Shown here: positions 1 to 64,000 of the stretch, piece by piece | Layout of the letters: each line of letters opens with the position of its first letter | Position numbering within the stretch: position 1 is the stretch's first letter | Source: Odiellus spinosus | Taxonomy: Eukaryota; Arthropoda; Arachnida; Opiliones; Phalangiidae | NCBI GenBank assembly: GCA_963920705.1 | Contig: OY987225.1 | Location: forward strand, 16,819,492 to 16,883,491 | DNA length: 64,000 nucleotides | Direction: 5' to 3' | Translations under genes and position numbers: made by a program | The notes under the pieces: model-generated | Database searches by the model: none | The model's input: the letters and a program-made list of their open reading frames with translations, nothing else | Told to the model about the DNA's origin: nothing

Positions 1-231
1 GCCTTCATGCCACAAGGTATTAGCTTCCTTACATGTAGTACGCATTTATTACCTAAAAATCGAAAAGTACTTTTTCGAAAATAAAAGTGACCCGAACGTG
101 ATTCGAAAACGTAGCCTTTTGATCTGGAACCAAACGCGCTATCATAGCGCTATCGGGCCTTGGGGTGCCTACTCCCTTACATGTAGTTCACATTTATTAC
201 CAAAAAATCGAAAAGTACTTCTTTTTGAAAT

Positions 232-235
232 AAAA
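232..235 (-). terminator. Pol III T4 terminator of the reference tRNA copy
   Basis: On the minus strand the gene is followed by one C and then TTTT. This AAAAG-before-GTGACC arrangement is kept in most units of the array. Some units have TTTAATTTT or ATTATTTT instead, where the first T4 lies a few bases farther on. Confidence 0.65.
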
Positions 236-246
236 GTGACCCGAAC

Positions 247-257
247 GTGATTCGAAC
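247..257 (-). promoter_or_regulatory. Internal B box of the reference tRNA copy
   Basis: The T-arm reads GTTCGAATCAC, matching the GTTCGANNC core of the B box bound by TFIIIC. The common degenerate classes change this element to TTTCGAAT (loss of the closing G:C) or GTACGAAT, which predicts weaker TFIIIC binding. Confidence 0.65.
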
Positions 258-290
258 ACGCAGCCTTTTGATCTGGAGTCAAACGCGCTA

Positions 291-301
291 CCATTGCGCC
301 A
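291..301 (-). promoter_or_regulatory. Internal A box of the reference tRNA copy
   Basis: Gene nucleotides 8-18 read TGGCGCAATGG, close to the RNA polymerase III A-box consensus TRGCNNAGYNGG. Unit classes with TGATAGCGC or changed D-stems weaken this box. Confidence 0.65.
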
Positions 302-533
302 TCGGGCCATGGGGTGTCTGCTCCCTTACATGTAGTTCATATTTATTACTAAAAAATCGAAAAGTACTACTTTTTGAAATAAAAGTCACCCGAACGTGAT
401 TCGAAAACGCAACCTTTTAATCTGGAGTACTACGCGCTACAATAGAGCTTTCATGCCACAAGGTATTAGGTTCCTTACATGCAGTACCCATTTATTACCT
501 AAAAATCGAAAAGTACTTTTTCGAAAATAAAAG

Positions 534-605
534 TGACCCGAACGTGATTCGAACACGCAGCCTTTTGATCTGGAGTCAAACGCGCTACCATTGCGCCATC
601 GGGCC
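534..605 (-). tRNA. tRNA-Trp(CCA) intact copy
   Basis: All stems pair and the anticodon loop is CTCCAGA. T4 lies one base downstream. The 5' flank is the CATGAAGTGTCTGG variant. Confidence 0.75.
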
Positions 606-679
606 ATGAAGTGTCTGGTCCCTTACATGTAGTTCAGATTTATTACTAAAAATCTAAAGCCTTCATTTTGAAATAAAAG

Positions 680-751
680 TCACCCGAACTTGATTCGAAA
701 ACTAAACCTTTCAATCTGGAGTTTAACGAGCTACCACAGAGCCTTCATGCC
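680..751 (-). pseudogene. Example of the most diverged unit class
   Basis: CCA is kept in loop CTCCAGA, but acceptor, T-stem and anticodon stem carry mismatches. It is always preceded on the plus strand by an ATCTAAAGCCTTCATT spacer instead of the usual GTAC palindrome. That makes it a handy marker, recurring about every 1-2 kb, for tracing higher-order blocks. Confidence 0.6.
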
Positions 752-976
752 ACAAGGTATTAGCTTCGTTACATGTAGTACGCATTTATTACCTAAAAAT
801 CGAAAAGTACTTTTTCGAAAATAAAAGTGACCCGAACGTGATTCGAAAACGTAGCCTTTTGATCTGGAACCAAACGCCCTATCATAGCGCTATCGGGCCA
901 TGGGGTGCCTACTGCCTTACATGTAGTTCACATTTATTACCAAAAAATCGAAAAGTACTACTTTTTGAAATAAAAG

Positions 977-1048
977 TGACCCGAACGTGATTCGAACACG
1001 CAGCCTTTTGATCTGGAGTCAAACGCGCTACCATTGCGCCATCGGGCC
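977..1048 (-). tRNA. tRNA-Trp(CCA) intact copy
   Basis: Complete cloverleaf with T4 after one base. It is followed by a unit differing only in the T-loop (TACGAAT), so intact and near-intact copies alternate here. Confidence 0.75.
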
Positions 1049-1127
1049 ATGGGGTGTCATCTACCTTACATGTAGTTCATATTTATTACTAAAAAATCGA
1101 AAAGTACTACTTTTTCGAAAATAAAAG

Positions 1128-1199
1128 TGACCCGAACGTGATTCGTACACGCAGCCTTTTGATCTGGAGTCAAACGCGCTACCATTGCGCCATCGGGCC
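1128..1199 (-). pseudogene. Example of the TACGAAT T-loop class
   Basis: All stems and the CCA anticodon are intact; the only change is T to A in the T-loop (TTCGAAT to TACGAAT). This alters the invariant T54-T55 of the T-arm and the B box, so both folding and transcription should suffer. One of the commonest classes, seen for example near 1740, 3530, 10080 and 16610. Confidence 0.6.
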
Positions 1200-1276
1200 A
1201 TGAGGTGTCTGGTCCCTTACATGTAGTTCAGATTTATAACTAAAAAAACGAAAAGTACTAATTTTTGAAATAAAAG

Positions 1277-1348
1277 TCACCCGAACGTGATTCGAAAACG
1301 CAACCTTTTAATACGGAGTACAACGCGCTACCATTGCGCCATCATGCC
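1277..1348 (-). pseudogene. Example of the CCG-anticodon degenerate class
   Basis: The loop reads CTCCGTA, which would give anticodon CCG. The anticodon stem has two mismatches, the T-stem lacks its closing G:C, and the acceptor GGCATGA no longer pairs at 1 and 4. A related class has CTCCGGA. No tRNA function is expected; the class makes up a large part of the array. Confidence 0.6.
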
Positions 1349-2172
1349 ACAAAGTATTAGCTTCCTTACATGTAGTACGCATTTATTACCTAAAAATCGA
1401 AAAGTACTTTTTCGAAAATAAAAGTGACCCGAACGTGATTCGAAAACGTAGCCTTTTGATCTAGAACTAAACGCGCTATCATAGCGCTATCGGGCCATGG
1501 GGTGCCTACTGCCTTACATGTAGTTCACATTTATTACCAAAAAATCGAAAAGTACTACTTTTTGAAATAAAAGTGACCCGAACGTGATTCGAACACGCAG
1601 CCTTTTGATCTGGAGTCAAACGCGCTACCATTGTGCCATCGGGCCATGGGGTGTCAGCTACCTTACATGTAGTTCATATTTATTACTAAAAAATCGAAAA
1701 GTACTACTTTTTCGAAAATAAAAGTGACCCGAACGTGATTCGTACACGCAGCCTTTTGATCTGGAGTCAAACGCGCTACCATTGCGCCATCAGGCCATGG
1801 GGTGTCTGCTCCCTTACATGTAGTTCAGATTTATAACTAAAAAAACGAAAAGTACTAATTTTTGAAATAAAAGTCACCCGAACGTGATTCGAAAACGCAA
1901 CCTTTTAATACGGAGTACTACGCGCTACAATAGAGCTTTCATGCCACAAGGTATAAGGTTCCTTACATGCAGTACGCATTTATTACCCAAAAATTGAAAA
2001 GTACTTTTTCGAAAATAAAAGTGACCCGAACGTGATTCGAACACGCAGCCTTTTGACCTGGAGTCAAACGCGCTACCATTGCGCCATCGGGCCATGGGGT
2101 GTCTGCTCCCTTACATGTAGTTCACATTTATTACTAAAAAATCGAAAAGTAATACTTTTTCGAAAATAAAAG

Positions 2173-2244
2173 TGACCCGAACGTGATTCGAACACGCAGC
2201 CTTTTGATCTGGAGTCAAACGCGCTACCATTGCGCCATCGGGCC
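2173..2244 (-). tRNA. tRNA-Trp(CCA) intact copy
   Basis: Complete cloverleaf; 5' flank CATGAGGTGTCTGC. The unit to its left has GACCTGG, which changes only the last anticodon-loop base. Confidence 0.75.
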
Positions 2245-2616
2245 ATGAGGTGTCTGCTCCCTTACATGTAGTTCAGATTTATTACTAAAAAATCTAAAGC
2301 CTTCATTTTGAAATAAAAGTCACCCGAACTCGATTCGAAAACTAAACCTTTCAATCTGGAGTTTAACGAGCTACCATAGAGCCTTCATGCCACAAGGTAT
2401 TAGCTTCCTTACATGTAGTACGCATTTATTACCTAAAAATCGAAAAGTACTTTTTCGAAAATAAAAGTGACCCGAACGTGATTCGAAAACGTAGCCTTTT
2501 GATCTGGAACCAAACGCGCTATCATAGCGCTATCGGGCCTTGGGGTGCCTACTCCCTTACATGTAGTTCACATTTATTACCAAAAAATCGAAAAGTACTT
2601 CTTTTTGAAATAAAAG

Positions 2617-2688
2617 TGACCCGAACGTGATTCGAACACGCAGCCTTTTGATCTGGAGTCAAACGCGCTACCATTGCGCCATCGGGCC
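2617..2688 (-). tRNA. tRNA-Trp(CCA) intact copy
   Basis: Complete cloverleaf with T4. The downstream spacer carries the GTACTTCTTTTTG variant, shared with the copies at 237, 3214 and 6194. Confidence 0.75.
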
Positions 2689-3213
2689 ATGGGGTGTCTG
2701 CTCCCTTACATGTAGTTCACATTTATTACTAAAAAATCGAAAAGTACTACTTTTTCGAAAATAAAAGTGACCCGAACGTGATTCGTACACGCAGCCTTTT
2801 GATCTGGAGTCAAACGCGCTACCATTGCGCCATCAGGCCATGGGGTGTCTGCTCCCTTACATGTAGTTCAGATTTATAACTAAAAAAACGAAAAGTACTA
2901 ATTTTTGAAATAAAAGTCACCCGAACGTGATTCGACAACGCAACCTTTTAATACGGAGTACAACGCGCTACCATTGCGCCATCATGCCACAAAGTATTAG
3001 CTTCCTTACATGTAGTACGCATTTATTACCTAAAAATCGAAAAGTACTTTTTCGAAAATAAAAGTGACCCGAACGTGATTCGAAAACGTAGCCTTTTGAT
3101 CTGGAACCAAACGCGCTATCATAGCGCTATCGGGCCTTGGGGTGCCTACTCCCTTACATGTAGTTCACATTTATTACCAAAAAATCGAAAAGTACTTCTT
3201 TTTGAAATAAAAG

Positions 3214-3285
3214 TGACCCGAACGTGATTCGAACACGCAGCCTTTTGATCTGGAGTCAAACGCGCTACCATTGCGCCATCGGGCC
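3214..3285 (-). tRNA. tRNA-Trp(CCA) intact copy
   Basis: Complete cloverleaf with T4. Twin of the copy at 6194 through the 2980-bp duplication. Adjacent to another intact copy at 3365. Confidence 0.75.
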
Positions 3286-3364
3286 ATGGGGTGTCTGCTC
3301 CCTTACATGTAGTTTACATTTATTACTAAAAAATCGAAAAGTACTACTTTTTCGAAAATAAAAG

Positions 3365-3436
3365 TGACCCGAACGTGATTCGAACACGCAGCCTTTTGAT
3401 CTGGAGTCAAACGCGCTACCATTGCGCCATCGGGCC
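3365..3436 (-). tRNA. tRNA-Trp(CCA) intact copy
   Basis: Complete cloverleaf with T4, 151 bp from the previous intact copy. Twin at 6345. Confidence 0.75.
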
Positions 3437-4109
3437 ATGGGGTGTCAGCTACCTTACATGTAGTTCATATTTATTACTAAAAAATCGAAAAGTACTACTT
3501 TTTCGAAAATAAAAGTGACCCGAACGTGATTCGTACACGCAGCCTTTTGATCTGGAGTCAAACGCGCTACCATTGCGCGATTAGGCCATGGGGTGTCTGC
3601 TCCCTTACATGTAGTTCAGATTTATAACTAAAAAAACGAAAAGTACTAATTTTTGAAATAAAAGTCACCCGAACGTGATTCGAAAACGCAACCTTTTAAT
3701 ACGGAGTACAACGCACTACCATTGCGCCATCATGCCACAAAGTATTAGCTTCCTTACATGTAGTACGCATTTATTACCTAAAAATCGAAAAGTACTTTTT
3801 CGAAAATAAAAGTGACCCGTACGTGATTCGAAAACGTAGCCTTTTGATCTGGAGCCAACCGCGCTATCATAGCGCCATCAGGCCATGGGGTGCCTACTCT
3901 CTTACATGTAGTTCACATTTATTACCAAAAAATCGAAAAGTACTACTTTTTGAAATAAAAGTCACCCGAACGTGATTCGAAAACGCAACCTTTTAATCTG
4001 GAGTACTACGCGCTACAATAGAGCTTTCATGCCACAAGGTATTAGGTTCCTTACATGCAGTACCCATTTATTACCTAAAAATCGAAAAGTACTTTTTCGA
4101 AAATAAAAG

Positions 4110-4181
4110 TGACCCGAACGTGATTCGAACACGCAGCCTTTTGATCTGGAGTCAAACGCGCTACCATTGCGCCATCGGGCC
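4110..4181 (-). tRNA. tRNA-Trp(CCA) intact copy
   Basis: Complete cloverleaf with T4. Its twin near 7090 carries ACACAG, which turns T-stem pair 50:64 into a wobble, a duplicate pair in the process of diverging. Confidence 0.75.
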
Positions 4182-4260
4182 ATGGGGTGTCTGCTCCCTT
4201 ACATGTAGTTCACATTTATTACTAAAAAATCGAAAAGTACTACTTTTTCGAAAATTAAAG

Positions 4261-4332
4261 TGACCCGAACGTGATTCGAACACGCAGCCTTTTGATCTGG
4301 AGTCAAACGCGCTACCATTGCGCCATCGGGCC
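4261..4332 (-). tRNA. tRNA-Trp(CCA) intact copy, altered terminator
   Basis: Complete cloverleaf, but the 3' flank reads CTTTAATTTT, so the immediate T-run is only three long and T4 comes after two more bases. Same flank in its twin at 7241. Confidence 0.72.
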
Positions 4333-4704
4333 ATGAGGTGTCTGGTCCCTTACATGTAGTTCAGATTTATTACTAAAAATCTAAAGCCTTCATTTTTGAA
4401 ATAAAAGTCACCAGAACTTGATTCGAAAACTAAACCTTTCAATCTGGAGTTTAACGAGCTACCATAGAGCCTTCATGCCACAAGGTATTAGCTTCCTTAC
4501 ATGTAGTACGCATTTATTACCTAAAAATCGAAAAGTACTTTTTCGAAAATAAAAGTGACCCGAACGTGATTCGAAAACGTAGCCTTTTGATCTGGAACCA
4601 AACGCCCTATCATAGCGCTATCGGGCCATGGGGTGCCTACTGCCTTACATGTAGTTCACATTTATTACCAAAAAATCGAAAAGTACTACTTTTTGAAATA
4701 AAAG

Positions 4705-4776
4705 TGACCCGAACGTGATTCGAACACGCAGCCTTTTGATCTGAAGTCAAACGCGCTACCATTGCGCCATCGGGCC
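4705..4776 (-). tRNA. tRNA-Trp-like with UCA anticodon (UGA-reading)
   Basis: Identical to the intact Trp copies except that the anticodon loop reads CTTCAGA, giving anticodon UCA. UCA pairs with UGA, so an active product could act as an opal suppressor. All stems, boxes and T4 are intact. The change is C34 to T. It could equally be a neutral satellite variant. Twin at 7685. Confidence 0.7.
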
Positions 4777-5449
4777 ATGGGGAGTCAGCTACCTTACATG
4801 TAGTTCATATTTATTACTAAAAAATCGAAAAGTACTATTTTTCGAAAATAAAAGTGACCCGAACGTGATTCGTACACGCAGCCTTTTGATCTGGAGTCAA
4901 ACACGCTACCATTGCGCCATCAGGCCATGGGGTGTCTGCTCCCTTACATGTAGTTCAGATTTATAACTAAAAAAACGAAAAGTACTAATTTTTGAAATAA
5001 AAGTCACCCGAACGTGATTCGAAAACGCAACCCTTTAATACGGAGTACAACGCACTACCATTGCGACATCATGCCATAAAGTATTAGCTTCCATACATGT
5101 AGTACGCATTTATTACCTAAAAATCGAAAAGTACTTTTTCGAAAATAAAAGTGACCCGTACGTGATTCGAAAACGTAGCCTTTTAATCTGGAGCCAACCG
5201 CGCTATCATAGCGCCATCGGGCCATGGGGTGCCTACTCTCTTACATGTAGTTCACATTTATTACCAAAAAATCGAAAAGTACTACTTTTTCGAAAATAAT
5301 GTGACCCGAACGTGATTCGAACACGCAGCCTTTTGATCTGGAGTCAAACGAGCTACCATAGAGCCTTCATGCCACAAGGTATTAGCTTCCTTACATGTAG
5401 TACGCATTTATTACCTAAAAATCGAAAAGTACTTTTTCGAAAATAAAAG

Positions 5450-5521
5450 TGACCCGAACGTGATTCGAAAACGTAGCCTTTTGATCTGGAACCAAACGCG
5501 CTATCATAGCGCTATCGGGCC
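5450..5521 (-). pseudogene. Example of the TTCCAGA-loop class
   Basis: Acceptor, D-stem and anticodon stem pair, with loop TTCCAGA and CCA kept, but the D-loop is TATGATA (no GG) and T-stem pair 53:61 is T:C. The invariant G53:C61 and G18-G19 are therefore lost. Confidence 0.6.
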
Positions 5522-6193
5522 ATGGGGTGCCTACTCCCTTACATGTAGTTCACATTTATTACCAAAAAATCGAAAAGTACTACTTTTTGAAATAAAAGTG
5601 ACCCGAACGTGATTCGAACACGCAGCCTTTTGATCTGGAGTCATACGCGCTACCATTGCGCCAACGGGCCATGGGGTGTCAGCTACCTTACATGTAGTTC
5701 ATATTTATTACTAAAAAATCGAAAAGTACTACTTTTTCGAAAATAAAAGTGACCCGAACGTGATTCGTACACGCAGCCTTTTGATCTGGAGTCAAACGCG
5801 CTACCATTGCGCCATCAGGCCATGGGGTGTCTGCTCCCTTACATGTAGTTCAGATTTATTACTAAAAAATCTAAAGCCTTCATTTTGAAATAAAAGTCAC
5901 CCGAACTCGATTCGAAAACTAAACCTTTCAATCTGGAGTTTAACGAGCTACCATAGAGCCTTCATGCCACAAGGTATTAGCTTCCTTACATGTAGTACGC
6001 ATTTATTACCTAAAAATCGAAAAGTACTTTTTCGAAAATAAAAGTGACCCGAACGTGATTCGAAAACGTAGCCTTTTGATCTGGAACCAAACGCGCTATC
6101 ATAGCGCTATCGGGCCTTGGGGTGCCTACTCCCTTACATGTAGTTCACATTTATTACCAAAAAATCGAAAAGTACTTCTTTTTGAAATAAAAG

Positions 6194-6265
6194 TGACCCG
6201 AACGTGATTCGAACACGCAGCCTTTTGATCTGGAGTCAAACGCGCTACCATTGCGCCATCGGGCC
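6194..6265 (-). tRNA. tRNA-Trp(CCA) intact copy
   Basis: Complete cloverleaf with T4; 2980-bp twin of the copy at 3214. Confidence 0.75.
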
Positions 6266-6344
6266 ATGGGGTGTCTGCTCCCTTACATGTAGTTTACATT
6301 TATTACTAAAAAATCGAAAAGTACTACTTTTTCGAAAATAAAAG

Positions 6345-6416
6345 TGACCCGAACGTGATTCGAACACGCAGCCTTTTGATCTGGAGTCAAACGCGCTACC
6401 ATTGCGCCATCGGGCC
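6345..6416 (-). tRNA. tRNA-Trp(CCA) intact copy
   Basis: Complete cloverleaf with T4; 2980-bp twin of the copy at 3365. Confidence 0.75.
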
Positions 6417-7240
6417 ATGGGGTGTCAGCTACCTTACATGTAGTTCATATTTATTACTAAAAAATCGAAAAGTACTACTTTTTCGAAAATAAAAGTGACC
6501 CGAACGTGATTCGTACACGCAGCCTTTTGATCTGGAGTCAAACGCGCTACCATTGCGCGATTAGGCCATGGGGTGTCTGCTCCCTTACATGTAGTTCAGA
6601 TTTATAACTAAAAAAACGAAAAGTACTAATTTTTGAAATAAAAGTCACCCGAACGTGATTCGAAAACGCAACCTTTTAATACGGAGTACAACGCACTACC
6701 ATTGCGCCATCATGCCACAAAGTATTAGCTTCCTTACATGTAGTACGCATTTATTACCTAAAAATCGAAAAGTACTTTTTCGAAAATAAAAGTGACCCGT
6801 ACGTGATTCGAAAACGTAGCCTTTTGATCTGGAGCCAACCGCGCTATCATAGCGCCATCAGGCCATAGGGTGCCTACTCTCTTACATGTAGTTCACATTT
6901 ATTACCAAAAAATCGAAAAGTACTACTTTTTGAAATAAAAGTCACCCGAACGTGATTCGAAAACGCAACCTTTTAATCTGGAGTACTACGCGCTACAATA
7001 GAGCTTTCATGCCACAAGGTATTAGGTTCCTTACATGCAGTACCCATTTATTACCTAAAAATCGAAAAGTACTTTTTCGAAAATAAAAGTGACCCGAACG
7101 TGATTCGAACACACAGCCTTTTGATCTGGAGTCAAACGCGCTACCATTGCGCCATCGGGCCATGGGGTGTCTGCTCCCTTACATGTAGTTCACATTTATT
7201 ACTAAAAAATCGAAAAGTACTACTTTTTCGAAAATTAAAG

Positions 7241-7312
7241 TGACCCGAACGTGATTCGAACACGCAGCCTTTTGATCTGGAGTCAAACGCGCTACCATTG
7301 CGCCATCGGGCC
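7241..7312 (-). tRNA. tRNA-Trp(CCA) intact copy, altered terminator
   Basis: Complete cloverleaf with the CTTTAATTTT 3' flank; twin of the copy at 4261. Confidence 0.72.
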
Positions 7313-7684
7313 ATGAGGTGTCTGGTCCCTTACATGTAGTTCAGATTTATTACTAAAAATCTAAAGCCTTCATTTTTGAAATAAAAGTCACCAGAACTTG
7401 ATTCGAAAACTAAACCTTTCAATCTGGAGTTTAACGAGCTACCATAGAGCCTTCATGCCACAAGGTATTAGCTTCCTTACATGTAGTACGCATTTATTAC
7501 CTAAAAATCGAAAAGTACTTTTTCGAAAATAAAAGTGACCCGAACGTGATTCGAAAACGTAGCCTTTTGATCTGGAACCAAACGCCCTATCATAGCGCTA
7601 TCGGGCCATGGGGTGCCTACTGCCTTACATGTAGTTCACATTTATTACCAAAAAATCGAAAAGTACAACTTTTTGAAATAAAAG

Positions 7685-7756
7685 TGACCCGAACGTGATT
7701 CGAACACGCAGCCTTTTGATCTGAAGTCAAACGCGCTACCATTGCGCCATCGGGCC
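7685..7756 (-). tRNA. tRNA-Trp-like with UCA anticodon (UGA-reading)
   Basis: Anticodon loop CTTCAGA in an otherwise intact cloverleaf with T4. It arose by block duplication from, or with, the copy at 4705 rather than by a new mutation. Confidence 0.7.
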
Positions 7757-8281
7757 ATGGGGAGTCAGCTACCTTACATGTAGTTCATATTTATTACTAA
7801 AAAATCGAAAAGTACTATTTTTCGAAAATAAAAGTGACCCGAACGTGATTCGTACACGCAGCCTTTTGATCTGGAGTCAAACACGCTACCATTGCGCCAT
7901 CAGGCCATGGGGTGTCTGCTCCCTTACATGTAGTTCAGATTTATAACTAAAAAAACGAAAAGTACTAATTTTTGAAATAAAAGTCACCCGAACGTGATTC
8001 GAAAACGCAACCCTTTAATACGGAGTACAACGCACTACCATTGCGACATCATGCCATAAAGTATTAGCTTCCATACATGTAGTACGCATTTATTACCTAA
8101 AAATCGAAAAGTACTTTTTCGAAAATAAAAGTGACCCGTACGTGATTCGAAAACGTAGCCTTTTAATCTGGAGCCAACCGCGCTATCATAGCGCCATCGG
8201 GCCATGGGGTGCCTACTCTCTTACATGTAGTTCACATTTATTACCAAAAAATCGAAAAGTACTACTTTTTCGAAAATAATG

Positions 8282-8353
8282 TGACCCGAACGTGATTCGA
8301 ACACGCAGCCTTTTGATCTGGAGTCAAACGCGCTACCATTGCGCCATCGGGCC
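8282..8353 (-). tRNA. tRNA-Trp(CCA) intact copy, weak terminator
   Basis: Complete cloverleaf. The 3' flank is CATTATTTT, so the immediate T4 is lost and the next lies six bases on. The same flank occurs at 57850 and 58892, linking these units. Confidence 0.72.
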
Positions 8354-9469
8354 ATGGGTGTCTTCTCCCTTACATGTAGTTCAGATTTATTACTAAAAAA
8401 TCTAAAGCCTTCATTTTGAAATAAAAGTCACCCGAACTTGATTCGAAAACGCAACCTTTCAATCTGGAGTTTAACGAGCTACCATAGAGCCTTCATGCCA
8501 CAAGGTATTAGCTTCCTTACATGTAGTACGCATTTATTACCTAAAAATCGAAAAGTACTTTTTCGAAAATAAAAGTGACCCGAACGTGATTCGAAAACGT
8601 AGCCTTTTGATCTGGAACCAAACGCGCTATCATAGCGCTATCGGGCCATGGGGTGCCTACTCCCTTACATGTAGTTCACATTTATTACCAAAAAATCGAA
8701 AAGTACTACTTTTTGAAATAAAAGTGACCCGAACGTGATTCGAACACGCAGCCTTTTGATCTGGAGTCATACGCGCTACCATTGCGCCAACGGGCCATGG
8801 GGTGTCAGCTACCTTACATGTAGTTCATATTTATTACTAAAAAATCGAAAAGTACTACTTTTTCGAAAATAAAAGTGACCCGAACGTGATTCGTACACGC
8901 AGCCTTTTGATCTGGAGTCAAACGCGCTACCATTGCGCCATCAGGCCATGGGGTGTCTGCTCCCTTACATGTAGTTCAGATTTATAACTAAAAAAACGAA
9001 AAGTACTAATTTTTGAAATAAAAGTCATCCGAACGTGATTCGAAAACGCAACCTTTTAATACGGAGTACAACGCACTACCATTGCGCCATCATGCCACAA
9101 AGTATTAGCTTCCTTACATGTAGTACGCATTTATTACCTAAAAATCGAAAAGTACTTTTTCGAAAATAAAAGTGACCCGAACGTGATTCGAAAACGTAGC
9201 CTTTTGATCTGGAGCCAAACGCGCTATCATAGCGCCATCGGGCCATGGGGTGCCTACTCTCTTACATGTAGTTCACATTTATTACCAAAAAATCGAAAAG
9301 TACTACTTTTTGAAATAAAAGTCACCCGAACGTGATTCGAAAACGCAACCTTTTAATCTGGAGTACTACGCGCTACAATAGAGCTTTCATGCCACAAGGT
9401 ATTAGGTTCCTTACATGCAGTTCCCATTTATTACCTAAAAATCGAAAAGTACTTTTTCGAAAATAAAAG

Positions 9470-9541
9470 TGACCCGAACGTGATTCGAACACGCAGCCTT
9501 TTGATCTGGAGTCAAACGCGCTACCATTGCGCCATCGGGCC
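9470..9541 (-). tRNA. tRNA-Trp(CCA) intact copy
   Basis: Complete cloverleaf with T4 and 5' flank CATGTGGTGTC. Copies at 15253 and 25239 are intact; the fourth, near 60081, has CCATTGGG and a broken acceptor pair. Confidence 0.75.
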
Positions 9542-9620
9542 ATGTGGTGTCTGCTCCCTTACATGTAGTTCACATTTATTACTAAAAAATCGAAAAGTAC
9601 TACTTTTTCGAAAATTAAAG

Positions 9621-9692
9621 TGACCCGAACGTGATTCGAACACGCAGCCTTTTGATCTGGAGTCAAACGCGCTACCATTGCGCCATCGGGCC
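9621..9692 (-). tRNA. tRNA-Trp(CCA) intact copy, altered terminator
   Basis: Complete cloverleaf with CTTTAATTTT flank. Intact copies in all four related blocks (15404, 25390, 60232). Confidence 0.72.
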
Positions 9693-11254
9693 ATGAGGTG
9701 TCTGGTCCCTTACATGTAGTTCAGATTTATTACTAAAAATCTAAAGCCTTCATTTTTGAAATAAAAGTCACCCGAACTTGATTCGAAACTAAACCTTTCA
9801 ATCTGGAGTTTAACGAGCTACCATAGAGCCTTCATGCCACAAGGTATTAGCTTCCTTACATGTAGTACGCATTTATTACCTAAAAATCGAAAAGTACTTT
9901 TTCGAAAATAAAAGTGACCCGAACGTGATTCGATAACGTAGCCTTTTGATCTGGAACCAAACGCCCTATCATAGCGCTATCGGGCCATGGGATGCCTACT
10001 GCCTTACATGTAGTTCACATTTATTACCAAAAAATCGAAAAGTACTACTTTTTGAAATAAAAGTGACCCGAACGTGATTCGTACACGCAGCCTTTTGATC
10101 TGGAGTCAAACGCGCTACCATTGCGCCATCGGGCCATGGGGTGTCAGCTACCTTACATGTAGTTCATATTTATTACTAAAAAATCGAAAAGTACTACTTT
10201 TTCGAAAATAAAAGTGACCCGAACGTGATTTGTACACGCAGCCTCTTGATCTGGAGTCAAACGCGCTACCATTGCGCCATCAGGCCATGGGGTGTCTGCT
10301 CCCTTACATGTAGTTCAGATTTAAAACTAAAAAAACGAAAAGTACTAATTTTTGAAATAAAAGTCACCCGAACGTGATTCGAAAACGCAACCTTTTAATA
10401 CGGAGTACAACACGCTACCATTGCGCCATCATGCCACAAAGTATTAGCTTCCTTACATGTAGTACGCATTTATTACCTAAAAATCGAAAAGTATTTTTTC
10501 GAAAATAAAAGTGACCCGAACGTGATTCGAAAACGTAGCCTTTTGATCTGGAGCCAAACGCGCTATCATAGCGCTATCGGGCCATGGGGTGCCTACTGCC
10601 TTACATGTAGTTCACATTTATTACCAAAAAATCGAAAAGTACTACTTTTTGAAATAAAAGTGACCCGAACGTGATTCGAACACGCAGCCTTTTGATCTGG
10701 AGTCACAAGCGCTACCATTGCGCCATCGGGCCATGGGGTGTCAGCTACCTTACATGTAGTTCATATTTATTACTAAAAAATCGAAAAGTACTACTTTTTC
10801 GAAAATAAAAGTGACCCGAACGTGATTCGTACACGCAGCCTTTTGATCTGGAGTCAAACGCGCTACCATTGCGCCATCGGGCCATGAGGTGTCTGGTCCC
10901 TTACATGTAGTTCAGATTTATTACTAAAAATCTAAAGCCTTCATTTTGAAATAAAAGTCACCCGAACTTGATTCGAAAACTAAACCTTTCAATCTGGAGT
11001 TTAACGAGCTACCATAGAGCCTTCATGCCACAAGGTATTAGCTTCCTTACATGTAGTACGCATTTATTACCTAAAAATCGAAAAGTACTTTTTCGAAAAT
11101 AAAAGTGACCCGAACGTGATTCGAAAACGTAGCCTTTTGATCTGGAACCAAACGCCCTATCATAGCGCTATCGGGCCATGGGGTGCCTACTGCCTTACAT
11201 GTAGTTCACATTTATTACCAAAAAATCGAAAAGTACTACTTTTTGAAATAAAAG

Positions 11255-11326
11255 TGACCCGAACGTGATTCGAACACGCAGCCTTTTGATCTGAAGTCAA
11301 ACGCGCTACCATTGCGCCATCGGGCC
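11255..11326 (-). tRNA. tRNA-Trp-like with UCA anticodon (UGA-reading)
   Basis: Loop CTTCAGA, all stems intact, T4 present. This lineage is kept unchanged through three further duplications (17038, 27919, 62761). Confidence 0.7.
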
Positions 11327-14300
11327 ATGGGGTGTCAGCTACCTTACATGTAGTTCATATTTATTACTAAAAAATCGAAAAATACTACTTTTTCGAAAAT
11401 AAAAGTGACCCGAACGTGATTCGTACACGCAGCCTTTTGATCTGGAGTCAAACACGCTACCATTGCGCCATCAGGCCATAGGGTGTCTGCTCCCTTACAT
11501 GTAGTTCAGATTTATAACTAAAAAAACGAAAAGTACTAATTTTTGAAATAAAAGTCACCCGAACGTGATTCGAAAACGCAACCTTTTAATACGGAGTACA
11601 ACGCGCTACCATTGCGCCATCATACCACAAAGTATTAGCTTCCTTAGATGTAGTACGCATTTATTACCTAAAAATCGAAAAGTACTTTTTCGAAAATAAA
11701 AGTGACCCGAACGTGATTCGAAAACGTAGCCTTTTGATCTGGAATCAAACGCGCTACCATAGCGCCATCGAGCCGTGGGGTGCCTACTCTCTTACATGTA
11801 GTTCACATTTATTACCAAAAAATCGAAAAGTACTACTTTTTGAAATAAAAGTCACCCGAACGTGATTCGAAAACGCAACCTTTTAATCTGGAGTACTACG
11901 CGCTACAATAGAGCTTTCATGCCACAAGGTATTAGCTTCCTTACATGTAGTACGCATTTATTACCTAAAAATCAAAAAGTACTTTTTCGAAAATAAAAGT
12001 GACCCGAACGTGATTCGAACACGCAGCCTTTTGATCTGGAGTCAAACGCGCTACCATTGCGAAATCGGGCCATGGGGTGTCCGCTCCCTTACATGTAGTT
12101 CACATTTATTACTAAAAAAACGAAAAGTACTACTTTTTCGAAAATAAAAGTGACCCGAACGTGATTCGAACACGCAGCCTTTTGATCTGGAGTCAAACGC
12201 GCTACCATTGCGCCAAGGGGCCATGGGTTGTCTGTTCCCTTGCATGTAGTTCACATTTATTACTAAAAAATCGAAAAGTACTACTTTTTCGAAAATAAAA
12301 GTGACCCGAGCGTGATTCGAACACGCAGCCTCATGATCTGGAGTCAAACGCGCTACTATTGCGCCATCGGGTGTCTGCTCCCCTACATGTAGTTCAGATT
12401 TATAACTAAAAAAACGAAAAGTACTAATTTTTGAAATAAAAGTCACCCGAACGTGATTCGAAAACGCAACCTTTTAATACGGAGTACCACGCGCTACCAT
12501 TGCGCCATCATGCCACAAAGTATTAGCTTCCTTACATGTAGTACGCATTTATTACCTAAAAATAGAAAAGTACTTTTTCGAAAATAAAAGTGACCCGAAC
12601 GTGATTCAAAAACGTAGCCTTTTGATCTGGAGCCAAACGCGCTATCATAGCGCCATCGGGCCATGGTGTGCCTACTCCCTTACATGTAGTTCACATTTAT
12701 TACCAAAAATCGAAAAGTACTACTTTTTGAAATAAAAATCACCCGAACGTGATTCGAAAACTTTACCTTTTAATCTGGAGTACATCGCGCTACCATAGAG
12801 CCTTCATGCCACAAAGTATTAGCTTCCTTACGCATTTATTACCTAAAAATCGAAAAGTACTTTTTCGAAAATAAAAGTGACGCGAACACGCAGCCTTTTG
12901 ATCTGGAGTCAAACGCGCTACCATTGCGCCATCGGGCCATGGGGGGACCAGCTCCCTTACATGTAGTTCACATTTATTACTAAAAAAAAGAAAAGTACTA
13001 CTTTTTCTAAAATAAAAGTGACCCGGACGTGATTCGAACACGCAGCCTTTTGATTTGGAGTCAAACGCGCTACTATTGCGCCAAGGGGCCATGGGGTGTC
13101 TGCTCCCTTACATGTAGTTCAGATTTATTACTAAAAAATCGAAAAGTACTAATTTTTGAAATAAAGGTCACCCGAACGTGATTCGAAAACGCAACCTTTT
13201 AATCCGGAGTACAACGCGCTACCATTTAGCCTTCATGCCACAAGTTATTACCTTCCTTACATGTAGTACGCATTTATTATATAAAATCAAAAAGTACTTT
13301 TTCTAAAATAAAAGTGACCCGAACGTGATTAGAACACGCAGCCTTTTGATCTGGAGTCAAACGCGCTACCATTGCGCCATCTGGCCATGGGGTGTCTGTC
13401 CCTTACATGTAGTTCACATTTATTACTAAAAATTCGAAAAGTACTACTTTTTCGAAAATAAAAGTGACCCGAACGTGATTCGAACACGCAGCCTTTTGAT
13501 CTGGAGTCAAACGCGCTACCATTGCGCCATCGATCCATGGGGTATCTGCTCCCTTACATGTAGTTCAGATTTATTACTAAAAAATCGAAAAGTACTACTT
13601 TTTCGAAAATAAAAGTGACCCGGACGTGATTCGAAAACGCAACCTTTTAAACCGGAGTACAACGCTCTACCATTGAGCCTTCATGCCATAAGTTATTACC
13701 TTCCTTACATGTAGTACGCATTTATTACCTAAAAATCGAAAAGTACTTTTTCGAAAATAAAAGTGACCCGAACGTTATTCGAACACGCAGCCTTTTGATC
13801 TGGAGTCAAACGCGCTATCATTGCGCCATCGAGCCATGGGGTATCTGCTCCCTTACATGTAGTTCAGATTTATTACTAAAAAATCGAAAAGTACTAATTT
13901 TTGAAATAAAAGTCACCCGAACGTATTTCGAAAACGCAACCTTTTAATCCGGAGTACAACGTGCTACCATAGAGCCTTCATGCCACAATGTATTAGCTTC
14001 CTTACATGTAGTACGCATTTATTACCTAAAAATCGAAAAGTACTTTTTCGAAAATAAAAGTGACCCGTACGTGATTCGTACACGCAGCCTTATGATCTGG
14101 ATTCAAACGCGCTACCATTGCGCCATCGGGCCTGGGGTGTCTGCTCCCTTACATGTAGTTCACATTTATTACTAAAAAATCGAAAAGTACTACTGTTTCG
14201 AAAATAAAAGTCACCCGAACTTGATTCGAAAACGCAACCTTTCAATCTGGAGTTTAACGAGCTACCATAGAGCCTTCATGCCACAAGGTATTAGCTTCCT

Positions 14301-15252
14301 TACATGTAGTACGCATTTATTACCTAAAAATCGAAAAGTACTTTTTCGAAAATAAAAGTGACCCGAACGTGATTCGAAAACGTAGCCTTTTGATCTGGAA
14401 CCAAACGCGCTATCATAGCGCTATCGGGCCATGGGGTGCCTACTCCCTTACATGTAGTTCACATTTATTACCAAAAAATCGAAAAGTACTACTTTTTGAA
14501 ATAAAAGTGACCCGAACGTGATTCGAACACGCAGCCTTTTGATCTGGAGTCATACGCGCTACCATTGCGCCAACGGGCCATGGGGTGTCAGCTACCTTAC
14601 ATGTAGTTCATATTTATTACTAAAAAATCGAAAAGTACTACTTTTTCGAAAATAAAAGTGACCCGAACGTGATTCGTACACGCAGCCTTTTGATCTGGAG
14701 TCAAACGCGCTACCATTGCGCCATCAGGCCATGGGGTGTCTGCTCCCTTACATGTAGTTCAGATTTATAACTAAAAAAACGAAAAGTACTAATTTTTGAA
14801 ATAAAAGTCATCCGAACGTGATTCGAAAACGCAACCTTTTAATACGGAGTACAACGCACTACCATTGCGCCATCATGCCACAAAGTATTAGCTTCCTTAC
14901 ATGTAGTACGCATTTATTACCTAAAAATCGAAAAGTACTTTTTCGAAAATAAAAGTGACCCGAACGTGATTCGAAAACGTAGCCTTTTGATCTGGAGCCA
15001 AACGCGCTATCATAGCGCCATCGGGCCATGGGGTGCCTACTCTCTTACATGTAGTTCACATTTATTACCAAAAAATCGAAAAGTACTACTTTTTGAAATA
15101 AAAGTCACCCGAACGTGATTCGAAAACGCAACCTTTTAATCTGGAGTACTACGCGCTACAATAGAGCTTTCATGCCACAAGGTATTAGGTTCCTTACATG
15201 CAGTTCCCATTTATTACCTAAAAATCGAAAAGTACTTTTTCGAAAATAAAAG

Positions 15253-15324
15253 TGACCCGAACGTGATTCGAACACGCAGCCTTTTGATCTGGAGTCAAAC
15301 GCGCTACCATTGCGCCATCGGGCC
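15253..15324 (-). tRNA. tRNA-Trp(CCA) intact copy
   Basis: Complete cloverleaf with T4; 5783-bp twin of the copy at 9470. Confidence 0.75.
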
Positions 15325-15403
15325 ATGTGGTGTCTGCTCCCTTACATGTAGTTCACATTTATTACTAAAAAATCGAAAAGTACTACTTTTTCGAAAATTA
15401 AAG

Positions 15404-15475
15404 TGACCCGAACGTGATTCGAACACGCAGCCTTTTGATCTGGAGTCAAACGCGCTACCATTGCGCCATCGGGCC
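15404..15475 (-). tRNA. tRNA-Trp(CCA) intact copy, altered terminator
   Basis: Complete cloverleaf, CTTTAATTTT flank; 5783-bp twin of the copy at 9621. Confidence 0.72.
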
Positions 15476-17037
15476 ATGAGGTGTCTGGTCCCTTACATGT
15501 AGTTCAGATTTATTACTAAAAATCTAAAGCCTTCATTTTTGAAATAAAAGTCACCCGAACTTGATTCGAAACTAAACCTTTCAATCTGGAGTTTAACGAG
15601 CTACCATAGAGCCTTCATGCCACAAGGTATTAGCTTCCTTACATGTAGTACGCATTTATTACCTAAAAATCGAAAAGTACTTTTTCGAAAATAAAAGTGA
15701 CCCGAACGTGATTCGATAACGTAGCCTTTTGATCTGGAACCAAACGCCCTATCATAGCGCTATCGGGCCATGGGATGCCTACTGCCTTACATGTAGTTCA
15801 CATTTATTACCAAAAAATCGAAAAGTACTACTTTTTGAAATAAAAGTGACCCGAACGTGATTCGTACACGCAGCCTTTTGATCTGGAGTCAAACGCGCTA
15901 CCATTGCGCCATCGGGCCATGGGGTGTCAGCTACCTTACATGTAGTTCATATTTATTACTAAAAAATCGAAAAGTACTACTTTTTCGAAAATAAAAGTGA
16001 CCCGAACGTGATTTGTACACGCAGCCTCTTGATCTGGAGTCAAACGCGCTACCATTGCGCCATCAGGCCATGGGGTGTCTGCTCCCTTACATGTAGTTCA
16101 GATTTAAAACTAAAAAAACGAAAAGTACTAATTTTTGAAATAAAAGTCACCCGAACGTGATTCGAAAACGCAACCTTTTAATACGGAGTACAACACGCTA
16201 CCATTGCGCCATCATGCCACAAAGTATTAGCTTCCTTACATGTAGTACGCATTTATTACCTAAAAATCGAAAAGTATTTTTTCGAAAATAAAAGTGACCC
16301 GAACGTGATTCGAAAACGTAGCCTTTTGATCTGGAGCCAAACGCGCTATCATAGCGCTATCGGGCCATGGGGTGCCTACTGCCTTACATGTAGTTCACAT
16401 TTATTACCAAAAAATCGAAAAGTACTACTTTTTGAAATAAAAGTGACCCGAACGTGATTCGAACACGCAGCCTTTTGATCTGGAGTCACAAGCGCTACCA
16501 TTGCGCCATCGGGCCATGGGGTGTCAGCTACCTTACATGTAGTTCATATTTATTACTAAAAAATCGAAAAGTACTACTTTTTCGAAAATAAAAGTGACCC
16601 GAACGTGATTCGTACACGCAGCCTTTTGATCTGGAGTCAAACGCGCTACCATTGCGCCATCGGGCCATGAGGTGTCTGGTCCCTTACATGTAGTTCAGAT
16701 TTATTACTAAAAATCTAAAGCCTTCATTTTGAAATAAAAGTCACCCGAACTTGATTCGAAAACTAAACCTTTCAATCTGGAGTTTAACGAGCTACCATAG
16801 AGCCTTCATGCCACAAGGTATTAGCTTCCTTACATGTAGTACGCATTTATTACCTAAAAATCGAAAAGTACTTTTTCGAAAATAAAAGTGACCCGAACGT
16901 GATTCGAAAACGTAGCCTTTTGATCTGGAACCAAACGCCCTATCATAGCGCTATCGGGCCATGGGGTGCCTACTGCCTTACATGTAGTTCACATTTATTA
17001 CCAAAAAATCGAAAAGTACTACTTTTTGAAATAAAAG

Positions 17038-17109
17038 TGACCCGAACGTGATTCGAACACGCAGCCTTTTGATCTGAAGTCAAACGCGCTACCATTGCGC
17101 CATCGGGCC
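17038..17109 (-). tRNA. tRNA-Trp-like with UCA anticodon (UGA-reading)
   Basis: 5783-bp twin of the UCA copy at 11255; cloverleaf and T4 intact. Confidence 0.7.
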
Positions 17110-20100
17110 ATGGGGTGTCAGCTACCTTACATGTAGTTCATATTTATTACTAAAAAATCGAAAAATACTACTTTTTCGAAAATAAAAGTGACCCGAACGT
17201 GATTCGTACACGCAGCCTTTTGATCTGGAGTCAAACACGCTACCATTGCGCCATCAGGCCATAGGGTGTCTGCTCCCTTACATGTAGTTCAGATTTATAA
17301 CTAAAAAAACGAAAAGTACTAATTTTTGAAATAAAAGTCACCCGAACGTGATTCGAAAACGCAACCTTTTAATACGGAGTACAACGCGCTACCATTGCGC
17401 CATCATACCACAAAGTATTAGCTTCCTTAGATGTAGTACGCATTTATTACCTAAAAATCGAAAAGTACTTTTTCGAAAATAAAAGTGACCCGAACGTGAT
17501 TCGAAAACGTAGCCTTTTGATCTGGAATCAAACGCGCTACCATAGCGCCATCGAGCCGTGGGGTGCCTACTCTCTTACATGTAGTTCACATTTATTACCA
17601 AAAAATCGAAAAGTACTACTTTTTGAAATAAAAGTCACCCGAACGTGATTCGAAAACGCAACCTTTTAATCTGGAGTACTACGCGCTACAATAGAGCTTT
17701 CATGCCACAAGGTATTAGCTTCCTTACATGTAGTACGCATTTATTACCTAAAAATCAAAAAGTACTTTTTCGAAAATAAAAGTGACCCGAACGTGATTCG
17801 AACACGCAGCCTTTTGATCTGGAGTCAAACGCGCTACCATTGCGAAATCGGGCCATGGGGTGTCCGCTCCCTTACATGTAGTTCACATTTATTACTAAAA
17901 AAACGAAAAGTACTACTTTTTCGAAAATAAAAGTGACCCGAACGTGATTCGAACACGCAGCCTTTTGATCTGGAGTCAAACGCGCTACCATTGCGCCAAG
18001 GGGCCATGGGTTGTCTGTTCCCTTGCATGTAGTTCACATTTATTACTAAAAAATCGAAAAGTACTACTTTTTCGAAAATAAAAGTGACCCGAGCGTGATT
18101 CGAACACGCAGCCTCATGATCTGGAGTCAAACGCGCTACTATTGCGCCATCGGGTGTCTGCTCCCCTACATGTAGTTCAGATTTATAACTAAAAAAACGA
18201 AAAGTACTAATTTTTGAAATAAAAGTCACCCGAACGTGATTCGAAAACGCAACCTTTTAATACGGAGTACCACGCGCTACCATTGCGCCATCATGCCACA
18301 AAGTATTAGCTTCCTTACATGTAGTACGCATTTATTACCTAAAAATAGAAAAGTACTTTTTCGAAAATAAAAGTGACCCGAACGTGATTCAAAAACGTAG
18401 CCTTTTGATCTGGAGCCAAACGCGCTATCATAGCGCCATCGGGCCATGGTGTGCCTACTCCCTTACATGTAGTTCACATTTATTACCAAAAATCGAAAAG
18501 TACTACTTTTTGAAATAAAAATCACCCGAACGTGATTCGAAAACTTTACCTTTTAATCTGGAGTACATCGCGCTACCATAGAGCCTTCATGCCACAAAGT
18601 ATTAGCTTCCTTACGCATTTATTACCTAAAAATCGAAAAGTACTTTTTCGAAAATAAAAGTGACGCGAACACGCAGCCTTTTGATCTGGAGTCAAACGCG
18701 CTACCATTGCGCCATCGGGCCATGGGGGGACCAGCTCCCTTACATGTAGTTCACATTTATTACTAAAAAAAAGAAAAGTACTACTTTTTCTAAAATAAAA
18801 GTGACCCGGACGTGATTCGAACACGCAGCCTTTTGATTTGGAGTCAAACGCGCTACTATTGCGCCAAGGGGCCATGGGGTGTCTGCTCCCTTACATGTAG
18901 TTCAGATTTATTACTAAAAAATCGAAAAGTACTAATTTTTGAAATAAAGGTCACCCGAACGTGATTCGAAAACGCAACCTTTTAATCCGGAGTACAACGC
19001 GCTACCATTTAGCCTTCATGCCACAAGTTATTACCTTCCTTACATGTAGTACGCATTTATTATATAAAATCAAAAAGTACTTTTTCTAAAATAAAAGTGA
19101 CCCGAACGTGATTAGAACACGCAGCCTTTTGATCTGGAGTCAAACGCGCTACCATTGCGCCATCTGGCCATGGGGTGTCTGTCCCTTACATGTAGTTCAC
19201 ATTTATTACTAAAAATTCGAAAAGTACTACTTTTTCGAAAATAAAAGTGACCCGAACGTGATTCGAACACGCAGCCTTTTGATCTGGAGTCAAACGCGCT
19301 ACCATTGCGCCATCGATCCATGGGGTATCTGCTCCCTTACATGTAGTTCAGATTTATTACTAAAAAATCGAAAAGTACTACTTTTTCGAAAATAAAAGTG
19401 ACCCGGACGTGATTCGAAAACGCAACCTTTTAAACCGGAGTACAACGCTCTACCATTGAGCCTTCATGCCATAAGTTATTACCTTCCTTACATGTAGTAC
19501 GCATTTATTACCTAAAAATCGAAAAGTACTTTTTCGAAAATAAAAGTGACCCGAACGTTATTCGAACACGCAGCCTTTTGATCTGGAGTCAAACGCGCTA
19601 TCATTGCGCCATCGAGCCATGGGGTATCTGCTCCCTTACATGTAGTTCAGATTTATTACTAAAAAATCGAAAAGTACTAATTTTTGAAATAAAAGTCACC
19701 CGAACGTATTTCGAAAACGCAACCTTTTAATCCGGAGTACAACGTGCTACCATAGAGCCTTCATGCCACAATGTATTAGCTTCCTTACATGTAGTACGCA
19801 TTTATTACCTAAAAATCGAAAAGTACTTTTTCGAAAATAAAAGTGACCCGTACGTGATTCGTACACGCAGCCTTATGATCTGGATTCAAACGCGCTACCA
19901 TTGCGCCATCGGGCCTGGGGTGTCTGCTCCCTTACATGTAGTTCACATTTATTACTAAAAAATCGAAAAGTACTACTGTTTCGAAAATAAAAGTGACCCG
20001 AACGTGATTCGAACACGCAGCCTCTTGATCTGAAGTCAAACGCGCTACCATTGTGCCATCGAGCCATGGGGTAACTGCTGCCTTACATGTAGTTCAGATT

Positions 20101-23100
20101 TATTACTAAAAAATCGAAAAGTACTACTTTTTCGAAAATAAAAGTGACCCGAACGTGATTCGAAAACGCAACCCTTTAATCCGGAGTACAACGCGCTACC
20201 ATTGAGCCTTCATGCCACAAGTTATTACCTTTCTTACATGTAGTACGCATTTATTACCTAAAAATCGAAAAGTACTTCTTCGAAAATAAAAGTGACCCGA
20301 ACGTGATTCGAACACGCAGCCTTTTGATCTGGAGTCAAACGCGCAACCATTTCGCCATCGGATGTCTGCTCTTTTACCTGTAGTTCACATTTATTACTAA
20401 AAAATCGAAAAGTACTACTTTTTGAAATAAAAGTCACCCGAACATGATTCGAAAACGTAACCTTTTAATGCGGAGTACAACGCGCTACCATAGAGGCTTC
20501 ATGCCACAAGATATCAGCTTCCTTACATGTAGTACGCATTTATTACCTAAATATCGAAAAGTACTTTTTCGAAAATAAAAGTGACCCGAACACGCAGCCT
20601 TTTGATCTGGAGTCAAACGCGCTACCATTTCGCCATCGGGTGTCTGCTCCCTTACATGTAGTTCACATTTATTACTAAAAAATCGAAAAGTACTACTTTT
20701 TCGAAAATAAAAGTGACCAGAACGTGATTCGAAAACGCAACCTTTTAATCTGGAGTACAACACGCTAACATTGCGCCTTCGGGCCATGGGGTGTCTGCTC
20801 CCTTACATGTAGTTCAGATTTATTACTAAAAAATCGAAAAGTACTAATTTTTGAAATAAAAGTCACCCGAACGTGATTCGAAAACGCAACCTTTTAAACC
20901 GGAGTACAACGCTCTACCATTGAGCCTTCATGCCATAAGTTATTACCTTCCTTACATGTAGTACGCATTTATTACCTAAAAATCGAAAAGTACTTTTTCG
21001 AAAATAAAAGTGACCCGAACGTTATTCGAACACGCAGCCTTTTGATCTGGAGTCAAACGCGCTATCATTGCGCCATCGAGCCATGGGGTATCTGCTCCCT
21101 TACATGTAGTTCAGATTTATTACTAAAAAATCGAAAAGTACTAATTTTTGAAATAAAAGTCACCCGAACGTAATTCGAAAACGCAACCTTTTAATCCGGA
21201 GTACAACGCGCTACCATAGAGCCTTCATGCCACAATGTATTAGCTTCCTTACATGTAGTACGCATTTATTACCTAAAAATCGAAAAGTACTTTTTCGAAA
21301 ATAAAAGTGACCCGTACGTGATTCGAACACGCAGCCTTTTGATCTGGATTCAAACGCGCTACCATTGCGCCATCGGGCCTGGGGTGTCTGCTCCCTTACA
21401 TGTAGTTCACATTTATTACTAAAAAATCGAAAAGTACTACTTTTTCGAAAATAAAAGTGACCCGAACGTGATTCGAAAACGCAACCCTTTAATCCGGAGT
21501 ACAACGCGCTACCATTGAGCCTTCATGCCACAAGTTATTACCTTTCTTACATGTAGTACGCATTTATTACCTAAAAATCGAAAAGTACTTCTTCGAAAAT
21601 AAAAGTGACCCGAACGTGATTCGAACACGCAGCCTTTTGATCTGGAGTCAAACGCGCAACCATTTCGCCATCGGGTGTCTGCTCCTTTACCTGTAGTTCA
21701 CATTTATTACTAAAAAATCGAAAAGTACTACTTTTTCGAAAATAAAAGTGACCCGAACGTGATTCGAAAACGCAACCTTTTAATCTGGAGTACAACACGC
21801 TACCATTGCGCCTTCGGGTCATGGGGTGTCTGCTCCCTTACATGTAGTTCAGATTTATTACTAAAAAATCGAAAAGTACTAATTTTTGAAATAAAAGTCA
21901 CCCGAACGTGATTCGAAAACGCAACCTTTTAATCCGGAGTACAACGCGCTACCATAGAGCCTTCATGCCACAAGGTATTTGCTTCCTTACATGTAGTACG
22001 CATTTATTACCTAAAAATCGAAAAGTACTTTTTCGAAAACAAAAGTGACCCGAACGTGATTCGAACACGCAGCCTTTTGATCTGGAGTCAAACGCGCTAC
22101 CATTTCGCCATCGGGTGTCTGCTCCCTTACATGTAGTTCACATTTATTACTAAAAAATCGAAAAGTACTACTTTTTCGAAAATAAAAGTGACCCGAACGT
22201 GATTCGAAAACGCAACCTTTTAATCTGGAGTACAACACGCTACCATTGCGCCTTCGGGCCATGGGGTGTCTGCTCCGTTACATGTAGTTCACATTTATTA
22301 CCAAAAAAATCGAAAAGTACTACTTTTTGAAATAAAAGTCACCCGAACGTGATTCGAAAACGCAACCTTTTAATCTGGAGTACAACGCGCTACCATTGAG
22401 CCTTCATGCCACAAGTTATTACCTTCCTTACATGTAGTACGCATTTATTACCTAAAAATCGAAAAGTACTTTTTCGAAAACAAAAGTGACCCGAACGTGA
22501 TTCGAACACGCAGCCTTTTGATCTGGAGTCAAACGCGCTACCATTTCGCCATCGGGTGTCTGCTCCCTTACATGTAGTTCACATTTATTACTAAAAAATC
22601 GAAAAGTACTACTTTTTCGAAAATAAAAGTGACCCGAACAAATTCGAAAACGCAACCTTTTAATCTGGAGTACGCTACCATTGCGCCTTCGGGCCATGGG
22701 GTGTCTGCTCCCTTACATGTAGTTCACATTTATTACCAAAAAATCGAAAAGTACTACTTTTTGAAATAAAAGTCACCCGAACGTGATTCGAAAACGCAAC
22801 CTTTTAATCTGGAGTACAACGCGCTACCATTGAGCCTTCATAAAACAAGTTATTACCTTCCTTACATGTAGTACGCATTTATTACCTAAAAATCGAAAAG
22901 TACTTTTTCGAAAATAAAAGTGACATGAACGTGATTCGAAAACGCAGCCTTTTGATCTGGAGTCAAACGCGCTACCATTGCGCCATCGAGCCTGGGGTGT
23001 CTGCTCCCTTACATGTAGTTCACATTTATTACTAAAAATTCGAAAAGTACTACTTTTTCGAAAATAAAAGTGACCCGAACGTGATCCGAACACGCACCCA

Positions 23101-23340
23101 CTTGATCTGGAGTCAAACGCGCTACCATTGCGCCATCGGGCTATTAGGAACGCGTTCCCTTTCATGTGGTACTCATTTATTATTTAAAAATCGAAGAGTA
23201 CTACTTTTTGATATAAAAGTCACCCTAACGTGATTCGAAAACGAAGCATTTTAATCTGGAGTAAAACGTGCTTCAAGAGAATCTTCTGCCACAAGGTATC
23301 ATTACTTAAACATGGAAAAGTACTTTTACGAAAATAGAAG

Positions 23341-23412
23341 TGACCCGAACGTGACTCGAACACGCAGCCTTTTGATCAGTAGTCAAACGCGCTACCGTTG
23401 CACCATCGGGCC
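23341..23412 (-). tRNA. tRNA-like with ACU anticodon
   Basis: Loop CTACTGA gives anticodon ACU (AGU/AGC family codons, serine in the standard code) on the Trp-type body. The D-loop is AACGGTA and the T-loop TTCGAGT, both closer to the usual animal tRNA-Trp than the array consensus. D-stem GTGC/GCGC has one wobble. The 3' flank CTTCTATTTT lacks an immediate T4. Probably a derived copy without function. Confidence 0.55.
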
Positions 23413-23777
23413 ATGGGGTGTCAGCTCCCTTACATATAGTTCACATTTATTACTAAAAAATCTAAAAGTACTAATTTTTGAAATAAAAGTCACCCTAACG
23501 TGATTCGAAAACGCAACCTTTTAATCCGTAGTACAACGCGCTACCATAGAGCCTTCATGCAACAAGGTATTAGCTTCCTTACATGTAGTACGCATTTATT
23601 ACCTAAAAATCGAAAAGTACTTTTTCGAAAATGAACGTGACCCGAACAAGCAGCCTTTTGATCTGGAGTCAAACGCGCTACCATTGCGCCAACGGGCCAT
23701 GTGGTGTGTGCTCCCTTACATGTGGTTCACATTTACTACTAAAAAATCGAAAAATACTACTTTTTCGAAAATAAAAT

Positions 23778-23849
23778 TGACCCGAACGTGATTCGAACAC
23801 GCAGATTTTTGATCTGGAGTCAAACGCGCTACCATTGCGCCATCGGGCC
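23778..23849 (-). tRNA. tRNA-Trp(CCA), variable-loop variant
   Basis: All stems are intact, but the variable loop is AATCT instead of AGGCT. The downstream flank is AATTTT after the discriminator, so T4 is displaced by two bases. Same variant at 34658. Confidence 0.65.
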
Positions 23850-24047
23850 ATAAGAATATTTTCCCTTTCATGTGGTACTCATTTATTATTTAAAAATCGA
23901 AGAGTACTACTTTTTGAAATAAAATTCACCCTTACGTGACTCGATAACGAAGCATTTTAATCTGGAGTAAAACGCGCTTCAAGAGAATCTTCAAGCCACA
24001 AGCTATCATTACTTAAACATGGAAAAGTACTTTTACGAAAATAGAAG

Positions 24048-24119
24048 TGACCCGAACGTGACTCGAACACGCAGCCTTTTGATCAGTAGTCAAACGCGCT
24101 ACCGTTGCACCATCGGGCC
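24048..24119 (-). tRNA. tRNA-like with ACU anticodon
   Basis: 707 bp from the ACU copy at 23341 and identical in the tRNA body; the flanks differ (CATGGGATGTC). Confidence 0.55.
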
Positions 24120-25238
24120 ATGGGATGTCAGCTCCCTTACATGTAGTTCACATTTATTACTAAAAAATCTAAAAGTACTAATTTTTGAAATAAAAGTCAC
24201 CCTAACGTGATTCGAATACGCAAATTTTTATACCGGAGTAAAACGCGCTACCATAGAGCCTTCATGCCACAAGGCATCAGCTTCCTTACATGTAGTACGT
24301 ATTTATTACCTAAAAATCGAAAAGTACTTTTTCGAAAATAAAAGTGACCCGAACGTGATTCGAAAACGTAGCCTTTTGATCTGGAACCAAACGCGCTATC
24401 ATAGCGCTATCGGGCCATGGGGTGCCTACTCCCTTACATGTAGTTCACATTTATTACCAAAAAATCGAAAAGTACTACTTTTTGAAATAAAAGTGACCCG
24501 AACGTGATTCGAACACGCAGCCTTTTGATCTGGAGTCATACGCGCTACCATTGCGCCAACGGGCCATGGGGTGTCAGCTACCTTACATGTAGTTCATATT
24601 TATTACTAAAAAATCGAAAAGTACTACTTTTTCGAAAATAAAAGTGACCCGAACGTGATTCGTACACGCAGCCTTTTGATCTGGAGTCAAACGCGCTACC
24701 ATTGCGCCATCAGGCCATGGGGTGTCTGCTCCCTTACATGTAGTTCAGATTTATAACTAAAAAAACGAAAAGTACTAATTTTTGAAATAAAAGTCATCCG
24801 AACGTGATTCGAAAACGCAACCTTTTAATACGGAGTACAACGCACTACCATTGCGCCATCATGCCACAAAGTATTAGCTTCCTTACATGTAGTACGCATT
24901 TATTACCTAAAAATCGAAAAGTACTTTTTCGAAAATAAAAGTGACCCGAACGTGATTCGAAAACGTAGCCTTTTGATCTGGAGCCAAACGCGCTATCATA
25001 GCGCCATCGGGCCATGGGGTGCCTACTCTCTTACATGTAGTTCACATTTATTACCAAAAAATCGAAAAGTACTACTTTTTGAAATAAAAGTCACCCGAAC
25101 GTGATTCGAAAACGCAACCTTTTAATCTGGAGTACTACGCGCTACAATAGAGCTTTCATGCCACAAGGTATTAGGTTCCTTACATGCAGTTCCCATTTAT
25201 TACCTAAAAATCGAAAAGTACTTTTTCGAAAATAAAAG

Positions 25239-25310
25239 TGACCCGAACGTGATTCGAACACGCAGCCTTTTGATCTGGAGTCAAACGCGCTACCATTGCG
25301 CCATCGGGCC
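25239..25310 (-). tRNA. tRNA-Trp(CCA) intact copy
   Basis: Complete cloverleaf with T4; third copy of the lineage at 9470 and 15253. Confidence 0.75.
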
Positions 25311-25389
25311 ATGTGGTGTCTGCTCCCTTACATGTAGTTCACATTTATTACTAAAAAATCGAAAAGTACTACTTTTTCGAAAATTAAAG

Positions 25390-25461
25390 TGACCCGAACG
25401 TGATTCGAACACGCAGCCTTTTGATCTGGAGTCAAACGCGCTACCATTGCGCCATCGGGCC
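25390..25461 (-). tRNA. tRNA-Trp(CCA) intact copy, altered terminator
   Basis: Complete cloverleaf with CTTTAATTTT flank; third copy of the lineage at 9621. Confidence 0.72.
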
Positions 25462-26578
25462 ATGAGGTGTCTGGTCCCTTACATGTAGTTCAGATTTATT
25501 ACTAAAAATCTAAAGCCTTCATTTTTGAAATAAAAGTCACCCGAACTTGATTCGAAAACTAAACCTTTCAATCTGGAGTTTAACGAGCTACCATAGAGCC
25601 TTCATGCCACAAGGTATTAGCTTCCTTACATGTAGTACGCATTTATTACCTAAAAATCGAAAAGTACTTTTTCGAAAATAAAAGTGACCCGAACGTGATT
25701 CGATAACGTAGCCTTTTGATCTGGAACCAAACGCCCTATCATAGCGCTATCGGGCCATGGGATGCCTACTGCCTTACATGTAGTTCACATTTATTACCAA
25801 AAAATCGAAAAGTACTACTTTTTGAAATAAAAGTGACCCGAACGTGATTCGTACACGCAGCCTTTTGATCTGGAGTCAAACGCGCTACCATTGCGCCATC
25901 GGGCCATGGGGTGTCAGCTACCTTACATGTAGTTCATATTTATTACTAAAAAATCGAAAAGTACTACTTTTTCGAAAATAAAAGTGACCCGAACGTGATT
26001 CGTACACGCAGCCTTTTGATCTGGAGTCAAACGCGCTACCATTGCGCCATCAGGCCATGGGGTGTCTGCTCCCTTACATGTAGTTCAGATTTAAAACTAA
26101 AAAAACGAAAAGTACTAATTTTTGAAATAAAAGTCACCCGAACGTGATTCGAAAACGCAACCTTTTAATACGGAGTACAACGCGCTACCATTGCGCCATC
26201 ATGCCACAAAGTATTAGCTTCCTTACATGTAGTACGCATTTATTACCTAAAAATCGAAAAGTACTTTTTCGAAAATAAAAGTGACCCGAACGTGATTCGA
26301 AAACGTAGCCTTTTGATCTGGAGCCAAACGCGCTATCATAGCGCCATCGGGCCATGGAGTGCCTACTCTCTTACATGTAGTTCACATTTATTACCAAAAA
26401 ATCGAAAAGTACTACTTTTTGAAATAAAAGTCACCCGAACGTGATTCGAAAACGCAACCTTTTAATCTGGAGTACTACGCGCTACAATAGAGCTTTCATG
26501 CCACAAGGTATTAGGTTCCTTACATGCAGTACCCATTTATTACCTAAAAATCGAAAAGTACTTTTTCGAAAATAAAAG

Positions 26579-26650
26579 TGACCCGAACGTGATTCGAACA
26601 CGCAGCCTTTTGATCTGGAGTCAAACGCGCTACCATTGCGCCATCGGGCC
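26579..26650 (-). tRNA. tRNA-Trp(CCA) intact copy
   Basis: Complete cloverleaf with T4. It lies inside the six-unit expansion, so it has no counterpart in the 8427-19992 blocks. Twin at 61421. Confidence 0.75.
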
Positions 26651-26727
26651 ATGGGGTGTCTGCTCCCTTACATGTAGTTCACATTTATTACCAAAAAATC
26701 GAAAAGTACTACTTTTTGAAATAAAAG

Positions 26728-26799
26728 TGACCCGAACGTGATTCGAACACGCAGCCTTTTGATCTGGAGTCAAACGCGCTACCATTGCGCCATCGGGCC
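26728..26799 (-). tRNA. tRNA-Trp(CCA) intact copy
   Basis: Complete cloverleaf with T4; second intact gene of the six-unit expansion, 149 bp from the first. Twin at 61570. Confidence 0.75.
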
Positions 26800-27324
26800 A
26801 TGGGGTGTCAGCTACCTTACATGTAGTTCATATTTATTACTAAAAAATCGAAAAGTACTACTTTTTCGAAAATAAAAGTGACCCGAACGTGATTTGTACA
26901 CGCAGCCTTTTGATCTGGAGTCAAACGCGCTACCATTGCGCCATCAGGCCATGGGGTGTCTGCTCCCTTACATGTAGTTCAGATTTAAAACTAAAAAAAC
27001 GAAAAGTACTAATTTTTGAAATAAAAGTCACCCGAACGTGATTCGAAAACGCAACCTTTTAATACGGAGTACAACGCGCTACCATTGCGCCATCATGCCA
27101 CAAAGTATTAGCTTCCTTACATGTAGTACGCATTTATTACCTAAAAATCGAAAAGTATTTTTTCGAAAATAAAAGTGACCCGAACGTGATTCGAAAACGT
27201 AGCCTTTTGATCTGGAGCCAAACGCGCTATCATAGCGCTATCGGGCCATGGGGTGACTACTGCCTTACATGTAGTTCACATTTATTACCAAAAAATCGAA
27301 AAGTACTACTTTTTGAAATAAAAG

Positions 27325-27396
27325 TGACCCGAACGTGATTCGAACACGCAGCCTTTTGATCTGGAGTCAAACGCGCTACCATTGCGCCATCGGGCC
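27325..27396 (-). tRNA. tRNA-Trp(CCA) intact copy
   Basis: Complete cloverleaf with T4. Its counterparts in the two 5783-bp blocks (about 10661 and 16444) carry AGTCACAAGCGC and are broken in the anticodon stem, so this is the unbroken allele. Confidence 0.75.
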
Positions 27397-27918
27397 ATGG
27401 GGTGTCAGCTACCTTACATGTAGTTGATATTTATTACTAAAAAATCGAAAAGTACTACTTTTTCGAAAATAAAAGTGACCCGAACGTGATTCGTACACGC
27501 AGCCTTTTGATCTGGAGTCAAACGCGCTACCATTGCGCCATCGGGCCATGAGGTGTCTGGTCCCTTACATGTAGTTCAGATTTATTACTAAAAATCTAAA
27601 GCCTTCATTTTGAAATAAAAGTCACCCGAACTTGATTCGAAAACTAAACCTTTCAATCTGGAGTTTAACGAGCTACCATAGAGCCTTCATGCCACAAGGT
27701 ATTAGCTTCCTTACATGTAGTACGCATTTATTACCTAAAAATCGAAAAGTACTTTTTCGAAAATAAAAGTGACCCGAACGTGATTCGAAAACGTAGCCTT
27801 TTGATCTGGAACCAAACGCCCTATCATAGCGCTATCGGGCCATGGGGTGCCTACTGCCTTACATGTAGTTCACATTTATTACCAAAAAATCGAAAAGTAC
27901 TACTTTTTGAAATAAAAG

Positions 27919-27990
27919 TGACCCGAACGTGATTCGAACACGCAGCCTTTTGATCTGAAGTCAAACGCGCTACCATTGCGCCATCGGGCC
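27919..27990 (-). tRNA. tRNA-Trp-like with UCA anticodon (UGA-reading)
   Basis: Loop CTTCAGA, otherwise intact with T4; third copy of the 11255 lineage. Confidence 0.7.
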
Positions 27991-30900
27991 ATGGGGTGTC
28001 AGCTACCTTACATGTAGTTCATATTTATTACTAAAAAATCGAAAAATACTACTTTTTCGAAAATAAAAGTGACCCGAACGTGATTCGTACACGCAGCCTT
28101 TTGATCTGGAGTCAAACACGCTACCATTGCGCCATCAGGCCATAGGGTGTCTGCTCCCTTACATGTAGTTCAGATTTATAACTAAAAAAACGAAAAGTAC
28201 TAATTTTTGAAATAAAAGTCACCCGAACGTGATTCGAAAACGCAACCTTTTAATACGGAGTACAACGCGCTACCATTGCGCCATCATACCACAAAGTATT
28301 AGCTTCCTTAGATGTAGTACGCATTTATTACCTAAAAATCGAAAAGTACTTTTTCGAAAATAAAAGTGACCCGAACGTGATTCGAAAACGTAGCCTTTGG
28401 ATCTGGAATCAAACGCGCTACCATAGCGCCATCGAGCCGTGGGGTGCCTACTCTCTTACATGTAGTTCACATTTATTACCAAAAAATCGAAAAGTACTAC
28501 TTTTTGAAATAAAAGTCACCCGAACGTGATTCGAAAACGCAACCTTTTAATCTGGAGTACTACGCGCTACAATAGAGCTTTCATGCCACAAGGTATTAGC
28601 TTCCTTACATGTAGTACGCATTTATTACCTAAAAATCGAAAAGTACTTTTTCGAAAATAAAAGTGACCCGAACGTGATTCGAACACGCAGCCTTTTGATC
28701 TGGAGTCAAACGCGCTACCATTGCGAAATCGGGCCATGGGGTGTCCGCTCCCTTACATGTGGTTCACATTTATTACTAAAAAAACGAAAAGTACTACTTT
28801 TTCGAAAATAAAAGTGACCCGAACGTGATTCGAACACGCAGCCTTTTGATCTGGAGTCAAACGCGCTACCATTGCGCCAAGGGGCCATGGGGTGTCTGTT
28901 CCCTTGCATGTAGTTCACATTTATTACTAAAAAATCGAAAAGTACTACTTTTTCGAAAATAAAAGTGACCCGAGCGTGATTCGAACACGCAGCCTCATGA
29001 TCTGGAGTCAAACGCGCTACTATTGCGCCATCGGGTGTCTGCTCCCTTACATGTAGTTCAGATTTATAACTAAAAAAACGAAAAGTACTAATTTTTGAAA
29101 TAAAAGTCACCCGAACGTGATTCGAAAACGCAACCTTTTAATACGGAGTACCACGCGCTACCATTGCGCCATCATGCCACAAAGTATTAGCTTCCTTACA
29201 TGTAGTACGCATTTATTACCTAAAAATAGAAAAGTACTTTTTCGAAAATAAAAGTGACCCGAACGTGATTCAAAAACGTAGCCTTTTGATCTGGAGCCAA
29301 ACGCGCTATCATAGCGCCATCGGGCCATGGTGTGCCTACTCCCTTACATGTAGTTCACATTTATTACCAAAAATCGAAAAGTACTACTTTTTGAAATAAA
29401 AATCACCCGAACGTGATTCGAAAACTTTACCTTTTAATCTGGAGTACATCGCGCTACCATAGAGCCTTCATGCCACAAAGTATTAGCTTCCTTACGCATT
29501 TATTACCTAAAAATCGAAAAGTACTTTTTCGAAAATAAAAGTGACGCGAACACGCAGCCTTTTGATCTGGAGTCAAACGCGCTACCATTGCGCCATCGGG
29601 CCATGGGGGGACCAGCTCCCTTACATGTAGTTCACATTTATTACTAAAAAAAAGAAAAGTACTACTTTTTCTAAAATAAAAGTGACCCGGACGTGATTCG
29701 AACACGCAGCCTTTTGATTTGGAGTCAAACGCGCTACTATTGCGCCAAGGGGCCATGGGGTATCTGCTCCCTTACATGTAGTTCAGATTTATTACTAAAA
29801 AATCGAAAAGTACTAATTTTTGAAATAAAGGTCACCCGAACGTGATTCGAAAACGCAACCTTTTAATCCGGAGTACAACGCGCTACCATTTAGCCTTCAT
29901 GCCACAAGTTATTACCTTCCTTACATGTAGTACGCATTTATTATATAAAATCAAAAAGTACTTTTTCTAAAATAAAAGTGACCCGAACGTGATTAGAACA
30001 CGCAGCCTTTTGATCTGGAGTCAAACGCGCTACCATTGCGCCATCTGGCCATGGAGTGTCTGTCCCTTACATGTAGTTCACATTTATTACTAAAAATTCG
30101 AAAAGTACTACTTTTTCGAAAATAAAAGTGACCCGAACGTGATTCGAACACGCAGCCTTTTGATCTGGAGTCAAACGCGCTACCATTGCGCCATCGAGCC
30201 ATGGGGTATCTGCTCCCTTACATGTAGTTCAGATTTATTACTAAAAAATCGAAAAGTACTACTTTTTCGAAAATAAAAGTGACCCGGACGTGATTCGAAA
30301 ACGCAACCTTTTAAACCGGAGTACAACGCTCTACCATTGAGCCTTCATGCCATAAGTTATTACCTTCCTTACATGTAGTACGCATTTATTACCTAAAAAT
30401 CGAAAAGTACTTTTTCGAAAATAAAAGTGACCCGAACGTTATTCGAACACGCAGCCTTTTGATCTGGAGTCAAACGCGCTATCATTGCGCCATCGAGCCA
30501 TGGGGTATCTGCTCCCTTACATGTAGTTCAGATTTATTACTAAAAAATCGAAAAGTACTAATTTTTGAAATAAAAGTCACCCGAACGTATTTCGAAAACG
30601 CAACCTTTTAATCCGGAGTACAACGCGCTACCATAGAGCCTTCATGCCACAATGTATTAGCTTCCTTACATGTAGTACGCATTTATTACCTAAAAATCGA
30701 AAAGTACTTTTTCGAAAATAAAAGTGACCCGTACGTGATTCGAACACGCAGCCTTTTGATCTGGATTCAAACGCGCTACCATTGCGCCATCGGGCCTGGG
30801 GTGTCTGCTCCCTTACATGTAGTTCACATTTATTACTAAAAAATCGAAAAGTACTACTGTTTCGAAAATAAAAGTGACCCGAACGTGATTCGAACACGCA

Positions 30901-33900
30901 GCCTCTTGATCTGAAGTCAAACGCGCTACCATTGTGCCATCGAGCCATGGGGTAACTGCTGCCTTACATGTAGTTCAGATTTATTACTAAAAAATCGAAA
31001 AGTACTACTTTTTCGAAAATAAAAGTGACCCGAACGTGATTCGAAAACGCAACCCTTTAATCCGGAGTACAACGCGCTACCATTGAGCCTTCATGCCACA
31101 AGTTATTACCTTTCTTACATGTAGTACGCATTTATTACCTAAAAATCGAAAAGTACTTCTTCGAAAATAAAAGTGACCCGAACGTGATTCGAACACGCAG
31201 CCTTTTGATCTGGAGTCAAACGCGCAACCATTTCGCCATCGGATGTCTGCTCTTTTACCTGTAGTTCACATTTATTACTAAAAAATCGAAAAGTACTACT
31301 TTTTGAAATAAAAGTCACCCGAACATGATTCGAAAACGTAACCTTTTAATGCGGAGTACAACGCGCTACCATAGAGGCTTCATGCCACAAGATATCAGCT
31401 TCCTTACATGTAGTACGCATTTATTACCTAAATATCGAAAAGTACTTTTTCGAAAATAAAAGTGACCCGAACACGCAGCCTTTTGTTCTGGAGTCAAACG
31501 CGCTACCATTTCGCCATCGGGTGTCTGCTCCCTTACATGTAGTTCACATTTATTACTAAAAAATCGAAAAGTACTACTTTTTCGAAAATAAAAGTGACCA
31601 GAACGTGATTCGAAAACGCAACCTTTTAATCTGGAGTACAACACGCTAACATTGCGCCTTCGGGCCATGGGGTGTCTGCTCCCTTACATGTAGTTCAGAT
31701 TTATTACTAAAAAATCGAAAAGTACTAATTTTTGAAATAAAAGTCACCCGAACGTGATTCGAAAACGCAACCTTTTAAACCGGAGTACAACGCTCTACCA
31801 TTGAGCCTTCATGCCATAAGTTATTACCTTCCTTACATGTAGTACGCATTTATTACCTAAAAATCGAAAAGTACTTTTTCGAAAATAAAAGTGACCCGAA
31901 CGTTATTCGAACACGCAGCCTTTTGATCTGGAGTCAAACGCGCTATCATTGCGCCATCGAGCCATGGGGTATCTGCTCCCTTACATGTAGTTCAGATTTA
32001 TTACTAAAAAATCGAAAAGTACTAATTTTTGAAATAAAAGTCACCCGAACGTAATTCGAAAACGCAACCTTTTAATCCGGAGTACAACGCGCTACCATAG
32101 AGCCTTCATGCCACAATGTATTAGCTTCCTTACATGTAGTACGCATTTATTACCTAAAAATCGAAAAGTACTTTTTCGAAAATAAAAGTGACCCGTACGT
32201 GATTCGAACACGCAGCCTTTTGATCTGGATTCAAACGCGCTACCATTGCGCCATCGGGCCTGGGGTGTCTGCTCCCTTACATGTAGTTCACATTTATTAC
32301 TAAAAAATCGAAAAGTACTACTTTTTCGAAAATAAAAGTGACCCGAACGTGATTCGAAAACGCAACCCTTTAATCCGGAGTACAACGCGCTACCATTGAG
32401 CCTTCATGCCACAAGTTATTACCTTTCTTACATGTAGTACGCATTTATTACCTAAAAATCGAAAAGTACTTCTTCGAAAATAAAAGTGACCCGAACGTGA
32501 TTCGAACACGCAGCCTTTTGATCTGGAGTCAAACGCGCAACCATTTCGCCATCGGGTGTCTGCTCTTTTACCTGTAGTTCACATTTATTACTAAAAAATC
32601 GAAAAGTACTACTTTTTCGAAAATAAAAGTGACCCGAACGTGATTCGAAAACGCAACCTTTTAATCTGGAGTACAACACGCTACCATTGCGCCTTCGGGT
32701 CATGGGGTGTCTGCTCCCTTACATGTAGTTCAGATTTATTACTAAAAAATCGAAAAGTACTAATTTTTGAAATAAAAGTCACCCGAACGTGATTCGAAAA
32801 CGCAACCTTTTAATCCGGAGTACAACGCGCTACCATAGAGCCTTCATGCCACAAGGTATTTGCTTCCTTACATGTAGTACGCATTTATTACCTAAAAATC
32901 GAAAAGTACTTTTTCGAAAACAAAAGTGACCCGAACGTGATTCGAACACGCAGCCTTTTGATCTGGAGTCAAACGCGCTACCATTTCGCCATCGGGTGTC
33001 TGCTCCCTTACATGTAGTTCACATTTATTACTAAAAAATCGAAAAGTACTACTTTTTCGAAAATAAAAGTGACCCGAACGTGATTCGAAAACGCAACCTT
33101 TTAATCTGGAGTACAACACGCTACCATTGCGCCTTCGGGCCATGGGGTGTCTGCTCCGTTACATGTAGTTCACATTTATTACCAAAAAATCGAAAAGTAC
33201 TACTTTTTGAAATAAAAGTCACCCGAACGTGATTCGAAAACGCAACCTTTTAATCTGGAGTACAACGCGCTACCATTGAGCCTTCATGCCACAAGTTATT
33301 ACCTTCCTTACATGTAGTACGCATTTATTACCTAAAAATCGAAAAGTACTTTTTCGAAAACAAAAGTGACCCGAACGTGATTCGAACACGCAGCCTTTTG
33401 ATCTGGAGTCAAACGCGCTACCATTTCGCCATCGGGTGTCTGCTCCCTTACATGTAGTTCACATTTATTACTAAAAAATCGAAAAGTACTACTTTTTCGA
33501 AAATAAAAGTGACCCGAACAAATTCGAAAACGCAACCTTTTAATCTGGAGTACGCTACCATTGCGCCTTCGGGCCATGGGGTGTCTGCTCCCTTACATGT
33601 AGTTCACATTTATTACCAAAAAATCGAAAAGTACTACTTTTTGAAATAAAAGTCACCCGAACGTGATTCGAAAACGCAACCTTTTAATCTGGAGTACAAC
33701 GCGCTACCATTGAGCCTTCATAAAACAAGTTATTACCTTCCTTACATGTAGTACGCATTTATTACCTAAAAATCGAAAAGTACTTTTTCGAAAATAAAAG
33801 TGACATGAACGTGATTCGAAAACGCAGCCTTTTGATCTGGAGTCAAACGCGCTACCATTGCGCCATCGAGCCTGGGGTGTCTGCTCCCTTACATGTAGTT

Positions 33901-34220
33901 CACATTTATTACTAAAAATTCGAAAAGTACTACTTTTTCGAAAATAAAAGTGACCCGAACGTGATCCGAACACGCACCCACTTGATCTGGAGTCAAACGC
34001 GCTACCATTGCGCCATCGGGCTATTAGGAACGCGTTCCCTTTCATGTGGTACTCATTTATTATTTAAAAATCGAAGAGTACTACTTTTTGATATAAAAGT
34101 CACCCTAACGTGATTCGAAAACGAAGCATTTTAATCTGGAGTAAAACGTGCTTCAAGAGAATCTTCTGCCACAAGGTATCATTACTTAAACATGGAAAAG
34201 TACTTTTACGAAAATAGAAG

Positions 34221-34292
34221 TGACCCGAACGTGACTCGAACACGCAGCCTTTTGATCAGTAGTCAAACGCGCTACCGTTGCACCATCGGGCC
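34221..34292 (-). tRNA. tRNA-like with ACU anticodon
   Basis: Copy of the ACU unit at 23341 carried by the 10.9-kb duplication; the body is unchanged. Confidence 0.55.
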
Positions 34293-34657
34293 ATGGGGTG
34301 TCAGCTACCTTACATATAGTTCACATTTATTACTAAAAAATCTAAAAGTACTAATTTTTGAAATAAAAGTCACCCTAACGTGATTCGAAAACGCAACCTT
34401 TTAATCCGTAGTACAACGCGCTACCATAGAGCCTTCATGCAACAAGGTATTAGCTTCCTTACATGTAGTACGCATTTATTACCTAAAAATCGAAAAGTAC
34501 TTTTTCGAAAATGAAAGTGACCCGAACAACCAGCCTTTTGATCTGGAGTCAAACGCGCTACCATTGCGCCAACGGGCCATGTGGTGTGTGCTCCCTTACA
34601 TGTGGTTCACATTTACTACTAAAAAATCGAAAAATACTACTTTTTCGAAAATAAAAT

Positions 34658-34729
34658 TGACCCGAACGTGATTCGAACACGCAGATTTTTGATCTGGAGT
34701 CAAACGCGCTACCATTGCGCCATCGGGCC
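34658..34729 (-). tRNA. tRNA-Trp(CCA), variable-loop variant
   Basis: Copy of the 23778 variant (variable loop AATCT, T4 displaced); all stems intact. Confidence 0.65.
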
Positions 34730-34927
34730 ATAAGAATATTTTCCCTTTCATGTGGTACTCATTTATTATTTAAAAATCGAAGAGTACTACTTTTTGAAAT
34801 AAAATTCACCCTTACGTGACTCGATAACGAAGCATTTTAATCTGGAGTAAAACGCGCTTCAAGAGAATCTTCAAGCCACAAGCTATCATTACTTAAACAT
34901 GGAAAAGTACTTTTACGAAAATAGAAG

Positions 34928-34999
34928 TGACCCGAACGTGACTCGAACACGCAGCCTTTTGATCAGTAGTCAAACGCGCTACCGTTGCACCATCGGGCC
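34928..34999 (-). tRNA. tRNA-like with ACU anticodon
   Basis: Copy of the ACU unit at 24048. The 5' flank has changed from CATGGGATG to CATAGGATG. Confidence 0.55.
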
Positions 35000-36652
35000 A
35001 TAGGATGTCAGCTCCCTTACATGTAGTTCACATTTATTACTAAAAAATCTAAAAGTACTAATTTTTGAAATAAAAGTCACCCTAACGTGATTCGAATACG
35101 CAAATTTTTATACCGGAGTAAAACGCGCTACCATAGAGCCTTCATGCCACAAGGCATCAGCTTCCTTACATGTAGTACGTATTTATTACCTAAAAATCGA
35201 AAAGTACTTTTTCGAAAATAAAAGTGACCCGAACGTGATTCGAAAACGTAGCCTTTTGATCTGGAGCCAAACGCGCTATCATACCGCCATCGGGCCATGG
35301 TGTGCCTACTCCCTTACATGTAGTTCACATTTATTACCAAAAAATCGAAAAGCATTACCATACAGCCCTCAACCCACAAGGTATTAACTTCCTTACATGT
35401 AGTACGCATTTATTACCTAAAAATCGAAAAGTACTTTTTCGAAAATAAAAGTGACCCGAACGTGATTCGATCACGCAGCCTTTTGATCTGGAGTCAAACG
35501 CGCTACCATAGCGCCATCGGGCCATGGGGTCTCAGTTACCTTACATGTAGTTCAATATTTATTACTAAAAAGTCGAAAAGTACTACTTTTTCGAAAATAA
35601 AAGTGACCCGAACGTGATGCGAACACGCAGCCTTTTGATCTGGAGTCAAATGCGCTACCATTGCGCCATCGGGCCATGTGATGTGTGCTCCCTTACATGT
35701 AGTTCACATTTATTACTAAAAAATCGAAAAGTACTACTTTTTCGAAAATAAAAGACACCCGAACGTGATTCGAACACGCAGCCTTTTGATCTGGAGTCAA
35801 ACGCGCTACCATAGCGCCATCGGGCCATGGGGTGTCAGTTACCTTACATGTAGTTCAATAATTATTACTAAAAAATCGAAAAGTACTACTTTTTCGAAAA
35901 TAAAAGTGACCCGAACGTGATTCATACACGCAGCCTTTAGATCTGGAGTCAAACGCGCTACCATTGCGCCATCGGGCCATAGGGTGTCAGCTCCCTTACA
36001 TGTAGTTCAGATTTATAACTAAAAAAACGAAAAGTACTAATTTTTGAAATAAAAGTCACCCGAACGTGATTCGAAAACGCAACCTTTTAATACGGAGTAC
36101 AACGCACTACCATTGCGCCATCATGCCACAAAGTATTAGCTTCCATACATGTAGTACGCATTTATTACCTAAAAATCGAAAAGTACTTTTTCGAAAATAA
36201 AAGTGACCCGAACGTGATTCGAAAACGTAGCGTTTTGATCTGGAGCCAAACGCGCTATCATAGCGCCATCGGGCCATAGGGTGCCTACCCTCTTACATGT
36301 AGTTCACATTTATTACCAAAAAATCGCAAAGTACTACTTTTTGAAATAAAAGTCACCCGAACGTGATTCGAAAACGCAACCTTTAAATCTGGAGTACTAC
36401 GCGCTGCAATAGAGCTTTCATGCCACAAGGTATTAGGTTCCTTACATGCAGTACGCATTTATTATCTTAAAAATCGAAAAGTACTTTTTCGAAAATAAAA
36501 GTGACCCGAACGTGATTCGAACACGCAGCCTTATGATCTGGAGTCAAACGCGCTACCATTGCGCCATCGGGCCATGGGGTGTCTGCTCCCTTACATGTAG
36601 TTCACATTTATTACTAAAAAATCGAAAAGTACTACTTTTTCGAAAATAAAAG

Positions 36653-36724
36653 TGACCCGAACGTGATTCGAACACGCAGCCTTTTGATCTGGAGTCAAAC
36701 GCGCTACCATTGCGCCATCGGGCC
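36653..36724 (-). tRNA. tRNA-Trp(CCA) intact copy
   Basis: Complete cloverleaf with T4. The unit to its left has CCTTATGATC, which breaks the anticodon stem. This is the only fully canonical copy in the heterogeneous 35-41 kb part. Confidence 0.75.
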
Positions 36725-37246
36725 ATGAGGTGTCTGCTCCCTTACATGTAGTTCAGATTTATTACTAAAAAATCTAAAGCCTTCATTTTGAAATAAAAGT
36801 CACCCGAACTTGATCCGAAAACTAAACCTTTCAATCTGGAGTTTAACGAGCTACCACAGAGCCTTCATGCCACAAGGTATTAGCTTCCTTACATGTAGTA
36901 CGCATTTATTACCTAAAAATCGAAAAGACTTTTTCGAAAATGAAAGTGACCCGAACGTGATTCGAAAACGTAGCCTTTTGATCAGGAACCAAACGCGCTA
37001 TCATAGCGCTATCGGGCTATGGAGTGCCTACTCCCTTACATGTAGTTCACATTTATTACAAAAAAATCGAAAAGTACTACTTTTTGAAATAAAAGTGACC
37101 CGAACGTGATTCGAACACGCAGCCTTTTGATCTGGAGTCAAACGCGCTACTGTTGCGCCAACGGGCCATGGGTTGTCAACTCCCTTACAAAAATTTCACA
37201 TTTATTAATAAAAAATCGAAAAGTACTACTTTTTCGAAAATAAAAG

Positions 37247-37318
37247 TGACCCGAACGTGATTCGAACACGCAGCCTTTTGATGTGGAGTCAAACGCGCTA
37301 CCATTGCGCCATCGGGCC
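37247..37318 (-). tRNA. tRNA-Trp(CCA), position-37 variant
   Basis: All stems intact and anticodon CCA, but the loop reads CTCCACA: the purine 3' of the anticodon is C. Position 37 is nearly always a purine in working tRNAs, so decoding would be poor. Confidence 0.6.
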
Positions 37319-37699
37319 ATGGGGTGTGTGCTCCCTTACATGTAGTTCACATTTATTACTAAAAAATCGAAAAGAACTACTTTTTCGAAAATAAAAGTGA
37401 CCCGAACACGCAGCCTTTTGATCCGGAGTCAAACGCGCTACTGTTGCGCCAACGGGCCATGGGTTGTCAACTCCCTTACATAAAGTTCACATTTATTAAT
37501 AAAAAATCGAAAAGTACTACTTTTTCGAAAATAAAAGTGACTCGAACGTGACTCGAACACGCAGCCTTTTGATCTGGAGTCAAACGCGCTACCGTTGCGC
37601 CATCGGGCCTTGGTTTGTCAGATCCCTTACATGTAGTTCACATTTATTACTAAAAAATCTAAAAGTACTAATTTTTGAAATAAAAGTCACCCTAACGTG

Positions 37700-38276
37700 A
37701 TTCGAAAACGCAACCTTTTAATCCGGAGTACAACGCGCTACCATAGAGCCTTCATGCAACAAGGTATTAGCTTCCTTACATGTAGTACGCATTTATTACC
37801 TAAAAATCGAAAAGTACTTTTTCGAAAATGAAAGTGACCCGAACAAGCAGCCTTTTGATCTGGAGTCAAACGCGCTACCATTGCGCCATCGGGCCATGTG
37901 GTGTGTGCTCCCTTACATGTAGTTCTCATTTATTACTAAAAAATCGAAAAGTACTACTTTTTCGAAAATAAAAGCGACCCGCACGTTACTCGAACACGCA
38001 GCCTTTTGATCTGGAGTCAAACGCGCTACTGTTGCGCCAACGGGCCATGGGTTGTCAACTCCCTTACATAAAGTTCACATTTATTACTAAAAAATCGAAA
38101 AGAACTCCTTTTTCGAAAATAAAAGTGACCCGAACACGCAGTCTTTTGATCTGGAGTCAAACGCGCTACCATTGCGCCATCGGCCCATTAGAAATGTTTT
38201 CTCTTTCATGTGGTACTCATTTATTATTTAAAAATCTAAAAGTACTAATTTTTGAAATAAAAGTCACCCTAACGTG
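37700..38276. repeat. 577-bp duplication, copy 1
   Basis: Units with a shared deletion (GACCCGAACAAGCAG) and the CTTTCATGTGGTACTC spacer class, repeated at an offset of 577 bp. The two 63-residue minus-strand shadow ORFs differ only at one residue. Confidence 0.75.
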
Positions 38277-38853
38277 ATTCGAAAACGCAACCTTTTATTC
38301 CGGAGTACAACGCGCTACCATAGAGCCTTCATGCAACAAGGTATTAGCTTCCTTACATGTAGTACGCATTTATTACCTAAAAATCGAAAAGTACTTTTTC
38401 GAAAATGAAAGTGACCCGAACAAGCAGCCTTTTGATCTGGAGTCAAACGCGCTACCATTGCGCCATCGGGCCATGTGGTGTGTGCTCCCTTACATGTAGC
38501 TCTCATTTATTACTAAAAAATCGAAAAGTACTACTTTTTCGAAAATAAAAGCGACCCGCACGTTACTCGAACACGCAGCCTTTTGATCTGGAGTCAAACG
38601 CGCTACTGTTGCGCCAACGGGCCATGGGTTGTCAACTCCCTTACATAAAGTTCACATTTATTACTAAAAAATCGAAAAGAACTCCTTTTTCGAAAATAAA
38701 AGTGACCCGAACACGCAGTCTTTTGATCTGGAGTCAAACGCGCTACCATTGCGCCATCGGGCCATTAGAAATGTTTTCTCTTTCATGTGGTACTCATTTA
38801 TTATTTAAAAATCGAAGAGTACTACTTTTTGAAATAAAAGTCAACCTAACGTG
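38277..38853. repeat. 577-bp duplication, copy 2
   Basis: Second copy. It diverges near its end, where copy 1 has an ATCTAAAAGTACTAATT spacer and copy 2 has ATCGAAGAGTACTACTT. Confidence 0.75.
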
Positions 38854-38962
38854 ATTCGAAAACGAAGCATTTTAATCTGGAGTAAAACGCGCTTCAAGAG
38901 AATCTTCATGCCACTAGGTATCATTACTTAAACATGGAAAAGTACTTTTACGTAAATAGAAG

Positions 38963-39034
38963 TGACCCGAACGTGACTCGAACACGCAGCCTTTTGATCT
39001 GGAGTCAAACGCGCTACCGTTGCGCCATCGGGCC
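38963..39034 (-). tRNA. tRNA-Trp(CCA), most canonical-looking copy
   Basis: All stems pair, D-loop is AACGGTA and T-loop TTCGAGT. From memory of animal tRNA-Trp genes, GCGCAACGGTAGCGC is the usual D-arm, so this unit is nearest to a normal gene. The flank has decayed: CTTCTATTTACG gives no T4 immediately downstream, and termination would rely on a later T-run. Confidence 0.72.
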
Positions 39035-40090
39035 ATGGGCTGTCAGCTCCCTTACTTGTGGTTCACATTTATTACTAAAAAATCGAAAAGTACTACTTTT
39101 TCGAAAATAAAAGTGACCCGAACGTGATTCGAACACGCAGCCTTTTAATCTGGAGTCAAACGCGCTACTATTGTGCCAAGGGGCCATGGGGTGTCAGCTC
39201 CCTTACATGTAGTTCACATTTATTACTAAAAAATCTAAAAGTACTAATTTTTGAAATAAAAGTCACCCTAACGTGATTCGAATACGCAACCTTTTATACC
39301 GGAGTAAAACGCGCTACCATAGAGCCTTCATGCCACAAGGCATCAGCTTCCTTACATGTAGTACGTATTTATTACCTAAAAATCGAAAAGTACTTTTTCG
39401 AAAATAAAAGTGACCCGAACGTGATTCGAAAACGTAGCCTTTTGATCTGGAGCCAAACGCGCTATCATACCGCCATCGGGCCATGGTGTGCCTACTCCCT
39501 TACATGTAGTTCACATTTATTACCAAAAAATCGAAAAGCACTACCATACAGCCTTCAACCCACAAGGTATTAACTTCCTTACATGTAGTACGCATTTATT
39601 ACCTAAAAATCGAAAAGTACTTTTTCGAAAATAAAAGTGACCCGAACGTGATTCGATCACGCAGCCTTTTGATCTGGAGTCAAACGCGCTACCATAGCGC
39701 CATCGGGCCATGGGGCTCAGTTACCTTACATGTAGTTCAATATTTATTACTAAAAAGTCGAAAAGTACTACTTTTTCGAAAATAAAAGTGACCCGAACGT
39801 GATGCGAACACGCAGCCTTTGATCTGGAGTCAAACGCGCTACCATAGCGCCATCGGGCCATGGGGTCTCAATTACCTTACATGTAGTTCAATATTTATTA
39901 CTAAAAAGTCGAAAAGTACTACTTTTTCGAAAATAAAAGTGACCCGAACGTGATGCGAACACGCAGCCTTTTGATCTGGAGTCAAATGCGCTACCATTGC
40001 GCCATCGGGCCATGTGATTTGTGCTCCCTTACATGTAGTTCACATTTATTACTAAAAAATCGAAAAGTACTACTTTTTCGAAAATAAAAG

Positions 40091-40162
40091 TGACCCGAAC
40101 GTGATTCGAACACGCAGCCTTTTGATCTGGAGTCAAACGCGCTACCATAGCGCCATCGGGCC
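40091..40162 (-). tRNA. tRNA-Trp(CCA), A14 variant
   Basis: Stems and anticodon intact with T4, but the D-loop begins T instead of A. A14 pairs with T8 in the folded tRNA, so the tertiary fold would be weakened. This CATAGCGCC class is common at 35-40 kb. Confidence 0.6.
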
Positions 40163-40390
40163 AATGGCTGTCAGTTACCTTACATGTAGTTCAATATTTA
40201 TTACTAAAAAATCGAAAAGTACTACTTTTTCGAAAATAAAAGTGACCCGAACGTGATTCGAAAACGCAACCTTTTAATCCGGAGTACAACGCGCTACCAT
40301 AGAGCCTTCATGCCACAAGGTATTTGCTTTCTTACATGTAGTACGCATTTATTACCTAAAAATCGAAAAGTACTTTTTCGAAAATAAAAG

Positions 40391-40462
40391 TGACCCGAAC
40401 GTGATTCGAACACGCAGCCTTTTGATCTGCAGTCAAACGCGCTACCATTGCGCCATCGGGTG
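40391..40462 (-). pseudogene. tRNA-Trp-like with GCA anticodon and altered acceptor
   Basis: The anticodon loop CTGCAGA gives GCA (cysteine codons). The 5' acceptor is CACCCGA because the unit joins directly to GGGTGTCTGC, leaving a C:C mismatch at 1:72. The CATCGGGTGTC junction recurs in many units around 20-23 kb and 31-33 kb. Confidence 0.5.
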
Positions 40463-41832
40463 TCTGCTCTCTTACATGTAGTTCTCATTTATTACTAAAA
40501 AATCGAAAAGTACTACTTTTTCGAAAATAAAACTGACCCGAACGTGATTCGAACACGCAGCCAATTGATGTGGAGTCAAACGCGCTACCATTGCGCCATC
40601 GAGCCATGGGGTGTTTGCTCCCTTACATGTAGTTCACATTTATTACTAAAAAATCGAAAAGAACTACTTTTTCGAAAATAAAAGTGACCCGAACACGCAG
40701 TCTTTTGATCTGGAGTCAAACGCGCTACCATTGTGCCATCGGGCCATTAGAAATGTTTTCCCTTTTATGTGGTACTCATTTATTATTTAAAAATCGAAGA
40801 GTACTACTTTTTGAAATAAAAGTCAACCTAACGTGATTCGAAAACGAAGCATTTTAATCTGGAGTAAAACGCACTTCAAGAGAATCTTCATTCCACTAGG
40901 TATCATTACTTAAACATGGAAAAGTACTTTTACGTAAATAGAAGTGACCCGAACGTGACTCTAACACGCAGCCTCTTGATCTGGAGTCAAACGCGCTACC
41001 GTTGCGCCATCGGGCCATGGGTTGTCAGCTCCCTTACATGTAGTTCTCATTTATTACTAAAAAATCGAAAAGTACTACTTTTTCGAAAATAAAAGTGACC
41101 CGAACGTGATTCGAACACGCAGCCAATTGATGTGGAGTCAAACGCGCTACCATTGCGCCATCGGGCCATGGGGTGTGTGCTCCCTTACATGTAGTTCAGA
41201 TTTATTACTAAAAAATCGAAAAGTACTAATTTTTGAAATAAAAGTCACCCGAACGTGATTCGAAAACGCAACATTTTAATCCGGAGTACAAAGCGCTACC
41301 ATTGCGCCATCATGCCACAAGGTATTAGCTTTCTTACCTGTAGTATGCATTTATTACCTAAAAATCGAAAAGTACTTTTTCGAAAATAAAAGTTACCCGA
41401 ACGTGATTCGAAAACGTAGCTTATTGATCTGGAGCCAAACGCGCAATCATAGCGCCATCGGGCCATGGTGTGCCTAGTCCCTTACATGTAGTTAACATTT
41501 ATTACCAAAAAATCAAAAAGTACTACTTTTTGAAATAAAAATCATCCGAACGTGATTCGAAAACGCTACCTTTTAATCTGGAGAACAACGCGCTACCATA
41601 CAGCCTTCATGCCACAAGGTATTAGCTTCCTTACCTGTAGTATGCATTTATTACCTAAAAATCGAAAAGTACTTTTTCGAAAATAAAAGTGACCCGAACG
41701 TGATTCGAACACGGAGCCTTTTGATCTGGAGTCCAACACGCTACCAATGCGCCATCGGGTGTCAGCTCACTTACATGTAGTTCATATTTATTACTAAAAA
41801 ATCGAAAAGTACTGCTTTTTCGAAAATAAAAG

Positions 41833-41904
41833 TGACCCGAACGTGATTCGAACACGTAGCCTTTTGATCTGGAGTCAAACGCGCTACCATTGCGCCATCG
41901 GGCC
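41833..41904 (-). tRNA. tRNA-Trp(CCA) intact copy with improved T-stem
   Basis: CACGTAGCC on the plus strand makes pair 49:65 A:T instead of G:T, so only the 2:71 wobble remains. T4 present. Twin 451 bp downstream. Confidence 0.75.
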
Positions 41905-42283
41905 ATGGGGTGCGTGCTCCCTTACATGTAGTTCACATTTATTACTAAAAATTCGAAAAGTACTAATTTTTCGAAAATATAAATTACCCGAACGTGATCC
42001 GAACACGCAGCCACTTGATCTGGAGTCAAACGCGCTACCATTGCGCCATCGGGCTATTAGGAATGTGTTCCCTTTCATGTGGTACTCATTTATTATTTAA
42101 AAATCGAAGAGTACTACTTTATGATATAAAAGTCACCCTAACGTGATTCGAAAACGAAGCATTTTAATCTGGAGTAAAACACGCTATCATAGCGCCATCG
42201 GGCCATGGGGTGCCTACTCCCTTACATGTAGTTCACATTTATTACCAAAAAATCGAAAAGTACTACTTTTTCGAAAATAAAAG
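41833..42283. repeat. 451-bp three-unit duplication, copy 1
   Basis: Begins with a perfect-stem tRNA-Trp copy carrying CACGTAGCC, followed by a TTACCCG unit and an AACGAAGCATTTT unit. Repeated at an offset of 451 bp. Confidence 0.8.
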
Positions 42284-42355
42284 TGACCCGAACGTGATTC
42301 GAACACGTAGCCTTTTGATCTGGAGTCAAACGCGCTACCATTGCGCCATCGGGCC
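42284..42355 (-). tRNA. tRNA-Trp(CCA) intact copy with improved T-stem
   Basis: Same perfect T-stem as its 451-bp twin at 41833; T4 present. Confidence 0.75.
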
Positions 42356-42734
42356 ATGGGGTGCGTGCTCCCTTACATGTAGTTCACATTTATTACTAAA
42401 AATTCGAAAAGTACTAATTTTTCGAAAATATAAATTACCCGAACGTGATCCGAACACGCAGCCACTTGATCTGGAGTCAAACGCGCTACCATTGCGCCAT
42501 CGGGCTATTAGGAATGTGTTCCCTTTCATGTGGTACTCATTTATTATTTAAAAATCGAAGAGTACTACTTTATGATATAAAAGTCACCCTAACGTGATTC
42601 GAAAACGAAGCATTTTAATCTGGAGTAAAACACGCTATCATAGCGCCATCGGGCCATGGGGTGCCTACTCCCTTACATGTAGTTCACATTTATTACCAAA
42701 AAATCGAAAAGTACTACTTTTTGAAATAAAAGTC
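42284..42734. repeat. 451-bp three-unit duplication, copy 2
   Basis: Second copy of the three-unit block, sharing the ATAAATTACCCG and CTTTATGATATAAAAG variants with copy 1. Confidence 0.8.
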
Positions 42735-43775
42735 ACCCTAACGTGATTCGAAAACGAAGCATTTTAATCCGGAGTATAACGCGCTACCATAGAGCCTTCA
42801 TGCCACAAGGTATTAGATTCCTTACATGTAGTACGCATTTATTACCTAAAAATCGAAAAGTACTTTTTCGAAAATAAAAGTGACCGAACGTGATTCGAAC
42901 ACGCAGCCTCTTGTTCTGGAGTCAAACGCACTACTACTGCGCCATCGGACCATGGGGTGGCTGCTCCCTTACATGTAGTTCAGATTTATTACTAAAAAAT
43001 CGAAAACTACTAATTTTTGAAATAAAAGTCACCCGAACGTGATTCGAAAACGCAACCTTTTAATCCGGAGTACAACGCGCTACCATTGCGCCATCATGCC
43101 ACAAGGTATTAGCTTCCTTACATGTAGTATGCATTTATTACCTAAAAATCGAAAAGTACTTTTTCGAAAATAAAAATGACCCGAACGTGATTCTAACACG
43201 CAGCCTTTTGATCTGGAGTCAAACGCGCTACCATAGCGCCATCGGGCCATGGGGAGTCAGTTACCTTACATGTAGTTCAACATTTATTACCAAAAAATCG
43301 AAAAGTACTACTTTTTGAAATAAAAGTCACCCGAACGTGATTCGAAAACGCAACCTTTTAATCTGGAGTACAACGCGCTACCATTGAGCCTTCATGCCAC
43401 AAGTTATTACCTTTCTTACATGTAGTACGCATTTATTACCTAAAAATCGAAAAGTACTTTTTCGAAAATAAAAGTGACCCGAACGTGATTCGAACACGCA
43501 GCCTTTTGATCTGGATCCAAACACGCTACCATTGCGCCATTGGGCCATGGAGTATCAACTCCCTTACATGTAGTTCATATTTATTACTAAAAATCGAAAA
43601 GTACTACTTTTTCGAAAATAAAAGTGACCCGAACGTGATTCGAACACGTTGAATTTTGATCTGGAGTCAAACGCGCTACCATTGCGCTATCGGGCCATGG
43701 GGTGTCTGCTCCTTTACATGTAGTTCACATTTATTACTAAAAAATCGAAAAGTACTACTTTTTCGAAAATAAAAG

Positions 43776-43847
43776 TGACCCGAACGTGATTCGAACACGC
43801 AGCCTTTTGATCTGGAGTCAAACGCGCTACCATTGCGCCTTCGGGCC
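43776..43847 (-). tRNA. tRNA-Trp(CCA), T8 variant, last unit of left array
   Basis: Stems, anticodon and T4 are intact, but position 8 is A (GCCTTCGGG on the plus strand) instead of the near-invariant T. It is the last complete tRNA unit before the interruption. Confidence 0.6.
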
Positions 43848-43921
43848 ATTAGGAATGTTTTTCCTTTCATGTGGTACTCATTTATTATTTAAAAATCGAA
43901 GAGTACTACTTTTTGATTTTA

Positions 43922-44415
43922 CAAAAAAGAGGTTGCTTCGCACCCTTAAAAAAAACTCTTTATCTAACTCGAATCAAACCCGTGAAGGGACAGAAATTAT
44001 TTGTTAGAGAAAGAGCAATTTCATATCTTTAAAATTATAGTTAGTAGATTTAGTCTACTACTTCAAAGATTTTATTACTATTATATATTTTCCAAAAAAA
44101 CGGATAAAGACGACCTAGGACTAAAGATAAATATATATACATTAAAGGAACTTCATCTTTAGCTAATTTTATTAGCGATACTGATAGAATTTAAAATAAA
44201 CATCAATGCGAGAGGAAGGTTAACTAGGTCGTCTTTATCCGTTTTTTGGAAAATATATAATAGTAATAAAATCTTTGAAGTAGTAGACTAAATCTACTAT
44301 AATTTTAAAGATATGAAATTGCTCTTTCTCTAACAAATAATTTCTGTCCCTTCACTAGTTTGATTCGAGTTAGATAAAGAGTTTTTTTTAAGGGTGCGAA
44401 GCAACCTCTTTTTTG
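43922..44415. mobile_element. 494-bp fold-back / MITE-like element
   Basis: Arms of about 197 and 192 bp (43922-44118 and 44224-44415) are reverse complements except for a CCCG/CTAG change, a 4-bp indel and one A of a run. They enclose a 105-bp spacer. Ends read CAAAAAAGAGG...CCTCTTTTTTG and are flanked by TA on both sides (43920-43921, 44416-44417), which fits the TA target duplication of Tc1/mariner-type elements. No transposase, so it would be non-autonomous. The superfamily is an inference from TA alone. Confidence 0.75.
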
Positions 44416-44417
44416 TA

Positions 44418-44590
44418 TAATTTCTGTCCTTTTTTCACCAAAAATATACACCTTTTCCACATTTCACTATTATGCTTTATAGGTTTATTGAACCTTAATT
44501 CTTACTAATGCTGAATAAAAATTAAAGCGTTTAATTGAGGCTTCAATCTATTCGTAATTGAGACCCTGGTACAAATCTCGAAAGGCAGAG
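44418..44590. other. AT-rich DNA, no recognised feature
   Basis: Non-array sequence right of the fold-back element. It begins with TAATTTCTGTCC, which echoes the AATTTCTGTCCC inside the element's right arm. Nothing else recognised. Confidence 0.5.
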
Positions 44591-45007
44591 ATTAACTAAC
44601 CTAACCTTACCTAAGTTGTAAAACAGGGATGGGCTAGTTCAATTGATTAACTAACCTAAACTAATCTTACCTAAAATACTACAAGAGGAACGGGTTAGCC
44701 CGAGTTATAGGGATTACCTAGTTGGAGGGATGGGCTATTTCCAGGGTTTAATTAACCTAATTTAACCTTAAAGATTACTTGATGGAATGGGTAACCCGAG
44801 GGATTAACTAGTTGGAGCGATGGGCTAATTCGAGGAATTAACTAACCTAACCTAGCCTTACCTAAAATATTACAAATAGCCCGAGCTAAGGATTAATTAG
44901 TTGGAGGGATTCAGATGGACGGGGGAGGTAGAGGGATTAACTAACCTAGCCTTACCAAAAATATTACAAGAGGGACGGGCTAGACCGAGCTAGAGATTAA
45001 ATTTATA
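44591..45007. repeat. Degenerate tandem repeat with CCTAA/TTAGG-like tracts
   Basis: Five irregular units start at 44591, 44646, 44751, 44837 and 44936. Each opens with a version of ATTAACTAACCTAACCTTACC and most contain GGAGGGATGGGCTA and CCGAGCTAG-like segments. CCTAA is the complement of TTAGG, the common arthropod telomere repeat. Here it forms only short, interrupted runs, so this is a degenerate interstitial tract, not a telomere. Confidence 0.6.
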
Positions 45008-45544
45008 ATATTGAATCGCATCGACAAAAAATTAGCATGGAAAGCGAAACAATTCTTTAAAACAAGAGAACATAATTATGGAGACCAGAAGTATGTGGCC
45101 GTTTATTTAACTCGCCGACATCAATTTTCGTTTCGTATATCCTATTTAACATTCTAAATCTTTATTTTTTATTATAATTAAGTTAGACGTGCTTTAGATA
45201 CAGCCTTCAATAATTGGCCAACTACTTAATAGCTACGTTATTACGTAGTTGTAATGACGAAGCTATTGGATCTAAAGCACATCCTAGTCGCAAAACTCAA
45301 GTATTTTAAAAAATAAAGTAGAGATTGAGAACGTTAAACTATAACTTTCATGTGTAATCGAGCACTTGGCAGGATATGAAGTCTAACTCAAGTACCTGAA
45401 AAAAAAAAAATAAAAATAAAAATTAATGTCCATATATATCGTTCATTTCATTAGCTTTTCTATGTAATATTTACCGCTGCTTTTCTTCTGTATAAATATC
45501 ATGTAAAGATGCAGCCCGTTCCTCTTCTGCTCGCCTTTTACACA
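45008..45544. other. AT-rich DNA with a short inverted pair
   Basis: No gene seen. GTGCTTTAGAT at 45189-45199 and ATCTAAAGCAC at 45270-45280 are reverse complements about 70 bp apart, possibly remnants of a small inverted-repeat element. An A-rich run lies near 45400-45424. Confidence 0.4.
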
Positions 45545-45592
45545 CAGGCCATTCATCTAGTGCTCGTGACCTTCCACTAGATGAATGGCCTG
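45545..45592. repeat. Perfect 18-bp-arm hairpin
   Basis: Arms 45545-45562 and 45575-45592 are perfect reverse complements (CAGGCCATTC...CTAGTG) around a 12-bp loop. It lies across the 3' end and stop codon of the FLYWCH-like ORF, so one arm probably arose by an inverted templated copy of the other. Confidence 0.8.
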
Positions 45593-45757
45593 ATTTGCCT
45601 CTCCACTCATTCTTGCCTTTGCGTTGCAGTCATTCCTACGGCATTTCAAATAAACAATGCCGTTGATATTCCTAGCTCCAGCTTTTCGGTACGCAAAGTT
45701 TCTCGAAATATACACCTTCGAGCCTTTTCTCTCTCCTAATTCTTGAGTTAATTCCAT
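45557..45757 (-). CDS. FLYWCH-type zinc-finger-like ORF, probable exon or fragment
   Basis: 66 codons from the first ATG. Residues 10-66 resemble one FLYWCH zinc finger: aromatic-rich strand around Y16-Y23, then Y36-L-K-C39 (YW.C position), C44 five residues on, A46/A48 basic patch, and G63-H64-E-H66, giving the C-x4-C...H-x-H ligand set. FLYWCH fingers occur in insect chromatin proteins of the mod(mdg4) type and in some Mutator-like transposases. No partner domain, splice evidence or promoter is visible. The stop lies in a hairpin arm, so the reading frame may be truncated. Recognition is by motif only. Confidence 0.4.
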   Translation of the reverse strand: MELTQELGERKGSKVYISRNFAYRKAGARNINGIVYLKCRRNDCNAKARMSGEANQAIHLVEGHEH

Positions 45758-46030
45758 GAAAACTATATTAGGAGTATATTAGTTATAAGCTAACTAATGA
45801 AAGGGGGTATTTTAAAAGTTGAAATATTACATTTTAAACGCTAACGTATACCACGCATTGGTACAGTGCATCTGTGAGTACTGAATCTGCAAATCTCGTT
45901 TATATAGGCCGAGAAGAGATATATTATTAAAGTTAACAAGTTGGGAAACCAAAATATAACCTCCCCGACCCCGACGTTAAGGTAATCTAACCTAACCTAA
46001 CCCTACCTAAAATAAAAGATGAAAAGAAAT
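45758..46030. other. AT-rich DNA with a short CCTAA run
   Basis: No gene seen. CCTAACCTAACCCTACCTAA at 45991-46010 is another TTAGG-like fragment, just after a CCCCGACCCCGACG stretch. Confidence 0.45.
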
Positions 46031-46120
46031 GTAGAGTATTGGATGAGTAGAAGAAACAGCGAAATAGGCAAAATATTATATCACATTGAACCTATATGCA
46101 TTTCTTCAGTATACCAACAC
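46031..46120. repeat. Diverged long repeat, copy 1 segment
   Basis: GTAGAGTATT...AGGCAAAAT.TTATATCA.ATTGAACCTATA..CTTCAGTATAC is shared with 46661-46750. A further similar stretch (CAGTC..AATTCAGTA) at about 46215 matches one near 46905, so the unit was at least several hundred bp long. Confidence 0.6.
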
Positions 46121-46613
46121 AACCCTAAATAATTCTCTACTTAAAACCAAACCTAACTAGAGAAAAAAAGGAAAATAAATAAGATATAACCACATAGATT
46201 TCAAGATAAATAATCCAGTCCATAATTCAGTATTAAAACAAAAAAATCAGAATTAAGACAACTGAAATTAGCAATCTTTGGTAATATGTAAAATAGCCCT
46301 TACACGAACAATTTAAGTAAAGCAAATTATCAAATAAACGCCAAATAAGTCAATTAATTAAAATTAAAAATATTAATCTTACCACTACCAAATAGCGGGC
46401 AGAAAACACAGACATCAAGATAACATTAGCAAAATAAATTTTCAACACCGGTAATCCTGAGAACTAGATTCTACAAAATCTTCTGGAATAATAAATTTAT
46501 TTTAATCTAAAAAATATAAAATCTTAAAAAAAATATCTATACAAATAATATATTGATAAACCAATTAAAATTAGATGCGAAAAACATTTAATCTCGATAT
46601 GAGATTAAATACA

Positions 46614-46822
46614 CAAGGTCAAGGTTCTTCTTTTAAAACCATATCAGAATTTTGACGGTTGTAGAGTATTTGTAGACCAAGTAACGTGAAAAGGCAAAAT
46701 GTTATATCAAATTGAACCTATACATGGCTTCAGTATACAACACAAGTTGTGAAACAAACGTTATTTTACGTGACTACACACTAGCTAAAACATCACCGAA
46801 AATAAACGACAGTAGGCATTAA
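46614..46822. repeat. Diverged long repeat, copy 2
   Basis: CAAGGTCAAGGTTC, GTAGAGTATTTGTAGACCAAG and AAGTTGTGAAACAAACGT segments in order. The first two match 47155-47255, the last (46744-46822) matches 47531-47608. All copies are non-coding. Confidence 0.65.
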
Positions 46823-47154
46823 TAACTCTTTTACGAAAACAAAAAATTACTACAGAGAAAAATGAGTCAGAAAAAAAAAACCTTTTGATTTCCAAACTAA
46901 TATTTCAGTCACAACTCAGTAATAAAAATTAGAGTTCAGGTCAATGAAAATATACCAAAAATGTCCAAACAAATAATAAACGCATCAAATAAATGATTCA
47001 AATTCAAAATTACTTCCTTACCAATAAATTGTATTCAAACGAATGAAACTTAATTTAAAATTTCAACGAGTCAAATCTCTAGAGAACAAACTTCGTCGAA
47101 GATTTCAAAAGAAATGAAACGATTTTACGTTCAATAAATTAAAATTTAGATAAG

Positions 47155-47255
47155 CAAGGTCAAGGTCCCTCAGTAAAATCATATCGGCGTTAAGAAAACT
47201 AGAGTATTTGTAGACCAAGTAACGTCATTAGGCAAAATATTTGATCAAAATCAAG
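47155..47255. repeat. Diverged long repeat, copy 3, left part
   Basis: Matches 46614-46718 (CAAGGTCAAGG, AGAGTATTTGTAGACCAAG, AACGT..TAGGCAAAAT). About 275 bp of extra sequence separates it from the matching right part. Confidence 0.6.
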
Positions 47256-47530
47256 TTATGACCTCGGTATCGTCATATAACCGTAAATAAACATATTCAA
47301 TAAACAATTAACGAATAAGCTTTCCGCATAACACGCTAAACTACGAACTGTGACGTACAATTTCGCTTTTTGGTGCTACACGACCTACAGATACCTTATA
47401 AGCCTACGTCTAAAAACACGTTTTTTGGTGATAATGCTGTGAGTAAAGAATAGATGTTTCTCTTTTGGCCCTACCATAAATTTTTTATATTTTTTTTTTC
47501 TGACAGGGCAGGCCTGAGTAAAAATATACC

Positions 47531-47608
47531 AAGTTGTGAAACAAACGTCATTTTACGTGACTCCACACTAGCTAAAATGTTACCGGAAATACACGACAGT
47601 AGGCATTA
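47531..47608. repeat. Diverged long repeat, copy 3, right part
   Basis: AAGTTGTGAAACAAACG.CATTTTACGTGACT.CACACTAGCTAAAA...CGACAGTAGGCATTA matches 46744-46822 with scattered substitutions. In copy 2 this segment follows the left part closely; here it is displaced by an insertion. Confidence 0.65.
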
Positions 47609-47836
47609 AAAGCCTGGTTCTATTATACTTAATTGGGATTAACATTAAATTCATGTATGAAAAAGTGTGAAACTAAAACTAGCAGTCATCACGAGATCCA
47701 ATCACGTGATTCTTTTCCTCACTCTGTCTACATTTCACTCTTGGGTCAACCATATCATACATGACTATTAAAACACGAGAAATTTCAATGTCAATCCGTT
47801 TTAAGAAAGTTCGTCAATTGTTAATTGTGGCATGAC

Positions 47837-48348
47837 TAAAGCCGGATTCACACAGACCTATTTTCACGCTTTTCACGGTCACGCGCGAGGGGCAATGGGC
47901 AAACCACTCTTGGAATCAGGTGTACAAACTAAATGGAATCACGCGAATCGATTCGGAATCAGGAGAATTGATACGGAATCACGCGAATCGATTCGGAATC
48001 AGGAGAATCGATACGGAATCACGCGAATCGATTCGGAATCACGCGAATCGATTCGGAATCACGAGAATCGATACGGAATCACGCGAATCGATACGGAATC
48101 ACGCGAATCGATTCGGAATCACGCGAATCGATTCGGAATCACGAGAATAGATTCGGAATCACGCGAATCACGAATCAATTCGGAATCACGCGAATTGATT
48201 CGGAATCACTGACAATCAAATGAATCTGGAATCAGGTGTACAAAATTTTTCTAGAGTGGTTTGCACCTCGCTCGCGCGTGCTAATGGTACTTCTATGAGT
48301 TCACGAGCGTGAAACGCGTAAAAACAGGTCTGTGTGTATCCGCGTTAA
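47837..48348. mobile_element. Inverted-repeat element carrying a 20-bp minisatellite
   Basis: Diverged terminal inverted repeats: the left end reads GCCGGATTCACACAGACC and the right end, complemented, GCGGATACACACAGACC. A second inverted pair is GCAAACCACTCT (47899-47910) and AGAGTGGTTTGC (48253-48264). Direct repeats GGAATCAGGTGTACAAA flank the minisatellite. No clear target duplication was found. Probably an old non-autonomous DNA transposon (MITE) whose core expanded. Confidence 0.55.
47932..48206. repeat. 20-bp minisatellite, about 14 units
   Basis: Unit CGGAATCACGCGAATCGATT with variants AGGAGAATCGATA and ACGAGAATCG. The period is exactly 20 bp through most of the tract and lapses into shorter units near 48165. 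Because 20 is not a multiple of 3, the open frames read out RNHANRFGI/RESIRNQEN-like strings that rotate through frames; these are not credible proteins. Confidence 0.85.
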
Positions 48349-49205
48349 CCTGGTTCGCTCTGCGCATGTACACAATTTCGCACGAAATACATTTGCGAAA
48401 CGCGCGAAAATTATAAAAAAATTAATTTGAAAATCCGTGCCAGTAATTAAAACCAAATACGCCACTGTTTACAAGTTTGCCAGAAGATTACGATATTTCC
48501 CCATACATGAAGCTGATTCTCCCAAGAATATCAAAAAAAAATCACATTGATATTTTCCATGCGTAAAGAGGTTTCCGACTTCAAATTTAGTGGTCTACAC
48601 ATACTCGCGTGCTGGCGAACTCGATTTTACACGTGTCACAAATACACTGGAAACCTACTCTACTTCTGTTCGAGGAGAGTTTTCACGACTATCATTTTTC
48701 TTAAGTGGTTTAACATTATGCATAAATCCGCCTCAGCTTCAAATCTTATACACCAATTCCCCTTGAACTGGCTAAAAATTCACCGAGTATAATCGAAGTT
48801 ATTATTGTCTTATCTCTTATCTAAATTATGTTGTTTCAATCTTCCATACCCGTGTAAACGCACCTTTATTTAAGTTCTTCAATCCACCCCAAGTTTGCAC
48901 CAGAGATAAGCCTATACTGCCCGTTATACCTTTGCTTTTTCGAGTAAATGATATATATGGAAAATAGCTTAGGCGCATGCTGCCAACTAAAACTGCCATT
49001 AATCGGTCAAATTTCTTTAAATTTTTGCATAAATTCTCAAATAACTTCTAAACTATCTCGAATTTTAAATTAATTTTTCGACTTTCTAATTAATTAGATT
49101 TAATATTTTTAATTATAATATAAATTAATATTGCGTTTCATTTCCCTAAACAATATCAAACAAAATCACCCCATGAGGCTAATTTGCATACGTTCCAAAA
49201 AGATA
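48349..49205. other. AT-rich DNA, no supported gene
   Basis: CpG-containing CGCGCGAAAATT motifs near 48410 resemble the flank of the adjacent inverted-repeat element. An 81-codon plus-strand frame at 48547-48792 has no recognisable domain. A weak C2H2-finger-like string on the minus strand is discussed under rejected items. Confidence 0.4.
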
Positions 49206-49713
49206 CTATATAAACCTTTCGAAGGGCTATATTAATCGAAGTAACCGTGCGTGATGGCCATGAAGTTAGGGGGAAACCCCCCCCCTTTCAATGTCTTGCT
49301 GATTCTTGATCTCTAGGCGCTTGGCGACGCAATTTACCCATTGGTGGGGCGATGTTTGGAGTCAGTGGAAGGTTGATGTGAACTGTACTAGTGGGGGACG
49401 CCTCGCTAGTATGGAACGCTTGGTGCGGGGATGGTCGGAGGTGATTATGACAGTGGGAGACGTCCCATTGCTTGTAATCGCCTTCGGCTGTTCAGCATCG
49501 AGGTTCGACCGTAAAGTGGATGGTGGAATGCGATGATGTGCAATGGGAGACGTCCTGTTGTATGTCTTTGCACGACACTTGAAACTCAATGTGGCAGCCA
49601 CGCTTAAAGGAGGTAATTCCCCGGAATTGAACGATAAGCTGGTATGATTACGTCTCTAGACTTTTGGCTCCACGAGCTAGGTCACGTGACTTCCGTTTAC
49701 ACAGGATATCCGC

Positions 49714-49755
49714 TTACACACACAGACAGACACACAGACAGACACACAGACACGA
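49714..49755 (+). repeat. ACACAGACAGAC microsatellite
   Basis: Imperfect alternation of CACA and GACA tetramers inside the probable retroelement tail. Confidence 0.75.
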
Positions 49756-49765
49756 CCAGTGTAAC

Positions 49766-49799
49766 ACCTCCCCCTGAACTAAAGTTCAGTCGGGGAGGT
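49766..49799 (+). other. Terminal hairpin abutting the right array
   Basis: ACCTCCCC pairs with GGGGAGGT (8 bp) and CTGAACT with AGTTCAG (7 bp), with an AA loop and a two-base bulge. The last T is immediately before the first array base. It could be the 3' recognition structure of a retroelement RNA. Confidence 0.65.
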
Positions 49800-50848
49800 A
49801 ATAAAAGTCACCCGAACTTGATTCGAAAACGCAACCTTTCAATCTGGAGTTTAACGAGCTACCATAGAGCCTTCATGCCACAAGGTATTAGCTTCCTTAC
49901 ATGTAGTACGCATTTATTACCTAAAAATCGAAAAGTACTTTTTCGAAAATAAAAGTGACCCGAACGTGATTCGAAAACGTAGCCTTTTGATCTGGAACCA
50001 AACGCGCTATCATAGCGCTATCGGGCCATGGGGTGCCTACTCCCTTACATGTAGTTCACATTTATTACCAAAAAATCGAAAAGTACTACTTTTTGAAATA
50101 AAAGTGACCCGAACGTGATTCGTACACGCAGCCTTTTGATCTGGAGTCAAACGCGCTACCATTGCGCCATCGGGCCATGGGGTGTCAGCTACCTTACATG
50201 TAGTTCATATTTATTACTAAAAAATCGAAAAGTACTATTTTTCGAAAATAAAAGTGACCCGAACGTGATTCGTACACGCAGCCTTTTGATCTGGAGTCAA
50301 ACGCGCTACCATTGCGCGATCAGGCCATGGGGTGTCTGCTCCCTTACATGTAGTTCAGATTTATAACTAAAAAAACGAAAAGTACTAATTTTTGAAATAA
50401 AAGTCACCCGAACGTGATTCGAAAACGCAACCCTTTAATACGGAGTACAACGCACTACCATTGCGCCATCATGCCACAAAGTATTAGTTTCCTTACATGT
50501 AGTACGCATTTATTACCTAAAAATCGAAAAGTACTTTTTCGAAAATAAAAGTGACCCGTACGTGATTCGAAAACGTAGCCTTTTGATCTGGAGCCAACCG
50601 CGCTATCATAGCGCCATCGGGCCATGGGGTGCCTACTCTCTTACATGTAGTTCACATTTATTACCAAAAAATCGAAAAGTACTACTTTTTGAAATAAAAG
50701 TCACCCGAACGTGATTCGAAAACGCAACCTTTTAATCTGGAGTACTACGCGCTACAATAGAGCTTTCATGCCACAAGGTATTAGGTTCCTTACATGCAGT
50801 ACCCATTTATTACCTAAAAATCGAAAAGTACTTTTTCGAAAATAAAAG

Positions 50849-50920
50849 TGACCCGAACGTGATTCGAACACGCAGCCTTTTGATCTGGAGTCAAACGCGC
50901 TACCATTGCGCCATCGGGCC
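50849..50920 (-). tRNA. tRNA-Trp(CCA) intact copy
   Basis: Complete cloverleaf with T4; first intact gene of the right array. The downstream spacer has the ACATGCAGTACCC variant. Confidence 0.75.
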
Positions 50921-50999
50921 ATGGGGTGTCTGCTCCCTTACATGTAGTTCACATTTATTACTAAAAAATCGAAAAGTACTACTTTTTCGAAAATAAAAG

Positions 51000-51071
51000 T
51001 GACCCGAACGTGATTCGAACACGCAGCCTTTTGATCTGGAGTCAAACGCGCTACCATTGCGCCATCGGGCC
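51000..51071 (-). tRNA. tRNA-Trp(CCA) intact copy
   Basis: Complete cloverleaf with T4; the adjacent intact gene is 151 bp away. Comparable pairs occur at 4110/4261 and 54572/54723. Confidence 0.75.
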
Positions 51072-51442
51072 ATGAGGTGTCTGGTCCCTTACATGTAGTT
51101 CAGATTTATTACTAAAAATCTAAAGCCTTCATTTTGAAATAAAAGTCACCCGAACTTGATTCGAAAACTAAACCTTTCAATCTGGAGTTTAACGAGCTAC
51201 CATAGAGCCTTCATGCCACAAGGTATTAGCTTCCTTACATGTAGTACGCATTTATTATCTAAAAATCGAAAAGTACTTTTTCGAAAATAAAAGTGACCCG
51301 AACGTGATTCGAAAACGTAGCCTTTTGATCTGGAACCAAACGCCCTAACATAGCGCTATCGGGCCATGGGGTGCCTACTGCCTTACATGTAGTTCACATT
51401 TATTACCAAAAAATCGAAAAGTACTACTTTTTGAAATAAAAG

Positions 51443-51514
51443 TGACCCGAACGTGATTCGAACACGCAGCCTTTTGATCTGGAGTCAAACGCGCTACCAT
51501 TGCGCCATCGGGCC
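51443..51514 (-). tRNA. tRNA-Trp(CCA) intact copy
   Basis: Complete cloverleaf with T4; 5' flank CATGGGGTGTCAGCTACC. Confidence 0.75.
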
Positions 51515-52039
51515 ATGGGGTGTCAGCTACCTTACATGTAGTTCATATTTATTACTAAAAAATCGAAAAGTACTACTTTTTCGAAAATAAAAGTGACCCG
51601 AACGTGATTCGTACACGCAGCCTTTTGATCTGGAGTCAAACGCGCTACCATTGCGCCATCAGGCCATGGGGTGTCTGCTCCCTTACATGTAGTTCAGATT
51701 TATAACTAAAAAAACGAAAAGTACTAATTTTTGAAATAAAACTGACCCGAACGTGATTCGAAAACGCAACCTTTTAATACGGAGTACAACGCGCTACCAT
51801 TGCGCCATCATGCCACAAAGTATTAGCTTCCTTACATGTAGTACGCATTTATTACCTAAAAATCAAAAAGTACTTTTTCGAAAATAAAAGTGACCCGAAC
51901 GTGATTCGAAAACGTAGCCTTTTGATCTGGAGCCAAACGCGCTATCATAGCGCTATCGGGCCATGGGGTGCCTACTGCCTTACATGTAGTTCACATTTAT
52001 TACCAAAAAATCGAAAAGTACTACTTTTTGAAATAAAAG

Positions 52040-52111
52040 TGACCCGAACGTGATTCGAACACGCAGCCTTTTGATCTGAAGTCAAACGCGCTACCATTGC
52101 GCCATCGGGCC
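52040..52111 (-). tRNA. tRNA-Trp-like with UCA anticodon (UGA-reading)
   Basis: Loop CTTCAGA with intact stems and T4. The 5' flank GGGGAGTCAGC matches the copies at 4705 and 7685, placing it in that lineage. Confidence 0.7.
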
Positions 52112-52635
52112 ATGGGGAGTCAGCTACCTTACATGTAGTTCATATTTATTACTAAAAAATCGAAAAGTACTATTTTTCGAAAATAAAAGTGACCCGAACG
52201 TGATTCGTACACGCAGCCTTTTGATCTGGAGTCAAACACGCTACCATTGCGCCATCAGGCCATGGGGTGTCTGCTCCCTTACATGTAGTTCAGATTTATA
52301 ACTAAAAAAACGAAAAGTACTAATTTTTGAAATAAAAGTCACCCGAACGTGATTCGAAAACGCAACCCTTTAATACGGAGTACAACGCACTACCATTGCG
52401 ACATCATGCCATAAAGTATTAGCTTCCATACATGTAGTACGCATTTATTACCTAAAAATCGAAAAGTACTTTTTCGAAAATAAAAGTGACCCGAACGTGA
52501 TTCGAAAACGTAGCCTTTTGATCTGGAGCCAAACGCGCTATCATAGCGCTATCGGGCCATGTGGTGCCTACTGCCTTACATGTAGTTCAAATTTATTACC
52601 AAAAAATCGAAAAGTACTACTTTTTGAAATAAAAG

Positions 52636-52707
52636 TGACCCGAACGTGATTCGAACACGCAGCCTTTTGATCTGGAGTCAAACGCGCTACCATTGCGCCA
52701 TCGGGCC
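52636..52707 (-). tRNA. tRNA-Trp(CCA) intact copy
   Basis: Complete cloverleaf with T4, in an order of units like that at 10.5-10.9 kb. Confidence 0.75.
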
Positions 52708-52937
52708 ATGGGGTGTCAGCTACCTTACATGTAGTTCATATTTATTACTAAAAAATCGAAAAGTACTACTTTTTCGAAAATAAAAGTGACCCGAACGTGA
52801 TTCGTACACGCAGCCTTTTGATCTGGAGTCAAACGCGCTACCATTGCGCCATCAGGCCATGGGGTGTCTGCTCCCTTAAATGTAGTTCAGATTTATAACT
52901 AAAAAAACGAAAAGTACTAATTTTTCGAAAATAAAAG

Positions 52938-53009
52938 TGACCCGAACGTGATTCGAACACGCAGCCTTTTGATCTGGAGTCAAACGCGCTACCATTGCGC
53001 CATCGGGCC
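52938..53009 (-). tRNA. tRNA-Trp(CCA) intact copy
   Basis: Complete cloverleaf with T4; first unit of the 446-bp duplication, twin at 53384. Confidence 0.75.
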
Positions 53010-53232
53010 ATGAGGTGTCTGCTCCCTTACATGTAGTTCAGATTTATTACTAAAAAATCTAAAGCCTTCATTTTGAAATAAAAGTCACCCGAACTTGATT
53101 CGAAAACTAAACCTTTCAATCTTAAGTTTAACGAGCTACCATAGAGCCTTCATGCCACAAGGTATTAGCTTCCTTACATGTAGTACGCATTTATTACCTA
53201 AATATCGAAAAGTACTTTTTCGAAAATAAAAG

Positions 53233-53304
53233 TGACCCGAACGTGATTCGAACACGCAGCCTTCTGATCTGGAGTCAAACGCGCTACCATTGCGCCATCG
53301 GGCC
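53233..53304 (-). tRNA. tRNA-Trp(CCA), anticodon-stem wobble variant
   Basis: CCTTCTGATC turns anticodon-stem pair 28:42 into T:G; everything else is intact with T4. Confidence 0.65.
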
Positions 53305-53382
53305 ATGGGGTGTCTGCTCCCTTACATGTAGTTCACATTTATTACTAAAAAATCGAAAAGTACTACTTTTTCGAAAATAAAA

Positions 53383-53828
53383 GTGACCCGAACGTGATTC
53401 GAACACGCAGCCTTTTGATCTGGAGTCAAACGCGCTACCATTGCGCCATCGGGCCATGAGGTTTCTGCTCCCTTACATGTAGTTCAGATTTATTACTAAA
53501 AAATCTAAAGCCTTCATTTTGAAATAAAAGTCACCCGAACTTGATTCGAAAACTAAACCTTTCAATCTTAAGTTTAACGAGCTACCATAGAGCCTTCATG
53601 CCACAAGGTATTAGCTTCCTTACATGTAGTACGCATTTATTACCTAAATATCGAAAAGTACTTTTTCGAAAATAAAAGTGACCCGAACGTGATTCGAAAA
53701 CGTGGCCTTTTGATCTGGAACCAAACGCGCTATCATAGCGCTATCGGGCCATGGGGTGCCTACTCCCTTACATGTAGTTCACATTTATTACCAAAAAATC
53801 GAAAAGTACTACTTTTTGAAATAAAAGT
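53383..53828. repeat. 446-bp three-unit duplication, copy 2
   Basis: Second copy of the three-unit block, with the same CTTAAG and AAATATCG variants. It then changes to the order seen at 49.95-50.4 kb. Confidence 0.7.
53384..53455 (-). tRNA. tRNA-Trp(CCA) intact copy
   Basis: Complete cloverleaf with T4; 446-bp twin of 52938, 5' flank CATGAGGTTTCTGC. Confidence 0.75.
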
Positions 53829-54571
53829 GACCCGAACGTGATTCGTACACGCAGCCTTTTGATCTGGAGTCAAACGCGCTACCATTGCGCCATCGGGCCA
53901 TGGGGTGTCAGCTACCTTACATGTAGTTCATATTTATTACTAAAAAATCGAAAAGTACTATTTTTCGAAAATAAAAGTGACCCGAACGTGATTCGTACAC
54001 GCAGCCTTTTCATCTGGAGTCAAACGCGCTACCATTGCGCGATCAGGCCATGGGGTGTCTGCTCCCTTACATGTAGTTCAGATTTATAACTAAAAAAACG
54101 AAAAGTACTAATTTTTGAAATAAAAGTCACCCGAACGTGATTCGAAAACGCAACCCTTTAATACGGAGTACAACGCACTACCATTGCGCCATCATGCCAC
54201 AAAGTATTAGTTTCCTTACATGTAGTACGCATTTATTACCTAAAAATCGAAAAGTACTTTTTCGAAAATAAAAGTGACCCGTACGTGATTCGAAAACGTA
54301 GCCTTTTGATCTGGAGCCAACCGCGCTATCATAGCGCCATCGGGACATGGGGTGCCTACTCTCTTACATGTAGTTCACATTTATTACCAAAAAATCGAAA
54401 AGTACTACTTTTTGAAATAAAAGTCACCCGAACGTGATTCGAAAACGCAACCTTTTAATCTGGAGTACTACGCGCTACAATAGAGCTTTCATGCCACAAG
54501 GTATTAGGTTCCTTACATGCAGTACCCATTTATTACCTAAAAATCGAAAAGTACTTTTTCGAAAATAAAAG

Positions 54572-54643
54572 TGACCCGAACGTGATTCGAACACGCAGCC
54601 TTTTGATCTGGAGTCAAACGCGCTACCATTGCGCCATCGGGCC
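54572..54643 (-). tRNA. tRNA-Trp(CCA) intact copy
   Basis: Complete cloverleaf with T4; paired with the next intact gene as at 50849/51000. Confidence 0.75.
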
Positions 54644-54722
54644 ATGGGGTGTCTGCTCCCTTACATGTAGTTCACATTTATTACTAAAAAATCGAAAAGT
54701 ACTACTTTTTCGAAAATAAAAG

Positions 54723-54794
54723 TGACCCGAACGTGATTCGAACACGCAGCCTTTTGATCTGGAGTCAAACGCGCTACCATTGCGCCATCGGGCC
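54723..54794 (-). tRNA. tRNA-Trp(CCA) intact copy
   Basis: Complete cloverleaf with T4; 5' flank CATGAGGTGTCTGG. Confidence 0.75.
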
Positions 54795-55165
54795 ATGAGG
54801 TGTCTGGTCCCTTACATGTAGTTCAGATTTATTACTAAAAATCTAAAGCCTTCATTTTGAAATAAAAGTCACCCGAACTTGATTCGAAAACTAAACCTTT
54901 CAATCTGGAGTTTAACGAGCTACCACAGAGCCTTCATGCCACAAGGTATTAGCTTCGTTACATGTAGTACGCATTTATTACCTAAAAATCGAAAAGTACT
55001 TTTTCGAAAATAAAAGTGACCCGAACGTGATTCGAAAACGTAGCCTTTTGATCTGGAACCAAACGCCCTATCATAGCGCTATCGGGCCATGGGGTGCCTA
55101 CTGCCTTACATGTAGTTCACATTTATTACCAAAAAATCGAAAAGTACTACTTTTTGAAATAAAAG

Positions 55166-55237
55166 TGACCCGAACGTGATTCGAACACGCAGCCTTTTGA
55201 TCTGGAGTCAAACGCGCTACCATTGCGCCATCGGGCC
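55166..55237 (-). tRNA. tRNA-Trp(CCA) intact copy
   Basis: Complete cloverleaf with T4. The local order of units resembles that around 977-1048. Confidence 0.75.
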
Positions 55238-55762
55238 ATGGGGTGTCAGCTACCTTACATGTAGTTCATATTTATTACTAAAAAATCGAAAAGTACTACT
55301 TTTTCGAAAATAAAAGTGACCCGAACGTGATTCGTACACGCAGCCTTTTGATCTGGAGTCAAACGCGCTACCATTGCGCCATCGGGCCATGAGGTGTCTG
55401 GTCCCTTACATGTAGTTCAGATTTATAACTAAAAAAACGAAAAGTACTAATTTTTGAAATAAAAGTCACCCGAACGTGATTCGAAAACGCAACCTTTTAA
55501 TACGGAGTACAACGCGCTACCATTGCGCCATCATGCCACAAAGTATTAGCTTCCTTACATGTAGTACGCATTTATTACCTAAAAATCGAAAAGTACTTTT
55601 TCGAAAATAAAAGTGACCCGAACGTGATTCGAAAACGTAGCCTTTTGATCTAGAACCAAACGCGCTATCATAGCGCTATCGGGCCATGGGGTGCCTACTG
55701 CCTTACATGTAGTTCACATTTATTACCAAAAAATCGAAAAGTACTACTTTTTGAAATAAAAG

Positions 55763-55834
55763 TGACCCGAACGTGATTCGAACACGCAGCCTTTTGATCT
55801 GGAGTCAAACGCGCTACCATTGCGCCATCGGGCC
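55763..55834 (-). tRNA. tRNA-Trp(CCA) intact copy
   Basis: Complete cloverleaf with T4, 597 bp (four units) from the intact copy at 55166. Confidence 0.75.
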
Positions 55835-56356
55835 ATGGGGTGTCAGCTACCTTACATGTAGTTCATATTTATTACTAAAAAATCGAAAAGTACTACTTTT
55901 TCGAAAATAAAAGTGACCCGAACGTGATTCGTACACGCAGCCTTTTGATCTGGAGTCAAACGCGCTACCCTTGCGCCATCGGGCCATGAGGTGTCTGGTC
56001 CCTTACATGTAGTTGAGATTTATTACTAAAAATCTAAAGCCTTCATTTTGAAATAAAAGTCACCCGAACTTGATTCGAAAACTAAACCTTTCAATCTGGA
56101 GTTTAACGAGCTACCATAGAGCCTTCATGCCACAAGGTATTAGCTTCCTTACATGTAGTACGCATTTATTACCTAAAAATCGAAAAGTACTTTTTCGAAA
56201 ATAAAAGTGACCCGACCGTGATTCGAAAACGTAGCCTTTTGAACTGGAACCAAACGCCCTATCATAGCGCTATCGGGCCATGGGGTGCCTACTGCCTTAC
56301 ATGTAGTTCACATTTATTACCAAAAAATCGAAAAGTACTACTTTTTGAAATAAAAG

Positions 56357-56428
56357 TGACCCGAACGTGATTCGAACACGCAGCCTTTTGATCTGGAGTC
56401 AAACGCGCTACCATTGCGCCATCGGGCC
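56357..56428 (-). tRNA. tRNA-Trp(CCA) intact copy
   Basis: Complete cloverleaf with T4, 594 bp from the copy at 55763; part of a local four-unit periodicity. Confidence 0.75.
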
Positions 56429-57252
56429 ATGGGGTGTCAGCTACCTTACATGTAGTTCATATTTATTACTAAAAAATCGAAAAGTACTACTTTTTCGAAA
56501 ATAAAAGTGACCCGAACGTGATTCGTACACGCAGCCTTTTGATCTGGAGTCAAACGCGCTACCATTGCGCCATCAGGCCATGGGGTGTCTGCTCCCTTAC
56601 ATGTAGTTCAGATTTATAACTAAAAAAACGAAAAGTACTAATTTTTGAAATAAAAGTCACCCGAACGTGATTCGAAAACGCAACCTTTTAATACGGAGTA
56701 CTACGCGCTACAATAGAGCTTTCATGCCACAAGGTATAAGGTTCCTTACATGCAGTACGCATTTATTACCCAAAAATTGAAAAGTACTTTTTCGAAAATA
56801 AAAGTGACCCGAACGTGATTCGAACACGCAGCCTTTTGACCTGGAGTCAAACGCGCTACCATTGCGCCATCAGGCCATGGGGTGTCTGCTCCCTTACATG
56901 TAGTTCAGATTTATAACTAAAAAAACGAAAAGTACTAATTTTTGAAATAAAAGTCACCCGAACGTGATTCGAAAACGCAACCTTTTAATACGGAGTACAA
57001 CGCGCTACCATTGCGCCATCATGCCACAAAGTATTAGCTTCCTTACATGTAGTACGCATTTATTACCTAAAAATCGAAAAGTACTTTTTCGAAAATAAAA
57101 GTGACCCGAACGTGATTCGAAAACGTAGCCTTTTGATCTGGAGCCAAACGCGCTACCATTGCGCCATCGGGCCATGGGGTGTCTGCTCCCTTACATGTAG
57201 TTCACATTTATTACTAAAAAATCGAAAAGTAATACTTTTTCGAAAATAAAAG

Positions 57253-57324
57253 TGACCCGAACGTGATTCGAACACGCAGCCTTTTGATCTGAAGTCAAAC
57301 GCGCTACCATTGCGCCATCGGGCC
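57253..57324 (-). tRNA. tRNA-Trp-like with UCA anticodon (UGA-reading)
   Basis: Loop CTTCAGA, stems and T4 intact. Its downstream spacer is the GTAATACTTTTTCG type, unlike other UCA units, so it may be a recombinant. Confidence 0.7.
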
Positions 57325-57848
57325 ATGGGGTGTCAGCTACCTTACATGTAGTTCATATTTATTATTAAAAAATCGAAAAGTACTATTTTTCGAAAATAAA
57401 AGTGACCCGAACGTGATTCGTACACGCAGCCTTTTGATCTGGAGTCATACACGCTACCATTGCGCCATCAGGCCATGGGGTGTCTGCTCCCTTACATGTA
57501 GTTCAGATTTATAACTAAAAAAACGAAAAGTACTAATTTTTGAAATAAAAGTCACCCGAACGTGATTCGAAAACGCAACCCTTTAATACGGAGTACAACG
57601 CACTACCATTGCGACATCATGCCATAAAGTATTAGCTTCCATACATGTAGTACGCATTTATTACCTAAAAATCGAAAAGTACTTTTTCGAAAATAAAAGT
57701 GACCCGTACGTGATTCGAAAACGTAGCCTTTTAATCTGGAGCCAACCGCGCTATCATAGCGCCATCGGGCCATGGGGTGCCTACTCTCTTACATGTAGTT
57801 CACATTTATTACCAAAAAATCGAAAAGTACTACTTTTTCGAAAATAAT

Positions 57849-58890
57849 GTGACCCGAACGTGATTCGAACACGCAGCCTTTTGATCTGGAGTCAAACGCG
57901 CTACCATTGCGCCATCGGGCCATGGGGTGTCTTCTCCCTTACATGTAGTTCAGATTTATTACTAAAAAATCTAAAGCCTTCATTTTGAAATAAAAGTCAC
58001 CCGAACTTGATTCGAAAACGCAACCTTTCAATCTGGAGTTTAACGAGCTACCATAGAGCCTTCATGCCACAAGGTATTAGCTTCCTTACATGTAGTACGC
58101 ATTTATTACCTAAAAATCGAAAAGTACTTTTTCGAAAATAAAAGTGACCCGAACGTGATTCGAAAACGTAGCCTTTTGATCTGGAACCAAACGCGCTATC
58201 ATAGCGCTATCGGGCCATGGGGTGCCTACTCCCTTACATGTAGTTCACATTTATTACCAAAAAATCGAAAAGTACTACTTTTTGAAATAAAAGTGACCCG
58301 AACGTGATTCGAACACGCAGCCTTTTGATCTGGAGTCATACGCGCTACCATTGCGCCAACGGGCCATGGGGTGTCAGCTACCTTACATGTAGTTCATATT
58401 TATTACTAAAAAATCGAAAAGTACTACTTTTTCGAAAATAAAAGTGACCCGAACGTGATTCGTACACGCAGCCTTTTGATCTGGAGTCAAACGCGCTACC
58501 ATTGCGCCATCAGGCCATGGGGTGTCTGCTCCCTTACATGTAGTTCAGATTTATAACTAAAAAAACGAAAAGTACTAATTTTTGAAATAAAAGTCATCCG
58601 AACGTGATTCGAAAACGCAACCTTTTAATACGGAGTACAACGCACTACCATTGCGCCATCATGCCACAAAGTATTAGCTTCCTTACATGTAGTACGCATT
58701 TATTACCTAAAAATCGAAAAGTACTTTTTCGAAAATAAAAGTGACCCGTACGTGATTCGAAAACGTAGCCTTTTAATCTGGAGCCAACCGCGCTATCATA
58801 GCGCCATCGGGCCATGGGGTGCCTACTCTCTTACATGTAGTTCACATTTATTACCAAAAAATCGAAAAGTACTACTTTTTCGAAAATAAT
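57849..58890. repeat. 1042-bp seven-unit duplication, copy 1
   Basis: Seven units, repeated directly downstream at an offset of 1042 bp. Both copies begin with a GTGACCC unit preceded by AAAATAAT instead of AAAATAAAA, and contain the GGTGTCTTCTCCC and AACGGGCC variants. Confidence 0.8.
57850..57921 (-). tRNA. tRNA-Trp(CCA) intact copy, weak terminator
   Basis: Complete cloverleaf with the CATTATTTT flank; first unit of the 1042-bp duplication. Confidence 0.72.
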
Positions 58891-59932
58891 GTGACCCGAA
58901 CGTGATTCGAACACGCAGCCTTTTGATCTGGAGTCAAACGCGCTACCATTGCGCCATCGGGCCATGGGGTGTCTTCTCCCTTACATGTAGTTCAGATTTA
59001 TTACTAAAAAATCTAAAGCCTTCATTTTGAAATAAAAGTCACCCGAACTTGATTCGAAAACGCAACCTTTCAATCTGGAGTTTAACGAGCTACCATAGAG
59101 CCTTCATGCCACAAGGTATTAGCTTCCTTACATGTAGTACGCATTTATTACCTAAAAATCGAAAAGTACTTTTTCGAAAATAAAAGTGACCCGAACGTGA
59201 TTCGAAAACGTAGCCTTTTGATCTGGAACCAAACGCGCTATCATAGCGCTATCGGGCCATGGGGTGCCTACTCCCTTACTTGTAGTTCACATTTATTACC
59301 AAAAAATCGAAAAGTACTACTTTTTGAAATAAAAGTGACCCGAACGTGATTCGAACACGCAGCCTTTTGATCTGGAGTCATACGCGCTACCATTGCGCCA
59401 ACGGGCCATGGGGTGTCAGCTACCTTACATGTAGTTCATATTTATTACTAAAAAATCGAAAAGTACTACTTTTTCGAAAATAAAAGTGACCCGAACGTGA
59501 TTCGTACACGCAGCCTTTTGATCTGGAGTCAAACGCGCTACCATTGCGCCATCAGGCCATGGGGTGTCTGCTCCCTTACATGTAGTTCAGATTTATAACT
59601 AAAAAAACGAAAAGTACTAATTTTTGAAATAAAAGTCATCCGAACGTGATTCGAAAACGCAACCTTTTAATACGGAGTACAACGCACTACCATTGCGCCA
59701 TCATGCCACAAAGTATTAGCTTCCTTACATGTAGTACGCATTTATTACCTAAAAATCGAAAAGTACTTTTTCGAAAATAAAAGTGACCCGAACGTGATTC
59801 GAAAACGTAGCCTTTTGATCTGGAGCCAAACGCGCTATCATAGCGCCATCGGGCCATGGGGTGCCTACTCTCTTACATGTAGTTCACATTTATTACCAAA
59901 AAATCGAAAAGTACTACTTTTTGAAATAAAAG
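58891..59932. repeat. 1042-bp seven-unit duplication, copy 2
   Basis: Direct copy of the preceding seven units. Near its end (about 59780) it changes from the GTACGTGATT variant to GAACGTGATT and then follows the order of the 8.4-14.2 kb block. Confidence 0.75.
58892..58963 (-). tRNA. tRNA-Trp(CCA) intact copy, weak terminator
   Basis: 1042-bp twin of 57850 with the same flank lacking an immediate T4. Confidence 0.72.
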
Positions 59933-60231
59933 TCACCCGAACGTGATTCGAAAACGCAACCTTTTAATCTGGAGTACTACGCGCTACATTAGAGCTTTCA
60001 TGCCACAAGGTATTAGGTTCCTTACATGCAGTTCCCATTTATTACCTAAAAATCGAAAAGTACTTTTTCGAAAATAAAAGTGACCCGAACGTGATTCGAA
60101 CACGCAGCCTTTTGATCTGGAGTCAAACGCGCTACCATTGCGCCATTGGGCCATGTGGTGTCTGCTCCCTTACATGTAGTTCACATTTATTACTAAAAAA
60201 TCGAAAAGTACTACTTTTTCGAAAATTAAAG

Positions 60232-60303
60232 TGACCCGAACGTGATTCGAACACGCAGCCTTTTGATCTGGAGTCAAACGCGCTACCATTGCGCCATCGG
60301 GCC
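60232..60303 (-). tRNA. tRNA-Trp(CCA) intact copy, altered terminator
   Basis: Fourth copy of the 9621 lineage, unchanged, with CTTTAATTTT flank. Confidence 0.72.
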
Positions 60304-61420
60304 ATGAGGTGTCTGGTCCCTTACATGTAGTTCAGATTTATTACTAAAAATCTAAAGCCTTCATTTTTGAAATAAAAGTCACCCGAACTTGATTCGAAAA
60401 CTAAACCTTTCAATCTGGAGTTTAACGAGCTACCATAGAGCCTTCATGCCACAAGGTATTAGCTTCCTTACATGTAGTACGCATTTATTACCTAAAAATA
60501 GAAAAGTACTTTTTCGAAAATAAAAGTGACCCGAACGTGATTCGATAACGTAGCCTTTTGATCTGGAACCAAACGCCCTATCATAGCGCTATCGGGCCAT
60601 GGGATGCCTACTGCCTTACATGTAGTTCACATTTATTACCAAAAAATTGAAAAGTACTACTTTTTGAAATAAAAGTGACCCGAACGTGATTCGTACACGC
60701 AGCCTTTTGATCTGGAGTCAAACGCGCTACCATTGCGCCATCGGGCCATGGGGTGTCAGCTACCTTACATGTAGTTCATATTTATTACTAAAAAATCGAA
60801 AAGTACTACTTTTTCGAAAATAAAAGTGACCCGAACGTGATTCGTACACGCAGCCTTTTGATCTGGAGTCAAACGCGCTACCATTGCGCCATCAGGCCAT
60901 GGGGTGTCTGCTCCCTTACATGTAGTTCAGATTTAAAACTAAAAAAACGAAAAGTACTAATTTTTGAAATAAAAGTCACCCGAACGTGATTCGAAAACGC
61001 AACCTTTTAATACGGAGTACAACGCGCTACCATTGCGCCATCATGCCACAAAGTATTAGCTTCCTTACATGTAGTACGCATTTATTACCTAAAAATCGAA
61101 AAGTACTTTTTCGAAAATAAAAGTGACCCGAACGTGATTCGAAAACGTAGCCTTTTGATCTGGAGCCAAACGCGCTATCATAGCGCCATCGGGCCATGGA
61201 GTGCCTACTCTCTTACATGTAGTTCACATTTATTACCAAAAAATCGAAAAGTACTACTTTTTGAAATAAAAGTCACCCGAACGTGATTTGAAAAGGCAAC
61301 CTTTTAATCTGGAGTACTACGCGCTACAATAGAGCTTTCATGCCACAAGGTATTAGGTTCCTTACATGCAGTACCCATTTATTACCTAAAAATCGAAAAG
61401 TACTTTTTCGAAAATAAAAG

Positions 61421-61492
61421 TGACCCGAACGTGATTCGAACACGCAGCCTTTTGATCTGGAGTCAAACGCGCTACCATTGCGCCATCGGGCC
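61421..61492 (-). tRNA. tRNA-Trp(CCA) intact copy
   Basis: Counterpart of 26579 in the right array's six-unit expansion; T4 present. Confidence 0.75.
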
Positions 61493-61569
61493 ATGGGGTG
61501 TCTGCTCCCTTACATGTAGTTCACATTTATTACCAAAAAATCGAAAAGTACTACTTTTTGAAATAAAAG

Positions 61570-61641
61570 TGACCCGAACGTGATTCGAACACGCAGCCTT
61601 TTGATCTGGAGTCAAACGCGCTACCATTGCGCCATCGGGCC
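61570..61641 (-). tRNA. tRNA-Trp(CCA) intact copy
   Basis: Counterpart of 26728; complete cloverleaf with T4. Confidence 0.75.
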
Positions 61642-62166
61642 ATGGGGTGTCAGCTACCTTACATGTAGTTCATATTTATTACTAAAAAATCGAAAAGTAC
61701 TACTTTTTCGAAAATAAAAGTGACCCGAACGTGATTCGTACACGCAGCCTTTTGATCTGGAGTCAAACGCGCTACCATTGCGCCATCAGGCCATGGGGTG
61801 TCTGCTCCCTTACATGTAGTTCAGATTTAAAACTAAAAAAACGAAAAGTACTAATTTTTGAAATAAAAGTCACCCGAACGTGATTCGAAAACGCAACCTT
61901 TTAATACGGAGTACAACGCGCTACCATTGCGCCATCATGCCACAAAGTATTAGCTTCCTTACATGTAGTACGCATTTATTACCTAAAAATCGAAAAGTAT
62001 TTTTTCGAAAATAAAAGTGACCCGAACGTGATTCGAAAACGTAGCCTTTTGATCTGGAGCCAAACGCGCTATCATAGCGCTATCGGGCCATGGGGTGCCT
62101 ACTGCCTTACATGTAGTTCACATTTATTACCAAAAAATCGAAAAGTACTACTTTTTGAAATAAAAG

Positions 62167-62238
62167 TGACCCGAACGTGATTCGAACACGCAGCCTTTTG
62201 ATCTGGAGTCAAACGCGCTACCATTGCGCCATCGGGCC
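62167..62238 (-). tRNA. tRNA-Trp(CCA) intact copy
   Basis: Counterpart of 27325; complete cloverleaf with T4. Confidence 0.75.
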
Positions 62239-62760
62239 ATGGGGTGTCAGCTACCTTACATGTAGTTCATATTTATTACTAAAAAATCGAAAAGTACTAC
62301 TTTTTCGAAAATAAAGGTGACCCGAACGTGATTCGTACACGCAGCCTTTTGATCTGGAGTCAAACGCGCTACCATTGCGCCATCGGGCCATGAGGTGTCT
62401 GGTCCCTTACATGTAGTTCAGATTTATTACTAAAAATCTAAAGCCTTCATTTTGAAATAAAAGTCACCCGAACTTGATTCGAAAACTAAACCTTTCAATC
62501 TGGAGTTTAACGAGCTACCATAGAGCCTTCATGCCACAAGGTATTAGCTTCCTTACATGTAGTACGCATTTATTACCTAAAAATCGAAAAGTACTTTTTC
62601 GAAAATAAAAGTGACCCGAACGTGATTCGAAAACGTAGCCTTTTGATCTGGAACCAAACGCCCTATCATAGCGCTATCGGGCCATGGGGTGCCTACTGCC
62701 TTACATGTAGTTCACATTTATTACCAAAAAATCGAAAAGTACTACTTTTTGAAATAAAAG

Positions 62761-62832
62761 TGACCCGAACGTGATTCGAACACGCAGCCTTTTGATCTGA
62801 AGTCAAACGCGCTACCATTGCGCCATCGGGCC
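62761..62832 (-). tRNA. tRNA-Trp-like with UCA anticodon (UGA-reading)
   Basis: Fourth copy of the 11255 UCA lineage; cloverleaf and T4 intact. Confidence 0.7.
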
Positions 62833-64000
62833 ATGGGGTGTCAGCTACCTTACATGTAGTTCATATTTATTACTAAAAAATCGAAAAATACTACTTTTTC
62901 GAAAATAAAAGTGACCCGAACGTGATTCGTACACGCAGCCTTTTGATCTGGAGTCAAACACGCTACCATTGCGCCATCAGGCCATAGGGTGTCTGCTCCC
63001 TTACATGTAGTTCAGATTTATAACTAAAAAAACGAAAAGTACTAATTTTTGAAATAAAAGTCACCCGAACGTGATTCGAAAACGCAACCTTTTAATACGG
63101 AGTACAACGCGCTACCATTGCGCCATCATACCACAAAGTATTAGCTTCCTTAGATGTAGTACGCATTTATTACCTAAAAATCGAAAAGTACTTTTTCGAA
63201 AATAAAAGTGACCCGAACGTGATTCGAAAACGTAGCCTTTTGATCTGGAATCAAACGCGCTACCATAGCGCCATCGAGCCGTGGGGTGCCTACTCTCTTA
63301 CATGTAGTTCACATTTATTACCAAAAAATCGAAAAGTACTACTTTTTGAAATAAAAGTCACCCGAACGTGATTCGAAAACGCAACCTTTTAATCTGGAGT
63401 ACTACGCGCTACAATAGAGCTTTCATGCCACAAGGTATTAGCTTCCTTACATGTAGTACGCATTTATTACCTAAAAATCGAAAAGTACTTTTTCGAAAAT
63501 AAAAGTGACCCGAACGTGATTCGAACACGCAGCCTTTTGATCTGGAGTCAAACGCGCTACCATTGCGAAATCGGGCCATGGGGTGTCCGCTCCCTTACAT
63601 GTAGTTCACATTTATTACTAAAAAAACGAAAAGTACTACTTTTTCGAAAATAAAAGTGACCCGAACGTGATTCGAACACGCAGCCTTTTGATCTGGAGTC
63701 AAACGCGCTACCATTGCGCCAAGGGGCCATGGGGTGTCTGTTCCCTTGCATGTAGTTCACATTTATTACTAAAAAATCGAAAAGTACTACTTTTTCGAAA
63801 ATAAAAGTGACCCGAGCGTGATTCGAACACGCAGCCTCATGATCTGGAGTCAAACGCGCTACTATTGCGCCATCGGGTGTCTGCTCCCTTACATGTAGTT
63901 CAGATTTATAACTAAAAAAACGAAAAGTACTAATTTTTGAAATAAAAGTCACCCGAACGTGATTCGAAAACGCAACCTTTTAATACGGAGTACCACGCGC

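Follow-up and report, generated by a model that had tools for sequence, protein, structure and literature searches.

Tandem tRNA gene arrays are already known from Entamoeba and Hydractinia, and the tRNA-Trp array described here, which fills most of a 64,000-bp window (the whole stretch of DNA that was analyzed), is a satellite-like form of them. Hydractinia carries genome-wide tandem arrays of tRNA and other noncoding RNA genes, and the same paper reports tRNA arrays in Nematostella (PMC11067881). Compared with the Hydractinia arrays, the Trp array has a spacer of about 77 bp, and most of its units are defective. In Entamoeba (PMC2652664), as here, tRNA genes of many isotypes lie in long head-to-tail arrays. 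Each Entamoeba unit has up to five tRNA genes separated by short tandem repeats, and the arrays account for nearly every tRNA gene in that genome, whereas here there is mostly one isotype per array, dispersed genes occur as well, and the Trp array is heavily decayed. In zebrafish and Nematostella, large tDNA clusters (PMC2888827) likewise bring together 50 or more tRNA genes, but neighbors within them mostly differ in isotype, unlike the single-isotype satellite with a 149-bp unit found here. The Drosophila Lys/Asn array (PMC7884595) also consists of arthropod tRNA genes, there with two isotypes at one place; its eight plus eight genes lie in both orientations over ~45 kb and do not form a head-to-tail satellite. 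The human 1q23.3 tRNA VNTR (PMC4041453) is a tandem repeat with tRNA genes too, variable in copy number, but its unit is 7.3 kb long and is present in 9 to 43 copies per allele.

A preliminary description of this DNA had called the array unusual, a claim tempered by the published genome-wide tRNA arrays of Hydractinia (PMC11067881) and of Entamoeba (PMC2652664). No arthropod tRNA satellite was recognized among the matches listed in the literature searched. Outside its own genome, the unit was sought with a 38-base pattern in viral contigs and with one of 29 bases in GTDB genome contigs and viral contigs, each time without a match. As side observations, the mitochondrial gene order (read by eye) agrees with the host being an arthropod, COX1 adjoins COX2 with no tRNA-Leu in between, an arrangement that we take to point away from insects and crustaceans and toward a chelicerate or myriapod, and the odorant-receptor family 7tm_6 gave 1 match from 6 candidates.

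Structure and extent of the tRNA-Trp array

The unit consists of a 72-nt minus-strand tRNA-Trp(CCA)-like gene and a spacer of ~77 bp, and such units make up 58,130 of the 64,000 bases of the window. The array features are as follows.

1 to 43,929, minus strand: left part of the array (Tandem Repeats Finder, nhmmer, ARAGORN), extending beyond the left window end
49,800 to 64,000, minus strand: right part of the array (same three programs), extending beyond the right window end
237 to 308, minus strand: example consensus (class A) gene, an intact 72-nt tRNA-Trp(CCA), 69.0 bits
160 to 236, minus strand: spacer of the class A example unit, read from the sequence
13,127 to 24,472, unstranded: higher-order repeat copy 1 (11.4 kb), 96.3% identity to 24,008 to 35,352
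24,008 to 35,352, unstranded: higher-order repeat copy 2, 96.3% identity to 13,127 to 24,472
58,850 to 64,000, unstranded: block copy of 24,008 to 29,158, 99.0% identity

Using the 72-nt gene as an nhmmer query (E <= 1), we found 392 gene matches in the window, all 392 on the minus strand, with commonest spacings of 149 (117 cases), 148 (106), and 151 (72). Tandem Repeats Finder gave periods of 148 to 151 bp, together with the multiples 297, 448, and 451, across almost the entire window, and a few local rows with periods of 140 and 227. ARAGORN called 215 tRNAs, mostly tRNA-Trp(CCA), but none in the reversed window or in any of 10 dinucleotide shuffles. With cmscan, 268 window matches reached the gathering score or better; the 150 listed were all of the tRNA family, the best reaching 70.5 bits where the gathering score is 29. 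These results bear out the preliminary description, which had counted about 390 head-to-tail minus-strand units of about 148 bp with a spacer of about 76 bp, had claimed higher-order structure (here the block duplications at 96.3% and 99.0% identity), and had named covariance-model scores and Tandem Repeats Finder as checks. Its statement that nearly the whole window is array held for the 58,130 bases above and failed for positions 43,930 to 49,799, where mobile-element DNA had been overlooked.

In the spacer of the example unit, a TTTT terminator stands right behind the gene and is followed by an AT-rich inverted repeat and then by the region upstream of the next gene. In 383 of the 388 window units, four or more T's in a row occur no more than 12 nt from the end of the gene. 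The exact gene sequence of the example occurs in 40 copies in the window and in 83 copies in the whole array.

The array overruns both window ends. In its own 443-Mb genome it comprises 890 gene copies, all 890 on the same strand, in 16 blocks that sum to 131,412 bp and are spread over 210 kb (C1:16,741,336-16,950,927) near the midpoint of the 35-Mb contig C1, with 15 gaps between the blocks that hold partly different inserts. The consensus of the 890 units is an intact tRNA-Trp gene, with intact acceptor stem, anticodon, and discriminator; 125 units are fully canonical, and 137 have CCG in place of the CCA anticodon. Outside the main array, about three decayed units lie at C1:16,037,602 (among the matches listed). 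The figure of 890 copies is a count in the assembly.

Variation within the array and comparison with dispersed genes

Only 52 of the 388 window units scored were fully canonical, so that the majority resemble tRNA genes but are not good ones. The 388 units fell into subfamilies A (129), B (107), C (89), and D (22) in irregular order; classes C and D have broken stems and have nevertheless been amplified. Window units differed from one another by 17% on average. In four parts of the array, gene divergence (9.3 to 11.7%) was in each case slightly lower than spacer divergence (10.4 to 15.0%). Class A followed the same pattern (gene, 3.1%; spacer, 4.9%), and class B showed the opposite (6.6% versus 2.7%). 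Among derived stem states, 22 of 113 keep the pair, compared with 22.2 expected, and there were 2.94 stem mismatches per unit, compared with 2.99 expected under independent columns; no pairing selection was seen. Variation within the array thus disregards tRNA structure, and gene and spacer vary almost equally. The array departs from functional arrays of the Entamoeba or Hydractinia type, with intact genes as units and selection upholding tRNA structure: only 125 of 890 units are canonical, and stem pairs are kept at the rate expected by chance. Two features of satellites were present, namely, long head-to-tail arrays of a single unit and higher-order repeats with homogenized subfamilies.

The least variable 8-mers of the array include the terminator and B-box stretches, and the A-box positions are variable. 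The low variability of the terminator and B-box could reflect residual selection. With gaps counted, the terminator ranked first among the 144 8-mer windows, but with substitutions alone it came second, behind the spacer stretch TAATAAAT, and spacer stretches of this kind, which have no known Pol III role, are equally invariant on substitutions only. We therefore dropped special conservation of Pol III elements and did not use it as a basis for what follows.

At least three dispersed tRNA-Trp genes lie on contig C7 (40 of 221 candidates scored), and these may serve as alternative tRNA-Trp suppliers independent of the array. The array consensus differs from the two genes at C7:10.40 at six positions, all in stems, with every pair kept and two stem pairs changed by double changes. 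Six stem changes would give such an all-pair-keeping outcome with a chance of 0.0004; if the six could fall at any position of the gene, the chance is 0.022. Bases that mark the array type against the C7 type are C4, A7, and U65 in the 72-nt numbering. Taken alone, the C7:21.80 gene, with three pair-keeping differences, is weak evidence (0.012 within stems, 0.149 anywhere). Since the consensus is intact and all of its differences from the dispersed genes keep pairing, the array unit was probably functional first. Descent from the C7 genes to the array is an assumption here, and part of the changes may have occurred on the C7 side.

Mobile-element DNA and other tRNA arrays

The array is interrupted within the window by the following features.

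43,930 to 49,799, unstranded: array interruption (5.9 kb) of mobile-element DNA, with no unit match from 43,982 to 49,797 (edges refined)
43,916 to 44,421, unstranded: foldback element with inverted arms nested in one another (126 nt, 98%; 58 nt, 100%; 30 nt, 93%), about a dozen bases at its start overlapping the array edge
45,557 to 45,778, minus strand: open frame with a subthreshold FLYWCH zinc-finger match (Pfam PF04500, E 0.0013; 19.3 bits against a cutoff of 23.6)
45,937 to 49,799, plus strand: element with ends CAAGTTGGG...GGGGAGGT, 98.7% identity to the insert at C1:16794211-16798104

The open frame is a possible transposon remnant. DNA related to the interruption is present in other array gaps, some of which are copies of each other, and the insert at C1:16794211-16798104, elsewhere in the array, has both ends. 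No transposase or reverse transcriptase could be tied to the inserts. Dada transposons likewise insert into tRNA genes present in many copies or into the spacers of such genes, and the retrotransposon Dewa occupies the zebrafish tRNA-Leu spacer (PMC3706591). Unlike Dada (PMC3706591), the inserts here are located mainly just 3' of the gene and lack a 6- to 7-bp target duplication: where both ends were recognized, the joined flanks restored intact array sequence without one in 7 of 9 cases, and we rejected Dada as the source. The insert sites are A/T runs without duplication, though a 1-bp duplication would fit too. Helentron-like elements insert between two T's without target duplication and carry internal tandem repeats. 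The A/T-run sites may fit such elements.

The genome contains further tRNA arrays for Thr, Ala, Cys, and Lys (two), and pattern matches indicate that Leu-like and Ser-like genes are probably also arrayed, so that several isotypes are amplified within one genome. The preliminary reading of the Trp array as satellite therefore needed amending in that this is not a lone array but one of several isotype-specific ones. In samples of 2.0 to 2.8 kb each from other arrays, the tRNA calls were regular: 16 for Ala, 15 and 18 for the two Lys arrays, and 13 for Cys. Ten pairwise comparisons of the spacers of five isotype arrays detected no relation among them. The best pair, Trp and the Lys array on C5, had a score of 19, which 11 of 300 shuffles reached; the likeness is thus unconvincing, and we rejected a common spacer. 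To see whether Pol III genes are affected in general, we looked for a U6 array, in comparison with Hydractinia (PMC11067881), and found none, with 5 matches among 48 of 45,743 candidates scored.

Origin of the array and competing explanations

We consider it likely that this is a once-functional tRNA-Trp array that now evolves mainly as satellite DNA, with the three dispersed genes as alternative suppliers. A tRNA-Trp gene with short flanks would have been duplicated to one site on the 35-Mb contig and then multiplied there in head-to-tail order. Unequal exchange, block duplication, and gene conversion are the probable routes of spreading, to judge from the higher-order repeats and mosaic subfamilies. 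Constraint on tRNA structure would have acted on the ancestors of today's consensus unit, suggesting that the unit was probably transcribed and used and that the array probably once had a function. Its later course would have been satellite-like, with variants arising regardless of folding, defective types amplified beside good ones, and repeated landings of mobile elements. About one-seventh of the units are still canonical and are putatively transcribed by Pol III, and several other isotypes have been amplified in a similar way. The description of a tRNA-Trp gene turned into satellite agrees with the strict head-to-tail order, the higher-order repeats, the amplified defective subfamilies, and the near-equal variation of gene and spacer.

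An unlikely alternative, though one with several findings in its favor, is a working gene battery for bulk tRNA-Trp, like rDNA or the Entamoeba arrays, in which decayed units are tolerated baggage. The consensus intact over 890 units, the 125 canonical units, the terminator in 383 of 388 window units, the pair-keeping founder changes relative to the dispersed genes, and the regular tRNA calls in the sampled Ala, Lys, Lys, and Cys arrays would all suit it, but pairing selection was not seen within the array, the defective classes C and D were amplified, 137 of 890 units have CCG for CCA, and three dispersed Trp genes exist. More speculatively, and in our estimate improbable, much of the tRNA complement might exist as isotype-specific satellites with a near-nucleosome-length unit; a minority of units would supply tRNA, and the B-boxes, terminators, and conserved spacer blocks would make the whole array a Pol III/TFIIIC-loaded chromosome structure, as well as a landing zone for mobile elements entering just behind the genes.

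We give slightly less credence still to a role in chromosome structure (pericentromere or insulator) arising from TFIIIC/Pol III sites, with tRNA function secondary. The terminator and B-box are among the least variable 8-mers and the array lies mid-contig, but spacer stretches without a known Pol III role are as invariant and the A-box is variable. Other B-box arrays on this contig, at about 8.1, 15.8, and 24.1 Mb, leave no single central site and weaken a centromere reading based on position. That mis-assembly inflated a short real array is very improbable: large tandem arrays are hard to assemble, there are near-identical blocks, and some gaps are mutual copies, but the duplicated blocks differ by 1 to 4%, the mean difference among window units is 17%, and the array is split into 16 blocks by 15 gaps whose inserts are partly different.

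Many animal tRNA-related repeats are SINEs. A tRNA-derived SINE turned tandem, for which that frequency and the tRNA-dimer SINEs (Twin, a retrotransposon in Culex; PMC3286476) might speak, is already contradicted and the least probable of all, and the preliminary description had likewise set it aside. There is no body and no A-tail, and the consensus has an intact acceptor stem, anticodon, and discriminator with the terminator directly behind the gene. The matches comprise one locus, the ~3 decayed units at C1:16,037,602 (among the matches listed), and three gene matches on C7; scattered copies that have a body, a 3' tail, and target duplications did not appear among the matches listed. The spacers of the five isotype arrays show no relation, whereas members of a single SINE family would have a body in common.

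Few known genes are as conserved as tRNA genes. If the array is a once-functional one now evolving mainly as satellite DNA, one genome shows a tRNA gene passing from constrained gene to drifting satellite, a natural test of the fate of an essential small gene turned repeat. The dispersed genes offer a control, and other isotype arrays look more intact in the sampled stretches. Predictor-based tRNA gene counts are affected as well, in that satellite arrays can inflate one isotype hundredfold or more. The locus also makes a general question testable, namely, whether tRNA genes are amplified for supply, for chromosome structure, or for nothing.

The tRNA-Trp array and its units

Head-to-tail units of ~149 bp fill 58,130 of the 64,000 bases of the window (contig C1, plus strand, positions 16,819,492 to 16,883,491; the genome assembly comprises 443 Mb in 286 contigs), and a profile search for the 72-nt gene gave 392 matches, every one on the minus strand. 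ARAGORN called 215 tRNAs in the window but none in the reversed window and none in 10 dinucleotide shuffles, while Rfam returned 268 matches above its gathering score, the best at 70.5 bits, with all 150 of those listed falling in the tRNA family. On these counts of units, genes, and ARAGORN and Rfam hits, the preliminary description was right in reporting some 390 tandem copies of a tRNA-Trp gene in strict head-to-tail order, with no unit reversed. The higher-order structure that it had described is likewise present, as long block duplications of 11.4 kb (96.3% identity) and 5.15 kb (99.0% identity).

A survey of 270 kb around the window found 890 gene copies, on a single strand throughout, in 16 blocks that sum to 131,412 bp and lie between 16,741,336 and 16,950,927 of the same contig (C1), with other DNA between the blocks. 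At least about three decayed units lie outside the locus, at C1:16,037,602, and there are at least three dispersed tRNA-Trp genes, all on contig C7 (an identical pair at 10.40 Mb, a third gene at 21.80 Mb); the search for them scored 40 of 221 candidates, so that copy counts outside the array are lower bounds.

Read in gene orientation, the unit starts with a complete 72-nt tRNA-Trp(CCA). In 383 of the 388 aligned window units (three wider-spaced stretches were left out), a run of four or more T's follows within 12 nt of the gene end, the expected place for a Pol III terminator. The spacer totals ~77 bp and includes an AT-rich inverted repeat, and the most frequent unit spacings in the window are 149, 148, and 151 bp. 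Average-linkage clustering at 12% difference divided the 388 units into classes A (129 units), B (107), C (89), and D (22) plus nine small groups, which follow one another in an irregular yet recurring order. Class A keeps nearly all of its stems (87 of the 129 units have no mismatch), class B differs chiefly in the T arm and D loop, and classes C and D carry on average 6.1 and 8.8 mismatches per unit, respectively, among 21 stem pairs.

The CCA anticodon is replaced by CCG in 66 of the 388 units and by TCA, which reads UGA, in 10; ARAGORN named ten window units SeC. Certain TCA units tie for the top Rfam score of 70.5 bits, and such units, if expressed and charged, would be suppressor tRNAs. 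Examples of TCA units, among others, are as follows.

Window 4705-4776, minus strand, TCA unit
Window 7685-7756, minus strand, TCA unit
Window 11255-11326, minus strand, TCA unit

Gene or satellite

Variation across four parts of the array amounts to 9.3 to 11.7% in the gene and 10.4 to 15.0% in the spacer, the gene being slightly lower in every part. Within class A the gene varies less than the spacer (3.1% versus 4.9%), and within class B it varies more (6.6% versus 2.7%). There is no excess of pair-keeping stem variants in the array: 22 of 113 different derived stem bases keep their pair, against 22.2 (standard deviation, 3.8) expected from the mutation spectrum of the spacer. Stem mismatches number 2.94 per unit, compared with 2.99 if the two sides of the stems varied independently. 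Furthermore, amplification and homogenization have reached the broken classes of unit as well as the intact class. The least variable stretches include the terminator and the B-box, yet parts of the spacer, TAATAAAT for example, vary just as little, so that low variability there does not settle the question. Taken together, the near-equal variation, the chance-level pairing, and the amplified broken classes point to an array that behaves as a satellite today, in agreement with the original reading of a tRNA-Trp gene turned satellite. Against this, an intact tRNA-Trp gene is exactly what the consensus over the 890 units gives; 83 of the copies are identical to it, and 125 have every one of the 21 pairs and of the 14 conserved bases.

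The dispersed genes bear on the earlier history, the direction of descent between them and the array being assumed. Six positions separate the consensus gene from both genes at C7:10.40 Mb, and all six are in stems; the four pairs affected are all still paired, two having changed on both sides. The simulated chance of this pattern is 0.04% with six changes placed in stems and 2.2% when the six may fall anywhere in the gene. The three differences from the gene at C7:21.80 Mb all keep their pairs as well (1.2% and 14.9%, respectively). From these comparisons we infer that the lineage of the master (consensus) unit was probably under tRNA constraint, and therefore functional, until amplification began or through its early phase, and that evolution would have become relaxed after this constrained phase. 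Judging from the block duplications, the array may have expanded by unequal exchange, conversion, and perhaps circles.

Mobile elements within the array

The 5.87 kb at window positions 43,930 to 49,799 contains a 3.9-kb element with the ends CAAGTTGGG and GGGGAGGT, along with a foldback element and a FLYWCH match below threshold. At window positions 47843 to 48342, terminal inverted repeats of 38 bp (87%) bound an element that encloses 13 copies of a 20-bp minisatellite. One or both ends of the CCTCCCC/GGGGAGG type are present in 12 of the 15 gaps between array blocks. Unit positions 72 to 99, directly behind the gene, hold 25 of the 32 block edges, where 5.9 would be expected; the binomial value for this excess is overstated because the range was picked after the edges had been seen, the edges are partly nonindependent (certain gaps duplicate others), and a few positions are blurred by alignment.

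Both element ends are recognizable in nine gaps. Joining the flanks restores a 24-bp array sequence with nothing duplicated in seven of these (two being copies of one event) and does not in the other two; the restored sequences have 12 to 363 occurrences each across the 270 kb at no more than one mismatch, and the terminal base of the inserts is ambiguous, so that a 1-bp duplication is possible. Since the joined flanks restore array sequence, the elements entered preexisting units without a longer target duplication, mostly at the A/T run behind the gene. A related insert in the neighboring tRNA-Thr array sits, as placed by eye, in a T run within, not behind, a decayed gene, and the preference may thus be for A/T runs rather than for tRNA genes as such. 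The inserts are possibly Helentron-like.

Other tRNA arrays in the genome

Leftward of the Trp array, contig C1 carries stretches of a tRNA-Thr array of AGT, CGT, and TGT genes in a ~640-bp repeat, which also holds decayed gene-like stretches; it was read on both sides of C1 16.681-16.701 Mb. Further clusters were indicated by an Rfam search for the tRNA family, with 63 of its 60,283 candidates scored, and the stretches sampled at them are the Ala, Lys, and Cys arrays in the list below.

C1 16.494-16.497 Mb, Thr array
C1 16.650-16.681 Mb, Thr array, mostly inverted
C1 16.701-16.712 Mb, Thr array
C1 16.734-16.741 Mb, Thr array
C1:16,701,080-16,741,135, region that takes in the last two Thr stretches, beside the Trp array (L032, L031, L013, and L014)
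C17:8.32 Mb, Ala array, 16 genes in 2.6 kb, spacing mostly 159 bp
C4:15.33 Mb, Lys array, 15 genes in 2.4 kb, spacing mostly 148 bp
C5:9.53 Mb, Lys array, 18 genes in 2.8 kb, spacing 149 bp
C16:6.18 Mb, Cys array, 13 genes in 2.0 kb, spacing ~154 bp

The sampled Lys, Lys, Cys, and Ala stretches (L034 to L037) appear better preserved than the Trp array. A three-B-box pattern with spacings of 145 to 170 bp, designed to exclude the Trp array, matched the genome 3,313 times, compared with 115 for the backward pattern; B-boxes that read alike on both strands (GGTTCGAACC) are counted twice, so that 3,313 overstates the units. At 175 to 205 bp there were 231 matches versus 113 backward, and 35 of the 100 listed resemble two minisatellites. 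Among the first 100 matches listed for each search are further B-box arrays at C1:8.12-8.28, C1:24.06, C2:0.70, C2:10.10, and C2:23.55 Mb; those listed at C1:15.78-15.98 Mb are scattered over the two strands and look decayed. Read by eye, those at C1:8.1, C1:24.1, C2:10.1, and C2:23.55 Mb are presumably Ser-, Leu-, Leu-, and Gly-like, respectively. U6 genes are Pol III genes too, and a search for a U6 array found none (5 matches; 48 of 45,743 candidates scored).

Units of the Trp, Lys, Ala, and Cys arrays usually measure 148 to 160 bp, and comparison of the spacers of the isotype arrays found no convincing relation. This unit length is a tendency and no rule, because the Leu-like array (196 bp), a Cys pair on contig C3 (171 bp apart), and the Thr array deviate from it.

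The mitochondrial contig (C286) uses the invertebrate code and has, by eye and ARAGORN, the order M-ND2-W-C-Y-COX1-COX2-K-D-ATP6. This is the arthropod ground pattern; it lacks the tRNA-Leu shift seen in insects and crustaceans, so that the host is probably a chelicerate or myriapod. Several COX1-bearing stretches with stops at ~1.1 to 4.4 Mb of contig C17 are likely a cluster of nuclear mitochondrial copies. Near the end of C1, positions 76 to 415 (L033) hold an inverted (AGGTC)n/(GACCT)n pair resembling TCAGG/TTAGG.

The Trp array is thus one among many tRNA arrays of this genome. Within the literature searched, its arthropod host, very short spacers, and satellite-style higher-order repeats are new, as is the combination of mostly decayed units with a consensus that is still a perfect gene. 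It is a surprise for the specialist, yet no new category.
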